NCBI GenBank assembly: GCA_014803435.1
Contig: JACYFD010000003.1
Coordinates: 1-64,000 of the forward strand
Reading direction: 5' to 3'
DNA from: Cellulosimicrobium terreum
GTDB lineage: Bacteria; Actinomycetota; Actinomycetes; Actinomycetales; Cellulomonadaceae
Length of the DNA stretch: 64,000 bases
Positions 1 through 64,000 of this stretch are shown piece by piece; the stretch's first letter is position 1, and each line of letters opens with the position of its first letter. The notes under the pieces are model-generated. The model ran no database searches, was not told the DNA's origin, and saw nothing but the letters and a program-made list of their open reading frames with translations. The position numbers and the translations under genes are program-made.

Positions 1-280
1 ACCAGACCCAAAAAGACCCGGCAGCAGACAATCCATACGAAGCGAACCCTCAACAGGTTCACAAAACTGGCCAAACGAAACATGATGCTGACATCATCTT
101 CCGAAATCAACCAAAAACATCCCCAGCACAACCAGACGCCACCCGAAAAGGCAACCACCCAGCCACACCAGAAACAAACAATTGGCATTGACTATCAAGC
201 ACACTGTTGAGTTCTCAAACAACCGACACACACCAACTCAGCACCACCCGACCGGGCAGAACCTCACTTGGGGCAACTTC
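1..280 (-). other. rRNA operon 5' leader (16S gene expected just beyond position 1)
   Basis: This stretch has no plausible gene and is far less GC-rich than the rest of the window. Read on the minus strand it contains TTGTTTGAGAACTCAACAGT (complement of 203-222), a sequence typical of actinobacterial rRNA leaders and 16S-23S spacers, where it overlaps the boxA antitermination and processing signals. A small hairpin (ATGATG/CATCAT arms, 82-87 and 92-97) lies further downstream. A promoter-like pair is found just upstream at 284-313, and a protein gene precedes that, so a leader is more likely than an internal spacer. The 16S gene itself is not in the window, so this is inference from the motif. 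Confidence 0.7.
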
Positions 281-283
281 TCT

Positions 284-313
284 ACCTTACCAGAACCATC
301 CCCCGCTCTCCAA
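284..313 (-). promoter_or_regulatory. Candidate rRNA promoter
   Basis: On the minus strand a -35-like TTGGAG (308-313) and a -10-like TAAGGT (284-289) are separated by 18 bp, upstream of the boxA-like leader. The boxes are not perfect. The assignment rests mainly on position. Confidence 0.4.
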
Positions 314-420
314 CCTGCTCACGCAGACCAGAGAAGCAGTCGAACGATCCCACCCCGCGACGCGGCAGGCGCACCAAAGCGCCTGCTCGATCTGAGGATG
401 CTCTCCCGGGGGACCAGCCA

Positions 421-438
421 CCTCGGTCGGCTCCGAGG
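421..438 (-). terminator. Small hairpin after pxpBC
   Basis: CCTCGG/CCGAGG arms with a 6-nt loop lie between the end of the 5-oxoprolinase operon and the rRNA promoter, where a terminator would be expected. The stem is short and there is no U-tract, so this is weak. Otherwise 314-490 shows nothing recognisable. Confidence 0.25.
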
Positions 439-490
439 AGCCACGACTCGAGCGTGTCCGTTCCTCCCTGCCGGGCGAACAACCAGAACG

Positions 491-2170
491 TTACGCGTCC
501 CGGCGCGCGACGGTCAAGCCGCCCTCGTGTGACGACGGGCACTGACCCTGGGCGCGCACCCTCAGGCGCACCTGGTCGCCCGGTCGCAGCTGGGCCGCGC
601 GGTCCGCCGACTCCTCGGTGAGGACGCCGACGACGGGGTACCCACCCGTCACGGGGTGGTCCGCCAGGAACACCACCGGACCGCCGTCGGGCGGGACCTG
701 CACGGCTCCTCGGACCAGCCCCTCCGGTACCGACTCCCCCGCCCGCCGCGCCACGGGCGGGCCCTCGAGCCGCAGCGCGACCCGATCGCTGTCGGCCGAG
801 ACCGTGCGGACCGCGCCGCCGAGGGTGCGCAGCACCGCCGGCGGGAACCACCCGGACCGAGGGCCGCCCTGGACCTCGAGCACCACGACGCCGCGCTCCT
901 GCGGCCTCGCCACGCCGACCGTCGTGCGGGCGGGAGCAGCCTCGACGACCGGTGCCGAACCGGGGCGCGGGCCGGTCCTGAGCACATCGCCCGGCTGGAG
1001 TGCGAGCGGCCCGAGCCCGGAGAGCACGTCGGACGCTCGCGACCCGAGGACGGGCGGCACGTCCACGCCGCCGCGGACGGCGACGTACGTCCGCAGTCCC
1101 CGTACCGGGGTGCCGAGGCGCAGCTCCTGCCCGGCCCGCACCTGCAACACGGCGTCGTACCCGACCGGCACGCCCGCCACGGTCGCGGGCGCGACCGCGC
1201 CGGTCAGGGCGATCTGGACGTCCCGCACCGCGCGCACCACCAGACCGCCGAGCGTCACCTCCAGGGTGGCGGCGTCGTCGGGGTTGGCCACCAGCCGGTT
1301 CGCGAGCGCGTGCGACGCCCGGTCGGCCGCGCCGGAACGTCCCACCCCCACGTGCGCGAGGCCTTCGCGGCCGCGGTCCTGCACGAGCGTGCGCGGGCCG
1401 GTGGCCACGACCTCGAGCGCGGGGGCGCCATACGTACCGACGGCCGGGACCGGTCTCGCCTCGGGCGCCGCGACCGACGGCGCCGGAGGCGTCACGACCG
1501 GCGAGGACGAGGCCCGCACGGCGGCCGCCACCCGCGCACGGGTCGGGACGAACCGCACGCGCGCTCCCGGCGGCACGAGCGCGGGCGGCTCTCGACCGGC
1601 GTCGAACACGCGCACGTCCGTCGTCCCCAGGAGGCGCCACCCTCCCGGGGAGCTCGCGGGATAGACCGCCGTCAGGTCGCCCGCGAGCGCGACCGCACCC
1701 GCCGGCACGCGCGTACGCGGGGTCTCGAGCCGAGGTGCGGCGATCGCCGGGTCGACCCCCACGAGATACGTGAAGCCGGGCGCGAACCCGCCGAACGCCG
1801 CGTTGTAGGTCCGGCCCGCGTGCCGGGCGACGACCTCGTCGACGTCGAGCCCGGCCCAGGCCGCGACGTCGGGAAGGTCCGCGCCGTCGTACACGACCGG
1901 GAGCTCGACCAGGGGCCCGGGCGGGACCTCGCCCACCGCCCCGACGTCGGCCACCGCGGCGCGGAGCCACGCACCCGCAGCCGCGGCCGCTCGCGGCCCG
2001 CCGAGCAGCACGAGCACCGAGCGGGCCGCCGGGACGAGGTCGACGACGCCTACGGGGGTCTCGCGAGCCAGACGCGCGTGCACGGCTCGCACCTCGGCGA
2101 GGTCCGCGCAGGCGACGAGGAACGCCGACTCCCCGTACGCGTGCACCTGCGGCGCCACCGCTGCGGGCAC
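491..2170 (-). CDS. Fused 5-oxoprolinase subunits B and C (PxpB-PxpC, KipI-KipA)
   Basis: A 559-aa protein joining two subunits that are usually separate. Residues 1 to about 225 are a KipI/PxpB (CT_C_D) domain, with the conserved stretch FGGFAPGFTYL and the PAGAVALAG and SPGGWRLLG motifs. Residues 250-540 are a KipA/PxpC (CT_A_B) domain, with VQDRGREGLAHVGVGRSGA and the DDAATLEVTLGG motif. With PxpA it forms the ATP-dependent 5-oxoprolinase that opens 5-oxoproline to glutamate, clearing a damage product of glutamine. The GTG start lies 2 bp after the pxpA stop, so the genes are co-transcribed and probably translationally coupled. The alanine/proline-rich linker (about 225-245) is typical of a natural fusion. 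Older annotations call such proteins urea amidolyase-like or allophanate hydrolase. Confidence 0.9.
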   Translation of the reverse strand: MPAAVAPQVHAYGESAFLVACADLAEVRAVHARLARETPVGVVDLVPAARSVLVLLGGPRAAAAAGAWLRAAVADVGAVGEVPPGPLVELPVVYDGADLPDVAAWAGLDVDEVVARHAGRTYNAAFGGFAPGFTYLVGVDPAIAAPRLETPRTRVPAGAVALAGDLTAVYPASSPGGWRLLGTTDVRVFDAGREPPALVPPGARVRFVPTRARVAAAVRASSSPVVTPPAPSVAAPEARPVPAVGTYGAPALEVVATGPRTLVQDRGREGLAHVGVGRSGAADRASHALANRLVANPDDAATLEVTLGGLVVRAVRDVQIALTGAVAPATVAGVPVGYDAVLQVRAGQELRLGTPVRGLRTYVAVRGGVDVPPVLGSRASDVLSGLGPLALQPGDVLRTGPRPGSAPVVEAAPARTTVGVARPQERGVVVLEVQGGPRSGWFPPAVLRTLGGAVRTVSADSDRVALRLEGPPVARRAGESVPEGLVRGAVQVPPDGGPVVFLADHPVTGGYPVVGVLTEESADRAAQLRPGDQVRLRVRAQGQCPSSHEGGLTVARRDA

Positions 2171-2172
2171 CG

Positions 2173-2940
2173 TCAGCCTTCCGCGGCGAACGACCGCAGG
2201 GTCACGCCGCGCTCCGCGAGCGCCGCACGCACCGCGCGGAGCAGCGCGGGCGCCCCGGGGGTGTCGGAGTGGACGCAGACGGAGTCGGCGTCGACCGCGA
2301 CGGACGACCCGTCGACGGCCACGACCCTGCCCGTGGTCACGAGGTCGGCGACGCGCGCCGCGACCTGCGCGGCATCGTGCACGACGGCGCCCGGTCGCCC
2401 TCGCGGGACCAGCTCGCCCGACGGGAGGTACCCACGGTCCGCGAAAGCCTCACGCACCACGGGCAGCCCCGCGCGCTCCGCGTACCGCAGCACGGCCGAG
2501 CCGGGGAGCCCGACGACGGGGAGCGTCGCGTCGTAGTCGCGCACGGCGTCCACGACGGCGCGCGCCTGCTCCTCGTGGTGCACGATCGCGTTGTACAGCG
2601 CGCCGTGCGGCTTGACGTAGCGCACTCGATCGCCGGCGATCCGTGCGAAGCCGTCGAGCGCGGCCAGCTGGTACACGACGTCGCCCGCGAGCTCGGCGGG
2701 AGCGACGTCGAGGAACCGGCGGCCGAAGCCGGCGAGGTCGCGGTACGCGACGTGCGCCCCGACGGGCACCTCCCGTTCCACGGCACCACGGGTGACGGCG
2801 CGCATGGTGCCCGGGTCACCGGCATGGAATCCGCACGCGACGTTCGCGCTGGTCACCAGGCCGAGGAGGACCTCGTCGTCAGCGAGGCTCCACCGGCCGA
2901 ATCCCTCGCCGAGGTCGGCGTTGAGGTCGATGCTCGTCAC
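2173..2940 (-). CDS. pxpA: 5-oxoprolinase subunit A (LamB/YcsF family)
   Basis: A 255-aa protein, close to the usual family length of about 250. Family motifs are clear: NADLGEGFG near the N-terminus, [28 protein letters not shown] and VKPHGALYN. It is the catalytic-side partner of PxpB and PxpC in 5-oxoproline hydrolysis. I chose the GTG at 2938-2940 because the conserved N-terminus ([12 protein letters not shown]) begins there and an AGGTGG purine run precedes it. The longer in-frame GTG at 3042 adds an unconserved tail and would overlap the divergent acetyltransferase. The gene order pxpA-pxpBC is standard. Confidence 0.88.
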
Positions 2941-3027
2941 CCACCTATCATGCCGCGCGAACGCCCCCTCAGGTCCCGCAGCGCCCGACGCGTGTCGACC
3001 GACCGTCGCCGGAGGTAGATTCCGGAC

Positions 3028-3603
3028 GTGACCGATCCCCACCGCACCACGACGCCGGTGCGCGTCGCGTCACGCGAGGACGCTCCGTCGCTCGCGGAGC
3101 TCGCGGCGCTGACCTTCCCGCTCGCGTGCCCGCCCGGCACGTCGCCCGAGGCGATCGCGGCGCACGTCGCGACCCACCTCGGCCCCGCGAGCTTCCGCGC
3201 CTGGGCGACGAGCCCCGAGCACGTGCTGCTGCTCGCGGAGACGACGCCCGCGCTGCCCGACGGCGTCCCCGCGGTGCTCGGCTACGCCCTCCTCGTCCGT
3301 GGGGCCCCCGACGACACCGACGTCGCGCGCGCCGTCGGGCACCACGTGTCGGTGGAGCTGTCGAAGATCTACGTGCACCCGGACGCGCTCGGCACGGGTG
3401 TGGCGGGCACGCTCATGGACGCGGTGCTCGACGCGGCGGCGACGCTCGGTCCGGGAACCGCGCTCTGGCTCGGGACCAACGGACGCAACGAACGTGCCCA
3501 GGCGTTCTACCGCAAGCACGGCTTCGAGACCGCGGGGTCGCGCACCTACGTCGTGGGCGGCGAGGAGCACTCCGACGTCGTGATGGTGCACCGCGCCGGC
3601 TGA
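3028..3603 (+). CDS. GNAT family N-acetyltransferase
   Basis: A 191-aa protein with the Gcn5-related acetyltransferase fold. The acetyl-CoA pyrophosphate loop falls near residues 118-130 ([15 protein letters not shown]), followed by the late motif [17 protein letters not shown] common in RimI-like members. The N-terminal [20 protein letters not shown] is the usual first strand and helix. Start is GTG at 3028 with GGAGG 12 nt upstream. It is transcribed away from pxpA across an 87-bp gap. The acceptor cannot be told: small molecule, toxin or protein N-terminus are all possible. Confidence 0.85.
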
Positions 3604-3618
3604 CTCCGGAGCGGGGCG

Positions 3619-4419
3619 TCAGTGGTCGTGGGCGTCCTGCGACCCGTCGGTGCCCAGGCCCCCGTCGAGCGAGTCCTCGGGGTGCACCGGGAGGAACAGG
3701 TGGACGTGTCCCTGACCCGCACCTGTCGACCGCAGGTCGAGCTGCACCGCGGCCAGCGCCCACGTGTCGACCGCTCGCGTGCGCAGGTCGCCTGCGAGCG
3801 CGGAGAGCCGCGCTGCCTGCTCCGACTCGGCCGGACCCGCGGTCCGGGCGAGGTCGACGGTGTCGACGGTGTCGGTGAGCAGCTGCAGGGAGATCAGGAG
3901 CCCGTTGCGGACGATGTTGTGCTCGGACGATCCCGACGCGAGCGCCTCGGTCTCCTCCGTCAGCCGGACGAGGGTCTCGCGCCACGAGGCGACCTCCGCA
4001 CCCGTGGGCTCGCGCGGGGTCGAGCCGTCGACGGGGAGCACCTCGTGCAGGTCGTGCAGGACGGGGACGAGCTCGGTCTGCACGCGCGTCGCGTGGTCGA
4101 CGGACGCCACGAGGTTCTCCGCGTCGTGCTGCTCCTCGGCGGCCTCGAGCTCCGCGACCCGGGCGGGGTCGACGGCGAGCCCACCGGGCGTCGTCGTGGC
4201 CGGTCGCGCGGCGGCGCTCACGAGCACGACCACGAGAACGACGAGCGCGCCCACGAGCAGGAGCGCGACGAGTGCGAGCCCGATGCGCTGCCAGGGGGTC
4301 CGACCCTGCAACCACCGGCGCGCCGTACGGCGCGCCGGTGGCGCGGGCGCGGGGCGGCCGGCACCGCCCCGGTCGGAACGTGCGCCGGGACGCGGACGGG
4401 TCGTCGAGGTCCGGGGCAC
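3619..4419 (-). CDS. Membrane-anchored protein of unknown function
   Basis: A 266-aa protein with a basic proline/arginine-rich cytoplasmic N-terminus (1-42), one hydrophobic helix (about 43-70, rich in L/V/A) and an extracytoplasmic, mostly helical domain of about 190 residues. The C-terminus is histidine/aspartate-rich (HVHLFLPVHP, then QDAHDH), which could bind metal. I do not recognise the family. The GTG start at 4417-4419 is chosen because GAAGGA lies 6 nt before it. An ORF continues upstream to 4545 but without an SD and through the terminator hairpin. It converges on the GNAT gene with 15 bp between. Confidence 0.6.
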   Translation of the reverse strand: MPRTSTTRPRPGARSDRGGAGRPAPAPPARRTARRWLQGRTPWQRIGLALVALLLVGALVVLVVVLVSAAARPATTTPGGLAVDPARVAELEAAEEQHDAENLVASVDHATRVQTELVPVLHDLHEVLPVDGSTPREPTGAEVASWRETLVRLTEETEALASGSSEHNIVRNGLLISLQLLTDTVDTVDLARTAGPAESEQAARLSALAGDLRTRAVDTWALAAVQLDLRSTGAGQGHVHLFLPVHPEDSLDGGLGTDGSQDAHDH

Positions 4420-4505
4420 GTCATGTCCTTCGGTCGGTCCGGCACGAGCCGGACGGTCGGTACCCGGGATGTCCGGGCGGGTGGTGCAGGTGAGGGGTTC
4501 GGTGG

Positions 4506-4541
4506 GCCGGTGGTGGTCGCCTCGAGGCGACCACCACCGGC
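4506..4541 (-). terminator. Strong terminator after the first ThuA/dehydrogenase gene
   Basis: A perfect 16-bp GC-rich stem (4506-4521 with 4526-4541) and a TCGA loop lie 28 bp beyond the stop of the 1,864-aa gene. There is no U-tract, as is common for actinobacterial terminators. Confidence 0.7.
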
Positions 4542-4568
4542 TCACCGCCGGCCCGCTACCGGTTCACG

Positions 4569-7500
4569 TCAGCCGCAGCTCACGGCCTCGTACGGCACCT
4601 CGATCTCCGAGGTGACGTCACCGAGCGTCGCCGTGACCGTCGCCGCGCCCGCCTCGACGGACCCGGCGCGCGACGCGAACGACTGGTAGGCGTTCTTGCC
4701 CACCTCGACCCCGTCGAACTCCTTCGAGCCGAGCGGCGTGGTGAGGGTGACGTCGATCGGCGCGGTGTCCGCGTTCGTCGCGCGAACCGCGACGTACGCC
4801 TTGCCGGCCATGCACCTGGTCGTCGCCGTCGCCTCGACCGCGACCTCGGGTTCCGGCTCTGCACCGGAGGTGAGGTGGAACCAGTCGAACGCCACCGTGA
4901 CCGGCGACTCCTGCTCCGGGCCGATCGCCATCACGCCGATCGACGTGAGCGGCACGTCGTTGGTCACCGGCTGCCCCAGGGACTGCCAGTTCACCCCGCC
5001 GTCGCTCACCCAGCCCTGGTACGTGTCCCCGACCTTCTCGAGACGCAGGTACCAGTAGCCGGACTCCGTGGAGTCGGCGATGTTCAGCGCACGGTTGCCA
5101 CCGTTGCCGAACTGCGCGCCCTTCTCCGACACGAGCTCCGCCCCCAGGTTGAGGGCCCCGCCGGGCTGGTTGTTCGCCACCACGTCGAGCTTGACGTAGT
5201 TGTCGTCGTCGGCGTAGCCGATCAGACCGGCGAGCTGCCAGCGGTGCGCGAGGGGCGCCTTGAGCCGGGTCTCGGCCACCCAGTCGCCCTCCGGTGCCTC
5301 CTGGAGGATGAAGTTGCGCGGGTCCCCGTTCGCGGCGGCGTTGATGTCGCCGGGCTGGGTGGTGATGCGCAGCTCACCCCCCGCGACGACAGCCGTGGAG
5401 CTGTCGTAGCGGACGACGGAGTTCCAGCGGCACCCGTCGAGGGCGTCGCCCTCGAACTCGTCGCTCGGCTCACGCACGCCGTCGTCGGGCTCGGTGCCGG
5501 TGACGTGCACGTAGTCGACCTTCGCGACCGTGTCGGCCGCCGCCGTGTCTCCCCCGGCCATGACACCGAACGTCGCACCGGTCTTGACGGGGGCCGCCCC
5601 GTCCATGTCCGTCCACGCCTCACCGTCGGCCGAGTACGCCGCGGTGATCTCCTCGCCGTCGGACACGAGCCGCAGGTGGATCGTCGTCGGGAAGTCCGCG
5701 GCGACGTTCTCCTGGCCGTGCCACGTCCGGCTGCCGCCGGTCTCGGTCTGGAACTCGAGGAAACGGTTGCCGTTCTGGTTCTTCGTGAACGCGAGCTTGG
5801 TGTACTCGTCGTCGCTCACGTGGACGAGGAGACCCGCGTGCTGCCAGTGCCGCGCGAGCGGCACGTCGAGCTTGGTCTCCAGCGTCCAGGCACCCGCGGG
5901 AGCGGGCTGACCCAGGTAGCTGATCGGGCCGGGCACCGCCTCGTTGATGTCGCCCTGGACCACGGGGAGCACGGCGTGGCCGTCCACGACCGAGATCGCC
6001 GAGCCTTCGGCCTGGCGGACGACCGTCCACCGGGAGTCGAGCTCGTCGCCGTCGAACTCGTCCGACGCGTGCGCGAGGCACATCGGCGGGACGGGGTCGA
6101 CCGGCGGCTCCGGGGCGACCGGGTCGTCGTCGAACACGAAGTCCTGGAACTCCACGGCGCTCGTCGCGGTGGTGCTGTGCGCCGTGACGAACATCCCGAC
6201 GTCCTGGACAGACGCCGCACCCGGGAGGGCCTGCGGCTCCCCGATCTGCGTGAAGTTCTCGCCGTCCTTGCTCCAGAACGCCGTGTACAGGTCGCCGTCA
6301 CGCACGAGGCGCACCCACGCGGGGTAGCTCGTCGAGCTGGCGGCCGTCGACGTCGCGAGCTGGCCGCTCGCGTTGCCGCGCAGCCACTCGAACCCGTTTG
6401 CCGGCCGCATGCCCAGCGCGGCGTAGCCCGGCGAGCTGCCCGTCTGCGTGACGTCGTTGCGGACGATGATGCCCGCCTTGGCGCCGCCGTTGGAGTTGCC
6501 CTGGCTGTTGACCTTCACCGTCGCCGACCAGTTCTCGTCGGCGTCCTGCTCGCGGTAGATGGTCGAGTACTCGTTGGTGCCCTGCCACATGTTCGCGCCG
6601 CCCGAGGTGATGAGGTACTTGCCCTCGGAGAGCTGCTCGAACGTGCCGTTCGCGTTGCTGAAGGTCTTCATCCCGGCGAACAGGTCACCGACCTGCGCGA
6701 CGACGATGCGCGACCGCGTGTAGAGGCCCATGTCGTTGGTGGCGACCGCGGTCAGCTCGTAGTTGTTGTCCGTGGTCACCTCCCACGTCGCCTCGTACGG
6801 GGCCTCCGTGTCGACGCCGATCGACTCGCCGTCGACGAAGAACTCGACCTGGGTCACCGTGTTCTCGGTGTCCTCGGCCTCGGCCGCCACCGCGATCTCA
6901 CCCTGCTCGAGCTGCACGCCCGCCTCGGGCGCGGTGATGCGCACCTTGGGACGCGTCGTGTCCGACACGGCCTTGCCGTCCGCCTCGATGAAGTTGAGGC
7001 GACGTTCGCCCGCACCGGGGAAGACCACGAAGAGCGTGAACGGCTCCATGGGGTCCGTCGTCTCGACGCGCACGTCGGTGAACGTGCCGAGCCCGGTCTC
7101 CGGGATCTCGGCGGTGCCGAGCAGCTCCCCGTCGACCGCGTCGCGACGCAGCTCGATCGTGCCCTCGGCCGCCGAGGCGACCCGCAGGTTCAGCGCCTCG
7201 ACGCCGTACAGGCTCACCGGGTCGTACGACGCCCAGGCACCGTCGGCGCCGGCGATGACGGAACCGCCACCTTCGACGTCGCGGCTCGGGATCGTCGTCG
7301 TGCCCTCGCTCGCGGCGGTGAACTCGGCCTCACGCTTCTTCGGGAAGATGAGCGTCGTGTCCGAGCCCGTCAGCGCGGGCACGTCGCCCTCGCCACCGTT
7401 GTCCGTGTACCGCGCGTCGATCACGTAGAAGACGTTCATGTCCTCGCTGTGACCGCCGCCCAGGCTCGTCTGCACCGTGCCGGTGCGCCCGTGCAGCGGC

Positions 7501-10163
7501 TCCGCCGGGTGCGCGTGCGCGTCGTGGCCGAGAGCGGGCTGGATGATGACCTGCTCGTCGTCGATCTCGTCGCCCTCGGGCGAGTCCTCCGCGTCCGTCA
7601 CGTCGACGTCCCACGTGATCGCGTCGCCGAAGTTGAAGAATGCCCCCGTGGGCGGCAGGCCGAAGTCGACCTCGGGCCGCGTGTTCCCCACCGTGATCGG
7701 CACGGTCGCCGTACCCGTCTTGCCCGCGGGGTCCGTCACCGTGAGGCGGGCGTCGTAGACGCCGTTCTCGGTGTAGGTGAACGACGGCGCGACGTCCGTC
7801 GCGTCCGTGCTGCCGTCACCGTCGAAGTCCCACGCGTACGTGAGGTCCTCGTTCTCGGGGTCGGTGCTGCCCGAGCCGTCGAAGGTGACCTCGAGCGGCG
7901 CGTGGCCGGAGTCCGGGGACGCCGTCGGCTTCGCCGCCGGGGAACGCGAACCGGACACGTAGTCGATGCGGTGCAGGCCCGAGCTCGGGTTGTCGCGACC
8001 GTAGCCGCCGCCCCAGTCGAGCAGGTACATCGCACCGTCGGGACCGAACTTCGAGTCGATCGGCGCGAGGAACTCCTCCTGCGGGAGGAAGGGGTTGACC
8101 TTCTCGACGTCGGAGACGCCGGCCGCCGCCTCAGGATCCTTGAGGTCGATCGAGTACATCGTGTTGCGCGCCCAGTCGTAGAAGAAGGGCTTGCCGTCGT
8201 AGTACTCGGGGAACTTGGTGTCGGACTCGAGCTCGGTGTCGAACTGGTAGAACGGTCCGCCCATGGGTGCGAGCCCGCCGCCGGCGTTGATCACGCCGGG
8301 CGCCGACGTCCGCTGGTACCCGTAGAACATGTCCGCCGGCTGGGCCGGGGGCAGCTCGGTCAGACCCGTGTTCTTCACGGAGTCGTTGACCGGGGCGTCG
8401 CAGTCGAAGAAGTCGCCGACCGTGACCGGGCTGGTCCGGTAGTCGACGTCACGGAACGGCTCGTTGTTCCCCATGCACAGGGGCCAGCCGAAGAAGCCGG
8501 GCTCCTTGATGAGGTTCCACTCGGCGATACCGGCCGGACCACGGTTCGCGAGGTTGTCCGACCCGTTGTCCGGCGAGTAGTCGGCGACGCCGAGGTTGCC
8601 GGTCTCCGCGTCGATGGTGAACCGGAACGGGTTCCGGAAGCCCATCGCGTAGATCTCGGGCAGGGTCTTGTCGTCCGCGTCAGCGGCCTCGTCGAAGAGG
8701 TTGCCCTCGGGGATCGAGTAGGTCCCGTCCGCCTCGGGGTGGATGCGCAGGACCTTGCCGCGCAGGTCGTTCGAGTTGGCCGACGTCGCACGCGCGTCGT
8801 GCCACGTGCCGTCACGCTCGGACAGCGGGGCGTAGCCGCCCGACGGCTCCGAGTGCGGGTTCACGTCGTCACCGACACCGATGTACAGGTCGCCCGTCTC
8901 GTGGTCGACGATCAGGCCACCACCGGTGTGACCCGGCTCGTCGGGCAGACGGCCGGCCGGGATCTCCATGAGCACGACCTCGGACTCGGGGTCGATGACC
9001 GTCGATCCGGGGCCGGCCGTCGTCACGGTGAACCGTGAGACGCGGCTGAAGAAGTTCGCCGGGTCGGAGTCGTTCGTGCTCGCGCGCGAGTAGTACTGGT
9101 ACAGGTACCCGTTGTCCGCGAAGTCCTTGTCGAGCGCGATGCCGAGCAGACCGTCCTCGCCGCCCGAGTACACCGGGAGGGTGATGGCGGTCGTGGTGTT
9201 CTGGGTCTCCGGGTCGTAGACGCGGATCTGGCCACGCACGAGCTCGGTAAAGAAGACCCGGCCGTCGGGCGCGACGTCCATCGCGTACGGCGCGCTCGTG
9301 TTCGTGTCGAGGGCGACCTTCTCGTACTGGCCCCAGTCCGTGCCGCCGCAGTCGCCGTCCACCAGGCCGGCGGCCCACTGCACGCCACCGACGATGTGCT
9401 GGACGAGCTCGGGCTCCTCCGTGTAGTGCGCCCCGAAGTGGCCCATGCCGGTCATCCAGGCACGACCGCCGTCGTACGGCTTGCACCACGAGATCGGGTG
9501 GTCGGCACCCATCGCGTTGCCGCCCGGGTCGTACGTCGACTCGTCCATGGTGGCGAGGACGTGCGCGGTGCCGCGGACGTTGGCGGAGTAGTTGTACCAC
9601 TCGTCGGCGCGGTCCCAGCGCTGCGGGAGGTGCGCGGTCGACGGGTGGGTGCGGTCCTCGACGCGCACCGTGCCGGGCAGGCCGGGGCTGCTGCCCGTCG
9701 CGGCGTGACCGGGCATGAGCGCCCCGATCATCGTGTCCCACCACTCGTAGTTCCCGCGCATGTCGGTGGCGTTGTGGATGGCGACGATGCCACCGCCCGC
9801 CTCCTGGTAGCGCTCGAGCGCCGCCTTCTCGTCGGCGTTCCACGGGTCACCCGACGCCTGGAACATGACGAGCGCGTCGTACTGGGCGAGGTCCGCGTCG
9901 TTGAAGACGCTCGAGTCCTCGGTGTGGTCCGACGCGATCCCGGCGTCGGCGAACGCCGCCTCGAGCACCGGGGTGCCCTGGACGATCGCCTCCTCGTGCC
10001 GGAACTGGGTCGTCTTGGTGAAGATGAGCACCTTGGGCTCATCTGCCGCCGGGGCGGGGTCGTCCGCGGCCGAGGCCATCGTGACGGGCGCGAGCGTGAA
10101 TGCCAGCGCCCCGATGGTCAGGGCCGCGAGGGACCTCCCCCTGCGGGGGCGTCGTGCGGTCAT
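4569..10163 (-). CDS. Giant secreted ThuA + sugar-dehydrogenase beta-propeller multidomain protein (1)
   Basis: A 1,864-aa secreted protein. Rough order: signal peptide (1-32, ending near MASAADD); ThuA-like domain (42-266) with HNATDMRGNYEWW, DEWYNY and MGADHP; glucose/sorbosone dehydrogenase-type six-blade propeller (280-740) with NDLRGKVLRIHPEADG, YAMGFRNPFRF and FGPDGAMYLLDWGGG; PKD (750-835); an Ig-like segment; CBM6-like domain (946-1067); Ig-like (1072-1166); three concanavalin-like modules (about 1160-1350, 1366-1558, 1566-1764), the last two opening with DEF-GD-LD; and a C-terminal RCMAGKAYVAV domain (1774-1864). ThuA is known from trehalose and 3-keto-sugar use, and the propeller oxidises sugars, commonly with PQQ. 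No LPXTG or membrane anchor is seen, so it is probably released or bound to polysaccharide. GGAGG lies 8 nt before the ATG. The exact substrate is unknown. Confidence 0.85.
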   Translation of the reverse strand: MTARRPRRGRSLAALTIGALAFTLAPVTMASAADDPAPAADEPKVLIFTKTTQFRHEEAIVQGTPVLEAAFADAGIASDHTEDSSVFNDADLAQYDALVMFQASGDPWNADEKAALERYQEAGGGIVAIHNATDMRGNYEWWDTMIGALMPGHAATGSSPGLPGTVRVEDRTHPSTAHLPQRWDRADEWYNYSANVRGTAHVLATMDESTYDPGGNAMGADHPISWCKPYDGGRAWMTGMGHFGAHYTEEPELVQHIVGGVQWAAGLVDGDCGGTDWGQYEKVALDTNTSAPYAMDVAPDGRVFFTELVRGQIRVYDPETQNTTTAITLPVYSGGEDGLLGIALDKDFADNGYLYQYYSRASTNDSDPANFFSRVSRFTVTTAGPGSTVIDPESEVVLMEIPAGRLPDEPGHTGGGLIVDHETGDLYIGVGDDVNPHSEPSGGYAPLSERDGTWHDARATSANSNDLRGKVLRIHPEADGTYSIPEGNLFDEAADADDKTLPEIYAMGFRNPFRFTIDAETGNLGVADYSPDNGSDNLANRGPAGIAEWNLIKEPGFFGWPLCMGNNEPFRDVDYRTSPVTVGDFFDCDAPVNDSVKNTGLTELPPAQPADMFYGYQRTSAPGVINAGGGLAPMGGPFYQFDTELESDTKFPEYYDGKPFFYDWARNTMYSIDLKDPEAAAGVSDVEKVNPFLPQEEFLAPIDSKFGPDGAMYLLDWGGGYGRDNPSSGLHRIDYVSGSRSPAAKPTASPDSGHAPLEVTFDGSGSTDPENEDLTYAWDFDGDGSTDATDVAPSFTYTENGVYDARLTVTDPAGKTGTATVPITVGNTRPEVDFGLPPTGAFFNFGDAITWDVDVTDAEDSPEGDEIDDEQVIIQPALGHDAHAHPAEPLHGRTGTVQTSLGGGHSEDMNVFYVIDARYTDNGGEGDVPALTGSDTTLIFPKKREAEFTAASEGTTTIPSRDVEGGGSVIAGADGAWASYDPVSLYGVEALNLRVASAAEGTIELRRDAVDGELLGTAEIPETGLGTFTDVRVETTDPMEPFTLFVVFPGAGERRLNFIEADGKAVSDTTRPKVRITAPEAGVQLEQGEIAVAAEAEDTENTVTQVEFFVDGESIGVDTEAPYEATWEVTTDNNYELTAVATNDMGLYTRSRIVVAQVGDLFAGMKTFSNANGTFEQLSEGKYLITSGGANMWQGTNEYSTIYREQDADENWSATVKVNSQGNSNGGAKAGIIVRNDVTQTGSSPGYAALGMRPANGFEWLRGNASGQLATSTAASSTSYPAWVRLVRDGDLYTAFWSKDGENFTQIGEPQALPGAASVQDVGMFVTAHSTTATSAVEFQDFVFDDDPVAPEPPVDPVPPMCLAHASDEFDGDELDSRWTVVRQAEGSAISVVDGHAVLPVVQGDINEAVPGPISYLGQPAPAGAWTLETKLDVPLARHWQHAGLLVHVSDDEYTKLAFTKNQNGNRFLEFQTETGGSRTWHGQENVAADFPTTIHLRLVSDGEEITAAYSADGEAWTDMDGAAPVKTGATFGVMAGGDTAAADTVAKVDYVHVTGTEPDDGVREPSDEFEGDALDGCRWNSVVRYDSSTAVVAGGELRITTQPGDINAAANGDPRNFILQEAPEGDWVAETRLKAPLAHRWQLAGLIGYADDDNYVKLDVVANNQPGGALNLGAELVSEKGAQFGNGGNRALNIADSTESGYWYLRLEKVGDTYQGWVSDGGVNWQSLGQPVTNDVPLTSIGVMAIGPEQESPVTVAFDWFHLTSGAEPEPEVAVEATATTRCMAGKAYVAVRATNADTAPIDVTLTTPLGSKEFDGVEVGKNAYQSFASRAGSVEAGAATVTATLGDVTSEIEVPYEAVSCG

Positions 10164-10196
10164 CGTTGTGCCTCCAGGGGCATGACGTGCGGAAAC

Positions 10197-10214
10197 CCGG
10201 ACAGCTCTGTCCGG
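10197..10214. promoter_or_regulatory. Perfect inverted repeat between epimerase and giant gene
   Basis: CCGGACAG/CTGTCCGG with a 2-nt spacer lies 34 bp upstream of the start of the 1,864-aa gene. It could be a small attenuator hairpin or a repressor operator. It does not match the 24-bp operator found elsewhere in the locus. Confidence 0.35.
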
Positions 10215-10273
10215 AGTAGGTGGTCGTCATCCCGCGGCGTGCCGGCGCCTGCGGTCGTGGTGCGACTACGGGC

Positions 10274-11170
10274 TCACGTGGGGTCCGGCGAGGGCATCAG
10301 TCCTCTCAGGAAGGCGAGGCCATCGACGGCGATGGCGTCCTGGGTCGGCGCCAGCGGTCGCCAGATCGAGGCGGCCGTGGCGATCGTCGCGTTCTGCGCG
10401 GTGAAGGACTCGATGACGAGCGGGCCGTCGTAGCCCGCCGCGTCGAGCGCGGCGAGGAGGGCGGGCCAGTCGATGTGATCGTTCCCAGGGGCGCCGCGGT
10501 CGTTGCCGCACACCTGCACGTGCGCGATGCGCTCACCCGCACGGGCGATCGCCGCCGGCAGGTCCGTCTCCTCGATGTTCATGTGGTAGACGTCGAGCAT
10601 CAGGCCGATGCCATCGCCGGGCAGCCGGCCGACCACCTCGAGCCCCTGGTCCACCGTGTTGACCAGGCTCGTCTCGTAGCGGTTGAGCGGTTCGAGCCCC
10701 ACGACGACGCCGGCGGAGATCGCGTGGTCCACGACCGGTGCGAGGTGGGTGGCGAGCTCGTCGTACGCGGCCTCCCGCTCGGCCGGGGTCAGCCGCCAGG
10801 TCCGGCCGACGGACGCGTACGCGGGACCGCCGATCACGGGTGCACCCACCGTCCGCGCGATGTCGACGACTCGGCGCAGGTAGTCCTGCGTCGAGCGCAC
10901 GGTCGCGGCGTCCGTGGCGACGAGCTCTCGCCCGTCGCCCATCACGAGGGACACGCTCGCCCCCAGCCCGTGGTCGGCGAGGATCCGCGCCGCCAGCGCG
11001 GGGTCCCAGTCGTCCGGGTGCTCCACCGGGAGCTCGACGACGTCGAAGCCCCACATGGCGACGCGCGGCGCGATCTCGCGCAGGGAGTCGTCGGTGAGCG
11101 GGGAGGTCCACACCCAGGTGTTGACGCCCAGACTCCGGGGTCGCAGGGACACAGCGGGGGAAGGAGCCAC
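10274..11170 (-). CDS. Ketose 3-epimerase-like TIM-barrel protein
   Basis: A 298-aa sugar phosphate isomerase/epimerase (AP endonuclease 2-type TIM barrel). It carries the signature of the D-tagatose/D-psicose 3-epimerase branch: LEPLNRYETSLVNT (metal Glu near 158), LDVYHMNIEE (Asp near 193), HVQVCGNDRG with HIDW (His near 216) and VIESF (Glu near 255). These are the expected Glu-Asp-His-Glu metal ligands. C3 chemistry fits neighbours that would make or use 3-keto sugars. The GTG start at 11168-11170 has a weak GAGAGAG ahead. It lies between the importer operon and the first giant protein on the same strand, behind hairpins, so it may have its own promoter. Confidence 0.8.
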   Translation of the reverse strand: MAPSPAVSLRPRSLGVNTWVWTSPLTDDSLREIAPRVAMWGFDVVELPVEHPDDWDPALAARILADHGLGASVSLVMGDGRELVATDAATVRSTQDYLRRVVDIARTVGAPVIGGPAYASVGRTWRLTPAEREAAYDELATHLAPVVDHAISAGVVVGLEPLNRYETSLVNTVDQGLEVVGRLPGDGIGLMLDVYHMNIEETDLPAAIARAGERIAHVQVCGNDRGAPGNDHIDWPALLAALDAAGYDGPLVIESFTAQNATIATAASIWRPLAPTQDAIAVDGLAFLRGLMPSPDPT

Positions 11171-11219
11171 GTCGCTCTCTCTGTTCGCAGGGGACCCGCC
11201 GTGCCCGACGACGTCCGGT

Positions 11220-11317
11220 CACCTCACAGGTGAGGTGGACGTCCGTCGTCGGGCAGCGGGCGGACCGGCCGGTCGGCCTCCGGCCGGTCCGTGCCCCGGG
11301 CCGTCGAGGCCCGGGGC
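11220..11317 (-). terminator. Cluster of three hairpins after the first importer operon
   Basis: Reading away from the substrate-binding-protein gene: a 10-bp stem (11293-11302 with 11308-11317), a second 10-bp stem (11262-11271 with 11281-11290) and a 7-bp stem (11220-11226 with 11231-11237). All are GC-rich. The first is the likely terminator of the operon ending at 11331. Confidence 0.6.
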
Positions 11318-11330
11318 GGCGTGGGACGGG

Positions 11331-12560
11331 TCAGCGATCCGTCCACGCGTCGGGGAAGCCGGGCAGGTCCTCGCCACCGAACTTCGCGTAGTGCAGCGAC
11401 GGCATGTCGGCGTTCGCCTCGAGGTACGCGTCGAGCTCGTCTGCTGCGATCGGGTCCTGGGGCAGGACCCACTCGGAGGGGACCTCCTCGCCGGCCCAGA
11501 TCATCTGCGCCGCGAGGATCGGGGTGCGCCACTGGAAGTTCGAGTACACGGCGCCCAGGGCGTTCATGTCCGTGTCCTTCCACTTGCGCAGGAAGCTCAT
11601 CTCGTCCTCACCCATGAAGACCGGGTACGGCTTGCCCGCGTCCTCGAACGCCTCGACGGCCGCGACGGCGCCGTCCCCGGCGTCCATCCAGATGCCGTCG
11701 ACGTCACCGCGCTGCAGGTACTGGGTGACGATGTCCTTGATCTGTGCGGCGTCACCGCCCGTGAACTCCTGCCCGACGACCTCGAGGCCCGACTCGGCGA
11801 AGATCTTGTCGGCCGCGGCCCAGCGGTTCTCGAGCACGTCGACGCCCGGGAGGATGCGCAGTGCCAGGACCGTGGAGCCCTCGTCCAGGTTGTCGACCAG
11901 GAACTCGGCCCCGTCGGCCCCGTACGCGTAGCCACCGATCGGGTGGATGAAGGTCGTCATGCAGTCGCTGTTGACCCCGCGGTCGAACACGATGACCGGC
12001 TTGCCGGACTCGCACGCGGCCTCGACGGCGGGCGTGAGGGTCGCGGTCGTCGACGGCGAGACGACGATCGCGTCGCAGTCGCCGGCCTCGACGAAGGCCT
12101 GGATGTCGGAGATCTGCTTGTTGTCGTCGTCCGCGGCGTCGGAGACCCGGAACTCGCCGATGACACCCTCTTCCTGGAGGACCTCGACCTGCTGCTGCAT
12201 CGTGATCCACCCCGTCACGCGCCACGGGTTGGAGACCGACGCGTTGGAGAAGCAGAGCGTCTTGTCCCCGCCCTCGCTCGCGAGGTCGGCGGTGTCCACG
12301 TACTCGGGCTCGATCGCCTGGAGCCACGGCTGGTCGGCCGGACCCTCGGGCTCGACGTCGCGCTGCGCGAGCTGCCGGTCGTAGTCGGCCTGGACGAACC
12401 ACTCGGAGTCGGCGCCGCCGGTCTCCTCGCTGTCCTCGGTCTCCTCGGCCGAGGCCTCTCCCCCCTCGGGCGCATCCGTCGGGGCGTCGGTCGTGCAGGC
12501 GGCCGTGAGGAACAGTGTCGCCACTGCCGCGCCGGCCAGGAGTGCTCGTGTTCGTCGCAT
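11331..12560 (-). CDS. ABC sugar importer, substrate-binding lipoprotein (RbsB-like, system 1)
   Basis: A 409-aa lipoprotein. The signal peptide ends in a lipobox LFLTAAC (Cys near 22), then comes an acidic Glu/Asp/Thr-rich linker and a type I periplasmic-binding fold with DNKQISDIQAFVEAGDCDAIVVSP and GKPVIVFDRGVNSDC. It should deliver a monosaccharide or small glycoside to the permeases encoded just upstream. The ATG start at 12558-12560 follows AGAAGGAC directly. An ORF runs on to 13019 but through the permease gene in another frame. It is the last gene of its operon, after a 124-bp gap containing a GTCCGCC/GGCGGAC hairpin (12637-12678). This is an unusual place for a binding protein, normally made in excess. 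Confidence 0.85.
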   Translation of the reverse strand: MRRTRALLAGAAVATLFLTAACTTDAPTDAPEGGEASAEETEDSEETGGADSEWFVQADYDRQLAQRDVEPEGPADQPWLQAIEPEYVDTADLASEGGDKTLCFSNASVSNPWRVTGWITMQQQVEVLQEEGVIGEFRVSDAADDDNKQISDIQAFVEAGDCDAIVVSPSTTATLTPAVEAACESGKPVIVFDRGVNSDCMTTFIHPIGGYAYGADGAEFLVDNLDEGSTVLALRILPGVDVLENRWAAADKIFAESGLEVVGQEFTGGDAAQIKDIVTQYLQRGDVDGIWMDAGDGAVAAVEAFEDAGKPYPVFMGEDEMSFLRKWKDTDMNALGAVYSNFQWRTPILAAQMIWAGEEVPSEWVLPQDPIAADELDAYLEANADMPSLHYAKFGGEDLPGFPDAWTDR

Positions 12561-12684
12561 GTCCTTCTCTCTCCATGGTGAGACGTCGTCGTCCCGCGGG
12601 GTGCGGGGGAAGGTTCGTGCTGGGCAGCGCGGGAGTGTCCGCCGCTGCGGGGGTGCTGCCGCCCTGGTCGTGGCGGACGAGGTG

Positions 12685-13767
12685 TCAGGTGCTGGTCGGG
12701 GCGGGCTCCTTCGGTTCGACGGACGTCTCCGCCCCTGTCGGGGTCTGACCCGCGGTCGGGCGACGACGGGCACGGCGGGGCATCGCCGCGTACGCGACGG
12801 CGGCGATGATGATGACGCCCTGGACCGCGGGCCGGATCGTGGACGGCAGGCTGAGCTGGTTGAACAACGTGAACAGCGCCTCGAGCGTGAGCGCTCCAGC
12901 CATGGCCGCGACGACCGTCCCCCGGCCTCCGCCGAGCACCACGCCGCCGAGCACGACGGCCGTGATGGCCATGAACTCCAGTCCTTCGCCGACCTGGGCC
13001 GAGACACCGGCATAGCCACCGATGAGGATCGCGGCGATCGTCGCCATGAGGCCGGACAGGAGGAACGCGCGCGTGCGCACCCACCACACGGACGAGCCGG
13101 AGTATGCCGCGGCCACGTCGTTGTCGCCCGTCGCGACGAGCGTGCGGCCGAACGGTCTGCGCATGAGCAGTGCGGCGAGCACGCCCAGCACCACCACGAT
13201 CATCAGCGCCCACGGCACCTGGAACTGGCCCGGGTTGTCGGGGATGCCACCCCGACCCCACTGCCGGAACCCGTCGGTCAGCGCACCCGTCGGTGCGCCG
13301 CCGGTCCACAGGCGGATGGCGCCGTACAGCACGAGCATCATGCCGAGCGTCGTGATGAACGACGGCACCTTGAGCAGCGTCGTCACGAGACCGTTGACGA
13401 GGCCGACGGCGAGGCCGAAGACCACCATGAGCGCCATGACCGGCCACGTCATCGAGTCCTCGCCGTCCATGAGCTTGGCAGCGATGACGACCTGTGCGCC
13501 GACGAGCGAACCGACCGAGAGGTCGAACTCGCCGGACACGATGACGAAGTACTGGCCGATCGCGAGGATCACGAGCGGCGCGGCCTTCTTGACGAACGCC
13601 ATGAGAGACATGGGCTCACCGAACGACGGGTTGATCACGAGGATCACGGCGAAGACGAGCACGAGCAGGGCGAAGACCGTCCAGCTCCCGCCCGCGGTGA
13701 GCCTCTCGACGAGGCTGGTCCGGGGCGCGTGCTCGGGGATCGTGCGGCGCGGGGCGACGGTGGTCAT
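12685..13767 (-). CDS. ABC sugar importer permease (RbsC-like, system 1, second permease)
   Basis: A 360-aa polytopic membrane protein of the branched-chain amino acid/ribose permease family. The signature GEFDLSVGSLVG is present, with the late VVLGGVVLGGGRGT loop, and repeated hydrophobic helices run through to about residue 330. The C-terminal tail is basic then Pro/Thr-rich. The ATG (13765-13767) overlaps the stop of the preceding permease by ATGA. Two different RbsC-type permeases in one operon imply a heterodimeric channel rather than the homodimer of classical RbsC. Confidence 0.85.
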   Translation of the reverse strand: MTTVAPRRTIPEHAPRTSLVERLTAGGSWTVFALLVLVFAVILVINPSFGEPMSLMAFVKKAAPLVILAIGQYFVIVSGEFDLSVGSLVGAQVVIAAKLMDGEDSMTWPVMALMVVFGLAVGLVNGLVTTLLKVPSFITTLGMMLVLYGAIRLWTGGAPTGALTDGFRQWGRGGIPDNPGQFQVPWALMIVVVLGVLAALLMRRPFGRTLVATGDNDVAAAYSGSSVWWVRTRAFLLSGLMATIAAILIGGYAGVSAQVGEGLEFMAITAVVLGGVVLGGGRGTVVAAMAGALTLEALFTLFNQLSLPSTIRPAVQGVIIIAAVAYAAMPRRARRRPTAGQTPTGAETSVEPKEPAPTST

Positions 13768-14864
13768 GCGGACGCACCTCCTGCGGTCGTCGTCGGGGAG
13801 TCGGGCCGGGTCGGCTCGGGGACCGGTGGTGACCCGCGGCCGCCCGAGCGGAACCGCGCCCGGCTGCTCGCCGGGTCGATCTGACGCCGGGCGTAGAGGG
13901 CGACGGCGGCGATGATGATGACGCCGCGCAGCACGTCCTTGAAGAAGGGGTCGACGTCGAGGACGTTGAACACCGTGTCGAGCACCGCGAGGATGAGCAC
14001 GCCCCCGACGGTCCCGACGACCGAGCCGCGCCCGCCCAGGAGGAGCGTGCCTCCGAGGACGACGGCGGCGATCGAGTCGAGGTCGAGCCCGTAGGAGTAG
14101 ACGAGCGCGTTGCCCGTGCCGAACCGAGCGGCGATCAGCAGACCGGCGACGCCGGCGCACACCGAGCAGAGCACGTGCGCCAGGACGATCGTCCGGTCGG
14201 TCCGGATCCCGGAGAGGCGTGCGACGTCCACGTTCCCCCCGACGGCGAACATGTGGTAGCCGGAGCGGGTCCGCGCCAGCAGGACCACGCCGACCGCCGC
14301 GACGAGGAGCATGACGACCGTGGACACCGGCACCGGGCCGATCCGCGTGTAGCCGAACATCTGGAACGTGCCCGGGACATCACCCGCGGGTCCCTTGAAC
14401 TGCGTGTCGAGATAGCCCTTGACGATCAGCCCGACGCCGAGGGTCGCGATGAACGGGTTGACGCGCAGCTTCGTGATCACGAGACCGTTGACCAGCCCGA
14501 CGACAGCTGCGACGGCCAGCGCCGCGAGGACGCCGATCCACACGCGCGACGGGTCGCCCGCCATGGTCGTGGCGCCGACGATCGAGCAGAGCGCGACGAC
14601 GTACCCGACGGACAGGTCGAGGGACCGGCACAGGATGACGAACGTCTGCCCGATCGCGACGAATCCGAGCAGGCTCGTCTGGGTGAGCATGTACGCGGTG
14701 TTCGCCGTGCTGAACAGGTTGCCCCCGCCGAGGGCGACGAGCACGCCGGCGACGACGAGGATGCCCACGAGGGCGAGATAGACGATCTCCGTCGACCCGA
14801 TCCGGTGCCGGCGCCGCGAGGCGGGGCGTGCGGTGGGTGCGGCGGTCGCGACCGCGGTGCTCAT
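13764..14864 (-). CDS. ABC sugar importer permease (RbsC-like, system 1, first permease)
   Basis: A 366-aa polytopic membrane protein with the family hallmarks CRSLDLSVGYVVAL, VGGNVDVARLSGI and VVLGGTLLLGGRGS. It starts with an Ala/Thr/Arg-rich cytoplasmic tail before the first helix. The ATG at 14862-14864 overlaps the ATPase stop by ATGA, and its own stop overlaps the next permease in the same way, so the three genes are translationally coupled. It is paired with the second permease and the ATPase 14861-16528. Confidence 0.85.
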   Translation of the reverse strand: MSTAVATAAPTARPASRRRHRIGSTEIVYLALVGILVVAGVLVALGGGNLFSTANTAYMLTQTSLLGFVAIGQTFVILCRSLDLSVGYVVALCSIVGATTMAGDPSRVWIGVLAALAVAAVVGLVNGLVITKLRVNPFIATLGVGLIVKGYLDTQFKGPAGDVPGTFQMFGYTRIGPVPVSTVVMLLVAAVGVVLLARTRSGYHMFAVGGNVDVARLSGIRTDRTIVLAHVLCSVCAGVAGLLIAARFGTGNALVYSYGLDLDSIAAVVLGGTLLLGGRGSVVGTVGGVLILAVLDTVFNVLDVDPFFKDVLRGVIIIAAVALYARRQIDPASSRARFRSGGRGSPPVPEPTRPDSPTTTAGGASA

Positions 14865-16528
14865 CGGTCCTCCTGGGTACCGTCGGGGCCGGTCGGGGTG
14901 CCGGGGCGGGGGTCGGACCGGGTGTCGTGCCCGGGAAGGCCCTCGGTGTGCGCGACCGCGTCGAGGTCGACCGCGGGGTGCTCGGCCGAGGTCTCGCCCG
15001 CTCCGGTGGCGAGGGCCATGACGGTCTCCTCGTCGCTGCCGTGGGGTAGCTCTCCGGCGAGGCGCCCGTCGCGCATGACGAGGATCCGGTCCGCCATCGC
15101 GACGACCTCGGGCAGCTCGGACGAGATGACGAGGACGGCCACCCCGCGCGCGGTGAGGTCGCGCATCAGGTCGTACACCGCGCGCTTCGCGCCGACGTCG
15201 ATGCCGCGCGTCGGCTCGTCGAGCACGATGACCTGCGGATCCGTCACGAGCCACTTCGCCAGGACGACCTTCTGCTGGTTGCCGCCGGACAGGTACTGGA
15301 CCTCGGCCTCCTGCGAGCTCGCGACGAGCTCGAGCGACGACAGGATGTCCGGGATGCGTCGGGCCCGACGGTCAGCGGAACCCGGCAGCACGGAGTCGAG
15401 GACGAGGCGCGCGTTGGCGAGGATCGACTGGCCGAGTGCGAGCCCCTCCGCCTTCCGGTCCTCGGTGACGAGCGCGAGCCCGGCCCGCACGGCCTGGCGC
15501 GGCGAACGCACGTCCACCGGCCTGCCGCCGACCAGCACCCGGCCCCGCGTGAACCCGGCGATGCCGAAGATCCCGTGGGCGATCTCGGTGCGCCCGGATC
15601 CCTGAAGACCCGCGAGCGCGACGATCTCGCCGGCGCGGACCTCGAGCGTGACGTCGTCGACCTGGGTGTTCCCGACGCCCTCGAGCGCGAGGCGCACGTC
15701 CCCGGGCGGCGTCGCCGGGTCAACCATGACCTTGTCCGGGAAGTACCCGGCGAACTCACGGCCGACCATGGTCCGGACCAGGCGGTCGGGGTCGATGTCG
15801 GCGGTGGGGGTCGTCAGCACGTGGTTGCCGTCCTTGAGGACGGTGATCGTGTCGCAGAGGTCGAAGATCTCCTTGAGCCGGTGGGAGACGTAGAGGATCG
15901 CGACGCCGCGCTCGCGCAACCGGTGCACGAGCTCGTAGAGCAGTTCGACCTCCTGGTCGGCGAGCGCCGCCGTCGGCTCGTCCATCGAGATGATGCGGGC
16001 GTCGTAGGAGACGGCCTTGACGATCTCGACGATCTGCTGCTGCGCCACGGACAGCGAGCCGACGCGCGTGTGCGACGTGATGCTCGACAGACCGAGGTCC
16101 GCGAGGAGCGTGTCCGTGTCGGCGTGCATCCGGCGGCGGTCGACGAGACCGGCGCGCCGCGGCTCGCGCCCGAGGTAGACGTTCTCGGCGACCGAGCGCT
16201 CGGGCAGGAGGTTGAACTCCTGGAAGACCGTCGAGACGCCGGCGTGCTGCGCGGCGAGCGGCGAGGCGAACGTGGTGAGGGTGCCGTCGAGCTCGATCAC
16301 ACCACCGTCCGGCTGGTGCACGCCGGCGATGATCTTCATCAGCGTCGACTTGCCCGCGCCGTTCTCCCCCACGAGGGCGTGCACGTCACCGGCGTACACC
16401 TCGAGGTCGATGTCGCGCAGCACCGAGTTGCCGAAGAAGTCCTTGCCGACCCCGCGCAGCCGCAGCACCGGTTCCCGCTCGCCGCCCGCGGCGGGCACGC
16501 GCGGCTCGCTCGTCGTCGTCGCCGTCAC
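14861..16528 (-). CDS. ABC sugar importer, tandem ATP-binding protein (RbsA-like, system 1)
   Basis: A 555-aa protein with two nucleotide-binding halves, as in RbsA/MglA. The first half has Walker A GENGAGKST, signature LSVAQQQIVEIVKA and Walker B RIISMDEPTAAL. The second has the degenerate loop GLQGSGRTE usual for these proteins, signature LSGGNQQKVVLAKWL and VIVLDEPTRGIDVGAKRA. The C-terminal 50 residues form an Asp/Pro/Thr-rich tail beyond the normal end. The GTG start (16526-16528) overlaps the oxidoreductase stop by GTGA and has GGAGG about 7 nt ahead. Confidence 0.9.
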   Translation of the reverse strand: MTATTTSEPRVPAAGGEREPVLRLRGVGKDFFGNSVLRDIDLEVYAGDVHALVGENGAGKSTLMKIIAGVHQPDGGVIELDGTLTTFASPLAAQHAGVSTVFQEFNLLPERSVAENVYLGREPRRAGLVDRRRMHADTDTLLADLGLSSITSHTRVGSLSVAQQQIVEIVKAVSYDARIISMDEPTAALADQEVELLYELVHRLRERGVAILYVSHRLKEIFDLCDTITVLKDGNHVLTTPTADIDPDRLVRTMVGREFAGYFPDKVMVDPATPPGDVRLALEGVGNTQVDDVTLEVRAGEIVALAGLQGSGRTEIAHGIFGIAGFTRGRVLVGGRPVDVRSPRQAVRAGLALVTEDRKAEGLALGQSILANARLVLDSVLPGSADRRARRIPDILSSLELVASSQEAEVQYLSGGNQQKVVLAKWLVTDPQVIVLDEPTRGIDVGAKRAVYDLMRDLTARGVAVLVISSELPEVVAMADRILVMRDGRLAGELPHGSDEETVMALATGAGETSAEHPAVDLDAVAHTEGLPGHDTRSDPRPGTPTGPDGTQEDR

Positions 16529-17742
16529 GGGGAGACCTCCACCCAGGACCGGGTGCGCACCGACTCGACGACGGCGGCGGCCAGCCGTGCGGCACGCAGG
16601 CCGTCGTCGAACGTCGGCAGACCGTCCGGACGGTGACCCTCGATCGCGGCGGCCGTGTCCCCCACGAGCGCGTCGAAGCACTCCTGGTAGCCCTGCGCGT
16701 GCCCGGCGGGGAGCCGGGAGTAGCGGGCCGCGGCGGGCGTCAGCGTCTCGGGGTCGCGGACCAGCGTGCGGGACACGCCGCGCCGCCCTTCCCACAGCGA
16801 CTCGGGCTGCTCCTGGTCGAACGCGAGCGTCGCCTCCGAGCCGGACACCTCGAGGTAGAGGCGGTTCTTCCGACCGGCGGAGACCTGGGAGATCAGGGCG
16901 GTGCCGAGCGCACCGGCGTCGGTCTCGTACTGGAGCGTCACGACGTCCTCCGTCGTGACCGCGTGCGAGCGCCCGCCCGGGCCGTGGCGCGTGGGGTTCA
17001 CGGTGGAGGACCTGGCGACGAGGGAGGCGATCCGCTGACCGGTCGTGAACTCGAGCAGGTCGCAGAAGTGCGAGCCGATGTCGGCGAACGCCCGGCTCGC
17101 GCCACCCAGCTCCGGGTCGACCCGCCAGTTGTCGTCCGTCTCGTTGAGGAGCCAGTCCTGCAGGTACGAGCCGTGGACGAGGTGCACGGTGCCGATGCGT
17201 CCCTGGCGCACGCGCTCGCGCGCCTCCCGGACCATCGGGTGGAAGCGGTAGGCGAACGGCACCACGGCGACGCGTCCGTCGGCGGCCCGGGCCTCGGCGG
17301 CGAGGCCGGCGAGCTCGGTGGCGCCCTCGACGTCGGTCGCGAGCGGCTTCTCGCAGACGACGTGCTTGCCCGCCTCGAGCGCGGCGCGGGCCAGCGCGAC
17401 GTGGGTGGAGTTGGGGGTGCAGACGTGGACCACGTCGACGTCGGGGTCGGCGATGAGCTCCGCGGCCGAGGAGGCCGCCCCGAGGGCGCCGAGGGCGTTC
17501 GCGCCGTCCCGTGCCGCGGCCTGGTCGGCGCCGGCGACGAGGGTGACGGTGCCGCCGGCGGTGCGCACCGCGCGGGCGTGCACACCACCCATGAATCCCA
17601 GGCCGATGATGCCCGCGCGATACCCGGCGGCGGGCAGCCGGCTCGGTGGGGACGTGTGGTCGGTGTCGGTCGCTCCCGCGGCCTGGGCACCCGGTTCCAG
17701 CACCGGGTACAGCAGGTCCTGCGCGACGTCGTCGGCTCGCAT
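16525..17742 (-). CDS. Gfo/Idh/MocA family sugar oxidoreductase (system 1)
   Basis: A 405-aa NAD(P)-dependent oxidoreductase. The N-terminal Rossmann fold carries GIIGLGFMGGVHARA (near residues 44-58), followed by the family motif CEKPLATDVEGA containing the catalytic-region Lys-Pro. The C-terminal domain has the usual FADIGSHFCDLLEF segment with the conserved Asp and His. Members oxidise hydroxyls of sugars and sugar derivatives, and ThuB of trehalose catabolism is one. First gene of an operon continuing into the ABC importer (stop/start overlap). The ATG at 17740-17742 lies 7 nt behind a -10 box without an SD, so the mRNA is probably leaderless. An ORF extends to 17778 but would pass through the promoter. 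Confidence 0.85.
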   Translation of the reverse strand: MRADDVAQDLLYPVLEPGAQAAGATDTDHTSPPSRLPAAGYRAGIIGLGFMGGVHARAVRTAGGTVTLVAGADQAAARDGANALGALGAASSAAELIADPDVDVVHVCTPNSTHVALARAALEAGKHVVCEKPLATDVEGATELAGLAAEARAADGRVAVVPFAYRFHPMVREARERVRQGRIGTVHLVHGSYLQDWLLNETDDNWRVDPELGGASRAFADIGSHFCDLLEFTTGQRIASLVARSSTVNPTRHGPGGRSHAVTTEDVVTLQYETDAGALGTALISQVSAGRKNRLYLEVSGSEATLAFDQEQPESLWEGRRGVSRTLVRDPETLTPAAARYSRLPAGHAQGYQECFDALVGDTAAAIEGHRPDGLPTFDDGLRAARLAAAVVESVRTRSWVEVSP

Positions 17743-17749
17743 GGTGATC

Positions 17750-17785
17750 AACGTAGGGGGGCTTCTGCCGAAGGTCAAGCAAAAG
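17750..17785 (-). promoter_or_regulatory. Promoter and operator of oxidoreductase-importer operon 1
   Basis: On the minus strand TTGACC (17773-17778), 17 bp, TACGTT (17750-17755), then 7 nt to the ATG. A 24-bp imperfect inverted repeat (17762-17785; plus-strand ends CTTCTG and CAAAAG) covers the -35 box. It is 20/24 identical to the site at 30465-30488 before the ROK repressor. A bound repressor would block RNA polymerase. Confidence 0.7.
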
Positions 17786-17850
17786 CCGAAAGATTCGCAT
17801 CCCGGTTATATAGGTGCATCCGTAAAACTATTTGGCCTGAGCGCAGACAC

Positions 17851-17889
17851 GCCACCGCCCCCGACCGTCGGACGGTCGGGGGCGGTGGC
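17851..17889 (-). terminator. Very strong terminator after the isomerase gene
   Basis: A perfect 18-bp stem (17851-17868 with 17872-17889) with a 3-nt CGG loop lies 57 bp after the stop of the isomerase gene and before the promoter of the next operon. There is no U-tract. It separates the two halves of the locus transcriptionally. Confidence 0.8.
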
Positions 17890-17945
17890 GCATCGGACTG
17901 TTCCTCGAGCCCAGACCGGGCAGGCACGCCCGGCTGGGACGTGTG

Positions 17946-18947
17946 CTACCTCGTCGAGAACGCGGCGTCGAACGCGGCGTCCGGGGCGTCGAACGCGAAC
18001 TTCTTGACGAACTCGAGCGCCTCGGGCGCGCCGACGAGGCGGTCCATGCCCGCGTCCTCCCACTCGACGGAGATCGGGCCGTCGTAGCCGATCGTGTTGA
18101 GCATGCGGAACGCGTCCTCCCACGGCACGTCACCGTGGCCCGTGGAGATGAAGTCCCAGCCACGACGCGCGTCCGCCCACGCGAGGTGCGACCCCATGCG
18201 TCCGTTGCGGCCGTTGTGCATCCGCTTCTTCGTGTCCTTGCAGTCCACGTGGTAGATGCGGTCCTTGAAGTCCCACAGGAAGCTCACGGAATCGATGTCC
18301 TGCCAGACCATGTGGCTCGGGTCCCAGTTGAGGCCGAACGCCTCGCGGTGCCCGATCGCCTCCAGCGTCCGTACGGTCGTCCAGTAGTCGTACGCGATCT
18401 CGCTCGGGTGCACCTCGTGGGCGAACCGCACGCCGACCTCGTCGAAGACGTCGAGGATCGGGTTCCAGCGGTCCGCGAAGTCCTGGTAGCCCGCGTCGAC
18501 GGCCTCCTGGGAGACCGGCGGGAACATCGCGACGTACTTCCAGATCGCGGAGCCCGTGAAGCCCACGACCGTCTTCACCCCGAGCTTCGCGGCGAGCCGG
18601 GCAGTGTGCTTCATCTCCTCCGCGGCGCGCTGGCGGACGCCCTCCGGGTCGCCGTCGCCCCACACCACGTCGGGAAGGATGTCCCGGTGGCGCTGGTCGA
18701 TCGGGTCGTCGCAGACCGCCTGGCCCTTGAGGTGGTTCGAGATCGCGTAGACCTTGAGGTCGTACTTCGCGAGGAGGTCGAGCTTGCCCTGGACGTACTC
18801 GTCGTCGTCCCAGCGCCACGGGTCGAGGTGGTCGCCCCAGCAGGCGATCTCGAGCCCGTCGTAGCCCCAGCCCGACGCGAGGCGGGCCACCTCCTCGAAC
18901 GGCAGGTCGGCCCACTGCCCGGTGAAGAGGGTGATCGGTCGTGCCAT
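17946..18947 (-). CDS. Sugar phosphate isomerase/epimerase family TIM-barrel protein
   Basis: A 333-aa xylose isomerase-like TIM barrel. Likely metal ligands are seen in order: Glu in [12 protein letters not shown] (near 178), Asp in [10 protein letters not shown] (near 211), His in YHVDCKD (near 232) and Glu in VEWEDAGMD (near 294). The [14 protein letters not shown] insert is typical of the subgroup found beside Gfo/Idh/MocA dehydrogenases. Some members of this superfamily act as epimerases, others as lyases on 3-keto-glycosides, so the reaction is left open. AAGGAGAC lies about 6 nt before the ATG. It is the last gene of the downstream half of the locus and is followed by a strong terminator. 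Confidence 0.8.
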
Positions 18948-19002
18948 GGTGTGTCTCCTTCGCTCGTTCTGGGTCGGTCGTACGGAGTCGGTCGGCGCGC
19001 GG

Positions 19003-19692
19003 TCAGCGACCGGACGGGGTCGGGCCGGCGCGACGGCGGCGCGCGACGACCCCGCCGACGGCGATCGCGGCGACGAGCACGATCCCGCCGGCGATCCAGG
19101 GCATCGCCCCGGGGCCGTCGTCCGTGCCCGCCGCGGACGCTTCGGCGTCGCCGCCGTCCGCGGCGGAGGCGTCCGGGTCGCCCGTCTCGGACCCGTCCTC
19201 GGCCGCGGCGTCGTCCGCGCCCTCGTCCGCTGGGTCCGGCTCGGGGACCACCAGCGGGACGACGTCGACCTCGGCGGTGGCCTTCGCCTCGGAGGGCTCG
19301 GTCATGGTCGCCGTCAGCACCCAGTGGCCCTCGCTCAGGACCTCCGGCTCCGAGACGTACCAGCCGACGCCCTCGGACGCCGACCGGAGCGTGAGCGGCC
19401 CGACCTCCTCACCGTCGTCCGACGTCGCCGTCACCGAGACGTCGGCGGACTCCTCGACCGGGTGCCCGTCGTTCTTGTACGAGAGGTTCGCCGAGATCCC
19501 GCCCTGGCCGTCGGTACCGAGCGAGATGACGACGTCACCGCCGTGCGCCGTCGCGGGACCTGCGAGGCCGACGATGGCGACGAGCGCGGCTCCGAGCACG
19601 GCGAGGAACGCTTCCGCCCGGTACCGGGCGGAAGGTCGCCGTCGGACGGGTCGCCCCGGCGATGGGGTCCTCGTGGAACGGGAAGCGTGCAT
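19003..19692 (-). CDS. Secreted, C-terminally membrane-anchored beta-sandwich protein (unknown)
   Basis: A 229-aa protein with an Arg-rich N-terminus and signal peptide ending at [10 protein letters not shown] (about residue 50). Then comes a domain of about 100 residues predicted as beta-sandwich ([19 protein letters not shown]..., [14 protein letters not shown]), then a long acidic Asp/Glu/Ala linker, one transmembrane helix (about 200-220) and an RRRR stop-transfer tail. The architecture recalls CopC/YcnI or FixH-like small domains, but no copper ligands are obvious beyond the AHGG after cleavage. The start is ATG with GAGG 9 nt ahead. It lies in the same direction between the second giant protein and the isomerase. 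Its role in sugar use is not evident. Confidence 0.6.
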
Positions 19693-19824
19693 CGATCGTC
19701 ACCTCGTCGTACGGGTCGGTCATCGGTCGTGGGAGGTGCCCCGACGCCCGGGTCGGAGCGCCCGTGCCCGGGCGCCGGGGCCGGATCACCGCGAACGGCG
19801 ACCCGTGAGCTCGTCGGTCGGACC

Positions 19825-19923
19825 CGACCCGACCGGCCCGGCCGATGGGCCGATCGGGTCGCGGTGCGTCCGCACGTCGAGCGTCGTGCCCGGCGGGCCG
19901 GTGCCACAACTGTCGGGCACCGG
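19825..19923 (-). terminator. Two hairpins after the second giant gene
   Basis: An 8-bp stem (19898-19905 with 19916-19923) is followed, in the direction of transcription, by a 15-bp stem with one mismatch (19825-19839 with 19847-19861). They lie 28-125 bp beyond the stop of the 1,678-aa gene and most likely end its transcript. Apart from these, 19693-19950 contains only the SD of the next gene. Confidence 0.6.
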
Positions 19924-19950
19924 TCCGCCGAGTACTGTCAGGAAGAGCTG

Positions 19951-22900
19951 TCAGGCACAGCTCTTCGCGGCGTGCTCCGCCGTCTCGGAGAACTCCCTCC
20001 CGTCAGCGTCCGTCGCCGTCACCGTCACGGAACCGGCGGCCAGCTCGACCGCTCGCGACGCGAACGACTGGTAGGCCGAGGCACCCGGGGCGACGTCGGC
20101 GAACGACTTCGACCCGAAGGCGGTCTCGAGGGTCACCGCGAGCGGAACCTCGTCACCGTTCGCTGCCCGCACCGCGACGAACGCCTTGCCCGCCATGCAG
20201 CGGGTCTCGACCGTCACGGTGACGTCCAGCGGCTCCGGCTCGGGGTCGTCCCCGACAACCCGGAAGTGGTCGAACGACGCCGTCGCCGTCGTCGTCGCCG
20301 ACGCACCGAGCGCGAACAGGCCGACGCGGGCGTCGCCCAACGCCGCGTTCGTGACCGACTGCTGGAACGTCGTCCAGGTCTCGCCGTCCGCGCTGTACGC
20401 GCCGGTGAACGAGTCACCGGAGCGCGACAGACGCAGGTGCCAGACGTCGCCGGTCAGGTTCCCCGCCTGCGGCTGGGGGTCCTGCACGACGGCGCCGACC
20501 TCGCTGCGCAGCTCGATCCGCAGGGACTCGGCCGATCCGGCCGCGTTGTCCGCCACGAAGTCGAGCTTCACGTAGTTGTCGTCGTCGCCGTACACGATCA
20601 GACCGCCCTGCTGGTACTGACGGTCGAACGACGAACCGTCGACCACGGTCTCGACCGTCCACTCGTCACCCTCGGGCTGGTCCTGCAGCACGATGTTCGG
20701 CACGTCCGTGTTGGCGTCCCCGTAGATGTCCGTCGGGGTCGTGTCGATCTGCAGGGCGCCGTCGGCCACGCGGTAGCCGGACGTGTCCTCACGGACGACG
20801 TCCCAGCGGCACGCGTCCAGCGAGTCGCCGTCGAACTCGTCGTCCGGCCCGGGGGCCTCCGCCGTGTCGTCGGGCGTGATCGTGAACCAGTCGAACCGGG
20901 CGTCGAGCACGGGGGAAGCCGTGCCGTTGCCCTTCAGCGCGACCAGGCCGACCTTAGCGTCCTCGAGATCGGCGATGGACTTGGTCTGCGGCATCGTCGT
21001 GAAGTCGGTGCCGTCGGCCGAGTACGCGGCCTGCAGGGACTCCCCGTCGCTGACGAACCGGACGTAGACCGTGTCCGGGTAGTCGGCACCGAGGCTCGCC
21101 GTGTTGGAGTCGCCGACCTCGTTGGGCACGGCGGCTTCCTCACGGATGAACTGGAAGATGCGGGTCGCTGGGTCGGCCGCGGCCGAGCGTCCCTGGATCA
21201 CCATCTTCGCGTAGTTGTCCTGGTCCTCCCAGATCACCAGACCGGCCTGCTGGTACTGCTGGCGGGCCGGCAGCGTCACCTTCGCGGTGGCGGTGAACGG
21301 ACCGTCGGGCAGGTCCTGCAGCACCAGGTTGGGAACCGTGGTGTTGTCGGTGCCGTAGAAGTCCGTCGCCGTCGTCGGGATCACGAGCTCGCCGTCGGAC
21401 ACGACGAGGTTCTGGTCCCGGTTCTGGACGGTCCACCGCGACTCGTCGAGCTCGGCGCCCGTGAAGTCGTCGGAACGACCCGAGAAGCACTGCGTCGGCT
21501 CCGTGTCCGGGGACTCGACGGTCACCGTCTCGTAGTCGTCCGCGTACGCCCCGCGCTCGTCGGTCGCACGGACCTGGAGACGGTACGTGCCCGGCTGGTC
21601 GTACGTGACCGTGAACGTGTCCGTCCCGTCCTCGAAGCCGTCACCGAGACCGGCGTCCCAGGAGTACGTGACCTCCTCGTCCTCCGGGTCCGTGGCAGAG
21701 ATCGTCGCGGTGACCTCGAGGGGGGCGGTGCCGTCCGTCGGCGTCACCTCGAACGTGTCGATGGTCGGGCGCTCGTTGTCCGTGACACCTCGACCGTCGA
21801 ACTCCAACCAGTTGACGTTCGACTGACCCGCGGTCTGCACGAAGTACAGCGTCCCCGAGCCTGCCGGGACGTCGTGCAGCTCGGCGGTGACGTCGGTGTA
21901 GACCTGCCAGTCACCCGTGGCCGGCACGTCGACGCTGCCGATCTCCGGCCCGTCCGGCGCGTCCCAGCGGATCGAGATCGGGCCCCCGCCGTCCGGCGAC
22001 GCCGCACGGAGCGTGATCGTGTCGATCATGTAGAGCGAGATCGGGTCGTACGCCCACCAGTCGTCGGCCTCGATGTAGCCGATGTTCTGGCCGCCCCCGG
22101 CGGTGTCCGCCGTGGTCTCGCGCTGGACGCCGGGGTCACCGGCGCTCGTCGAGCCCTCGAGGCGCCCCGTCGACGTGAAGAACTCCGCCTGCAGGAGCTT
22201 GGGCTGCAGCACCTGGAGGTCGTTGGCGGACAGCGGGGAACCGACCTCGCCGCCGTCGTCCGTGTACGACGCCTCGATCACCCAGAAGATGTTCGACTCG
22301 ATGCCGTGGCCCTCGTCGCGCAGCGTCTGGAACGACCCCTCGCAGCCCTCGAGCACGTCCATCGGGTGCGCGTGGGAGTCGTGCCCGAGCGACGTGGAGA
22401 GCTCGACCTGCGAGCAGTCGATCTCACCGTCCGGGTCGTCCACCTCGATCTCGTACCGGACCTGGTCGCCCCACTGGAAGAAGCCGCCGTTGTCCGGGAA
22501 CGTGATGGAGATCGTCGGCGCCTCGTTGCCGACGACGATCGGGACGTTCGCCACGCCGACCTGGCCCGCGGCGTCGGTCGCCGTGAGCTGAGCCGTGTAG
22601 GCGCCGTTCTCGGTGTACACGTGCACCGGGTTCGCCTCGGTCGACGGGGCGGACCCGTCGCCGAACGTCCACTGCAGGGACATCTCCTCACCCGAGGGGT
22701 GACGCGTTCCCTCGGACGAGAACTGCACGGTCAGCGGGGCGTGACCGCTCGTCACGTCCGCGCTCGCGCGGGCGATCGGGGTCGGGTCGCCCTGCACGTA
22801 GCCGACCTTGTAGATGCCGCTCGTGTCGTTGTCGCCACCGAAGCCCTGGCCCCAGTCGACGACGTACATCGCGCCGTCCGGACCGAAGTCGAAGTCCATG

Positions 22901-24987
22901 GCCCGGTAGAAGCCGTTGCTCGGGTCGAAGATCCCCGGCAGGACCCGGTTGATGTCGACGATGTCGTCGCGGTTCTCGCCCGTGAGGTCGAGCGAGTACA
23001 GCCTGCCCTGGTTCCACTCCCCCAGGAACGCCTTGCCGTCCCAGTACTCGGGCCACTTCACGTCGGAGTCGAGCTCCGGGTCGTACTGGTAGACAGGCCC
23101 GCCCATGGGCGCCCCGCCGCCACCGATCTCCGGGAAGTCCGGGTTGCCGGCGTAGTTGTACCAGACCTCGGCCTCGATGGCGGGCGGCAGCTGCGACATG
23201 CCGGTGTTGTTCGGCGAGTCGTTGACCTGGCCGGCACCGCAGTCGTACGCCGAGCCCGACTGGCCCGTGGCGAAGTTGTAGTCGATGTAGTTGGTGTTGG
23301 CGCCCGTGCAGTACGGCCAGCCGTAGAAGCCCGGCTCGCTCACCACGTTCCACTCGACCGTGTTGCCCGGGCCGCGCGACGGGCTCGACGACCCGGCGTC
23401 AGGACCGTAGTCACCCACGAGGACGTTCCCCGAGTACGGGTCGATCCCGACCCGGAACGGGTTGCGGAAACCCATCGCGTAGATCTCGGGACGGGTCTCG
23501 TCGGCCGCGTCGGCCGCCTCGTCGAAGAGGTTGCCCTCGGGGACGGTGTAGGTCCCGTCGTCCTCCGGGTGGATACGCAGCACCTTGCCGCGCAGGTCGT
23601 TGGTGTTGGCCGACGACCGCTGGGCGTCGTAGTCCTGGCGTCCCGCGCGCTCGTCGATCGGCGCGTAGCCGCTCGACTCGAACGGGTTCGTGTTGTCACC
23701 CGTGACGAGAACCAGGTTGCCCTCCTCGTCGAAGACCATGTCGCCGCCCGCGTGGCAGCACGTGTTGCGCTGCGTCGTGACCGTGAGGATCTTCTGCTCG
23801 GTGGCCTGGTCGATGGTGCCCGCGTCGGCGTCGAAGACGTACCGGGAGATCCGGTTGTGCGGACCGTCGGTGCCGGTCGCGGACGGAGCCCAGTACGCGT
23901 AGACCCAGCCGTTCTCCCCGAAGTCCGGGTCGAGGACGAGGCCGAGGAGTCCGTCCTCGTTCGCGGTCGTCACCGGGAGCGTCGTGGCCGTGTGCGTCGT
24001 GCTCGTCTCCGGGTCGATGACGCGGATCCGGCCGTCACGCTCGGCGTAGAAGACCGCGCCGTCGGGCGCCACGTCGAGCATCATCGGGTTCTGCGTGTCG
24101 GTGTCGAGCGGGATCTGCTCGTAGCTCGAGGTCTGCGACGCGGTGCAGTCGGAGTCGACGACGCCCGCGGCGGTCTGGATCCCGCCGAGCAGGTGCTGCA
24201 GGAAGTCCGGCTCCGCGAACGACTCGTCGGTGTGCCCGCCACCGGTGTACCAGGACCGGCCGCCGTCGTACACCTGGCACCAGGCCGTCGGGTGGTCGGC
24301 ACCCATCGCGCCGCTGCCCGCGTCGTACGAGGTCTCGTCGAGGCTCGCGAGCACGTGCACGGTGTCGCGCGGGTTGGTCCGGAAGTTGTACCACTCGTCG
24401 AAGCGGTCCCAGCGGGCCGGCAGGTGCGCCGTCGACTCGTGCACGTGGTCCTCGACCTTGACGGTCGCGTCCTGGTTCTGCGGGTGGGCGCTGAAGTACG
24501 CGCCGACGAGCTCGCCGTACCAGGGCCAGTCGTACTCGGTGTCGGACGCCGCGTGGATGCCCGCGTACCCTCCGCCGCCCTGGACGTACCGCTCGAACGC
24601 GGCCTGCTGGTCCTCTCCGAGCACGTCGCCCGTCGTGGACAGGAACACCACGGCCTCGTACTGGCCCAGGTTCTCGTCGGTGAAGGCGCCACCGTCCTCG
24701 GTGGCGGTCACCGTGAAGCCGTTGTCCTCACCGAGCTGCTCGATCGCCGAGATGCCTGCGGGGATCGAGCCGTGGCGGAAGCCGGCGGTCTTGCTGAACA
24801 CGAGCACGTCGAACGGCTCCGTGTCGGCTGCGGCGACATCGGCCGCGGGAAGTGGTGCTGCGGGGGCGGGGGCCGCTGAGGCCGATACCGCCGTCCCCAG
24901 GGTCAGTGGGAGAGCAACCGCTGCAGCGGCTGCCGCCGCTACCGAGCGCCGGACGGCGCGCGGTGCTCTCGAGAGCACGTTTCTCAC
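19951..24987 (-). CDS. Giant secreted ThuA + sugar-dehydrogenase beta-propeller multidomain protein (2)
   Basis: A 1,678-aa paralogue of the 1,864-aa protein. Rough order: signal peptide (1-39); ThuA-like domain (57-279) with FSKTAGFRHGSIPAG, GIHAASDTEYDW and DEWYNF; propeller (287-734) with CCHAGGDMVFDEEGNL, NDLRGKVLRIHPEDDG and FGPDGAMYVVDWGQG; PKD (736-816); Ig-like segment with DSHAHPMD (820-930); CBM6-like (930-1065); second PKD (1073-1153); two concanavalin-like modules (1175-1366, 1381-1579); C-terminal RCMAGKAFVAV domain (1588-1678). Compared with the first copy it has a second PKD in place of an Ig domain and one concanavalin module fewer. The GTG at 24985-24987 is chosen because AGGAG lies 5 nt ahead and a basic, hydrophobic signal follows. 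The ORF continues open to 26304 only as a shadow of the oxidoreductase gene. Confidence 0.85.
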   Translation of the reverse strand: MRNVLSRAPRAVRRSVAAAAAAAVALPLTLGTAVSASAAPAPAAPLPAADVAAADTEPFDVLVFSKTAGFRHGSIPAGISAIEQLGEDNGFTVTATEDGGAFTDENLGQYEAVVFLSTTGDVLGEDQQAAFERYVQGGGGYAGIHAASDTEYDWPWYGELVGAYFSAHPQNQDATVKVEDHVHESTAHLPARWDRFDEWYNFRTNPRDTVHVLASLDETSYDAGSGAMGADHPTAWCQVYDGGRSWYTGGGHTDESFAEPDFLQHLLGGIQTAAGVVDSDCTASQTSSYEQIPLDTDTQNPMMLDVAPDGAVFYAERDGRIRVIDPETSTTHTATTLPVTTANEDGLLGLVLDPDFGENGWVYAYWAPSATGTDGPHNRISRYVFDADAGTIDQATEQKILTVTTQRNTCCHAGGDMVFDEEGNLVLVTGDNTNPFESSGYAPIDERAGRQDYDAQRSSANTNDLRGKVLRIHPEDDGTYTVPEGNLFDEAADAADETRPEIYAMGFRNPFRVGIDPYSGNVLVGDYGPDAGSSSPSRGPGNTVEWNVVSEPGFYGWPYCTGANTNYIDYNFATGQSGSAYDCGAGQVNDSPNNTGMSQLPPAIEAEVWYNYAGNPDFPEIGGGGAPMGGPVYQYDPELDSDVKWPEYWDGKAFLGEWNQGRLYSLDLTGENRDDIVDINRVLPGIFDPSNGFYRAMDFDFGPDGAMYVVDWGQGFGGDNDTSGIYKVGYVQGDPTPIARASADVTSGHAPLTVQFSSEGTRHPSGEEMSLQWTFGDGSAPSTEANPVHVYTENGAYTAQLTATDAAGQVGVANVPIVVGNEAPTISITFPDNGGFFQWGDQVRYEIEVDDPDGEIDCSQVELSTSLGHDSHAHPMDVLEGCEGSFQTLRDEGHGIESNIFWVIEASYTDDGGEVGSPLSANDLQVLQPKLLQAEFFTSTGRLEGSTSAGDPGVQRETTADTAGGGQNIGYIEADDWWAYDPISLYMIDTITLRAASPDGGGPISIRWDAPDGPEIGSVDVPATGDWQVYTDVTAELHDVPAGSGTLYFVQTAGQSNVNWLEFDGRGVTDNERPTIDTFEVTPTDGTAPLEVTATISATDPEDEEVTYSWDAGLGDGFEDGTDTFTVTYDQPGTYRLQVRATDERGAYADDYETVTVESPDTEPTQCFSGRSDDFTGAELDESRWTVQNRDQNLVVSDGELVIPTTATDFYGTDNTTVPNLVLQDLPDGPFTATAKVTLPARQQYQQAGLVIWEDQDNYAKMVIQGRSAAADPATRIFQFIREEAAVPNEVGDSNTASLGADYPDTVYVRFVSDGESLQAAYSADGTDFTTMPQTKSIADLEDAKVGLVALKGNGTASPVLDARFDWFTITPDDTAEAPGPDDEFDGDSLDACRWDVVREDTSGYRVADGALQIDTTPTDIYGDANTDVPNIVLQDQPEGDEWTVETVVDGSSFDRQYQQGGLIVYGDDDNYVKLDFVADNAAGSAESLRIELRSEVGAVVQDPQPQAGNLTGDVWHLRLSRSGDSFTGAYSADGETWTTFQQSVTNAALGDARVGLFALGASATTTATASFDHFRVVGDDPEPEPLDVTVTVETRCMAGKAFVAVRAANGDEVPLAVTLETAFGSKSFADVAPGASAYQSFASRAVELAAGSVTVTATDADGREFSETAEHAAKSCA

Positions 24988-25073
24988 AAGGTCTCCTCGT
25001 CGAGATGGGAACTGTGCTGCGCTCCGCCGGGTGCGACGTCGTCGGCCTTCCGTGCCGTCCCGGACGTGTCGGC

Positions 25074-25085
25074 GGGTCATGACCC
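25074..25085. promoter_or_regulatory. Perfect 12-bp palindrome upstream of giant gene 2
   Basis: GGGTCATGACCC lies 87 bp upstream of the GTG start, inside the 218-bp gap between the oxidoreductase and the 1,678-aa gene. It could be an operator. No bound regulator can be named. Confidence 0.3.
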
Positions 25086-25168
25086 ACCGGTACCGCGGCC
25101 CGCTCGTCACGGCGGGCTCGTTCGTCCTCCTCCTTCCTGCTTCCTTGGTGCTTCGTCGCCGCGTCGGC

Positions 25169-25200
25169 GCGCGGCCCTCGCGTCGCTGCGAGGACCGCGC
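25169..25200 (-). terminator. Terminator after oxidoreductase 2
   Basis: A 13-bp stem with one mismatch (25169-25181 with 25188-25200) and a 6-nt loop lies 5 bp beyond the stop codon at 25206. GC-rich, no U-tract. Confidence 0.6.
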
Positions 25201-25205
25201 ACCGG

Positions 25206-26381
25206 CTACGGCTCGACCCAGCCGGCGCCCGACGCGGAGCTGCGCTCCACGGCGTCGAGCACACGCTGGACGGCGAGGCCGTCTGCGAAGGTCGGTGCGG
25301 GCTGCGTGCCAGCGGCGATCGCCTCCACGAGGTCCACCGCCTGGTGGGTGAAGGCGTGCTCGTACCCCAGCCCGTGGCCCGCCGGCCACCAGTGAGCGAT
25401 GTAGGCGTGCTCCGGCTCGGTGACGACGATCCGGCGGAAGCCGCCGAGTACGGCGTCCTCCTCGGCGTCGAAGAAGTGCAGGACGTTCATGTCCTCGAAG
25501 TCGAACGCGAGCGAGCCCTTCGACCCGTTGATCTCGATGCGGATCGCGTTCTTGCGCCCGTACGCGAACCGGGTCGCCTCGAACGTGCCGATGCCGCCGC
25601 CGGACATGCGCGCGAGGAACACCGCGGCGTCGTCCACCGTGACCGGGCCGCGCTCGGCGCCGCCCTGACCGGACAGCCCGGCGAAGTCCGTGGCGACCGG
25701 TCGCTCCGTCACGAACGTCTCGAGGTGGCCGGCGACGCTCGTGACCCGCTCGCCCGTGATGAACTGCGCGAGGTCGATGACGTGCGCGCCGATGTCGCCC
25801 AGCGCGCCGCTCCCGGCCTTCGACTTGTCGAGCCGCCACGAGAGCGGGGCGTTCTCGTCGGCGATCCAGTCCTGGAGGTACTGGGCGCGGACGTGACGCA
25901 CGGTCCCGATGCGACCGTCGGCGACGAGCTTGTGGGCGAGCTGGATGGCCGGCACGCGACGGTAGGTGAAGCCCACCATCGCGACCTGCCCGCGCGCCGC
26001 CGCGGCCTGCGCCGCCGCGACCATCTTCTCCGCCTCGGCGACCGTGTTGGCGAGCGGCTTCTCGCACAGGACGTGCTTGCCCGCCTCGAGCGCGGCGATC
26101 GCGATCTCGGCGTGGGTGTCGCCCGGGGTGCACACGTCGACGAGGTCGACGTCGTCGCGCGCGACGAGCGCCTCCCAGCTGGTCTCGGTCGACTCCCAGC
26201 CGAGCCGGTGCGCCGCGGCCTCGACCGCGTCCTTCCTCCGGCCACCCAGGACCCGCATCCGCGGCTCGAGGGGAAGGTCGAAGAACCGGGGTGCGGTCCG
26301 CCATGCCTGGGAGTGCGCCGCCCCCATGAACGAGTACCCGACCATACCGACGCCGAGCTGAGCGCCGTTGCTACCTGACAT
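25206..26381 (-). CDS. Gfo/Idh/MocA family sugar oxidoreductase (system 2)
   Basis: A 391-aa NAD(P)-dependent oxidoreductase. Rossmann motif VGMVGYSFMGAAHSQAW (residues 11-27), then CEKPLANTVAEAEKM and the C-terminal GDIGAHVIDLAQF segment. The SYSFMG-type nucleotide loop and long C-terminal domain are like those of actinobacterial homologues next to ribose-type importers. It is expected to oxidise or reduce a sugar ring hydroxyl in the cytoplasm after import by system 2. ATG at 26379-26381 with AAGGA 6 nt ahead. It follows the binding-protein gene on the same strand after a terminator-like hairpin, so it may be read by partial read-through or a separate promoter. Confidence 0.85.
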   Translation of the reverse strand: MSGSNGAQLGVGMVGYSFMGAAHSQAWRTAPRFFDLPLEPRMRVLGGRRKDAVEAAAHRLGWESTETSWEALVARDDVDLVDVCTPGDTHAEIAIAALEAGKHVLCEKPLANTVAEAEKMVAAAQAAAARGQVAMVGFTYRRVPAIQLAHKLVADGRIGTVRHVRAQYLQDWIADENAPLSWRLDKSKAGSGALGDIGAHVIDLAQFITGERVTSVAGHLETFVTERPVATDFAGLSGQGGAERGPVTVDDAAVFLARMSGGGIGTFEATRFAYGRKNAIRIEINGSKGSLAFDFEDMNVLHFFDAEEDAVLGGFRRIVVTEPEHAYIAHWWPAGHGLGYEHAFTHQAVDLVEAIAAGTQPAPTFADGLAVQRVLDAVERSSASGAGWVEP

Positions 26382-26410
26382 GACGTTCCTTCCGTGCTCG
26401 TCACGGGCAC

Positions 26411-26456
26411 GCGCCCACGGTCCGACCGGGCTCTCACCCGGGCGGACCGTGGGCGC
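26411..26456 (-). terminator. Hairpin after binding-protein gene 2
   Basis: A 14-bp perfect outer stem (26411-26424 with 26443-26456) encloses a smaller ACCGGG/CCCGG pairing. It lies 29 bp after the stop codon at 26486. Likely terminator or partial terminator between importer 2 and the oxidoreductase. Confidence 0.65.
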
Positions 26457-26485
26457 GGTCCGCGTGCTGCTGTCCGCCTAGACGC

Positions 26486-27553
26486 TCAGGACTGGAACGC
26501 GGTGGGCAGGTACTGCTCGACGTTGTCCGCGGTGACGACCGGGGCGAAGAGCTGGACGGTACGCGGCACGCCGGACGAGGCGAGGTCGCTCATGTTCTTC
26601 TCGTGCGCGACGAGACGGGCGAGCTTGATGCCGTCCGCGGCCTGGGTCGACGGGTAGACGACCGTCGCCTGGAGGACCGAGTCCCCGGCCTGGATGTGCT
26701 CCATGACCTGCTGCGAGCCGGCGCCGCCGACCATGAAGAACTCGTCGCGGCCCGCGTTCTCGATCGCGGAGAGCACGCCGACGCCCTGGTCGTCGTCGTG
26801 GTTCCAGATGGCGTCGATCTGCGGCGCGGCCTGGAGCAGGTTGGCCGTGGCGGACTCGCCACCCTGGACCGTGAAGTCCGCCGCGACGCGGTTGTCGACG
26901 TCGAGACCGCAGTCGCCGAGCGCGTCCTCGAAGCCCTGGCTGCGGTCCTGCGTGAGCGGGAGGGAGTCGATGCCGGCGATCTCCGCGACGACCGCGTCGG
27001 GGTTGTCCCCGAGCTGCTCGCAGATGTACTGCCCGGCGCTGACGCCCATGCCGTAGTTGTCGCCGAGGACCGTGGTGCGCGCGGCGAACGGGCTCGAGAA
27101 CTCGCGGTCGACGTTGATGACCGGGATCCCGGCCTCCATCGCCTTGGTCGCGACCTCGGTGAGCGCGGCACCGTCGAACGGCAGGAGCACGATCGCGTCG
27201 ACGCCGTCGTTGATGAAGCCCTCGATCTGGCTGATCTGGACGTTGACGTCGTTCGTGCCGTCGGCGACGCGGAGCTCGACGTCCTCGTACTCCGCGGCCT
27301 CGGCCTCCGCGGCGGTCGTGATGGCGCCCATCCAGCCGTGGTCGGCCGCCGGTGCCGAGAAGCCGATGACGAGGTCGTCGCCCGGCGCGTCGTTGTCGGA
27401 GACGGCCTGGTTGGTGCCGCCGCCACCGTCGCCTTCCGCGGTGTCCTCGTCGGCCGGGGTGTTCGAGGTACATGCCGTGGCGATCAGGGCGATCGACGCG
27501 GCGGACACCGTCGCGAGGGTGATGCGGCGGCGGAGGGTGGTGCGTGCGGACAT
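26486..27553 (-). CDS. ABC sugar importer, substrate-binding lipoprotein (RbsB-like, system 2)
   Basis: A 355-aa lipoprotein with lipobox LIATAC (Cys near 28), a Gly/Asp-rich linker and a type I periplasmic-binding fold: VIGFSAPAADHGWMGAI, NVQISQIEGFINDGVDAIVLLP, GIPVINVDREF and IWNHDDDQGVGVL. The last motif is usual for ribose/xylose/galactofuranose-type binding proteins. GAAGGAGAT lies just before the ATG at 27551-27553. It is encoded after the ATPase and permease with a 109-bp gap. Confidence 0.88.
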   Translation of the reverse strand: MSARTTLRRRITLATVSAASIALIATACTSNTPADEDTAEGDGGGGTNQAVSDNDAPGDDLVIGFSAPAADHGWMGAITTAAEAEAAEYEDVELRVADGTNDVNVQISQIEGFINDGVDAIVLLPFDGAALTEVATKAMEAGIPVINVDREFSSPFAARTTVLGDNYGMGVSAGQYICEQLGDNPDAVVAEIAGIDSLPLTQDRSQGFEDALGDCGLDVDNRVAADFTVQGGESATANLLQAAPQIDAIWNHDDDQGVGVLSAIENAGRDEFFMVGGAGSQQVMEHIQAGDSVLQATVVYPSTQAADGIKLARLVAHEKNMSDLASSGVPRTVQLFAPVVTADNVEQYLPTAFQS

Positions 27554-27600
27554 GAGATCTCCTTCGAAGCTGTCCGTGGAGGTGGAACCTCAGGGGAACT

Positions 27601-27652
27601 GTGAGTGGTGCGGTACTGCGGGTGGTGCGGGTGGGGCGGGTGGTGCGTGACC
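27601..27652. repeat. G-rich short direct repeats in the permease-SBP gap
   Basis: The plus strand carries several near copies of TGCGGGTGG within about 50 bp. On the transcribed strand this is C-rich. It may be slippage-prone filler or may affect read-through between the permease and binding-protein genes. No function is assigned. Confidence 0.35.
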
Positions 27653-27662
27653 GTGCGGCGCG

Positions 27663-28703
27663 CTAGGTCGTGCGCCGGGAGAGGCGCTGCTGGAGCAGCA
27701 CCGCGCCGACGATGATCGCGCCCTTGGCGATCTGCTGGACCGAGCTGTCGATGTTGTTGATGATGAAGACGTTGGTGAGCGTCGTGAAGATGAGGACGCC
27801 CAGGACCGTGCCGACGATCGTGCCCCGGCCTCCCGCGAGGAGCGTGCCGCCGACGACCACAGCGGCGATGGTGTCGAGCTCGAGGAGCAGGCCGTTGGTC
27901 GAGGAGCCCGCGCTCGTGCGGGCGAGGATCATGACGCCGGCGATGCCCGCGGTCAGCCCCGAGAGGGCGTAGACGTACACGAGATGACGCTTGACCTTGA
28001 TGCCCGCGAGGCGTGCAGCCTCGGCGTTGCCGCCGACGGCGACCGTTCGACGGCCGAACGTCGTGCGGTTGAACAGGAACCAGCCGAGCACGGCGACGAG
28101 CGCGAAGATCCACACGATCTTCGGCATCCCGAGGAGGTTGCCCCGGAAGACGTCGTTGAACGCGGCGACGTCGACGATCTGCGTGCGCTTCTGCGCGATG
28201 AGCTCGGCGAGGCCGCGTGCCGCGACGAGCATCGCGAGCGTCGCGATGAACGCGACGACCCGTCCGTAGGCGATGATCAGGCCGTTCAGGAACCCGGCGG
28301 CGATGCCGACGACGAGCGCGCAGATGACCATGACGACCCACCCGTACGACTGGGTCGCGAGCGTCGTCGCCCACACGGAGGACAGTCCGAGCACGGAGCC
28401 GACCGACAGGTCGATGCCGCCCGTCGTGATGACGAACGTCATCCCGATGGCCACGACGCCCGTGACCGACCCGAGGCTGAGGATCGTCATGAGGTTGCTG
28501 ACGCTCAGGAACCGCTCGCCGCCCGTGGCGAAGCCCACGACGCACAGGAGCAGCAGGGCGACGACGAGGCCGATGTTGCGACCCGCCGCCCCCGACATGA
28601 ACCCGGCCTTCCGGCGATCGCTCCCGGTCTTCTCGACCCTGGCCGACTCATCGGCGTCCGGCTTGTCCGTCGGCACCGATGCCGACACCTGCTGCTCGCT
28701 CAC
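27663..28703 (-). CDS. ABC sugar importer permease (RbsC-like, system 2)
   Basis: A 346-aa polytopic membrane protein. After a 40-residue cytoplasmic N-terminal tail come about ten hydrophobic segments, with TTGGIDLSVGSVLGL, AVGGNAEAARLAGI and VVVGGTLLAGGRGT, the signatures of ribose-type permeases. It is the only permease of system 2, so it would work as a homodimer, in contrast to system 1. GTG start (28701-28703) overlaps the ATPase stop by GTGA. Confidence 0.88.
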   Translation of the reverse strand: MSEQQVSASVPTDKPDADESARVEKTGSDRRKAGFMSGAAGRNIGLVVALLLLCVVGFATGGERFLSVSNLMTILSLGSVTGVVAIGMTFVITTGGIDLSVGSVLGLSSVWATTLATQSYGWVVMVICALVVGIAAGFLNGLIIAYGRVVAFIATLAMLVAARGLAELIAQKRTQIVDVAAFNDVFRGNLLGMPKIVWIFALVAVLGWFLFNRTTFGRRTVAVGGNAEAARLAGIKVKRHLVYVYALSGLTAGIAGVMILARTSAGSSTNGLLLELDTIAAVVVGGTLLAGGRGTIVGTVLGVLIFTTLTNVFIINNIDSSVQQIAKGAIIVGAVLLQQRLSRRTT

Positions 28704-30220
28704 GCGACACTTCCTTCCATGACCATGTCGAGCACCTGGTGCTCGTCGATGGAGCTCGTGGGCCCCTCGTGCACGATGCGGCCCTCGGAGACGACGAGGA
28801 CGCGGTCGGCGAGGCCGAGGACTTCGGGGATCTCGCTGGAGACGACGACGACGGCGGCGCCCTCGTCGGCCAGCCTGCGGATGAGGGCGTAGATCTCTGC
28901 GCGCGCGCCGACGTCCACGCCGCGCGTGGGCTCGTCGAGGAGCAGGACGCGGCAGCCGTGGACGAGCCAGCGGGCAAGCATCGCCTTCTGCTGGTTGCCT
29001 CCGGACAGGGTTCGGATGGCGCGGTCGACGCCGGCGGGGCGCAGCTCGAGCGAGTCGGCCTGCTCCTTGGCCGCCTTCCGCTCGGCGCTCTCGTCGAGGA
29101 GGCCGCCACGGGCGAACCGGGCGAACGTCGAGAGGGTGATGTTGCGGTAGACCGGCTCGTCGAGGAGCAGGCCCTGGCTCTTGCGCTCCTCGGGAGCGAG
29201 TCCGATCCCGGCATCCACCGCCGAGGCCACGGACCCGGCGCGCAGCCTCTTCGCATCGACGGTGACGGTGCCCGCCGTCGCGCGACGCGCCCCGTAGATC
29301 GTCTCGATGATCTCCGAGCGTCCGGCCCCGACGAGGCCCGCGAGCCCGACGATCTCTCCCGCCCGTACCTGGAGGTTCACGTCCGTGAACGTGCCGCGCA
29401 GGCTGAGCCCCGCGACGTCGAGCACGACGGACGCGTCGTCGGCGAGCTCGGACGAGTCGGGGAAGACGTATTCGACGGAGCGTCCCGTCATGAGGGTGAT
29501 GAGCTTCTGCGTCGGAGTCTCGGAGACGGGAAGGTTCTGCGCGACGGTGCGGCCGTCCTTGAGGACGGTGATGCGGTCCCCGATCTCTCGGATCTCGTCG
29601 AGCCGGTGCGAGATGTAGACGACCGCGACACCCGCCTTCGTCAGCTCCTTGACGACGCGGAAGAGGTTCGCGACCTCCTCGGAGTCGAGCACCGCGGACG
29701 GCTCGTCCATGACGATGACGCGCGCGTCGTGAGACAGCGCCCGCGCCATCGAGACGATCTGCTTCCCGGCCGCCGACAGGTTCCCGACCTCCTGGTTGGG
29801 CGAGACCTCCGAGTGGCCGAGCCGCTTGAGGATGTCCCGCGTGCTGCGCACCGCCTCGCGGCGCTGCGAGAACCCGAGAGTCGCGAGCTCGTGACCGAGG
29901 TAGACGTTCTCCGCGACGGTGAGCCCGTCCACGACGTCGAGCTCCTGGTACATCGTCGCGACACCGTGCCGCAGCGCGGCGACGGGGTCGGAGATGCTGA
30001 TGGGCTCGCCGTCGAGGAGGATCTCGCCCTCGGTCGGCTGGTGGGCGCCGGCGAGCACCTTGATGAGCGTGGACTTGCCGGCGCCGTTCTGTCCGAGGAG
30101 GCAGTGGACCTCGCCGGGAAGGATCTCGAGGTCCACCCCGTCGAGCGCTCGCGCTCCGGGGAAGACCTTGACGATGCCCTGCATCTGCAGGAACGGCTGG
30201 GGGGGGTCTGCAATGACCAT
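28700..30220 (-). CDS. ABC sugar importer, tandem ATP-binding protein (RbsA-like, system 2)
   Basis: A 506-aa protein with two ATPase halves. First half: Walker A GQNGAGKST, signature LSAAGKQIVSMARAL, Walker B VIVMDEPSAVLD. Second half: degenerate loop GLVGAGRSE, signature LSGGNQQKAMLARWL, and LLLDEPTRGVDVGARAE. About the usual RbsA length. The ATG at 30218-30220 lies 7 nt behind a -10 box with no SD, so the transcript is probably leaderless. An ORF continues to 30256 but through that promoter. First gene of the importer-2 operon, divergent from the ROK repressor. Confidence 0.9.
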   Translation of the reverse strand: MVIADPPQPFLQMQGIVKVFPGARALDGVDLEILPGEVHCLLGQNGAGKSTLIKVLAGAHQPTEGEILLDGEPISISDPVAALRHGVATMYQELDVVDGLTVAENVYLGHELATLGFSQRREAVRSTRDILKRLGHSEVSPNQEVGNLSAAGKQIVSMARALSHDARVIVMDEPSAVLDSEEVANLFRVVKELTKAGVAVVYISHRLDEIREIGDRITVLKDGRTVAQNLPVSETPTQKLITLMTGRSVEYVFPDSSELADDASVVLDVAGLSLRGTFTDVNLQVRAGEIVGLAGLVGAGRSEIIETIYGARRATAGTVTVDAKRLRAGSVASAVDAGIGLAPEERKSQGLLLDEPVYRNITLSTFARFARGGLLDESAERKAAKEQADSLELRPAGVDRAIRTLSGGNQQKAMLARWLVHGCRVLLLDEPTRGVDVGARAEIYALIRRLADEGAAVVVVSSEIPEVLGLADRVLVVSEGRIVHEGPTSSIDEHQVLDMVMEGSVA

Positions 30221-30227
30221 GCCGCCG

Positions 30228-30263
30228 AACCTAGCCTGGCTTTTGACGGCCGTCAATCAGAAG
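30228..30263 (-). promoter_or_regulatory. Promoter and operator of importer operon 2
   Basis: Minus strand: TTGACG (30251-30256), 17 bp, TAGGTT (30228-30233), 7 nt, ATG. A 24-bp operator-like element (30240-30263; plus-strand ends CTTTTG and CAGAAG) covers the -35 and contains the perfect palindrome TTGACGGCCGTCAA (30243-30256). The spacing of operator, -35, -10 and start is the same, base for base, as at 17750-17785. Confidence 0.72.
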
Positions 30264-30464
30264 ATCGCTTGCTTTTGCTTCGTTACCTCTTCGTGACAGT
30301 CAAAAGTAACGAGTGAGGCGGCAGGCTCAGACACCTGCGCGGCGGGAGGGAGCACCCGGCGCGACGGGGAGGCCAGCGCCGTCCGGCCACGTCCCGTCCT
30401 CTTCGACGAGCTCTCCGGACTTTCGACGGCGCAGGGGTCGCCTTCTCGACAAAAGTTAGGGTAT

Positions 30465-30488
30465 CTTTTGGCGACCGTCAAGCAAAAG
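30465..30488. promoter_or_regulatory. Third copy of the 24-bp operator, before the ROK gene
   Basis: Arms CTTTTG and CAAAAG enclose 12 bp containing CCGTCAAG. The site is 20/24 identical to each of the other two copies. It lies 54 bp before the repressor start and just after a -10-like TAGGGT, a position suited to autorepression. Confidence 0.65.
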
Positions 30489-30542
30489 ACGCCGGTCCGC
30501 TCGTGGGAGCGGGACCGTTGACGAGAGGCTTCGTGATTCACT

Positions 30543-31730
30543 GTGCCCATGGAGGAACTGCTGAAGTTCGCGCCCCGACCCACGGGTGCCGGCGACATGT
30601 TCCAGCTGCTCCGTGACGGTCAGCCACGGACCCGCGCAGACCTCGCGTCGATCACCGGGCAGGCGCGCTCCACGATCGCCGCCCGGATCGACCTGCTCAT
30701 GAGCGCAGGACTGATCGCGCCGGCCGGCGAGGCGAGCTCGACCGGTGGACGACCCCCCGTCACCTTCGCGTTCAACCCCGGCGCGCGCATCGTCCTCGCC
30801 GTCGACCTCGGCGCGACCCACGCGCGCCTCGCGGTCACGGACCTGGCCTCGAACGTGCTCGCCGAGACCGACGCCCTGCTGTCGATCGCCGAGGGCCCGG
30901 ACGTCGTGCTCGCCTGGGTGGCGGAGACCGGCGAGAAGCTCATCGCCACCGCCGGGCGGACCACGGACGAGCTGGTGAGCGTCGGGGTCGGCCTCCCGGG
31001 TCCCGTCGAGCACTCGACCGGACGGCCGATCAACCCGCCGATCATGCCCGCGTGGGACGACGTCGACGTCCCCGGGATCCTGGCCAAGCACTTCGACGCC
31101 GCCGTCCTCGTCGACAACGACGTGAACATCATGGCCCTCGGTGAGCACCGCGCGGCCTGGCCCGACGTCACCGACATGCTGTTCGTCAAGGTCGCCACGG
31201 GGATCGGGTCCGGGATCATCGCGGACGGCGACCTGCGCCGCGGTGCCCAGGGCGCAGCCGGCGACATCGGGCACGTCGCCGTGCCCAGCGCGGAGGACAT
31301 CCCCTGCCGCTGCGGGAACGTCGGCTGCCTCGAGGCCGTCGCGAGCGGGCAGGCCGTCGCCGCGGTGCTCGCCGCACGTGGCCTCGACGCCTCGAGCAGC
31401 GGCGACGTCGTGGCGCTCGTCCGGGCGGGCGACCTCCAGGCCAGCCAGACGGTCCGGCAGGCGGGGCGCGACATCGGTTCGGTGCTCGCGGCGTGCGTCA
31501 GCATGCTCAACCCGTCGCTCATCGTCATCGGCGGGATCGTCGCCGAGGCCGGGGAGCACCTCATCGCCGGGATCCGCGAGGTCGTCTACCAGCGTTCCCT
31601 CCCGCTCTCCACGCAGCACCTGCGCATCGTCACGTCCCAGACCCGCGGTCAGGCCGGCGTCCTCGGTGCGAGCGCCATGGCGATCGATCACGTACTCTCA
31701 CCCGCAGCGATCGACGCCCTCATCGCATGA
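30543..31730 (+). CDS. ROK family transcriptional repressor
   Basis: A 395-aa protein with an N-terminal winged helix-turn-helix (about 15-75; TRADLASITGQARSTIAARI), then the ROK fold: ATP-site-like VDLGATHARLAVTDL, GVGLPGPVEHSTG, VDNDVNIMALGE and the zinc motif CRCGNVGCLEA (near 258). The ROK signature with a C-x-C-x4-C pattern is what is expected of NagC/Mlc/XylR-type sugar-responsive repressors. Start could be GTG at 30543 or ATG at 30549; neither has a good SD. It is divergent from importer 2, with operator copies before itself and before both importer operons, so it is the best candidate regulator of the whole locus. The inducer is unknown. Confidence 0.88.
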   Translation: MPMEELLKFAPRPTGAGDMFQLLRDGQPRTRADLASITGQARSTIAARIDLLMSAGLIAPAGEASSTGGRPPVTFAFNPGARIVLAVDLGATHARLAVTDLASNVLAETDALLSIAEGPDVVLAWVAETGEKLIATAGRTTDELVSVGVGLPGPVEHSTGRPINPPIMPAWDDVDVPGILAKHFDAAVLVDNDVNIMALGEHRAAWPDVTDMLFVKVATGIGSGIIADGDLRRGAQGAAGDIGHVAVPSAEDIPCRCGNVGCLEAVASGQAVAAVLAARGLDASSSGDVVALVRAGDLQASQTVRQAGRDIGSVLAACVSMLNPSLIVIGGIVAEAGEHLIAGIREVVYQRSLPLSTQHLRIVTSQTRGQAGVLGASAMAIDHVLSPAAIDALIA

Positions 31731-31785
31731 GGACCTGCGCCCGGGGCGCGGGTCGTGTCGGTGTGACGGAGCTCAAGGAGGACTC

Positions 31786-32451
31786 ATGACCGAGCGGGAC
31801 CGACGAGCACTCGTGGTCCGCGGAGGCTGGCCCGGGCACGCGCCCGAGGAGGCCGCGGAGCTGTTCGTCCCGTTCCTGGAGGCGTCCGGGTTCGACGTGA
31901 CCCTCGACGGGTCGCTCGAGTCCTACGCGGACGCCGAGTTCATGGCCGGCATCGACCTCGTCGTCCAGTGCTGGACCATGGGCGAGATCCTGCCCGACGA
32001 GATGCGAGGGTTGCGGACAGCCGTGGAGAGCGGCACCGGGTTCGCCGGCTGGCACGGCGGCATCGTCGACTCGTTCCGCCTCGCGACCGACTACCTGCAG
32101 ATGGTCGGGGGCCAGTTCGCCGCGCACGCGCACGACCTCCTCGACCACACGGTCGACATCCTCCCCGAGCGGGCCGACCACCCGATCGTGGCCGGGATCG
32201 AGCAGATCGAGCTGCGCTCCGAGCAGTACTGGGTCCTCGCCGACTCGTACAACGACGTGCTCGCGACGACGACGATCCAGCCGCGCGACGGGGACCCCTG
32301 GCGCGATCCCGTCGTCTCGCCGGCGGTGTGGACGCGGCAGTGGGGCGAGGGCCGGATCTTCGTGTGCGCGGCAGGCCACCAGCTCGCCGACCTCGAGAAC
32401 CCGTCCATCCGCACGATCGTGGAGCGCGGCCTCCTCTGGGCCAGCCGCTGA
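31786..32451 (+). CDS. Cytoplasmic ThuA domain protein
   Basis: A 221-aa single-domain ThuA protein (trehalose utilisation family, GATase1-like fold) without signal peptide. Motifs: VRGGWPGHAPEEAAELF, GTGFAGWHGGIVDSFR, HPIVAGI, EQYWVL and GRIFVCAAGHQ. ThuA members are known to act with Gfo/Idh/MocA oxidoreductases such as ThuB in breakdown of 3-keto-sugars. The start is ATG at 31786 with AAGGAGG 5 nt ahead. An ORF extends upstream only as a shadow of the ROK gene. It lies 55 bp after the repressor, probably in the same transcript. The two giant proteins carry extracellular domains of the same family. Confidence 0.85.
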   Translation: MTERDRRALVVRGGWPGHAPEEAAELFVPFLEASGFDVTLDGSLESYADAEFMAGIDLVVQCWTMGEILPDEMRGLRTAVESGTGFAGWHGGIVDSFRLATDYLQMVGGQFAAHAHDLLDHTVDILPERADHPIVAGIEQIELRSEQYWVLADSYNDVLATTTIQPRDGDPWRDPVVSPAVWTRQWGEGRIFVCAAGHQLADLENPSIRTIVERGLLWASR

Positions 32452-32512
32452 CGCCCGTCCCGTTCCACCACGGGTCTTACGCGCACCGCCCGACCGTCCC
32501 TACACTCGGCGC

Positions 32513-33418
32513 GTGACCCTCTTCCGCGGTCTGATCGCGTACCCCATCACGCCCCTCACCCCCGACGACGTCCCCGACCTCGACGCCGTCGCGAACCTCG
32601 TGCGCGGGGCGGCACGGGCGGGGGTCGACGGCGTGGCGGTGCTCGCGTCGTCGGGGGCGGGGGTGACGTTCGACGCGGCCGAGCGCGCCGCGGTCGTGGG
32701 GGCAGCCGTCGACGCGGCCCGGGCCGCCTCGGGCGGGGACCTGCCGGTCCACGTCGCCGTGAGCGGAACGTCGACGCGAGAGATTCTCGCGCGCGCCCGC
32801 GCAGCGCGCGACGGTGGGGCGAGCGGTCTCGTGCTCGCGCCGTTCTCCTACGTCCCGCTCGTCGACGGCGAGGTCGCGGCCCTGTTCGGGGCGGTGGCCG
32901 ACGCCGTCGACCTGCCGGTGTGCTTCTACAACAAGCCCGTGCAGACGGGCTACGACGTGTCGCCGGGCATGCTCGCGCGGCTCGCCCGGACGACGACGGT
33001 GTCCGCCGTGAAGGACCCTGTCCCGCTGCCCGACCGACCGGCAGGACGAGTCACCGCGCTGCGCGACGCCGTGACCGGGCTCGACGTCGGCGTCGGGCTC
33101 AGCGGCGACCGCGCGCTCCTCGGCTCGGCCGAGCCCGCTGACGCGTGGCACAGCGGCCTCGCCGCGCTCGTACCCGCGGAGTACGTGGTGGTGCGTCGCG
33201 CGCGGGTGGACGGCACCGCGCCCGACCCGGACACCGACGCGTGGCTGCGGGCGCTGGTCGACGTCCTCGCCGGGCTGCGCCCGGTGAGCGGGTTCCACGC
33301 CCTGGCCGACCTGCTCGGGGTACCGACCGCTCCCCCGCGCGGCCCGTCCCTCCCGGTGGACGACGCCGGTCGAGCCCGCCTCGCCGCTGTCGTCGCGCGC
33401 CGGCCCGCCGCGGCGTGA
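32513..33418 (+). CDS. DapA-family aldolase/lyase (dihydrodipicolinate synthase-like)
   Basis: A 301-aa TIM barrel of the DHDPS/N-acetylneuraminate lyase family. The Schiff-base region VSAVKDPVP (Lys near 166) and the tyrosine motif VCFYNKPVQTGYD (Tyr near 138) are in place. The substrate-carboxylate loop, usually GTTGE, reads SSGAG here (residues 45-49), which argues against true DapA activity and for another 2-keto acid or sugar aldolase. GTG start at 32513; TACACT (32501-32506) lies 6 nt ahead and there is no SD, so probably leaderless. It follows the ThuA gene by 61 bp and may belong to the sugar locus, releasing pyruvate or a related fragment. That role is inference. Confidence 0.75.
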   Translation: MTLFRGLIAYPITPLTPDDVPDLDAVANLVRGAARAGVDGVAVLASSGAGVTFDAAERAAVVGAAVDAARAASGGDLPVHVAVSGTSTREILARARAARDGGASGLVLAPFSYVPLVDGEVAALFGAVADAVDLPVCFYNKPVQTGYDVSPGMLARLARTTTVSAVKDPVPLPDRPAGRVTALRDAVTGLDVGVGLSGDRALLGSAEPADAWHSGLAALVPAEYVVVRRARVDGTAPDPDTDAWLRALVDVLAGLRPVSGFHALADLLGVPTAPPRGPSLPVDDAGRARLAAVVARRPAAA

Positions 33419-33428
33419 TCCGGGCCGC

Positions 33429-35912
<2,484 letters not shown>

Positions 35913-35930
35913 TCACCAGCCTCTCCAGCC

Positions 35931-36554
35931 TCACCAGCCGTGCGACGCGTCGTCGTGCATCGGGGGGCACGTCCCGCCCGGCTCCGTCGCGGCCTCGAAG
36001 TGCCACATCTCGTTCGCGTACGTCTGGCAGAGGCCGTGCTGCGGCCCGTGCTGCTGGAGCCACAGCGCACCCTCGGTCGGGCCGACGTCGATCGCGAGCC
36101 CGGCGACGTGCTCCGAGGTCTCGGGCGGGAGCACCCAGCGGTGCGCCTCGTCGGCGGACCCGTAGCGCTCGAGAGCCGCGTCGACGAGCTCCTGCTGCTC
36201 GCCGGCGGTCCGCCACCCGGAGGTCACGGTGAGCTCCACCCCCTCCGCTGCGGCTGCTTCCTGCGCCTCCTCGAACCGGCGCTCCAGCTCCGGGTCGAGC
36301 TCGTGCGCAGGCGTCGGCCGCACCGGGTCCTGCGCCGTACCCGAGGACGAGCCCGCCGTCGTGGCTCGCGCAGCCGTCACCCCGTCCGGACCGGCCACCA
36401 GCTCGACGACGGCGACCGCGGACGCCACCAGACCCACGACGACGAAGCCGCCGTACACGCGCCGGGCGACGCGCCGCCGTCGGGCACCCCGCGACAGGAG
36501 GGGCCGCGCGGCGCGGAACGGACCGGGCGCCCCGCCGACGTGCCGGGCCGTCAC
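35931..36554 (-). CDS. VanY-type D-alanyl-D-alanine carboxypeptidase (M15 family)
   Basis: A 207-aa protein: Arg-rich cytoplasmic N-terminus, one signal-anchor helix (about 34-58), linker, then an M15B peptidase domain. Zinc and catalytic motifs are intact: SEHVAGLAIDV (His and Asp ligands, near 148-155) and EMWHFEA (Glu and His, near 181-185). It would trim D-Ala from peptidoglycan stems outside the membrane. GTG start (36552-36554) overlaps the stop of the upstream membrane protein by GTGA. Last of a three-gene operon with two membrane proteins. Confidence 0.8.
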   Translation of the reverse strand: MTARHVGGAPGPFRAARPLLSRGARRRRVARRVYGGFVVVGLVASAVAVVELVAGPDGVTAARATTAGSSSGTAQDPVRPTPAHELDPELERRFEEAQEAAAAEGVELTVTSGWRTAGEQQELVDAALERYGSADEAHRWVLPPETSEHVAGLAIDVGPTEGALWLQQHGPQHGLCQTYANEMWHFEAATEPGGTCPPMHDDASHGW

Positions 36555-37450
36555 GCGGGGACCCTCGCGATCGGGCGGGGGCGCACCTCGCGCCGTCGTC
36601 CCGGCAGGAGCCGGCGACCGACCGCGAGACCGGTCGGGACGGCCACCGCCGCCGCGGTGAGCGCCCAGGCCGAGTAGTCGAGCCCGAGGAAGGCCCAGAT
36701 GCTGGTGTGCATGGCCGCCACGGCCACCGCGAACGGGATCCGCGTGACCCGCACCGCGAGCCACAGCGGTGCCGTGAGCTCGAGGAGCAGCGCACCGGTC
36801 GCGAGCGCGCGTGTCAGCACCGGCTGGTCGGCGACGAGCCGCGTCAGGCCGTCGCCGAACGGCGAGCTGCCCTGCCGCAGGATCCACGACATGTTCTCGC
36901 CGAGCGCCCACGACGGCCCCGTGTGCACGAGCTTCTGCACTCCGGTGAGGAGATACACGCACGCGACGACGGCGAGCGCCGCACGCACCGTCCACCCGGT
37001 CCGCGCGGCGTCCTCCCCTCGCGCGGTGCCGCGGGCCGGCGGTGCGGCGAACAGCAGGACGAACCCGACCGTCACGGTCAGGACGTCGTCGTGCATCACC
37101 TTCCCCGAGCTCCCCCACAGGGCCGTCAGGACGACGTACGCGGTCCACGCGACCGCGAACCCGACGCGGCTGCGGACGCCCGCGAGCACGAGCGCGACAC
37201 CGAGGATCCCGGCGACCTGGACGACGAGCAGCGCCGCGACGGGCGCCTCGACGGGGAGCCAGCCCATCGGACCGTCGGTGAGCACGGCGGGACGCTGCGC
37301 GACGAGCGTCCAGTCGCGTGTCGCGAGCCGGAGCCCCACGACGAGCGCGACGAGCGTGTGCACCTCGACCAGGCGATACCACGGCACGGGTGCGAGCAGC
37401 CTGCGGTCCAGGAGGCGCGGCAGGCCCCCGAGCGTCAGGAGCGCGTTCAC
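36551..37450 (-). CDS. HTTM-like multi-pass membrane protein
   Basis: A 299-aa protein with about seven to eight hydrophobic helices. The pattern LTGVQKLVHTGPSWALGENMSWIL followed by LLLELTAPLW resembles the HTTM (horizontally transferred transmembrane) domain related to vitamin K-dependent gamma-carboxylase, including a Lys in the third quarter. Biochemical role of bacterial members is unknown. GTG start (37448-37450) overlaps the preceding gene's stop by GTGA. The ORF extends to 37492 but inside that gene. The quoted family is by pattern only. Confidence 0.6.
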   Translation of the reverse strand: MNALLTLGGLPRLLDRRLLAPVPWYRLVEVHTLVALVVGLRLATRDWTLVAQRPAVLTDGPMGWLPVEAPVAALLVVQVAGILGVALVLAGVRSRVGFAVAWTAYVVLTALWGSSGKVMHDDVLTVTVGFVLLFAAPPARGTARGEDAARTGWTVRAALAVVACVYLLTGVQKLVHTGPSWALGENMSWILRQGSSPFGDGLTRLVADQPVLTRALATGALLLELTAPLWLAVRVTRIPFAVAVAAMHTSIWAFLGLDYSAWALTAAAVAVPTGLAVGRRLLPGRRREVRPRPIARVPA

Positions 37451-37872
37451 GGCTGGACCTCGAGCACGAGCTCGCGCGAGGACTCGGACCACTCGAGGGT
37501 CGCGGGGTCGAGCGTGCGACGCACGCGCTCGAGCCGCACGGTCCGGACGTCCGCCGGGTCGATGCCCGCCGTGCCGAGCCAGGCGTCCACCATGAGCCGA
37601 CGTCGGGCGTCGCCCGCGCCCGCGAGCTCGCCGTAGCGGTGCGTCGTCGTGACGAGCACCGGGTTCGACCGGTCCGGACGCACGGCGGTCTCACCGCTGG
37701 CGCCGACGGCGACCAGCTCGAGCCCCGTCCCGGTGTCGGTCCGCGCGCCGCTGAAGAGTCGGAACGACGTGAGCGGCCACGCCTCGAGGCCGGTCGCGGC
37801 GGTCACCAGGAGGAGGCCGACGACGCCGTAGGTGACGGTCCGGGCGAGGACCGGCTGAGAGATCGATCGCAT
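37447..37872 (-). CDS. Small membrane-anchored partner of the HTTM-like protein
   Basis: A 141-aa protein with an N-terminal transmembrane helix (about 10-28; TVTYGVVGLLLVTAATG) followed by an extracytoplasmic beta-rich domain with WPLTSFRLFSG and LERVRRTLDP. Small proteins of this kind often precede HTTM-domain genes. The ATG at 37870-37872 is chosen because the signal anchor begins there. The longer ORF adds a low-complexity tail. First gene of the three-gene operon, divergent from the histidine kinase across 143 bp. Confidence 0.55.
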   Translation of the reverse strand: MRSISQPVLARTVTYGVVGLLLVTAATGLEAWPLTSFRLFSGARTDTGTGLELVAVGASGETAVRPDRSNPVLVTTTHRYGELAGAGDARRRLMVDAWLGTAGIDPADVRTVRLERVRRTLDPATLEWSESSRELVLEVQP

Positions 37873-38015
37873 GGGACCGAGCGTCCCGTTCCCGCCCGCA
37901 GCCCCGCATCGCCCCGGCGGCTGCCCCGACCTCCGCCCTGGGGCGGAGGACGAGAGGGCCCGGTACCGCCCGAGGGCGGTCACCCGCCCGGGGCGCGTCC
38001 CGCTACCGTGTTCGG

Positions 38016-39242
38016 GTGCCGCCCTCCGCCCGCGTGCCCGTCTGGGTGCAGGACCTCCTGACGGCGCTCGTCGTGGGCGCCGCCTGGTTCGCGGTCATCA
38101 CCGTCATGGAGCGCGGGGACTACTGGTACCCGTCGAGCCCGGCCTCCTACCGCGTCGCGGGCGTCGCGATCGTCCTGACGATCGCGCTACGACGCGTCGT
38201 CCCCGGCCCGCTGTTCTGGGTGACCGTGATGCTCTACCCGCTCGTGCTCCCGTGGGCGATCCAGACGCCCTTCGAGCTGCTGCCGCTCATGATCGCCGGG
38301 TTCGCCGCGACACGGTCCGGCGCGGTCCCCTGGGTTCTCGCGTCCGTGGCCGGGGCCGTCTCGGCCTTCTCCCTGCTCCTCGTCTGGCGGCCGGCGCTCG
38401 CCATCCCCCCACGTGCCTTCTACCGTCAGGACCTCTGGGTCCAGGCCTCGCCCTCGGACGTCCTCGTGGCCCTCGCGCTCGTGCTCGGCGCGGTCGCGGC
38501 CGGGGTCTTCTTCCGCCGCCTCGCCGTGACGTCGGAGGACCTGCGCGTGCGCAACACCGAGCTGCAGGAGCTCCAGGCCGAGCTGGCCGAGCGCGCGGTG
38601 CTCGCCGAGCGGACGCGCATCGCGCGCGAGCTGCACGACGTCGTCGCCCACCACATGTCCGCGATCGTCGTCCGGGCGCAGGCCGCCGACCGGGTCGCCC
38701 CGAACCAGCCCGAGGCGCCGCGCGAGGCCGTGCGGTGGATCAGCGACGAGGGCAAGCAGGCGCTCACGTCCATGCGCTCGGTCGTGCACGTCCTGCGGCG
38801 CGAGGACGACGGCGACGGCGGTGCCGCGACGCTCGCCCCCACCCCCACGGCGACGTCCGTCCTCGACGAGCTGCGCGCGGCCGCGCGTCGGACGACCGAC
38901 GCCGGACGCGACGTCGACCTCACGCTGCCCGAGCCGTGGCCCACGACGAGCACCGAGACCGGGCTCGCCGTCGTCCGCATCACCCAGGAGGCCCTGACCA
39001 ACGTGCTGCTGCACTCCCTCGCGCCGGACGTCACCGTCGTCGTGACCGTCAACGCCACCCACGTCGGCGTGCGCGTGCACGACCCAGGCCCGCCCCTGCC
39101 CGACGACCCTGCCGGCCGCACCGGGTTCGGCCTGTCGTCGATGCGCGAGCGCGCGGCGGCGACCGGTGGACGGCTCGTCGCCGGCCCGGACGGCCACGGT
39201 GGCTGGTCCGTCGAGGCGTCGCTCCCCCGGGGTGCACGATGA
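38016..39242 (+). CDS. NarL-family sensor histidine kinase
   Basis: A 408-aa membrane kinase. Four to five hydrophobic helices occupy residues 10-175, then a short coiled coil (VRNTELQELQAELAERAVLAE). The HisKA_3 box RELHDVVAHHMSAIVV has the phospho-accepting His near 207. HATPase motifs follow: ITQEALTNVLLHS, VHDPGPPL, GFGLSSMRERAAATGG. The input seems to be sensed within the membrane, since no large extracellular domain is seen. GTG start with -10-like TACCGT (38004-38009) 6 nt ahead and no SD, so probably leaderless. It overlaps the response regulator by ATGA. Confidence 0.9.
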   Translation: MPPSARVPVWVQDLLTALVVGAAWFAVITVMERGDYWYPSSPASYRVAGVAIVLTIALRRVVPGPLFWVTVMLYPLVLPWAIQTPFELLPLMIAGFAATRSGAVPWVLASVAGAVSAFSLLLVWRPALAIPPRAFYRQDLWVQASPSDVLVALALVLGAVAAGVFFRRLAVTSEDLRVRNTELQELQAELAERAVLAERTRIARELHDVVAHHMSAIVVRAQAADRVAPNQPEAPREAVRWISDEGKQALTSMRSVVHVLRREDDGDGGAATLAPTPTATSVLDELRAAARRTTDAGRDVDLTLPEPWPTTSTETGLAVVRITQEALTNVLLHSLAPDVTVVVTVNATHVGVRVHDPGPPLPDDPAGRTGFGLSSMRERAAATGGRLVAGPDGHGGWSVEASLPRGAR

Positions 39243-40003
39243 CCGCACCCGGCGCGGACGACCCCGGGACGGACACGCCCGACCCTGGCACGCCGGCACG
39301 CGTCGTCGTGGTCGACGACCAGGCGACCATCCGCCTCGGCCTGCGCATGATCCTCGACAACGAGCCGGACGTGACGGTCGTCGGCGAGGCGGGCGACGGC
39401 GAGACGGCGGTCGCGATGGCGCGCGCGCTGCGGCCCGACGTCGTGCTCATGGACGTGCGCATGCCGCGCCTCGACGGGATCGCGGCGACCGCGCGCATCG
39501 CCGCCGACCCGGACCTCGCGGGAGTGCGCACGCTCGTCCTCACGACGTTCGACGACGACGAGTACGTGTACGGAGCGCTGCGCGCAGGGGCCGCGGGCTT
39601 CCTCCTCAAGGACGCGGACCCGCAGGCGCTGGTCGACGCGGTGCACCGCGTGCGGGCGGGCGACTCGCTGCTCGACCCGGCCGTCACCGGCCGGATCATC
39701 TCGACGTACGTCGAGCTCGCGGGGAGCACGCCGCTCGCGGCGGGCGACGCACGGCACGACGACGGATCCGCCGGAGGTCCGACGAGCGGGCTGGACGCCG
39801 CGACGCCGCGCGAGCACGAGGTCCTCCTCGCCGTCGCGCGCGGCCTCTCGAACCGCGAGGTCGGCGCCGAGCTCCATCTCACGGAGGCCACGGTGAAGAG
39901 CCACGTCCGCTCGCTGCTCACCAAGGTCGGCCTGACGAACCGGGTGCAGCTCGTCATCCTCGCGTACGAGGCCGGGCTCGTCCGTCCGGGCGGGCACGGC
40001 TGA
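39239..40003 (+). CDS. LuxR/NarL-family response regulator
   Basis: A 254-aa partner of the preceding kinase. Receiver domain (about 21-140) with acidic pocket VVVDDQ, phospho-acceptor Asp in VVLMDVRMP (near 69), the Thr in LVLTTFDDD and Lys in FLLKDAD. C-terminal LuxR helix-turn-helix (about 188-250) with LLAVARGLSNREVGAELHL and EATVKSHVRSLLTKVGL. The linker between the two is Gly/Asp/Thr-rich and longer than usual. ATG overlaps the kinase stop. Target genes are unknown; the divergent HTTM/VanY operon is a possible neighbour target. Confidence 0.92.
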   Translation: MTAPGADDPGTDTPDPGTPARVVVVDDQATIRLGLRMILDNEPDVTVVGEAGDGETAVAMARALRPDVVLMDVRMPRLDGIAATARIAADPDLAGVRTLVLTTFDDDEYVYGALRAGAAGFLLKDADPQALVDAVHRVRAGDSLLDPAVTGRIISTYVELAGSTPLAAGDARHDDGSAGGPTSGLDAATPREHEVLLAVARGLSNREVGAELHLTEATVKSHVRSLLTKVGLTNRVQLVILAYEAGLVRPGGHG

Positions 40004-40057
40004 CCCGTCCGCGGGAATCCTCGTGACACCTCGGCCGCACACGACGACGATGACGAC

Positions 40058-40849
40058 ATGACGACCAGCGGGACTGACCAGGACGCGTCGCACCGGACCT
40101 TCGAGGACCTCGTCGAGGAGGCGAACGCGGTCTCCGTGGCCGGGTGGGACTTCTCCTGGCTCGACGGGCGGGCGACCGAGCAACGACCGAGCTGGGGCTA
40201 CGCGCGCCTGCTCTCCGAGCGCATGGCGCTCGCGGAGGCCTCGCTCGACGTCCAGACCGGCGGGGGCGAGGTCCTCGCGTCGGTGGACCGGGTCCCGCCG
40301 CTCGCCGTCGCGACGGAGTCGTGGCCGCCGAACCTCGCGAAGGCCACCACGCTGCTGCACCCGCGGGGCGTCGTCGTGGTCGCGGACCCGGACGAGCCAC
40401 CGCTGCCGTTCGCCGCCGGCGCGTTCGACCTCGTCACGAGCCGCCACCCGGTCACGGTGTGGTGGGACGAGATCGCGCGCGTGCTGCGCCCCGGCGGCGC
40501 GTACGTCGCGCAGCACGTCGGACCGCACAGCGTCTTCGAGCTCGTCGAGCACTTCCTCGGCCCGCAGCCCGCCGAGGTCCGCGACTCCCGGCACCCCGAC
40601 CACGACCGTGCCGCCGCAGGCGCCGCGGGGCTCGACGTCGTGGACCTGCGCTACGAGGAGCTGCGCGTCGAGTTCTTCGACGTGGGGGCCGTCGTGTACT
40701 TCCTGCGCAAGGTGATCTGGATGGTCCCCGGGTTCACGGTCGAGGAGCACCTGCCCCGGCTGCGCGACCTCGACGAGCAGATCCGGGCCGAGGGGCCGTT
40801 CGTGGCCCACTCGACCCGGTTCCTCGTCGAGGCGCACAAGCCGGTCTGA
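40058..40849 (+). CDS. Class I SAM-dependent methyltransferase
   Basis: A 263-aa soluble protein. The glycine-rich SAM motif is weak (LDVQTGGGEVL, near 64-74), but the later motifs of the fold are good: LPFAAGAFDLVTSRHP and EIARVLRPGGAYVAQHVG. Residues 195-245 form a variable cap with VVYFLRKVIWMVPGF. The substrate is unknown; small-molecule methylation is most likely. ATG at 40058, no strong SD. It converges on adhE with 15 bp between. Confidence 0.8.
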   Translation: MTTSGTDQDASHRTFEDLVEEANAVSVAGWDFSWLDGRATEQRPSWGYARLLSERMALAEASLDVQTGGGEVLASVDRVPPLAVATESWPPNLAKATTLLHPRGVVVVADPDEPPLPFAAGAFDLVTSRHPVTVWWDEIARVLRPGGAYVAQHVGPHSVFELVEHFLGPQPAEVRDSRHPDHDRAAAGAAGLDVVDLRYEELRVEFFDVGAVVYFLRKVIWMVPGFTVEEHLPRLRDLDEQIRAEGPFVAHSTRFLVEAHKPV

Positions 40850-40864
40850 CGGCTCGCCCGGTCC

Positions 40865-43573
40865 TCAGCCGGCGGCGACCGGCTCGCGCGCGGCGAGGCG
40901 CTCCGCCCGGACCACTTCGCGGCTGGTGCCGCGGTACGCGGCGGCGAGGATGTCGCGCATGTCCTCCAGCACCGGCATGCGCGGGTTCGCCGGGGCGCAC
41001 TGGTCCTCGAAGGACCGCAGCGCGAGCTCGTCGAGGCGGCTCATGAACGCCCGCTCGTCGACGCCCTGGTCGGCGAACGTCGACTCGATGCCGACCTTCG
41101 CGCGCAGCTCCTCGACGGCCTTCGCGTAGGACTCGACGCCCTCCTCGGGTGTGCTCGCCGGCAGCCCGAGGTGCTGCGCGATCTGCTGGAACCGCTCGGG
41201 AGCGACGTACCGCTCGTACTTCGGCCAGCTCGTGAGCTTCGTCGGGACCTGCCCGTTGTAGCGGATCACGTGGGGCAGGAGCACGGCGTTGGTGCGGCCG
41301 TGCACGAGGTGGAACGTGGACCCGACGGTGTGCGCCATGGCGTGCACGATGCCGAGCATCGCGGAGCCGAACGCCATGCCGGCGATCGTCGCCGCGTTGT
41401 GCATGCGCTCGCGTGCCTTCGGGGCCGCGGCGCCCAGCGTCACCGAGTCCTCGATGCTCTCGAAGACCATCCGGATCGCCTGGAGGCACAGCCCGTCGGT
41501 GAAGTCGTTCGCGTAGACCGACACGAAGGCTTCCGTGGCGTGGGTCAGCGCGTCGAAGCCCGAGTCCGCCGCCAGCTTCGCGGGCATCGTCTCGGTGAGG
41601 ACCGGGTCGACGATCGCGACGGTCGGCGTGAGCGCATAGTCGGCGAGCGGGTACTTGAAGCCCGTCGCCTCGTCGGTGATCACCGCGAACGGCGTGACCT
41701 CCGCGCCCGTGCCCGACGACGTCGGGATGCACACGAGCTTCGCGCGGCTCCCGAGGTCCGGGAACTTGTACGCGCGCTTGCGCACGTCGAAGAACTTCTC
41801 GCGCATGTCGGAGAACTCGATCTCCGGGTGCTCGTACCGCAGCCACATGACCTTCGCGGCGTCCATGGGCGAGCCACCGCCGATCGCGACGATCGTGTCG
41901 GGCTCGAAGTCGCGCATCGACTCCGCCCCGCGGTTCACGGTGCCGACGCTCGGCTCGGGCTCGACGTCGTCGATGACCTGGATCGCGACGCGCTCCTCGC
42001 GCCGGGCGAGGACGTCGAGCACGCGGTCCACGACGCCGATGCGGTTCATGACCTTGTCGGTGACGACCGTGACGCGGTGCACGTCGCGCATCTGCGCGAG
42101 GTACTGGATCGAGTTCGGCTCGAAGTACGTCTTCGCGGGGACCTTGAACCACTGCATGTTGTTGTTGCGCCGCCCGATCCGCTTGATGTTGAGGAGGTTC
42201 ACGGCGGAGACGTTGTTCGACACCGAGTTCGCGCCGTAGCTGCCGCAGCCCAGGGTGAGCGACGGCAGGAGCGCGTTGTAGATGTCGCCGATGCCGCCGA
42301 GCGACGTCGGGGAGTTCCACAGCACCCGGACGGCCTTGACGCGCGAGCCGAAGCGCTCGACGAGCGCCTCGTCGGCGGTGTGGATCGCGGCCGAGTGCCC
42401 GAGCCCGTCGAGCTCGACCATGCGCTCGGCGAGCGTGACGCCGTGCTCGGTGTCCCGCGCACGGAGCACGGCGAGGACCGGCGTGAGCTTCTCCCGGCTC
42501 AGCGGCTCGGCGGGCCCGACGTCGTCGATCTCCGCGAGGATGATCGAGGTGTCGTCGGGGACGACGAACCCGGCCTGCTCCGCGATCCACCGGGGTGGCT
42601 GCCCGACGACGGCCGGGTTGAGCCGCGCCCCGCCACAGCTCGTGCCGCTCGCCTCGACCCCGAAGATCAGCCGCTCGAGCAGCGCCTTCTCGGCGGGCGT
42701 CGCGCGGTAGGCGTGGAGGCGGTCGAGCTCGACCATCGCGTCGTCGTAGATCGCGTCGTCGAGGATGAGCGCTTGCTCCGACGCGCACACCATGCCGTTA
42801 TCGAACGCCTTCGACAGGACGACGTCGTTCATCGCCCGGCCCAGGTCGGCGCTCTTCTCGACGTACGCGGGGACGTTGCCGGCGCCGACGCCGAGCGCCG
42901 GCTTGCCCGCCGAGTACGCGGCGCGGACCATCGCGTTGCCGCCGGTGGCGAGGATGAGGGAGACGCCCGGGTGGTGCATGAGCATGCTCGTCGCCTCGAT
43001 CGACGGGTGCTCGACCCACTGGATGCAGTCGTCCGGCGCACCGGCGGCCACGGCGGCGTCGCGCACGATGCGCGCGGCCTCCGCCGAGCTGCGCTGCGCG
43101 CTCGGGTGGAACGCGAAGACGATCGGGTTGCGGGTCTTGAGCGCGATGAGGGACTTGAAGATCGTGGTCGACGTCGGGTTCGTCACCGGTGTCACGGCGC
43201 ACACGACCCCGACGGGCTCGGCGATCTCGACGACGCCGGTCAGCGCGTCGCGCCCGACGACCCCGACCGTCTTGAGGTTCGCCATCGAGTTCGGCACGTG
43301 CTCGCACGCGAAGATGTTCTTGGTCGCCTTGTCCTCGAAGACGCCGCGACCCGTCTCCGCGACGGCCATCTGGGCCAGGAGGCCGTGCTTGCCCAGCCCT
43401 GCGACCGACGCCTTGAGCACGATCCGGTCCACGTCCTCCTGCGTGAGCCCCAGGTACACGTCGAGAGCCTTCCGCGCCCTCTCGACGAGGACGTCGATCT
43501 CCTCGGTGGTGCGGGTGCGTACCTCGTCGTGACGGGTCTCGACGGCCTGCCTGCTGGCGACCTTCGCGCTCAT
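40865..43573 (-). CDS. adhE: Bifunctional acetaldehyde-CoA/alcohol dehydrogenase
   Basis: A 902-aa AdhE with both halves intact. The N-terminal CoA-acylating aldehyde dehydrogenase (about 20-430) has the catalytic Cys in NGMVCASEQ (near 261) and the VGVGAGNVPAY nucleotide loop. The C-terminal iron-dependent alcohol dehydrogenase (about 460-870) has GGGSPMDAAK, PTSSGTGAEVTPF and the metal-binding histidines in HAMAHTVGSTFHLVHG. It converts acetyl-CoA to ethanol, regenerating two NAD+ in fermentation, and normally forms spirosomes. The start is ATG (43571-43573) with GGAGGGG about 8 nt ahead. The same frame stays open to 45916 opposite the peptidase gene and is not coding. A Rex-type site lies upstream. 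Confidence 0.95.
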   Translation of the reverse strand: MSAKVASRQAVETRHDEVRTRTTEEIDVLVERARKALDVYLGLTQEDVDRIVLKASVAGLGKHGLLAQMAVAETGRGVFEDKATKNIFACEHVPNSMANLKTVGVVGRDALTGVVEIAEPVGVVCAVTPVTNPTSTTIFKSLIALKTRNPIVFAFHPSAQRSSAEAARIVRDAAVAAGAPDDCIQWVEHPSIEATSMLMHHPGVSLILATGGNAMVRAAYSAGKPALGVGAGNVPAYVEKSADLGRAMNDVVLSKAFDNGMVCASEQALILDDAIYDDAMVELDRLHAYRATPAEKALLERLIFGVEASGTSCGGARLNPAVVGQPPRWIAEQAGFVVPDDTSIILAEIDDVGPAEPLSREKLTPVLAVLRARDTEHGVTLAERMVELDGLGHSAAIHTADEALVERFGSRVKAVRVLWNSPTSLGGIGDIYNALLPSLTLGCGSYGANSVSNNVSAVNLLNIKRIGRRNNNMQWFKVPAKTYFEPNSIQYLAQMRDVHRVTVVTDKVMNRIGVVDRVLDVLARREERVAIQVIDDVEPEPSVGTVNRGAESMRDFEPDTIVAIGGGSPMDAAKVMWLRYEHPEIEFSDMREKFFDVRKRAYKFPDLGSRAKLVCIPTSSGTGAEVTPFAVITDEATGFKYPLADYALTPTVAIVDPVLTETMPAKLAADSGFDALTHATEAFVSVYANDFTDGLCLQAIRMVFESIEDSVTLGAAAPKARERMHNAATIAGMAFGSAMLGIVHAMAHTVGSTFHLVHGRTNAVLLPHVIRYNGQVPTKLTSWPKYERYVAPERFQQIAQHLGLPASTPEEGVESYAKAVEELRAKVGIESTFADQGVDERAFMSRLDELALRSFEDQCAPANPRMPVLEDMRDILAAAYRGTSREVVRAERLAAREPVAAG

Positions 43574-43662
43574 GCGTCCCCTCCGGCTCCCGGTGGTCCG
43601 GGCGTGCGGGCCGCGGGTGCTGCCGGAGCCGGTCGCCCCGGCTCCTTCGACGGTCTCTCTAC

Positions 43663-43680
43663 TTGTGAATGTTTTCACGA
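43663..43680 (-). promoter_or_regulatory. Probable Rex operator upstream of adhE
   Basis: TTGTGAATGTTTTCACGA matches the Rex consensus TTGTGAA-N4-TTCACAA at 17 of the 18 positions when the four N are allowed. Rex represses fermentation genes until the NADH/NAD+ ratio rises. It lies 90 bp upstream of the adhE start and 89 bp upstream of the divergent peptidase. No rex gene is in the window. Confidence 0.75.
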
Positions 43681-43768
43681 GCGTGGCCGACCGGCAATCC
43701 TCCGAGGCTGTCGCGCGCAACACAGGTCTTTGGTCCCGTCCGGCGACGTCGCCGTAGGGTGGGGTCCC

Positions 43769-45913
43769 ATGACTGCCGAGCACGTGACCGACCTCGCGAC
43801 ACCCGCCTCCCACGACACCGATCCCTACCTGTGGCTCGAGGACGTGGAGGGCGACGAGCCCCTGCGCTGGGTGCGGGCCCGCAACGCCGAGGTCGCCGAC
43901 ACCCTCGAGGCCGCGCCGGCGTTCGCCTCGACCGAGGCGGCGATCCGCGAGGTCCTCGACTCCGACGCGAAGATCCCCGAGGTCTCGAAGATCGGCGAGC
44001 ACTACTACAACTTCTGGCGCGACGCCCGGCACGAGCGCGGGCTGTGGCGGCGCACGACCCTCGACTCCTACCGGACCGGATCCCCCGAGTGGGAGACCGT
44101 CCTCGACCTCGACGCCCTCGGGGCGACGGAGGGGCAGAGCTGGGTCTGGCACGGCGCGAGCGTCCTGCGGCCCACACCCGCGCAGGTCGCCGCCGGCGAG
44201 CCGTGGCGGCACGCGCTCGTCGAGCTCTCCCCCGGTGGCTCCGACGCGGACGTCACGCGGGAGTTCGACCTGGTCGACAAGCAGTTCGTCGACCCGGCCG
44301 ACGGTGGCTTCCACCGCGCCGAGGCCAAGGGCTCGCTCGGGTGGATCGACCCGGACACCGTGTACGTCTTCACCGACTTCGGCGCAGGGACGCTGACGCC
44401 GTCGGGCTACCCGCGCATCGTCAGGCGCTGGACCCGCGGGACCCCCCTCGCCGACGCGGCCACGGTCTACGAGGGCACCGACGAGGACATGTACATCTCC
44501 GCGTGGCGGACGCACACGCCCGGGTTCGAGCGCGACTTCGTCCACCGCTCGAAGGCGTTCTACTCCGACGAGCTCTACCTCGCCGAGCACACCGGGACGC
44601 CCGAGCAGCGCCTGGTGAAGATCGACGTGCCCGACTCCGCCGAGGTCGGCGTGCGCCGCGAGTGGATGCTCGTCGAGCTGCGCGACGACTGGACGGTCGG
44701 CGGGAGCACGTACCTCGCCGGGTCGCTCCTCGTCGCCCGGTTCGACGACTTCCTCGCCGGCGACCGCGCCTTCACGGTCCTCTTCGAGCCGAGCCCGACG
44801 ACGTCCCTCGCGGGCGCCACGTGGACGCGGCACCACCTCGTCGTCAACGTCCTCGACGACGTGAAGAACCGCCTGCACGTGCTCACCCCGCCCGACGCCG
44901 CCGGGCCGTGGGTACGCGGCGAGATCCCGGGCCTTCCCGCGCTGGGGACGATCGGCGTCGGCGCGGTGGACCCCGTCGAGACGGACGACCTGTGGCTCGT
45001 CACGACCGACTACCTCACCCCCACCACGCTGTCGCTGCTGCGCCTCGGCGAGCGCCCGGGTGAGGCCGGCGCGCCCGACGTGCTCAAGTCCAACCCCGCG
45101 TTCTTCGACGCGACGGGCATGACGGTGGCGCAGCACTTCACGACGTCCGACGACGGCACCCGGGTCCCGTACTTCGTCGTCGGCCGGGCCGACCTCGTCG
45201 CCGGGCAGTCCGGCGTCGGCCGGGCCCCGACGCTCCTGTACGGCTACGGGGGCTTCGAGGTCTCGCTCACCCCCGGGTACTCCGGCACGCTCGGCCGGGC
45301 GTGGCTCGCCCAGGGCGGCGTCTACGTCGTCGCGAACATCCGCGGCGGCGGGGAGTACGGACCGGCGTGGCACCAGGCCGCGCTCCGGGCGAACCGCCAC
45401 CGCGCCTACGAGGACTTCGCCGCGGTCGCACGCGACCTCGTGACGCGCGGCGTCACGACGCACGAGCACCTCGGCATGGAAGGCCGCTCCAACGGCGGCC
45501 TGCTGGCGGGCAACATGCTGACCCAGTACCCGGACCTGTTCGCCGCCGTCATCGTCGGTGTCCCGCTGCTCGACATGCAGCGCTACACCAAGCTCCTCGC
45601 CGGTGCCTCGTGGGCCGCCGAGTACGGCGACCCCGACGACCCGGACCAGTGGGAGTTCATCCGGACGTTCTCGCCGTACCACCTGTTCGACGCCGAGCGC
45701 GCGTACCCGCCGGTGCTGTTCACGACGTCCACCAAGGACGACCGTGTCCACCCCGGTCACGCGCGCAAGCTCGCGGCCCTGATGCTCGCGGCAGGCAAGG
45801 ACGTGACGTACTACGAGAACATCGAGGGCGGCCACGGCGGCGCCGCGAACAACGCGCAGGCCGCGCACATGGCCGCCGTCCACTACCGGTTCCTCGCCGA
45901 GCGCCTCGCCTGA
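43769..45913 (+). CDS. S9 family prolyl oligopeptidase
   Basis: A 714-aa cytoplasmic serine peptidase. The N-terminal DPYLWLEDVEGDE is the standard opening of the S9A family. Residues 80-420 should form the seven-blade propeller and the rest the alpha/beta-hydrolase. Catalytic triad: Ser in EGRSNGGLLAGN (near 574), Asp in STKDDRVHPGHA (near 658) and His in EGGHGGAANN (near 690). It cleaves short proline-containing peptides. ATG at 43769, with TAGGGT (43755-43760) 8 nt ahead and no SD, so probably leaderless. Divergent from adhE. Confidence 0.92.
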   Translation: MTAEHVTDLATPASHDTDPYLWLEDVEGDEPLRWVRARNAEVADTLEAAPAFASTEAAIREVLDSDAKIPEVSKIGEHYYNFWRDARHERGLWRRTTLDSYRTGSPEWETVLDLDALGATEGQSWVWHGASVLRPTPAQVAAGEPWRHALVELSPGGSDADVTREFDLVDKQFVDPADGGFHRAEAKGSLGWIDPDTVYVFTDFGAGTLTPSGYPRIVRRWTRGTPLADAATVYEGTDEDMYISAWRTHTPGFERDFVHRSKAFYSDELYLAEHTGTPEQRLVKIDVPDSAEVGVRREWMLVELRDDWTVGGSTYLAGSLLVARFDDFLAGDRAFTVLFEPSPTTSLAGATWTRHHLVVNVLDDVKNRLHVLTPPDAAGPWVRGEIPGLPALGTIGVGAVDPVETDDLWLVTTDYLTPTTLSLLRLGERPGEAGAPDVLKSNPAFFDATGMTVAQHFTTSDDGTRVPYFVVGRADLVAGQSGVGRAPTLLYGYGGFEVSLTPGYSGTLGRAWLAQGGVYVVANIRGGGEYGPAWHQAALRANRHRAYEDFAAVARDLVTRGVTTHEHLGMEGRSNGGLLAGNMLTQYPDLFAAVIVGVPLLDMQRYTKLLAGASWAAEYGDPDDPDQWEFIRTFSPYHLFDAERAYPPVLFTTSTKDDRVHPGHARKLAALMLAAGKDVTYYENIEGGHGGAANNAQAAHMAAVHYRFLAERLA

Positions 45914-45954
45914 CACCTCCGCCGCGCGCCCGGCCCGGCGTGACCGGGTTGGAC

Positions 45955-45999
45955 GGAGGGGACGAGCGTGCGGGAAGACCGCGCGCGCTCGTCCCCTCC
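45955..45999. terminator. Bidirectional terminator
   Basis: A perfect 14-bp stem (45955-45968 with 45986-45999) with a 17-nt loop lies between the convergent peptidase and GH65 genes. GC-rich, no U-tract. Confidence 0.65.
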
Positions 46000-46016
46000 G
46001 GCCGGTCCGGAACCGG

Positions 46017-48494
46017 TCAGGAGTGCGGCACCGTCGCGGTGATGAGCGTGCCGTCGGAGCGGCGGTTGCCGGACAGCGCGCGCAGGCTCGGACGGCCGGG
46101 GCGGACCGGCCCCTGCCCGTCGAGCGCCACCCGGGTGGGCTCGCCCGGCCGGACGTGGACGAGCTCGTCGCGCACGGTGACGTGGGCGCCGTCCCCGGTC
46201 TCGACGTCGATCTCGAGCTCGTCCGTGCGTACCGTGACCCGCATCCGCGACCCGTGCCACGTGACGCGGAACGTCAGCGACTCCCACTCCTGCGGGAGCC
46301 TCGGGTCGAACGAGAGCCGGCCGTCGTGGTCCCGCATGCCGCCGAAGCCGAACGCGAGGGCCGTCCAGGTCCCGCCGGCGGAGGCGACGTGGACGCCGTC
46401 GGAGGCGTTCGCGTGCAGGTTCGCGATGTCGACGAACAGCGACTGGCGGAAGTAGTCGATCGCGAGCTCGTGGTAGCCGACCTCCGCGGCGATGATGGAC
46501 TGCACGACGCCGGACAGCGTCGAGTCGCCCGTCGTCAACGGGTCGTAGTACTCGAAGTCGGCGAGCTTCTCCTCGGCCGTGAAGTGCTGCCCCTGGAGGA
46601 ACAGCGCGAGCACGACGTCCGCCTGCTTGAGCACCTGGTAGCGGTAGATCACGAGCGGGTGGTAGTGCAGCAGGAGCGGCCGCTTGTCGGCGGGCGTGTT
46701 GGCGAGGTCCCAGATCTCCCGCTCGAGGAAGTGGGAGTCCTGCGGGTGGATCCCGATGCTCTTGGCGTAGGGGATCTCCATGTGGTCCGCGGCGCGCGTC
46801 CAGCCACCCGTCTCCGTCGGGTCGAGAGCGAGCCGCTCCACGAGCCGCGCGTGGTCCTCGGGGAAGTCCTCGCGCATCGTCTCGACCACGAAGGACGCGG
46901 CGCGCAGGTTGAACCGCGCCATGACGTTCGTGAACAGGTTGTCGCTCACGACCGTCGTGTACTCGTCGGGTCCGGTGACACCGTGGATGTGGAAGTTCTC
47001 GTCGCCGTTCGCGCGCCAGAACCCGAGGTCCGCCCACATGCGCGCCGTCTCGACGAGGATGTCCCCGCCCTCGCGTCGCATGAAGTCGATGTCGCCCGTC
47101 GCCCGCGCGTACTGGACGAGCGCATAGCTGACGTCGGCGTCGATGTGGTACTGCGCCGTCCCGGCCGCGTAGTACGCGGACGCCTCCTCGCCGTTGATGG
47201 TGCGCCACGGGAACAGCGCGCCCTTCTGCGAGAGCTCCTTCGCGCGACGTCGCGCGGCGTCGAGCATCTGGTAGCGGAAACGTAGGGCGTTGCGCGCGTA
47301 CCGGGGGCTCGTGTAGGTGAGGAACGGCAGGACGTAGATCTCCGTGTCCCAGAAGTAGTGCCCGCTGTACCCGGACCCCGTCAGGCCCTTGGCCGGCACA
47401 CCGCTGCCCTCCGCCCGCGCGGTCGCCTGCGCGAGCTGGAACAGGTTCCAGCGCACCGCCTGCTGGGTCTCGGTCTGACCGGGGATCTCGACGTCGGAGC
47501 GGGCCCAGAACTCGTCGAGCCACGTGCGCTGCTGCTCGTGCTGGACGTCGGTACCCGTGTCCCGGACCCGGTCGAGCACGCGCCGGCAGCGGTCCACGAG
47601 CTCACGGCACGGCACGCCGCGGGACGTGTGATAGGTCACGACCTTGGTGAGGCGGACCGGGCGGCCGGGCTGGGCGTCGACGCGGAACACGTGCTTCGCC
47701 AGGTCGTCGTCGACCTGGGTGCGCACGTCCCAGTCGTTCTCCGTCTCCATGCGGTGGTCCGCGGCGACGGCGAGCGTCATCCCGGAGTTGGCGCAGCGGT
47801 ACGACAGGACGAGACGCTCGTCGTCCCCCCAGTGCGTCTGCGGCTCGAGGACGCGGCCCACGAACGCGTTCGCCTTGCGCGGGTCGAAGCCCTCACCGAG
47901 CGACGCTGCGCGCACGTTGTACTCGTCCTGCCCGTCCTGGCGGTTGAGGATCTGCGACGAGATCGCGATGGGCGCGGAGTCGTCGAGCATCGTGACCTCG
48001 AACGACATCACCGCGAGGTGCCGCTCGACGAACGAGACCATCCGCTCCGAGCGGACGCGCACGCGCTTGCCCGACGGTGTGCGCCACACGAGCTCACGGC
48101 GCAGCACGCCGTCCCGCAGGTCGAGGGCGCGCTCGTAGTCCTCGAGGTCCGCGACCGGCAGGAGCAGGGGCTCGTCGTCGACGTAGAGCCGGATGACCTT
48201 GGCGTCCGGCACGTTGACGATCGTCTGGCCGACGCGCGCGAACCCGTACGCCTCCTCGGCGTGCCGGATGGGCCACGTCTCGTGGAACCCGTTGACGAAC
48301 GTGCCGTGCGTGTGGGACTCGCGTCCCTCCTCGACGTTCCCGCGCATGCCGAGGTACCCGTTCGCGACGGCGAACAGGGTCTCCGTGACACCGAGGTCCT
48401 CGGCGGAGAAGCGTGCCTCGACGAGGCGCCACGGGTCCGCGGGGAAGCGGAGCCGGTCGACGGTGTTCCTCTCGTCGGTGGTCTTGCGCATCAT
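46017..48494 (-). CDS. Glycoside hydrolase family 65 protein (disaccharide phosphorylase-like)
   Basis: An 825-aa GH65 protein: N-terminal beta-sandwich (about 15-270), linker, (alpha/alpha)6 barrel (about 330-720) and C-terminal sheet. The general-acid Glu lies in VTGPDEYTTVVSDNLFTN (near 509), and KGLTGSGYSGHYFWDTEI and LHANASDGVHVASAGGTW form the active-site and phosphate regions. Family members phosphorolyse maltose, trehalose or kojibiose to beta-glucose 1-phosphate. The adjacent beta-phosphoglucomutase fits that reaction. The GPDEYTT form is like the Mycobacterium GH65/beta-PGM pair, whose specificity I cannot state. ATG (48492-48494) overlaps the mutase stop by ATGA. A second ATG follows immediately. 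Confidence 0.88.
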   Translation of the reverse strand: MMRKTTDERNTVDRLRFPADPWRLVEARFSAEDLGVTETLFAVANGYLGMRGNVEEGRESHTHGTFVNGFHETWPIRHAEEAYGFARVGQTIVNVPDAKVIRLYVDDEPLLLPVADLEDYERALDLRDGVLRRELVWRTPSGKRVRVRSERMVSFVERHLAVMSFEVTMLDDSAPIAISSQILNRQDGQDEYNVRAASLGEGFDPRKANAFVGRVLEPQTHWGDDERLVLSYRCANSGMTLAVAADHRMETENDWDVRTQVDDDLAKHVFRVDAQPGRPVRLTKVVTYHTSRGVPCRELVDRCRRVLDRVRDTGTDVQHEQQRTWLDEFWARSDVEIPGQTETQQAVRWNLFQLAQATARAEGSGVPAKGLTGSGYSGHYFWDTEIYVLPFLTYTSPRYARNALRFRYQMLDAARRRAKELSQKGALFPWRTINGEEASAYYAAGTAQYHIDADVSYALVQYARATGDIDFMRREGGDILVETARMWADLGFWRANGDENFHIHGVTGPDEYTTVVSDNLFTNVMARFNLRAASFVVETMREDFPEDHARLVERLALDPTETGGWTRAADHMEIPYAKSIGIHPQDSHFLEREIWDLANTPADKRPLLLHYHPLVIYRYQVLKQADVVLALFLQGQHFTAEEKLADFEYYDPLTTGDSTLSGVVQSIIAAEVGYHELAIDYFRQSLFVDIANLHANASDGVHVASAGGTWTALAFGFGGMRDHDGRLSFDPRLPQEWESLTFRVTWHGSRMRVTVRTDELEIDVETGDGAHVTVRDELVHVRPGEPTRVALDGQGPVRPGRPSLRALSGNRRSDGTLITATVPHS

Positions 48495-49237
48495 GCTCCG
48501 CGCTCCTCGCCCGTCCGGCGTGCGTAGAGCAGGGACGCGTCGACCTCGTCGAGGTCGCGCACCACGAGGTCGGCGCCGTGCGCGCGCAGCGCGTCGGCCC
48601 CGACGCCGCGGTCGACGCCCAGCACCAGCCCGAAGCTGCCGGCCGCCCCGGCCGCGACGCCCGAGAGGGCGTCCTCGACGACGACCGCCTCGGAGGCGGG
48701 CACGCCGAGCAGCTCGGCCGCGCGGAGGTACGTGTCCGGGGCCGGCTTCCCGGCCAGACCCTCCTGAGAGGCCACGTTGCCGTCCACCACCACGGTGAAC
48801 CGGGGCGCGAGGCCCGACGCGGCGAGGACGGACGGCGTGTTGCGCGACGACGACACCACGGCGACGGCCGCCCCCGCGGCGACCACGTCGTCGAGGAACC
48901 TCACCGAGCCCGGGTACGGCGCGATGCCCTCCTCGACGAACATGGCGTTGACGATCTCGTCCTTGCGGTTGCCGAGCGCGCACACCGTCCCGTCACCGGG
49001 TCCGTCCGTCACGTCACCGAGGGGCAGCTCGACCCCGCGTGACGCGAGGAACGTCGCGACGCCGTCGTACCGCGGCTTGCCGTCGATGTGGGCGAAGTAG
49101 TCGGCCGAGGTGTAGGGCGCGAGGCCACGGGCCTCGCAGAAGGGCGCGAAGAGGCGCTCCCAGGCGCGCATGTGCAGCTCGGCGGTGGGGGTGAGGACAC
49201 CGTCGAGGTCGAACAGCACGGCTCGCAGCACGGGCAT
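48491..49237 (-). CDS. Beta-phosphoglucomutase family HAD hydrolase
   Basis: A 248-aa HAD protein. Nucleophile and acid/base Asp in LFDLDGVLT (residues 9-13), cap region with YFAHIDGKPRYDGV (the substrate-loop typical of beta-PGM), Ser in VVSSSRN, Lys in GLAGKPAPDTY and the acidic pair in VVVEDALSGVAAG. It interconverts beta-glucose 1-phosphate and glucose 6-phosphate. The start is ATG at 49235-49237 with GAAGGA 6 nt ahead. Translationally coupled to the GH65 gene, giving a two-gene phosphorolytic disaccharide module. Confidence 0.88.
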   Translation of the reverse strand: MPVLRAVLFDLDGVLTPTAELHMRAWERLFAPFCEARGLAPYTSADYFAHIDGKPRYDGVATFLASRGVELPLGDVTDGPGDGTVCALGNRKDEIVNAMFVEEGIAPYPGSVRFLDDVVAAGAAVAVVSSSRNTPSVLAASGLAPRFTVVVDGNVASQEGLAGKPAPDTYLRAAELLGVPASEAVVVEDALSGVAAGAAGSFGLVLGVDRGVGADALRAHGADLVVRDLDEVDASLLYARRTGEERGA

Positions 49238-49409
49238 GTGGGTCCTTCGGGGGTGGGTGCGGGGACAGGGATCGAGACAGGTTGCGGGGGCGGTCCAGGC
49301 AGTACCGCCGACGGCGGCGCCGTCGTCCGCAAGCCTACGCACCGCGCGACCCCGACGCGACGACCGACGTGCGCCCGGACGACTCCTCGGTGCGGCGGGC
49401 CGGGCGCGT

Positions 49410-50456
49410 TCAGGCCTGCGCGCGCTCGCCCAGGACCTCGGCGACACGCCCGAGGTTTGCCAGGCGGGCACGGTGCTCGTCGGGCGTGCCGCTCACACCG
49501 TGCCCCGGGCCGTGCCGGCGGCTCGCCGCGGCGACGAGCGTCACGACGTCGAGTGCCGCCGCCGGCAGGCCGATGCGCCGCCACGGGACCCCGACGAGAT
49601 CGGCGAGCTCGCCGAGCGCGGGGCCCGCGCACTGCGAGACCTGGGCGGGCGGCAGTGCCGCCCAGAGGTCCACGCCGCGCTCCACCGCCCGCGCGAGCGT
49701 CTCCCAGAGCCGCTCGTCCCACGCGCCGAGCGCGAGGCCGACCGCGTCGCCTCCCGCGAGCACGACGGGAGCGACGCCGACCCATGACGCACCCACGTGC
49801 ACCACCGAGCGCCCGCCCGCCGCCCGCACGGCGTCCAGCACCAGGCGCAGCCCGTCCACGAGGTCCGGGCCGGGCACGGCCCGCAGGCGCGTGTACCCCG
49901 AGAACGACGGCAGGACGCCGGCGCCGACCTGCGCGAGCGACGACTCGTCGAGCTGGACGACGACGTCCGCGCCCGGGACCCGGCGACGCACCTGCGCGAC
50001 GTGCTCCGCCACCCCGTCGGCCAGCGACTGCGCGACGTCGCGGACCGCCGCGGCGTCGGACAGGACACGGTCCCCCCGCGCCAGGTACAGCTCGGACGCG
50101 AGCGTCCACGGGCCGAGGAGGCCGACCGTGAGCGGACCGGTGTACCCGGACGCCGCGATCGAGAGCGCCTCGAGGTCGTCGTCGAGCAGCCCGCGCGCGT
50201 GCCGCAGGTCCCCGCCCGGCCGGTCGGCCAGCCTCCACCCGTGCGGCCCCAGCTCGGCCGGCGGACCGGGCAGGACGGCAGCCGTGCGCCCGACGGCATC
50301 GGCTCCCGCGCCGCGACCCGGGAGCTGGACGAGGAACGGGACACCCGGGACCCCCGTGGGCAGCGCGGCGAGGTCGCCGAGCACGGTCAGCTGCGCCTCG
50401 AGGACGCCGTCCCGCCCGTCCCCGGGCCACGGGCCCGTGCCGCTGACGGCGGTCAT
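49410..50456 (-). CDS. MetE-like (cobalamin-independent methionine synthase-like) protein
   Basis: A 348-aa protein with a single UROD/MetE-type TIM barrel. LPTGVPGVPFLVQLPGRG is the usual opening of the actinobacterial group, QLDESSLAQVGAG corresponds to the inner-strand acidic motif, and SVVHVGASW and QCAGPALG are in the places of the zinc His and Cys. It is half the length of true MetE and lacks its N-terminal barrel, so methionine synthesis is doubtful. Homologues lie between mnmA and ligA in mycobacteria, which fits the neighbouring mnmA here. Function unknown, possibly methyl transfer. ATG start at 50454-50456. The 49238-49409 gap shows no feature beyond the mutase SD. Confidence 0.75.
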   Translation of the reverse strand: MTAVSGTGPWPGDGRDGVLEAQLTVLGDLAALPTGVPGVPFLVQLPGRGAGADAVGRTAAVLPGPPAELGPHGWRLADRPGGDLRHARGLLDDDLEALSIAASGYTGPLTVGLLGPWTLASELYLARGDRVLSDAAAVRDVAQSLADGVAEHVAQVRRRVPGADVVVQLDESSLAQVGAGVLPSFSGYTRLRAVPGPDLVDGLRLVLDAVRAAGGRSVVHVGASWVGVAPVVLAGGDAVGLALGAWDERLWETLARAVERGVDLWAALPPAQVSQCAGPALGELADLVGVPWRRIGLPAAALDVVTLVAAASRRHGPGHGVSGTPDEHRARLANLGRVAEVLGERAQA

Positions 50457-50617
50457 GCGCGGGCCTGCGCGCGGTCGTGCGGGCCTCGGTCCGGGCAGGC
50501 GTCACGAATCACGGCGGTGGAGCCTCTCTCCTGGTGGCACGCGGGGAGCACGTCGGGGGTCCGTGGGGGGACCGACGAGGTGCCGACGACCGACCCGCAC
50601 TCACGAGGCAGGACGAC

Positions 50618-51073
50618 ATGGGAACGATCGAGAACAAGGCGACGGCCGTCGCCGTCCACACGCAGGCGCTGCCGGGCGGGCACGAGCAGGCGCTCGCGAG
50701 CCGGCTCGCCCCGCTCTTCGTCGACCACGACGGCGGCGCGTCCGCGGGCGGCGCGGCGGGCTCTGGCGTCGCGCACCTGATCGCCCGGATGCACCTGTTC
50801 GGAGACGCGTTCGAGGACCAGTGCGTGCGGGTGCTGCACGCCGTCGCGGAGGGCGACCTGGTGACGCTGCACCTCGAGACGACCGCGCGCCACACCGGGT
50901 ACTTCCGCGGGGTCGCCCCGACGGGCAAGCGCGTCGTCGTGCAGGAGATGCACGTGCTGCGGTTCGTGGACGGGCGCGAGGCCGAGCACTGGTGCGTGCG
51001 CGACGAGGCGGCGCTGCTGCGCGCGATCGGTCAGGAGCCCGTCTCCGTCCTCGGTGCGGCCGCACCCGTCTGA
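50618..51073 (+). CDS. SnoaL-like NTF2-fold protein
   Basis: A 151-aa protein of the NTF2-like superfamily. The pattern [50 protein letters not shown], read across residues 85-135, is that of SnoaL-like polyketide-cyclase relatives. The N-terminus is shorter than in the enzymes, and no catalytic His-Asp pair can be assigned, so a ligand-binding or small isomerase role is possible. ATG at 50618 with GAGGCAGGA ahead. The longer ORF from 50477 adds an unlikely Gly-rich tail. Its 3' end overlaps the end of convergent mnmA by 43 bp. Confidence 0.65.
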
Positions 51074-52254
51074 GCCGGGGAGGTGGCGCGCGGCGCCCGC
51101 CAGGCACGCTCGACCGTGGCCTGCCCGAGCACGCGCGTGCCGGCGTAGACCACGAGCGACTGGCCGGCGGCGACACCCCGCAGCGGTGTCCCGGTGAGCT
51201 CGGCCTCGAGCGCGGCGCCGCCGTGCGGGTCGACCGTCGCCCGGACCCGTGCCGGGACGGGCGCGCCGTGCGCACGGACCTGGACCTCGGCGTCGAACGC
51301 CTCACCGAGCCGGGCGAGAGCGTCCGGCCCGTCGACGACGCCGTCGAACCACACCGCTCCCCCGCCCTCGATGCGGTCGACGCTCAGCAGCTCCGCCGGA
51401 CCGACGACCACGCGGTTCGTCGCCGGCTGCACGTCGAGCACGTACCGCGGCCGACCGTCGTCGGCGGGCCGGTCGATCCCCAGCCCCTTGCGCTGACCCA
51501 CCGTGTAGGCGTAGGCGCCGTCGTGCTCGCCCAGCACGCGCCCGTCCGCGTCGACGATCTCGCCGCGCCGCGCGCCGAGCCGATCGCGGAGGAAGCCCTG
51601 GGTGTCGCCGTCCGCGACGAAGCAGATGTCGTACGAGTCGGGCTTCGCCGACACCGAGAGGCCGCGCCGTGCCGCCTCGGCCCGCACCTCGTCCTTCGTG
51701 GCGAAGTCTCCGAGCGGGAACATCGCCCGCGCCAGGCGCTCGGGACCCATCACGGCGAGGACGTACGACTGGTCCTTCGCGTCGTTCGGCGACCGGTGCA
51801 GCTCACGGACCGTGACCGGTGCGGAGGAAGGTCCTCCCGGCACGCCGGGGAGCTCCCGTGCGACCACGCGGGCGTAGTGGCCCGTGGCGACCGCGTCGAA
51901 CCCCAGGGCGCTCGCCTTGTCGAGCAGCGCCTCGAACTTGATGTGCTCGTTGCAGCGCACGCACGGGTTCGGCGTGCGCCCGGCCTCGTACTCGGTGAGG
52001 AAGTCGGCGACGACGGTGTCCTCGAAACGCTCCGACAGGTCCCACACGTAGTAGGGGATGCCCAGCACGTCGGCAGCGCGGCGCGCGTCGCCCGCGTCCT
52101 CGATGGAGCAGCAGCCGCGCGAGCCGGTCCGGAACTGGTCGCGGTTGCGGGAGAGCGCCATGTGCACGCCCACGACGTCGTGCCCTGCGTCGATCGCGAG
52201 CGCCGCCGCGACGGCCGAGTCGACGCCGCCCGACATGGCGGCCAGCACCCTCAT
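51031..52254 (-). CDS. mnmA: tRNA-specific 2-thiouridylase
   Basis: A 407-aa protein. PP-loop [12 protein letters not shown] (residues 6-17), catalytic Cys in [12 protein letters not shown] (near 97) and the second Cys in [16 protein letters not shown] (near 210), with ATGHYAR and GQRKGLG also conserved. It installs 2-thiouridine at wobble U34 of Lys, Glu and Gln tRNAs, with sulfur passed from the cysteine desulfurase. ATG (52252-52254) overlaps the desulfurase stop by ATGA. An ORF extends to 52461 as a shadow of that gene. The last 25 residues are Ala/Thr/Arg-rich and run antisense over the end of the SnoaL-like gene. Confidence 0.95.
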
Positions 52255-53519
52255 GCCGCACCTCCGGCGCGCGCGGGCGACGACGCGAGCCCGGCCGCGC
52301 GGGCCCGGTCCACGGCGGCGGGCAGCGCGTCGAGGAGGCGGTCGACGTCGTCGTGCGTGGAGCTGGCGCCGAGAGAGAAGCGCAGCGCACCCCGTGCGTC
52401 GGGCTCCGCGACCCCCATGGCCAGCAGGACGTGCGACGGCTGCGGGACACCGGCCTGGCACGCGGAGCCGGTCGACGCCTGGACGCCGGCCGAGTCGAGC
52501 AGGTAGAGCAGGGAGTCACCCTCCGCGCCGGGGAACGTGAAGTGCGCGTTGCCGGGCAGGCGACCGGTCCGCTCCTCGGGCCCGGTCGTGACCGGGTCGT
52601 CGGCGGGTCCGGCACCGGGCTCGGGGCCGCTGAGCACCGCGTCGGGGACGAGCCGCCGCACGCCCGCGACGAGCTCGTCGCGCAACGACCCGAGGTGCCG
52701 CGCGCGCTCGTCGCGCTGCGCGACCGCCTCGGCCACGGCGACGCCGAACGCCCGGATGGCCGGTGCGTCGAGCGTGCCCGAGCGGACGCCGCGCTCCTGG
52801 CCCCCGCCGTGGAGCACCGGGGTGAGCGGCGCGTCGCGGCGTGCGACGAGAGCCCCGACCCCGACCGGGCCGCCCAGCTTGTGACCCGAGACGGTCATCG
52901 CGTCGAGGCCGCTCGCCGCGAAGTCGACCGGGACCTGGCCGACGGCCTGCACGGCGTCGGAGTGCACGGGGATGCCGAAGGGGCGCGCGAGCTGCACGAC
53001 CTCGCGCACCGGCTGCAGCGTGCCGACCTCGTTGTTCGCCCACATCACGGAGATCAGCGCGATCTCGTCCGCGTGCTCCGCGAGCTCGGCCCGCAGGGCG
53101 TCGAGGTCGAGCCGACCGGTCGCGTCGACCGGGAGGAGGACGATCTCGGCGCCCGCGTGGGCGGCCATCCAGAACGCCGGGTCGAGCACGGCGTGGTGCT
53201 CGACGGCGGACACGACGATCCGACGACGCCCGGTGTCGGTGGTGCGCCGGCCCCAGAACAGCCCCTTGATCGCGAGGTTGTCGGCCTCGGTCCCGCCCGC
53301 GGTGAAGACCACCTCGCTGGGCCGTGCGCCCAGGGCGGCGGCGATCGCCTCGCGCGCCTCCTCGACCGTGCGACGCGCCGCACGACCGGAGGCGTGCAGG
53401 GACGACGGGTTGCCCGTGCGCGAGAGCTCGTCGACGAAGGCCGAGTACGCCGCGGGCGACAGGGGCGTGGTCGCGGCGTGGTCGAGGTAGGCCGGCGGCG
53501 CACCGGGAACGTGGGTCAC
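52251..53519 (-). CDS. Cysteine desulfurase (NifS/IscS type)
   Basis: A 422-aa PLP enzyme, class V aminotransferase fold. N-terminal [23 protein letters not shown] Lys in [12 protein letters not shown] (near 214), and active-site Cys in [18 protein letters not shown] (near 354). It draws sulfur from cysteine for MnmA and possibly Fe-S clusters. The short Cys loop is of the IscS/NifS kind. GTG start at 53517-53519; TAGACT (complement of 53528-53533) lies 8 nt ahead and no SD is seen, so probably leaderless. Translationally coupled to mnmA. Confidence 0.93.
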
Positions 53520-53717
53520 GGTCGTCCAGTCTACGGAGCCGGGCGCCGGGCGGGTTCCACGCTGTGGATCACCCCTGGACTTGCCGGCGCGAACAGCTAG
53601 ATTGTCAGAGGCCTGCGCTCGTCGACGATGCGTCGTGACCTCGGGCACCAGTCCCCGTGCGGCCCGTCCCCGGGCCGACCGCCGAAAGCCCGCCGACGAG
53701 GGAGAGGGCATCGTGCC

Positions 53718-54788
53718 GTGCCCGACGAGATGACCGACGACACCGCGTCACCGGTCCTGCAGACGACCGACGAGGTCGTGCCGCGCGCGTCCGGCGGACA
53801 CCGGCTGAGCTGGGACGACCTCCCCGGCATCCTGCGGGACGAGCTCGAGGCGGTCGCGGGCGCGAGGGTCGTCGGCGAGACCACGATCTCGATGGGCTTC
53901 AGCCCCGGGCTGGCGTCGGTGCTGACGTTCGACGACGGGACGCAGCTGTTCGTCAAGGCGGCCCGGTCCGCGGACGAGCCCGTGTCCGCCGACCTGCACC
54001 GTGCGGAGGGACGCCTCGCCGCCCGGCTCCCGGACGAGATCCCCGCACCGCGGTTCGCCTGGGGGCACGGCGACGGCGACTGGATCGTGCTCGCCTTCGA
54101 GGTCGTCGACGGGCACGTGCCCCGCACGCCGTGGGACCGGGACGAGCTCGACCGCGTGCTCGGCACGCTCGAGACGCTCGCCGCCGTGCCGGGCGCTCGG
54201 CGTCTGCGGCTCCCACCCACGGGCCCGGACTTCGCGAACATGGCGACCGGGTGGCGGGCCCTGCGCGACGACCCCGACCCGGCGCTCGCGGTTCTCGTCC
54301 CGTGGGCGGCCGCGCACCTCGACCAGCTCGTCGAGGCCGAGCGCACCGCGCTGGTCGCGTGCGAGGGCGAGTCGTTCGTGCACGGCGACATGCGGGCCGA
54401 CAACCTGATCCTCGCACCCGAGAAGGTGTACGTCGTCGACTGGCCTTACGCCTCGCGCGGCGCCGGCTGGCTCGACCTGGCCATGCTCCTGCCGAGCGTC
54501 GTCATGCAGGGGGTCGACGGCGTCGTCGAACCCGTCACCGTGGGTGCAGACGGCCCGCGTCGTGCCCACGGCGGGGCATGGGCGGCGTCGACGTTCGCCA
54601 CGCACCCGCTCGGCCGGGACGTGCACCCGGCGGACGTCCGCTCGGTCGTCGCCGGGATCGCCGGCTACTTCCTGCACTCGGCGCGCAAGCCGGTCCTGCC
54701 GACGATCCCGAACCTCCGGCCCTTCCAGCGGGCGCAGGGCGTGGCTGCCGTGGCGTGGCTGGAGCACATCGGACTCTGCGACGGCTGA
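53718..54788 (+). CDS. Aminoglycoside phosphotransferase-family kinase
   Basis: A 356-aa protein of the APH/ChoK kinase fold. The catalytic loop FVHGDMRADNLIL (near 219-231; HxDxxxxN) and the metal Asp in VYVVDWPYASRG (near 242) are intact, with LFVKAARS giving the ATP Lys (near 80). Such proteins in core positions are more often kinases of small metabolites than drug-resistance factors. Start could be GTG at 53718 (GAGAGGG upstream) or ATG at 53730. Divergent from the cysteine desulfurase. The 198-bp gap between them has no other feature. Confidence 0.82.
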   Translation: MPDEMTDDTASPVLQTTDEVVPRASGGHRLSWDDLPGILRDELEAVAGARVVGETTISMGFSPGLASVLTFDDGTQLFVKAARSADEPVSADLHRAEGRLAARLPDEIPAPRFAWGHGDGDWIVLAFEVVDGHVPRTPWDRDELDRVLGTLETLAAVPGARRLRLPPTGPDFANMATGWRALRDDPDPALAVLVPWAAAHLDQLVEAERTALVACEGESFVHGDMRADNLILAPEKVYVVDWPYASRGAGWLDLAMLLPSVVMQGVDGVVEPVTVGADGPRRAHGGAWAASTFATHPLGRDVHPADVRSVVAGIAGYFLHSARKPVLPTIPNLRPFQRAQGVAAVAWLEHIGLCDG

Positions 54789-54803
54789 GCGTCGAGCGGC
54801 TGC

Positions 54804-56924
54804 TCAGTCCTGCCAGACCTGCACGATCGCGGGTCGCGGGCCCGCGAAAGCCCCGACAGGGACCGGCGCCCCGGGCGTCACGTAGTCGGGGAACGCCGAC
54901 GTCTGGGCAGCGAACGACCCGTTCTCGCCCGGGTGCTGCACGGCGACGTAGACCATCCGGTCCTTCGAGTCGATGACCGGACCGCACGTCTCCGCCTCGC
55001 GCGGGACCGACGGGAACTGCTGGACCCTGCCCCGCTCACGACCACTCAGCGGCACCTTGAAGAGCCCGTCGCACTTCTGGATCGTGCTCGGTTGCCCGTC
55101 GGTGGAGATCCAGAGGTTGCCCTCGGCGTCGAACGCGAGGTTGTCGGGGCACGAGATCGGCGACACCTTGTCCTTCGGGTAGCCCGCGAAGTACGTCGAC
55201 GGGTCCGTCGCAGGGTCGCCCGCGACGAGGAGGAGGTTCCACCGGAAGGAGCGCGCCTCGGCGTCGTCCCGGTCCTCGATCATCTCCACGACGTGGCCGT
55301 CCCGGTTGGTGTGGCGGGGGTTCGGCTCCGTCGCCGCCTCCGTGCCCGCCGGGCCGCGCGACGTGTTGTTCGTGCACGCCACGTAGACCTGACCCGTCAC
55401 CGGGTTCGGCTCGACGTCCTCGGGGCGGTCCATCTTCGTCGCCCCGACGCGGTCCGCCGCGACACGTGTGTAGACGAGCACCTCCTCGACCGACATGCCC
55501 TCGACCGCGCTGCGCCCGTCGAGCACGAGCGGCAGCCACGTACCGCGGCCGTCGAACACGCCGTCGGACGGCAGGGCGCCCGAGCCGTCGATCTCCGCGG
55601 CCGGCGAGTCCCCCGTGAACCGTGCGACGTACAGCGACCCCTCGCTGAGCAGCGTCCTGTTGTGGCGCCTCGCCCAGTCGCTGCCGCCCGACCGCATGCT
55701 GCGCGAGGAGACGAACTTGTAGACGTAGTCGAAGCGCTCGTCGTCGCCCATGTACGCCACCGCGCGGCCGCGCCGGGACAGGATGACGTTCGCCCCCTCG
55801 TGCTTGAAGCGCCCGAGCGCGGTGTGCTTCACGGGCGCCTCGCCCGGTGCGTACGGGTCGATCTCGACGATCCACCCGAACCGGTTGGGCTCGTTCTCAT
55901 AGCCGGGGTTGCGCGCGTCGAAGCGCGGCTCGTCGAGCTCCCAGCCGTAGCCGGTCGCGGCGTCACGCAGGCCGTACCGGGCGTCGTGCCCGGTTCCCGC
56001 CGTGCGGAAGTAGCCGTGGAAGTTCTCCTCGCCGGAGAGCACCGTCCCCCAGGGGGTCGTGCCGCCCGCGCAGTTGTTCAGCGTGCCGAGGACGCGGGTC
56101 CCCGACGGGTCGGCCGTCGTCCTCAGCAGCTCAGAGCCCGCGGCGGGACCGTCGACGCGGAACTCCGTCCCGATGTGGACGCGGCGGTTGGAGCGGCTGT
56201 CGGGCACGTGCTCCCACGGCTGTCCCGTGCGACGGCGGCGTACCTCCACCACGGACATGCCGTGCGCGGCCCGCTCGATCGCGCGGCGGGTCGGGGCGTC
56301 GTACGAGTCGTCGAACATGATGCCGGGGTTCGTGTACTCGTGGTTGGTCACGAGCAGACCGCGGGTTCCACGTCCGTCGACCTTGCGGCGGTCCCACCAC
56401 CACAGCCCGCGGTCGCGCTCGTACGGGAGGATGTCGAGGTAGTCGTTGTTGTAGCCGAACTGCAGCGCCTGCTGCTCCGGCGACTGGTTCGCCGGGTCGA
56501 ACGCGCGGCCGCCGCGCAGGATCGGGTCACCCCAGCGGATGATCGGGCGCCACGCGTAGCCGTCGGGCACGACGAACGCGTCCGTCGCGGCGGCCTGCGG
56601 GGCGATCGGTCCGAACGACATGCCCTTGCCCGCGCCGCCCCACCCGCCGTGCGCGGGCACCGCACCCTGTGCGGACGGCGCCGCCGCCGTCTGGGCACCG
56701 ACGACGACGACCGCGGCGCCGACGGCGAGCCCGCCGAGCAGCGCGCGGCGCGAGAGCGCGTGACCGGCGACGTCGCGGAAGTACTCGTTGTCGCTCGCGT
56801 TGGGTACGGCGTGCGAGCACGCGTCGGCACACTTGAGGCGGCACGTCACCGGGCTGCGCTTGCCCTGCGCGAAGGGCGCGAGAGGCAGCGTCGTGCGTCG
56901 CCCGGGGGCGGGAGTGATCGTCAT
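54804..56924 (-). CDS. PhoX-family secreted phosphatase (DUF839)
   Basis: A 706-aa protein of the PhoX family. A twin-arginine motif LSRRALLGGLAVG lies near residue 57 after an unusually long n-region that contains VTCRLKCADACSH. Then come RRKVDGRGTRGLLVTNHEYTNPG, GTVLSGEENFHGYF, RFGWIVEIDPYAPG, VAYMGDDERFDYVYKFV, RPEDVEPNPVTGQVYVACTNN and CPDNLAFDAEGNLWISTDGQ, the metal-binding propeller segments of the family. It should be exported folded with Ca/Fe and release phosphate from organic esters. ATG at 56922-56924 with GGAG 6 nt ahead is preferred over the upstream GTG. No PHO box was recognised. It converges on the APH gene with 15 bp between. Confidence 0.88.
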   Translation of the reverse strand: MTITPAPGRRTTLPLAPFAQGKRSPVTCRLKCADACSHAVPNASDNEYFRDVAGHALSRRALLGGLAVGAAVVVVGAQTAAAPSAQGAVPAHGGWGGAGKGMSFGPIAPQAAATDAFVVPDGYAWRPIIRWGDPILRGGRAFDPANQSPEQQALQFGYNNDYLDILPYERDRGLWWWDRRKVDGRGTRGLLVTNHEYTNPGIMFDDSYDAPTRRAIERAAHGMSVVEVRRRRTGQPWEHVPDSRSNRRVHIGTEFRVDGPAAGSELLRTTADPSGTRVLGTLNNCAGGTTPWGTVLSGEENFHGYFRTAGTGHDARYGLRDAATGYGWELDEPRFDARNPGYENEPNRFGWIVEIDPYAPGEAPVKHTALGRFKHEGANVILSRRGRAVAYMGDDERFDYVYKFVSSRSMRSGGSDWARRHNRTLLSEGSLYVARFTGDSPAAEIDGSGALPSDGVFDGRGTWLPLVLDGRSAVEGMSVEEVLVYTRVAADRVGATKMDRPEDVEPNPVTGQVYVACTNNTSRGPAGTEAATEPNPRHTNRDGHVVEMIEDRDDAEARSFRWNLLLVAGDPATDPSTYFAGYPKDKVSPISCPDNLAFDAEGNLWISTDGQPSTIQKCDGLFKVPLSGRERGRVQQFPSVPREAETCGPVIDSKDRMVYVAVQHPGENGSFAAQTSAFPDYVTPGAPVPVGAFAGPRPAIVQVWQD

Positions 56925-57036
56925 CGGGGTCTCCACAGGTCGGGGGCCTCCTCATGACGAGGAGTCGGTCCGACGCTAGGAACAGTCGGTGTCGACCGGT
57001 GTGCCGCCGAGTGGCGAGACCGTGAACTCTGGGTGC

Positions 57037-58047
57037 CTACTGGATCGACTCCCGGTGCTCGCGGATGACCTGCGCAGCCTGGGGCAGCACGTCGGCGAGG
57101 TCCCCGACGACGGCGAAGTCGGAGATCTCGAACAGCGGGCACTCGGGGTCGCTGTTCACCGCGACCACGACCTGCGAGGCCTGCATCCCGCCGCGGTGGT
57201 GCGGTGCGCCGGAGACGCCCGCCCCGATGTACAGGCGCGGCGCGACCGTGACGCCCGTCTGACCGACGAACTGGTCGAACCAGCCCTCGTAGACCACGTC
57301 GCGGGTCGCTCCGACCGCCGCGCCGAGGGCGTCCGCGAGCTCGAGGACCGGACCGAAGTCGCCGTTCGTCCCGCGTCCGCCCGTCACGACGACCGCCGCC
57401 TCACCGAGCGCGGGCCGTCCGGCGCCCGCGGTCTCGTGCACCGTCCGCGACACCATCCGCGCCGCCGTCGCCACGGGCGAGAGCTCGACGCGCAGGGCCT
57501 CGACCTCGGTCGCGACAGCCGCGTCCGCGGGCTGCGGGACCACGGAGTTGGCCCGGAAGGTGAGCACCGCCGGGTCGGTGAGGATCTCGCTGCGCACGTC
57601 CCACGACCCCGCGAAGACGCGCTTGCCGGCCGTCAGGTTCGTGCCGTCGTCGTCCAGCGCCGAGGCGTCGATCACGAGGCCCGCGTCCGCGAGGAACGCG
57701 AGCCGGGCCGCGGCCTCCTTGTTCGGGAACGACGAGGTGAGCAGCACCGCGTCGGCGTGCGAGGCACGCGTCGCGGCGGCGAGGATCTCGGCCACGACGG
57801 GCGTCAGGTGCGCGTCGTCGCCGGTCACGACCGCTCCGCCGGACGACGGCTCGGCCTGGCGCACGAGCGCGACGCCGTGAGCGCCCAGCTGGGCGAGCAC
57901 CTCGAGGCTCGGCGCCTCGAGCGCCACGGCCTCCACGCGACCGAGGGAACGGCCCACGGTGATGAGCTCGAGAGCCGAGGAGCGCAGCTCGGAGCCGGCG
58001 GTGTCCAGCAGGACGAGAACGGTGCGGTCGCCGGTGGTGTCAGTCAT
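57037..58047 (-). CDS. etfA: Electron transfer flavoprotein, alpha subunit
   Basis: A 336-aa FixB/EtfA. The C-terminal FAD domain is diagnostic: VVVTGGRGTNGDFGPVLELA, GATRDVVYEGWFDQFVGQTG, PRLYIGAGVSGAPHHRGGM, NSDPECPLFEISDFAVVGD. The N-terminal half is the ETF domain pairing with EtfB. Together they carry electrons from acyl-CoA or other flavin dehydrogenases to the quinone pool. ATG at 58045-58047 with GAGAGGA ahead, 12 bp after etfB, so one operon. Confidence 0.95.
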   Translation of the reverse strand: MTDTTGDRTVLVLLDTAGSELRSSALELITVGRSLGRVEAVALEAPSLEVLAQLGAHGVALVRQAEPSSGGAVVTGDDAHLTPVVAEILAAATRASHADAVLLTSSFPNKEAAARLAFLADAGLVIDASALDDDGTNLTAGKRVFAGSWDVRSEILTDPAVLTFRANSVVPQPADAAVATEVEALRVELSPVATAARMVSRTVHETAGAGRPALGEAAVVVTGGRGTNGDFGPVLELADALGAAVGATRDVVYEGWFDQFVGQTGVTVAPRLYIGAGVSGAPHHRGGMQASQVVVAVNSDPECPLFEISDFAVVGDLADVLPQAAQVIREHRESIQ

Positions 58048-58059
58048 GGTCGCGTCCTC

Positions 58060-58875
58060 TCAGACCAGCTCGGTGCGGATCAGGTACTCGGCGAGGGCGC
58101 GGCCGCCCTCGCCCTTGTCGACGACGATCTCGACCTCCGGTCGCGGCGGTCGCGGCGACGCGTCGACGACGCGCGTCCGCGCACCAGCGTCGCCCACGTC
58201 CGCCGGGTCGACGTCCAGGTCTGCGAGGCTCCACGCCTCGACCGGACGCGTGCGCGCGGCCATGATCAGCTTGAAGTTGGGCATCCGCGGGTCGTTCGCG
58301 TGGTCCGTCACGGACACGACGGCGGGGAGGGGCGCCTCGAGGACCTCGTCGACGCCGTCGAGCTCGCGCGTGACGCGGGCGCTGCGCGCGCCGGGCTCGC
58401 CGGAGACCTCGAGCGCCCCGGCGAGCGTGAGCTGCGGCAGCCCGAGCTCGGCCGAGAGCAGCGTCGGGACCACGGAGCCCAGGCCGTCGAGAGCGGCCAT
58501 GCCGGTGACGACGAGGTCGACCGGCGACTCGTGCTCGAGCCGGCGCACCGCGGCGGCGAGCACCCGGGCCGTGCCGAAGTAGTCCGAGCCGGCGATCGCC
58601 TCGTCGCTCACGCGCACACCTCGGTCGGCACCGAGCTGGAAGGTCTTGCGGACCGCGGAGTCGGCATCGGGACCCGCGACCGTCACGACGACGACCTCGC
58701 TCGTCGCACGCTCGTCCTCGGGCAGCGCCTCCTTGACGCGCAGCGCGGCCTCGACGGCGTTCTCGTCGAGCTCGTTCAGCGTGCCCTCGTCGGACCGGCG
58801 GACCACCCGCCCGCCCTCGAAGCCCCGGTCGGCATGGATGTCCGGGACGTACTTCACGGCGACGACGATCCGCAT
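58060..58875 (-). CDS. etfB: Electron transfer flavoprotein, beta subunit
   Basis: A 271-aa FixA/EtfB. MRIVVAVKYVPD at the start, LNELDENAVEAALRVKE, and the family signature VTGMAALDGLGSVVPTLLSAELGLPQLT with the AMP-binding region. It binds AMP and partners EtfA. The ORF upstream of 58875 is a shadow of glgX. The ATG at 58873-58875 has GGGAGAG 8 nt ahead. It is divergent from glgX. Confidence 0.95.
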   Translation of the reverse strand: MRIVVAVKYVPDIHADRGFEGGRVVRRSDEGTLNELDENAVEAALRVKEALPEDERATSEVVVVTVAGPDADSAVRKTFQLGADRGVRVSDEAIAGSDYFGTARVLAAAVRRLEHESPVDLVVTGMAALDGLGSVVPTLLSAELGLPQLTLAGALEVSGEPGARSARVTRELDGVDEVLEAPLPAVVSVTDHANDPRMPNFKLIMAARTRPVEAWSLADLDVDPADVGDAGARTRVVDASPRPPRPEVEIVVDKGEGGRALAEYLIRTELV

Positions 58876-58998
58876 CGACTGCTCTCCCTGGTCTGGGCGA
58901 TCGGGTGGACTGCGGGGCCGGGCGTGGGGCCCGCCCGCACGAGGGAAGCGTACCGGCGGGTGGCCGAGGAGGCCGCTGCGAGCCGCCACAATGGACGG

Positions 58999-61302
58999 GT
59001 GCACGCACCTCCCGCCTCCCCCGGGCCGAAGCCCTCGCCCGGCACGACCACCGACCGGCACGCGCCCGTGCCGGCGCTGGGCGTCCACGTCGTGGACGAC
59101 GGCGTCGACGTCGCGGTGCTCGCGGCGCACGCCGACGCCGTCGAGCTGTGCCTGATCGACCCCGCGGACCCGGACGGCGCGGGCGGACCGGACCAGGGCG
59201 GCGCGCGCGAGCGCCGCGTGCCGCTCGTGGGCCCGGCGTACGGCGTCTGGCGGGCGCACGTGCCCGGGGTCGGGCCCGGCCAGCGCTACGGCTTCCGCGT
59301 GCACGGCCCGTGGGACCCCGCGGCCGGGCTGCGGCACAACCCGGCGAAGCTGCTCGTCGACCCGTACGCACGCGGGCTCGTGGGCGACCTCGTCGACGAC
59401 CCCGCCGTGCGCGGGTACTCCGGCGACGACCCGTACGGCCCGCCGGACGAGCGCGACTCGTCGCCCTTCGTCCCGCACTCCGTCGTCGTCGCACGGCCCG
59501 ACGGACCGACCGCCCCACGGCCGCAGGTGCCCTGGCGCGACACCGTCGTGTACGAGGCGCACGTGCGCGGGCTGACCGGGCGGCTGGCCGAGCTGCCCGA
59601 GGACCTGCGCGGGACCTACGCGGGGCTCGCGCACCCCGTGACGATCGCGCACCTGCGGTCGCTCGGCGTCACGACGCTCGAGCTCCTGCCGGTGCACGCC
59701 AGCGCGCCCGAGCCGCACCTGCTCGCGAGCGGGCGCACCAACTACTGGGGCTACTCCACGCTGGGCTTCTTCGCTCCGCACGCGGCGTACGCGACCGCGG
59801 CGGCACAGGCGGCGGGCGCCACGGCCGTGCTCGACGAGATCCGTGGCGCCGTGCACCTGCTGCACGAGGCGGGGATCGAGGTCCTGCTCGACGTCGTGCA
59901 CAACCACACGTGCGAGGGCGGCGCGGACGGCCACCACCTGTCGTGGCGCGGGCTCGACAACACGGGGTACTACCTGCACGACGGCGCGACGCCCGCCCGG
60001 CTCGCGGACGTGACGGGGACGGGCAACACGCTCGACTTCCGCCGCCCCGCCGTGGTGCGCGCCGCCCTGGACTCCCTGCGGTACTGGGCCGAGGTCGTGG
60101 GGGTCGACGGCTTCCGGTTCGACCTCGCGGTGACGCTCGGTCGCGGGCCCGACGGGTTCGACCCCGACCACCCGTTCCTCGTCGGGCTCCAGACCGACCC
60201 GGTGCTGTCGGGGCTCAAGCTCGTCGCGGAGCCGTGGGACGTCGGACCCGGAGGGTGGCGGACCGGGCAGTTCCCGCCGCCGTTCGGCGAGTGGAACGAC
60301 CGCTTCCGCGACGCGGTGCGCCAGTTCTGGCTCGCGGACGCGCGCGAGGCGTCGCACGGGCGCGCGGGACACGGCGTGCGCGACCTCGCGACGCGCCTCG
60401 CCGGGTCCGCCGACCTGTTCGGCCAGAGCGACCCCCCGCTCGCGCGCGGACCGGTCGCGTCGGTCAACTACGTCACGGCTCACGACGGGTTCACGCTCGC
60501 CGACCTCGTCGCGTACGACCACAAGCACAACCTCGCCAACGGCGAGGACAACCGTGACGGCACCGACGACAACCGGTCGTGGAACCACGGCCTCGAGGGG
60601 CCGGTCGCGTCCCCGGACACCACGGCGGGCGACGTCGGCGGCGCGAGCCCCCTCGCCCCCGGTGTCGAGATCGCCCCGCTGCGTCGACGCTCGATCCGCA
60701 ACGTCCTCGCCACGCTCGTCCTCGCCGCGGGCACGCCCATGATCACGGCGGGCGACGAGATGGGCCGGACGCAGCGCGGCAACAACAACCCGTACGTGCA
60801 GGACGGCGAGGACTTCTGGGTCTCGTGGGACCTCTCGCCGTGGCGCACGGACCTGCTCGCGACCGCGCGCCACCTGCTCGCCCTGCGGCGCGAGCACCCC
60901 GCCCTGCGGCCGGACACGTTCTACACCGGACGGCCCGTCCCCGGCACGGACGAGCCCGGCGTCCCAGACCTCGTCTGGTTCGACGCCGCGGGCGAGCTCC
61001 TGGACCACGACTCGTGGCACGACCCGCACCTGCGCACGCTCCAGATGCTCCGCACCGCCCGCGAGACCGGCGCGAGGGACGTGCTCGTGGTCCTCGCCGG
61101 GTCGCTCGACCCGGTCGAGGTGACCCTGCCCGGCGCGCGGGCCGCCGCGGGCGACCCGGCCGAGCACTGGGAGCTCGTCTGGGACTCCACCTGGGAGCAC
61201 CCGGACGACCTGGACCGTGCGAACGGCGAGGGGACGGCGGAACCCGGGGACGTCGTCGGGCTCGAACCGTTGAGCCTGCGCGTCTACGTGTCCCGTGGCT
61301 AG
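58999..61302 (+). CDS. glgX: Glycogen debranching enzyme (GH13, GlgX-type)
   Basis: A 767-aa alpha-amylase family protein: N-terminal CBM48 (about 25-170; GQRYGFRVHGPWDP, HNPAKLLVDPYARG), then a GH13 barrel with LLDVVHNHTCEGG, nucleophile Asp in GFRFDLAVTLG (near 375), acid Glu in LVAEPWDVGPGGW (near 413) and the third Asp in VTAHDGFTLADL (near 495), and a C-terminal sheet. It hydrolyses alpha-1,6 branches left by glycogen phosphorylase. The start is GTG at 58999; a weak CACAAT lies 6 nt ahead and no SD is seen. The frame is open far upstream only as a shadow of etfAB. Confidence 0.9.
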   Translation: MHAPPASPGPKPSPGTTTDRHAPVPALGVHVVDDGVDVAVLAAHADAVELCLIDPADPDGAGGPDQGGARERRVPLVGPAYGVWRAHVPGVGPGQRYGFRVHGPWDPAAGLRHNPAKLLVDPYARGLVGDLVDDPAVRGYSGDDPYGPPDERDSSPFVPHSVVVARPDGPTAPRPQVPWRDTVVYEAHVRGLTGRLAELPEDLRGTYAGLAHPVTIAHLRSLGVTTLELLPVHASAPEPHLLASGRTNYWGYSTLGFFAPHAAYATAAAQAAGATAVLDEIRGAVHLLHEAGIEVLLDVVHNHTCEGGADGHHLSWRGLDNTGYYLHDGATPARLADVTGTGNTLDFRRPAVVRAALDSLRYWAEVVGVDGFRFDLAVTLGRGPDGFDPDHPFLVGLQTDPVLSGLKLVAEPWDVGPGGWRTGQFPPPFGEWNDRFRDAVRQFWLADAREASHGRAGHGVRDLATRLAGSADLFGQSDPPLARGPVASVNYVTAHDGFTLADLVAYDHKHNLANGEDNRDGTDDNRSWNHGLEGPVASPDTTAGDVGGASPLAPGVEIAPLRRRSIRNVLATLVLAAGTPMITAGDEMGRTQRGNNNPYVQDGEDFWVSWDLSPWRTDLLATARHLLALRREHPALRPDTFYTGRPVPGTDEPGVPDLVWFDAAGELLDHDSWHDPHLRTLQMLRTARETGARDVLVVLAGSLDPVEVTLPGARAAAGDPAEHWELVWDSTWEHPDDLDRANGEGTAEPGDVVGLEPLSLRVYVSRG

Positions 61303-61311
61303 TCTTCGCGC

Positions 61312-63054
61312 ATGAGTGACACCGTGGTCGTTCCCCCCGTCATCGAGACCCCCGACGTCGTGATCGTCGGGGCCGGGCTCGCCGGCCTCGTCGCCGCCGC
61401 AGAGCTGACCGCGGCCGGACGCCGCGTCGTGCTGCTCGACCAGGAGCCGCCCGCGAGCCTCGGCGGGCAGGCGTGGTGGTCGTTCGGCGGCCTGTTCCTC
61501 GTCGGCTCGCCCGAGCAGCGCCGCATGGGCGTGACCGACTCCGCGGAGCTCGCGTTCGACGACTGGCTCGGTTCCGCGCAGTTCGCCCCGGGCGCCGACC
61601 GTGGCGAAGGGCCCGACCGCCACGGGTACGCGTGGGCTCAGGGGTTCGTCGGGTTCGCCGCGGGCGAGATGCGGTCGTGGCTGCGCGGCCAGGGGGTGAC
61701 CTGGTTCCCGCTCGTGCAGTGGGCCGAGCGCGGCGGCTACCCCGTCCGCTCGGGCGCCGACGGCACCGCGGCGGGTGCGCACGGCAACTCGGTCCCGCGC
61801 TTCCACGTCACGTGGGGCACCGGCCCCGGCGTCCTCGAGCCGTTCGTGCGCGCCGCGCTCGACGCGCGCGCCGCCGGGCTGCTCGACGTCCGGTTCCGGC
61901 ACCGCGCCACGTCGCTCGTCGTGACCGACGGCGCGGTCACGGGCGTGCGCGCCGAGGTCCTCGCCCCGTCCGACGCCGAGCGCGGCGCGCCGTCGTCCCG
62001 GGACGTCGTCGGGCAGGTCGAGATCGCGGCGGGCGCCGTCGTCCTGACGTCCGGGGGGATCGGGGCGAACCACGAGCTCGTCCGGTCGCGGTGGCCGCGC
62101 ACCGCCGGGAAGCTGCCCGCGCGGATGCTCTCCGGCGTGCCGGACTCGACGGACGGGCTGATGATCGGCGTCGCCGCCGACGCCGGTGCGGCGCTCGTGC
62201 ACGAGGACCGCATGTGGCACTACCCCGAGGGCATCGCCAACCACTCCCCGGTGTGGACCGACCACGGCATCCGCATCCTGCCCGGCCCGACCTCCCTGTG
62301 GCTCGACTCCGACGGCAACCGGCTCCCCGCGCCCCTGTTCCCCGGCTTCGACGCGCTCGGGGCGCTCCAGCACATCACCGAGCGCGGCGACGACCACTCC
62401 TGGTTCGTGCTCAACAAGGCGATCATGGAGAGCGAGTTCGCCCTCTCGGGGTCCGAGCAGAACCCCGACCTCACCGGCAAGGACGTGCGGCTGCTCGCGC
62501 AGCGCGTGCTGCCGGGCGCCGTCGGGCCGGTCGCGCGGTTCGCCGAGCAGTCGCCCGAGTTCGTGTGGGCGGACACTCCCGAGGAGCTCGCCGGGAAGAT
62601 GAACGCGCTGGTCGCGGCGACGCCCGGCTCGCAGGGTCACGTCGACGCCGACGCCCTGGCCCGGCTGGTCCACCTGCGCGACGAGCAGGTGCGCACCGGT
62701 CTCGGCAAGGACCCGCAGGTCGTCGCGACAGCGATGGCGCGCCGCTACCGCGTCGACCGGCTCATCCGGGTATCTCCCCCGCGCCCGCTCACGACGCCGA
62801 AGGACGGCCCGCTGCTCGCGGTCCGGCTGTCCGTGCTGACGCGCAAGACGCTGGGCGGGCTGTGGACGGACACGTCGGCGCGCGTCCTGCGCGAGGACGG
62901 CTCCGTGCTGCCCGGGCTGTGGGCGGCGGGCGAGGCGGCCGGCTTCGGCGGTGGCGGGGTGCACGGGCACCGCGCGCTCGAGGGCACGTTCCTCGGCGGG
63001 TGCCTGTACTCCGGCCGCGTCGCCGGCCGGGCGCTCGCGGCCGAGCTCGCCTGA
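61312..63054 (+). CDS. FAD-binding dehydrogenase (3-ketosteroid dehydrogenase-like)
   Basis: A 580-aa flavoprotein of the FAD_binding_2 family. N-terminal dinucleotide motif VIVGAGLAGLVAAAELTAAGRRVVLLDQ is spread over residues 17-45, followed by GGQAWWSFGGLF, and the C-terminal FAD contact GLWAAGEAAGFGGGGVHGHRALEG. This is the group often annotated as predicted FAD-dependent dehydrogenase rather than true KstD; the substrate is unknown. TAGTCT (61300-61305), whose first three bases are the glgX stop codon, lies 6 nt before the ATG, so a leaderless start inside the glgX end is plausible, in addition to read-through from glgX. Confidence 0.85.
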   Translation: MSDTVVVPPVIETPDVVIVGAGLAGLVAAAELTAAGRRVVLLDQEPPASLGGQAWWSFGGLFLVGSPEQRRMGVTDSAELAFDDWLGSAQFAPGADRGEGPDRHGYAWAQGFVGFAAGEMRSWLRGQGVTWFPLVQWAERGGYPVRSGADGTAAGAHGNSVPRFHVTWGTGPGVLEPFVRAALDARAAGLLDVRFRHRATSLVVTDGAVTGVRAEVLAPSDAERGAPSSRDVVGQVEIAAGAVVLTSGGIGANHELVRSRWPRTAGKLPARMLSGVPDSTDGLMIGVAADAGAALVHEDRMWHYPEGIANHSPVWTDHGIRILPGPTSLWLDSDGNRLPAPLFPGFDALGALQHITERGDDHSWFVLNKAIMESEFALSGSEQNPDLTGKDVRLLAQRVLPGAVGPVARFAEQSPEFVWADTPEELAGKMNALVAATPGSQGHVDADALARLVHLRDEQVRTGLGKDPQVVATAMARRYRVDRLIRVSPPRPLTTPKDGPLLAVRLSVLTRKTLGGLWTDTSARVLREDGSVLPGLWAAGEAAGFGGGGVHGHRALEGTFLGGCLYSGRVAGRALAAELA

Positions 63055-63072
63055 CCGGCGCGGCCACCCGTC

Positions 63073-64000
63073 ATGACCGTGCCCGACGCCGCGTCCCCGG
63101 GTCCCGAGGACGACGTCGCCTCCCTGGACGCCGCGGCCTGCGAGCGCGTGTTCCGGCGCAACGGGCTCCCGCTGCTCGTGGAGGGCCACAGCCTGGACCG
63201 GGACGTGTTCGGCCGGTCTGCGCCGTTCCTCGTCGTCGTGCTGCTCGCCGAGCTGTCCGGCGCGCTCCGGTCCGGCTGGCCCGCATGGGCGAACGTGCTC
63301 GCGCTGCTCGGCGGCGCGGTGCTCGTCGGTGCGGCCTACGCCGGCCTCAACGTGCTGCGCAGCCGACGGTGGTCGACCCTGCCGCAGTCGGTCGGCGTGC
63401 CGGAGCTCGCGTTCTTCGTCCTCGTCCCCGCGCTGCTGCCGCTCGTGTTCGGCGGGCAGTGGGCGGACGCGCTGCTCACGGTCGTGGGGAACCTCGTGCT
63501 GCTGGGGGTCGTGCGCGTCGTCGTCGGCTACGGCGTGCTCTCCTCCCTGTGGTGGGGGCTCGCGCGCGTCGTCGACGAGCTCGGGGCGTCGCTGCTGCGG
63601 CTCGTGCGGCTGCTCCCGCTGCTGCTCGTGTTCTCGCTCGTGCTGTTCTACAACGCCGAGGTGTGGCAGGTCTTCGACCGCACCCACGGCATCGCGGACC
63701 TCGTGCTCGGCGGGTTCTTCGTCGTGCTGATCGTCGGTTTCGTCGCGCTGCGCGTGCCGGGCGAGGCACGCGCCGCGCTGGCCGACGCCGCCGACGAGGT
63801 GCCTGGCGGCGAGCGAGCCGCACGGTTCACGCGAGCGCAGACGGGGAACCTCGCCGCCATGATCGCCACGAGCCAGCTGCTCCAGGTCCTCGTGGTGAGC
63901 GTCGGCATGGGCGTGTTCTTCATGGCGCTCGGGACCCTGACCATCACTCCCGAGGTGATGGGGCTCTGGGACGTCGACGGCGGGACCTGGGAGCGGACCG
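63073..64000 (+). CDS. Integral membrane protein, truncated by the window edge
   Basis: An open frame from ATG at 63073 with no stop before the window ends, giving at least 309 residues. The N-terminal 45 residues are soluble (CERVFRRNGLPLLVEGHS), then about six hydrophobic segments follow (from FLVVVLLAEL through LVVSVGMGVFFMAL). The sequence between helices is Arg-rich on one side. Starts 18 bp after the FAD-dehydrogenase stop, so probably the same transcript. I do not recognise the family, and the C-terminus is missing. Confidence 0.65.
   Translation, partial: MTVPDAASPGPEDDVASLDAAACERVFRRNGLPLLVEGHSLDRDVFGRSAPFLVVVLLAELSGALRSGWPAWANVLALLGGAVLVGAAYAGLNVLRSRRWSTLPQSVGVPELAFFVLVPALLPLVFGGQWADALLTVVGNLVLLGVVRVVVGYGVLSSLWWGLARVVDELGASLLRLVRLLPLLLVFSLVLFYNAEVWQVFDRTHGIADLVLGGFFVVLIVGFVALRVPGEARAALADAADEVPGGERAARFTRAQTGNLAAMIATSQLLQVLVVSVGMGVFFMALGTLTITPEVMGLWDVDGGTWERT

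Follow-up and report, generated by a model that had tools for sequence, protein, structure and literature searches.

A Cellulosimicrobium terreum locus that may encode an outside-to-inside oxidative glycoside-cleavage relay

What sugar chemistry is served by a locus that combines ThuA domains, two kinds of sugar dehydrogenase, TIM barrels and sugar importers? Such a locus occupies positions 4569 to 33418 of a 64,000-nucleotide stretch of Cellulosimicrobium terreum DNA (GCA_014803435.1, contig JACYFD010000003.1, positions 1 to 64,000 of the forward strand), referred to below as the window. The genome comprises 4,485,253 bases in 14 contigs. The original prediction was a 3-keto-glycoside route of sugar cleavage; sequence and gene context give good support to such a route, although its chemistry is still a matter of prediction.

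Components of the locus

Pfam domains were called above the curated cut-offs, and NCBIfam models were used as well (Table 1). The component set described originally was confirmed: three ThuA domains (PF06283), of which two are in the giant proteins and one stands alone, two propeller sugar dehydrogenases (a GSDH domain in each giant), two Gfo/Idh/MocA dehydrogenases, two isomerase/epimerase-type TIM barrels (AP_endonuc_2), two Rbs-type importers and an aldolase-type protein of the DHDPS family. Importer 1 was identified by Pfam and importer 2 by NCBIfam matches below cut-off, sequence and position. That list required two corrections, namely, that importer 1 has two permeases and that a small secreted protein had been missed. 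All genes from 30256 down to 4569 are on the minus strand, but control of the locus as one regulated cluster, as described originally, would be a prediction: a promoter and terminator scan of positions 10000 to 29999 was uninformative, with one terminator-like site, compared with a mean of 3.2 in shuffled sequences. No Rfam matches at gathering scores and no tRNA genes were found in the window.

Table 1. Features of the locus and a neighbouring gene
Feature	Position	Strand	Basis
Giant 1, 1864 aa (ThuA, GSDH propeller, PKD, CBM6, Big_7, GH43_C2/DUF1349 repeats)	4569..10163	-	Pfam
TIM barrel 1 (AP_endonuc_2)	10274..11170	-	Pfam
Importer 1 sugar-binding protein (Peripla_BP_4)	11331..12560	-	Pfam
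Importer 1 permease b (BPD_transp_2)	12685..13767	-	Pfam
Importer 1 permease a (BPD_transp_2)	13764..14864	-	Pfam
Importer 1 ATPase, two ABC_tran domains (RbsA type)	14861..16528	-	Pfam
Dehydrogenase 1, Gfo/Idh/MocA; candidate 3-keto-sugar reductase	16525..17703	-	Pfam; plasmid relatives clustered with TIM-barrel-2 relatives
TIM barrel 2 (AP_endonuc_2); candidate 2-hydroxy-3-keto-glycal hydratase	17946..18947	-	Pfam; PDB matches
Small secreted, membrane-anchored protein	19003..19692	-	Alignments, model; signal and C-terminal anchor by eye
Giant 2, 1678 aa (ThuA, GSDH propeller, PKD, CBM6, PKD, GH43_C2/DUF1349 repeats)	19951..24987	-	Pfam; model
Dehydrogenase 2, Gfo/Idh/MocA, LgdA-like	25206..26381	-	Pfam, NCBIfam, PDB matches
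Importer 2 sugar-binding protein	26486..27553	-	NCBIfam sugar-binding models, below their cut-offs
Importer 2 permease	27663..28703	-	Sequence, position, BLAST to annotated Rbs-type permeases
Importer 2 ATPase (RbsA type)	28700..30256	-	Sequence, position, BLAST to annotated RbsA-type ATPases
ROK-family protein, candidate regulator	30543..31730	+	Pfam
Stand-alone ThuA, no signal seen	31786..32451	+	Pfam
DHDPS-family aldolase-type protein	32513..33418	+	Pfam
ligA-like gene, downstream of the DHDPS-family gene	33429-35876		Named by eye

Conservation of the gene set

The search with giant 2 fetched 35 loci, of which 24 match it over 75% or more of its length; the following counts refer to these 24. 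The gene set recurs more often than expected by chance, with relatives of dehydrogenase 2 present in 22, of importer 2 in 21 and of TIM barrel 2 in 19; in three of the five loci lacking TIM barrel 2 (L013, L016, and L030), the contig ends soon after the giant. In L021 and L026 a complete giant is accompanied, within the stretch that was fetched, by neither dehydrogenase 2 nor TIM barrel 2. Eighteen loci contained the ROK protein and 18 the stand-alone ThuA (at least 50% identity); the small secreted protein was found in 17, and the DHDPS-family gene, which probably lies outside the core of the pathway, in 8. Dehydrogenase 1 and importer 1 occurred in 11 loci and TIM barrel 1 in 10, and among the 24 this module was confined to L022 and loci of Cellulosimicrobium, the genus to which the named relatives sharing this gene order belong. 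The L022 record is titled Sphaerisporangium but shares 97.0% identity with C. funkei JCM 14302 across 25.0 kb and is therefore probably mislabelled. The core was also found beyond loci with the Cellulosimicrobium and Isoptericola type of gene order, in Herbiconiux (L025, rearranged), Haloactinopolyspora (L023), Nocardioides (L031) and Microbacterium (L032), and the fetched stretches of these four loci contained no ligA match.

Among 119 genomes drawn from the same order, the ThuA-GSDH part was matched at an E value of 1e-60 or better in 16, and full-length giants (at least 670 aligned residues) were present in 11, as 17 copies. All 11 genomes had at least one giant copy within 20 kb of both TIM-barrel-2 and dehydrogenase-2 relatives (at least 55% identity), and 3 of the 17 copies were near neither; this linkage count omits five ThuA-only rows, rows below 55% identity and the partial row G090:C8. 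The rough chance expectation for a single gene placed at random is 1% per genome, related genomes not being independent. TIM barrel 2 was present in 65 of the 119 genomes as 73 copies, 58 of which had a dehydrogenase-2 relative within 15 kb and 48 within 2 kb. The pair of dehydrogenase and candidate hydratase is thus widespread, and the giant is an addition to it.

Similar clusters were found on plasmids. TIM barrel 2 matched 608 plasmid records, and six regions were examined from 15 among the matches listed. In each of these six, the TIM-barrel-2 relative (58-79% identity) was clustered with a dehydrogenase relative: four regions had a relative of type 1 (40-56%) and three a relative of type 2 (42-55%), with one region counted under both. 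A plasmid of Arthrobacter agilis carries ROK, an Rbs-type importer, both dehydrogenase types and two TIM barrels, and a Novosphingobium plasmid carries TIM-barrel-2 and dehydrogenase-1 relatives, a C-glycoside deglycosidase beta subunit (PF19906), an AP_endonuc_2 protein and a GMC oxidoreductase. The stand-alone ThuA matched 106 plasmid records, and in the two examined, from 12 among the matches listed, its relatives adjoin Gfo/Idh/MocA genes. On a Rhizobium plasmid, ROK, Gfo and ThuA genes lie beside a binding-protein ABC importer with UgpC-type ABC genes.

Intracellular enzymes and related pathways

TIM barrel 2 matched two PDB sequences at an E value of 0.001 or better: 2zds, titled putative DNA-binding protein (E value of 3.5e-164), and 8ro4, a 2-hydroxy-3-keto-glucal hydratase (E value of 1.7e-33), which places it in the hydratase family. 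The nearest solved relatives of TIM barrel 1 were ketose 3-epimerases (8yeb, E value of 1.2e-42), and therefore the case for an eliminase role is weak; its score with the NCBIfam psicose epimerase model was 134.9 bits against a cut-off of 300. The other candidate for a 3-keto-glycoside eliminase is ThuA. The closest relative of dehydrogenase 2 was 4h3v, titled oxidoreductase domain protein (E value of 2.5e-189), followed by 6a3f (E value of 6.5e-91), from the same entry group as 6A3I, which is described as levoglucosan dehydrogenase (PMC10066097).

In the accessible text of the sources, the levoglucosan pathway LgdA-LgdB1-LgdB2-LgdC of Bacillus smithii S-2701M (PMC7676230) and its relatives (PMC10066097) proceeds by oxidation, elimination, hydration and reduction, and the Agrobacterium O-glucoside pathway GlycDH-OGE-HYD-Gfo uses the same four steps (PMC10628242). 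By sequence and gene context, the intracellular chemistry of the locus would be of this known kind. As in the Lgd pathway, two Gfo/Idh/MocA proteins, two AP_endonuc_2 proteins and a sugar ABC importer are clustered, a likeness at the level of families only, whereas the dehydrogenases of the locus fall under the LgdA cut-off and the locus adds the secreted ThuA-GSDH giants and a stand-alone ThuA. It shares with the Agrobacterium pathway the predicted order of reactions and, in TIM barrel 2, a member of the 8ro4 family, but no GlycDH-type oxidase was seen in the locus, where the candidate oxidase is the secreted propeller.

The ThuA-ThuB system of rhizobia is a trehalose system in which ThuA has a Gfo/Idh/MocA partner, and it is defined by a trehalose-type ThuEFGK importer beside the genes. 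The locus likewise combines ThuA, in three domains, with Gfo/Idh/MocA proteins, but the importers within 4569-33418 are of the Rbs type, with none of the ThuEFGK type, and ThuA is mostly secreted and fused. The intracellular part is closer to the oxidation-elimination-hydration-reduction pathways (PMC7676230, PMC10628242) than to ThuAB, the parallel named originally.

Two further functions were considered for these enzymes. The locus might degrade inositols or amino sugars, with the Gfo proteins as inositol dehydrogenases, the TIM barrels as inosose dehydratase and epimerase, and the DHDPS-family protein as the aldolase. NCBIfam matches to IolG (110.9 and 116.8 bits, cut-off of 355) and IolE (46.5 bits, cut-off of 290) and the presence of 5ya8, a scyllo-inositol/L-glucose dehydrogenase, among the relatives of dehydrogenase 2 are consistent with this; however, all of these scores are far below the cut-offs, 8ro4 and the LgdA model fit better, secreted CBM6 proteins suit glycans, and the DHDPS gene is present in only the 8 loci noted above, making such a function very improbable. 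That the locus is simply a levoglucosan operon seems hardly credible. The levoglucosan dehydrogenase LgdA model (NF052479) was the best NCBIfam model for both dehydrogenases, and the importer, ROK protein and TIM barrels resemble the published neighbourhoods, in which ROK regulators occur (PMC7676230, PMC10066097), but the scores were 371.6 bits for dehydrogenase 2 and 153.7 bits for dehydrogenase 1 against a cut-off of 650, and levoglucosan would require no secreted glycan-binding protein.

The secreted ThuA-GSDH proteins

The start of giant 2 is most likely at 24987, where there is a ribosome-binding-like site, and not at 26304, the start of the longest open frame; the N-terminal signal of giant 1 was judged by eye. 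The ThuA-GSDH parts of the two giants are 46% identical. One alignment was built from 27 of 37 rows, four repeat copies and matches spanning under 600 residues of the query having already been removed from the input set; near-duplicates (L011, L033, L020, L014, L013, L036, and L039), own-genome copies (L047 and L049) and the partial L008 were left out. A second alignment used 14 of 18 sequences. The dehydrogenase His and the Arg-Asn pair of the propeller were kept in 27 of 27 sequences, and this combination of fold and catalytic residues is that of PQQ-dependent sugar dehydrogenases. Unlike soluble PQQ sugar dehydrogenases/AA12 (3a9g, 3das, 1cq1, and 6h7t), the giants are fused to ThuA and binding modules, and a Cys-Cys pair precedes the His in 25 of the 27. 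Scores with the TIGR03606 subfamily (NCBIfam) were 50.3 and 68.4 bits against a cut-off of 434.55. In soluble glucose dehydrogenase the PQQ-binding residues are in the C-terminal part, which the propeller alignments do not clearly reach, and pqqE was not found above cut-off; use of PQQ by the giants is a prediction. The small protein has a His at its predicted mature N terminus and a His28, both conserved in the alignments, and no Pfam match.

Other fusions of the propeller bear on its role. In the same genome, one frame fuses ThuA, GSDH, PKD and 3keto-disac_hyd, and another fuses GSDH, PKD, CBM6 and AP_endonuc_2; the 3keto-disac_hyd domain (PF06439) was absent from the giants of the window in Pfam searches to an E value of 0.1. 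A 1930-codon frame in another genome of the order (G067) combines ThuA, GSDH, PKD, CBM6, AP_endonuc_2 and 3keto-disac_hyd and adjoins ROK, an Rbs-type importer, and dehydrogenase-2 and TIM-barrel-2 relatives. In two more genomes (G065 and G107), dehydrogenase 2 and TIM barrel 2 flank a GSDH-PKD-CBM6 protein with no ThuA match. In the accessible text, the 3keto-disac_hyd family is tied to 3-keto-glycoside hydrolysis (PMC9007349), and the AP_endonuc_2 family includes beta-eliminases and hydratases (PMC7676230, PMC10066097, PMC10628242). From the fusion of the propeller to ThuA, 3keto-disac_hyd and AP_endonuc_2, which is the strongest argument, we infer that the secreted part may both make and cleave keto-glycosides.

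A protein with the domain order of giant 2 (ThuA, GSDH, PKD, CBM_6, PKD) was already purified from Cellulosimicrobium cellulans F16 (M768_06655, Xyl_S; PMC4562250); in the accessible text of that paper, a new GH family was proposed and no mechanism assigned. Its 118.3- and 118.5-kDa fragments, which have lost some 500 residues from the C terminus, acted on 7-xylosyl-10-deacetylpaclitaxel, and the isolated subunit was also active on pNP-beta-xyloside and pNP-beta-glucoside (PMC4562250). Residues 41-1140 of giant 2, leaving off 538 residues, have a calculated mass of 118.1 kDa, so that the two proteins are alike in domain order and truncated mass; they differ in full-length mass, about 200 kDa on gels for the F16 protein versus 175.4 kDa calculated for mature giant 2. 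The argument from activity is weakened by a kcat on the taxane of 0.061 per s, by activity in one of the two native bands and by assays that, as given in the accessible text, list neither PQQ nor an electron acceptor (PMC4562250).

We consider the best explanation, with a probability of about 0.58, to be an outside-to-inside oxidative glycoside-cleavage relay. The giants would bind glycans outside the cell through their CBM6 and lectin-like modules, the GSDH propeller would oxidise a hydroxyl, most likely at C3, of a terminal beta-xylosyl or beta-glucosyl residue, and the fused ThuA would cleave the resulting keto-glycoside. The keto-sugar or 2-hydroxy-3-keto-glycal would then be taken up by an Rbs-type importer, the glycal hydrated by TIM barrel 2, as homology and context suggest, and the 3-keto-sugar reduced to the ordinary sugar by an LgdA/LgdC-like Gfo/Idh/MocA enzyme, as homology suggests. 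The additional importer module, with TIM barrel 1 and dehydrogenase 1, may open the pathway to a further substrate or to glycosides that are still intact. A relay with an importer module restricted to Cellulosimicrobium (among the 24 loci, plus L022) fits better than the original view of chemistry doubled outside and inside the cell. More tentatively, the secreted ThuA-GSDH protein might be a self-contained oxidative glycosidase, in which quinone oxidation at C3 by the propeller is followed by bond cleavage by ThuA; the electrons would either return to the product, as a quinone counterpart of NAD-dependent GH4, or exit via the small protein.

A 3-keto route that is wholly intracellular, like those of the published levoglucosan and O-glucoside operons, appears rather unlikely; here intact glycosides would be imported, and TIM barrel 1 or the stand-alone ThuA would cleave them within the cell. 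The giants would then be accessory, the propeller serving as a C1 aldose dehydrogenase or binding fold and ThuA in sugar binding. The far greater frequency of the pair (65 genomes with TIM barrel 2 against 11 with full-length giants) favours this, as do the failure to find pqqE above cut-off, the use of a ThuA-like fold elsewhere as a glycan-binding domain, in the accessible text of the source, and the inclusion of C1 aldose dehydrogenases, which oxidise at C1, among solved members of the propeller fold. It accounts poorly for the fusion of the propeller to 3keto-disac_hyd and AP_endonuc_2, for the proximity of pair and giant in all 11 genomes with full-length giants and for the glycosidase activity that a similarly built protein is reported to have (PMC4562250). 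Cleavage of pNP-glycosides and the taxane without added cofactor (PMC4562250) would agree with the giants being ordinary glycosidases that work without oxidation, in the new hydrolase family proposed by the F16 authors; they would supply sugars to the importers, with the Gfo and TIM-barrel enzymes serving another purpose. This is improbable given the invariant propeller residues, the fusions and the conserved neighbours, and no known hydrolase-type domain was matched by Pfam in giant 2.

In the literature searched, mainly titles and abstracts of mostly freely accessible papers, ThuA-GSDH proteins were not proposed for 3-keto-glycoside cleavage, and no secreted ThuA-propeller form was found linked to intracellular keto chemistry. 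The relay gives a testable job to ThuA, which Pfam describes only as "trehalose utilisation", and offers a mechanism for the 2015 enzyme preparation that strips xylose off a taxol precursor and was said to need a new GH family. It also suggests functions for 2zds, as a keto-glycal hydratase, and for 4h3v, as an LgdA-like dehydrogenase. If the secreted version is true, oxidative cleavage of sugar bonds would reach polymers and bulky glycosides outside the cell; a self-contained glycosidase, if true, would give ThuA a function and Gram-positive bacteria a 3-keto-glycoside system that is extracellular and directed at polysaccharides.

Fused proteins related to giant 2

Two additional fused proteins were found in the genome that holds the window, both on contig C1. 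In a second genome of the same order, G067, a single 1930-codon frame adjoins the core genes, i.e., those for the Gfo/Idh/MocA dehydrogenase, AP_endonuc_2 TIM barrel, Rbs-type importer and ROK protein that neighbor giant 2, a large ThuA-GSDH fusion of the locus.

Coordinates and domain matches of the features described
Feature	Location	Strand	Domains or properties
Fused frame, G067	L071:13611-19400		ThuA, GSDH, PKD, CBM6, AP_endonuc_2, 3keto-disac_hyd, collagen-like
Fused proteins, C1	L063:3590-8374 and L064:2495-7288		One ThuA-GSDH-PKD-3keto-disac_hyd, the other GSDH-PKD-CBM6-AP_endonuc_2
Archaeal relative	L040:10001-17550		ThuA-GSDH
Small protein	window 19003-19692		Predicted mature chain begins with His (HGG or HSG); conserved His28; predicted C-terminal anchor
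AdhE-like long frame	window 40865-45916	-	Aldehyde dehydrogenase, iron alcohol dehydrogenase
GH65-family protein	window 46017-48983		Phosphorylase type

The window also holds an AdhE-like frame and, 12.6 kb past the locus, a GH65-family protein.

Relatives in other organisms

A ThuA-GSDH relative on a contig of a halophilic archaeon matched in pieces at 45-56% identity and was possibly acquired by gene transfer. Record L022 bears the title Sphaerisporangium cinnabarinum ATCC 31213. Across 25.0 kb it was 97.0% identical to Cellulosimicrobium funkei JCM 14302, so it is probably mislabelled or contaminated.

Small anchored protein and propeller cysteines

The small protein accompanied giant 2 in 17 of the 24 loci compared (giant 2 match covering at least 75% of the query), and its predicted model fold shares just a generic likeness with the FetP/P19 copper proteins. 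In the giant 2 propeller, a Cys-Cys pair immediately N-terminal to an invariant His (positions 353-355 of the ThuA-GSDH alignment, A1) was present in 25 of 27 sequences. Methanol dehydrogenase has a disulfide of adjacent cysteines close to PQQ, and by this analogy the propeller pair could be a cofactor-site feature.
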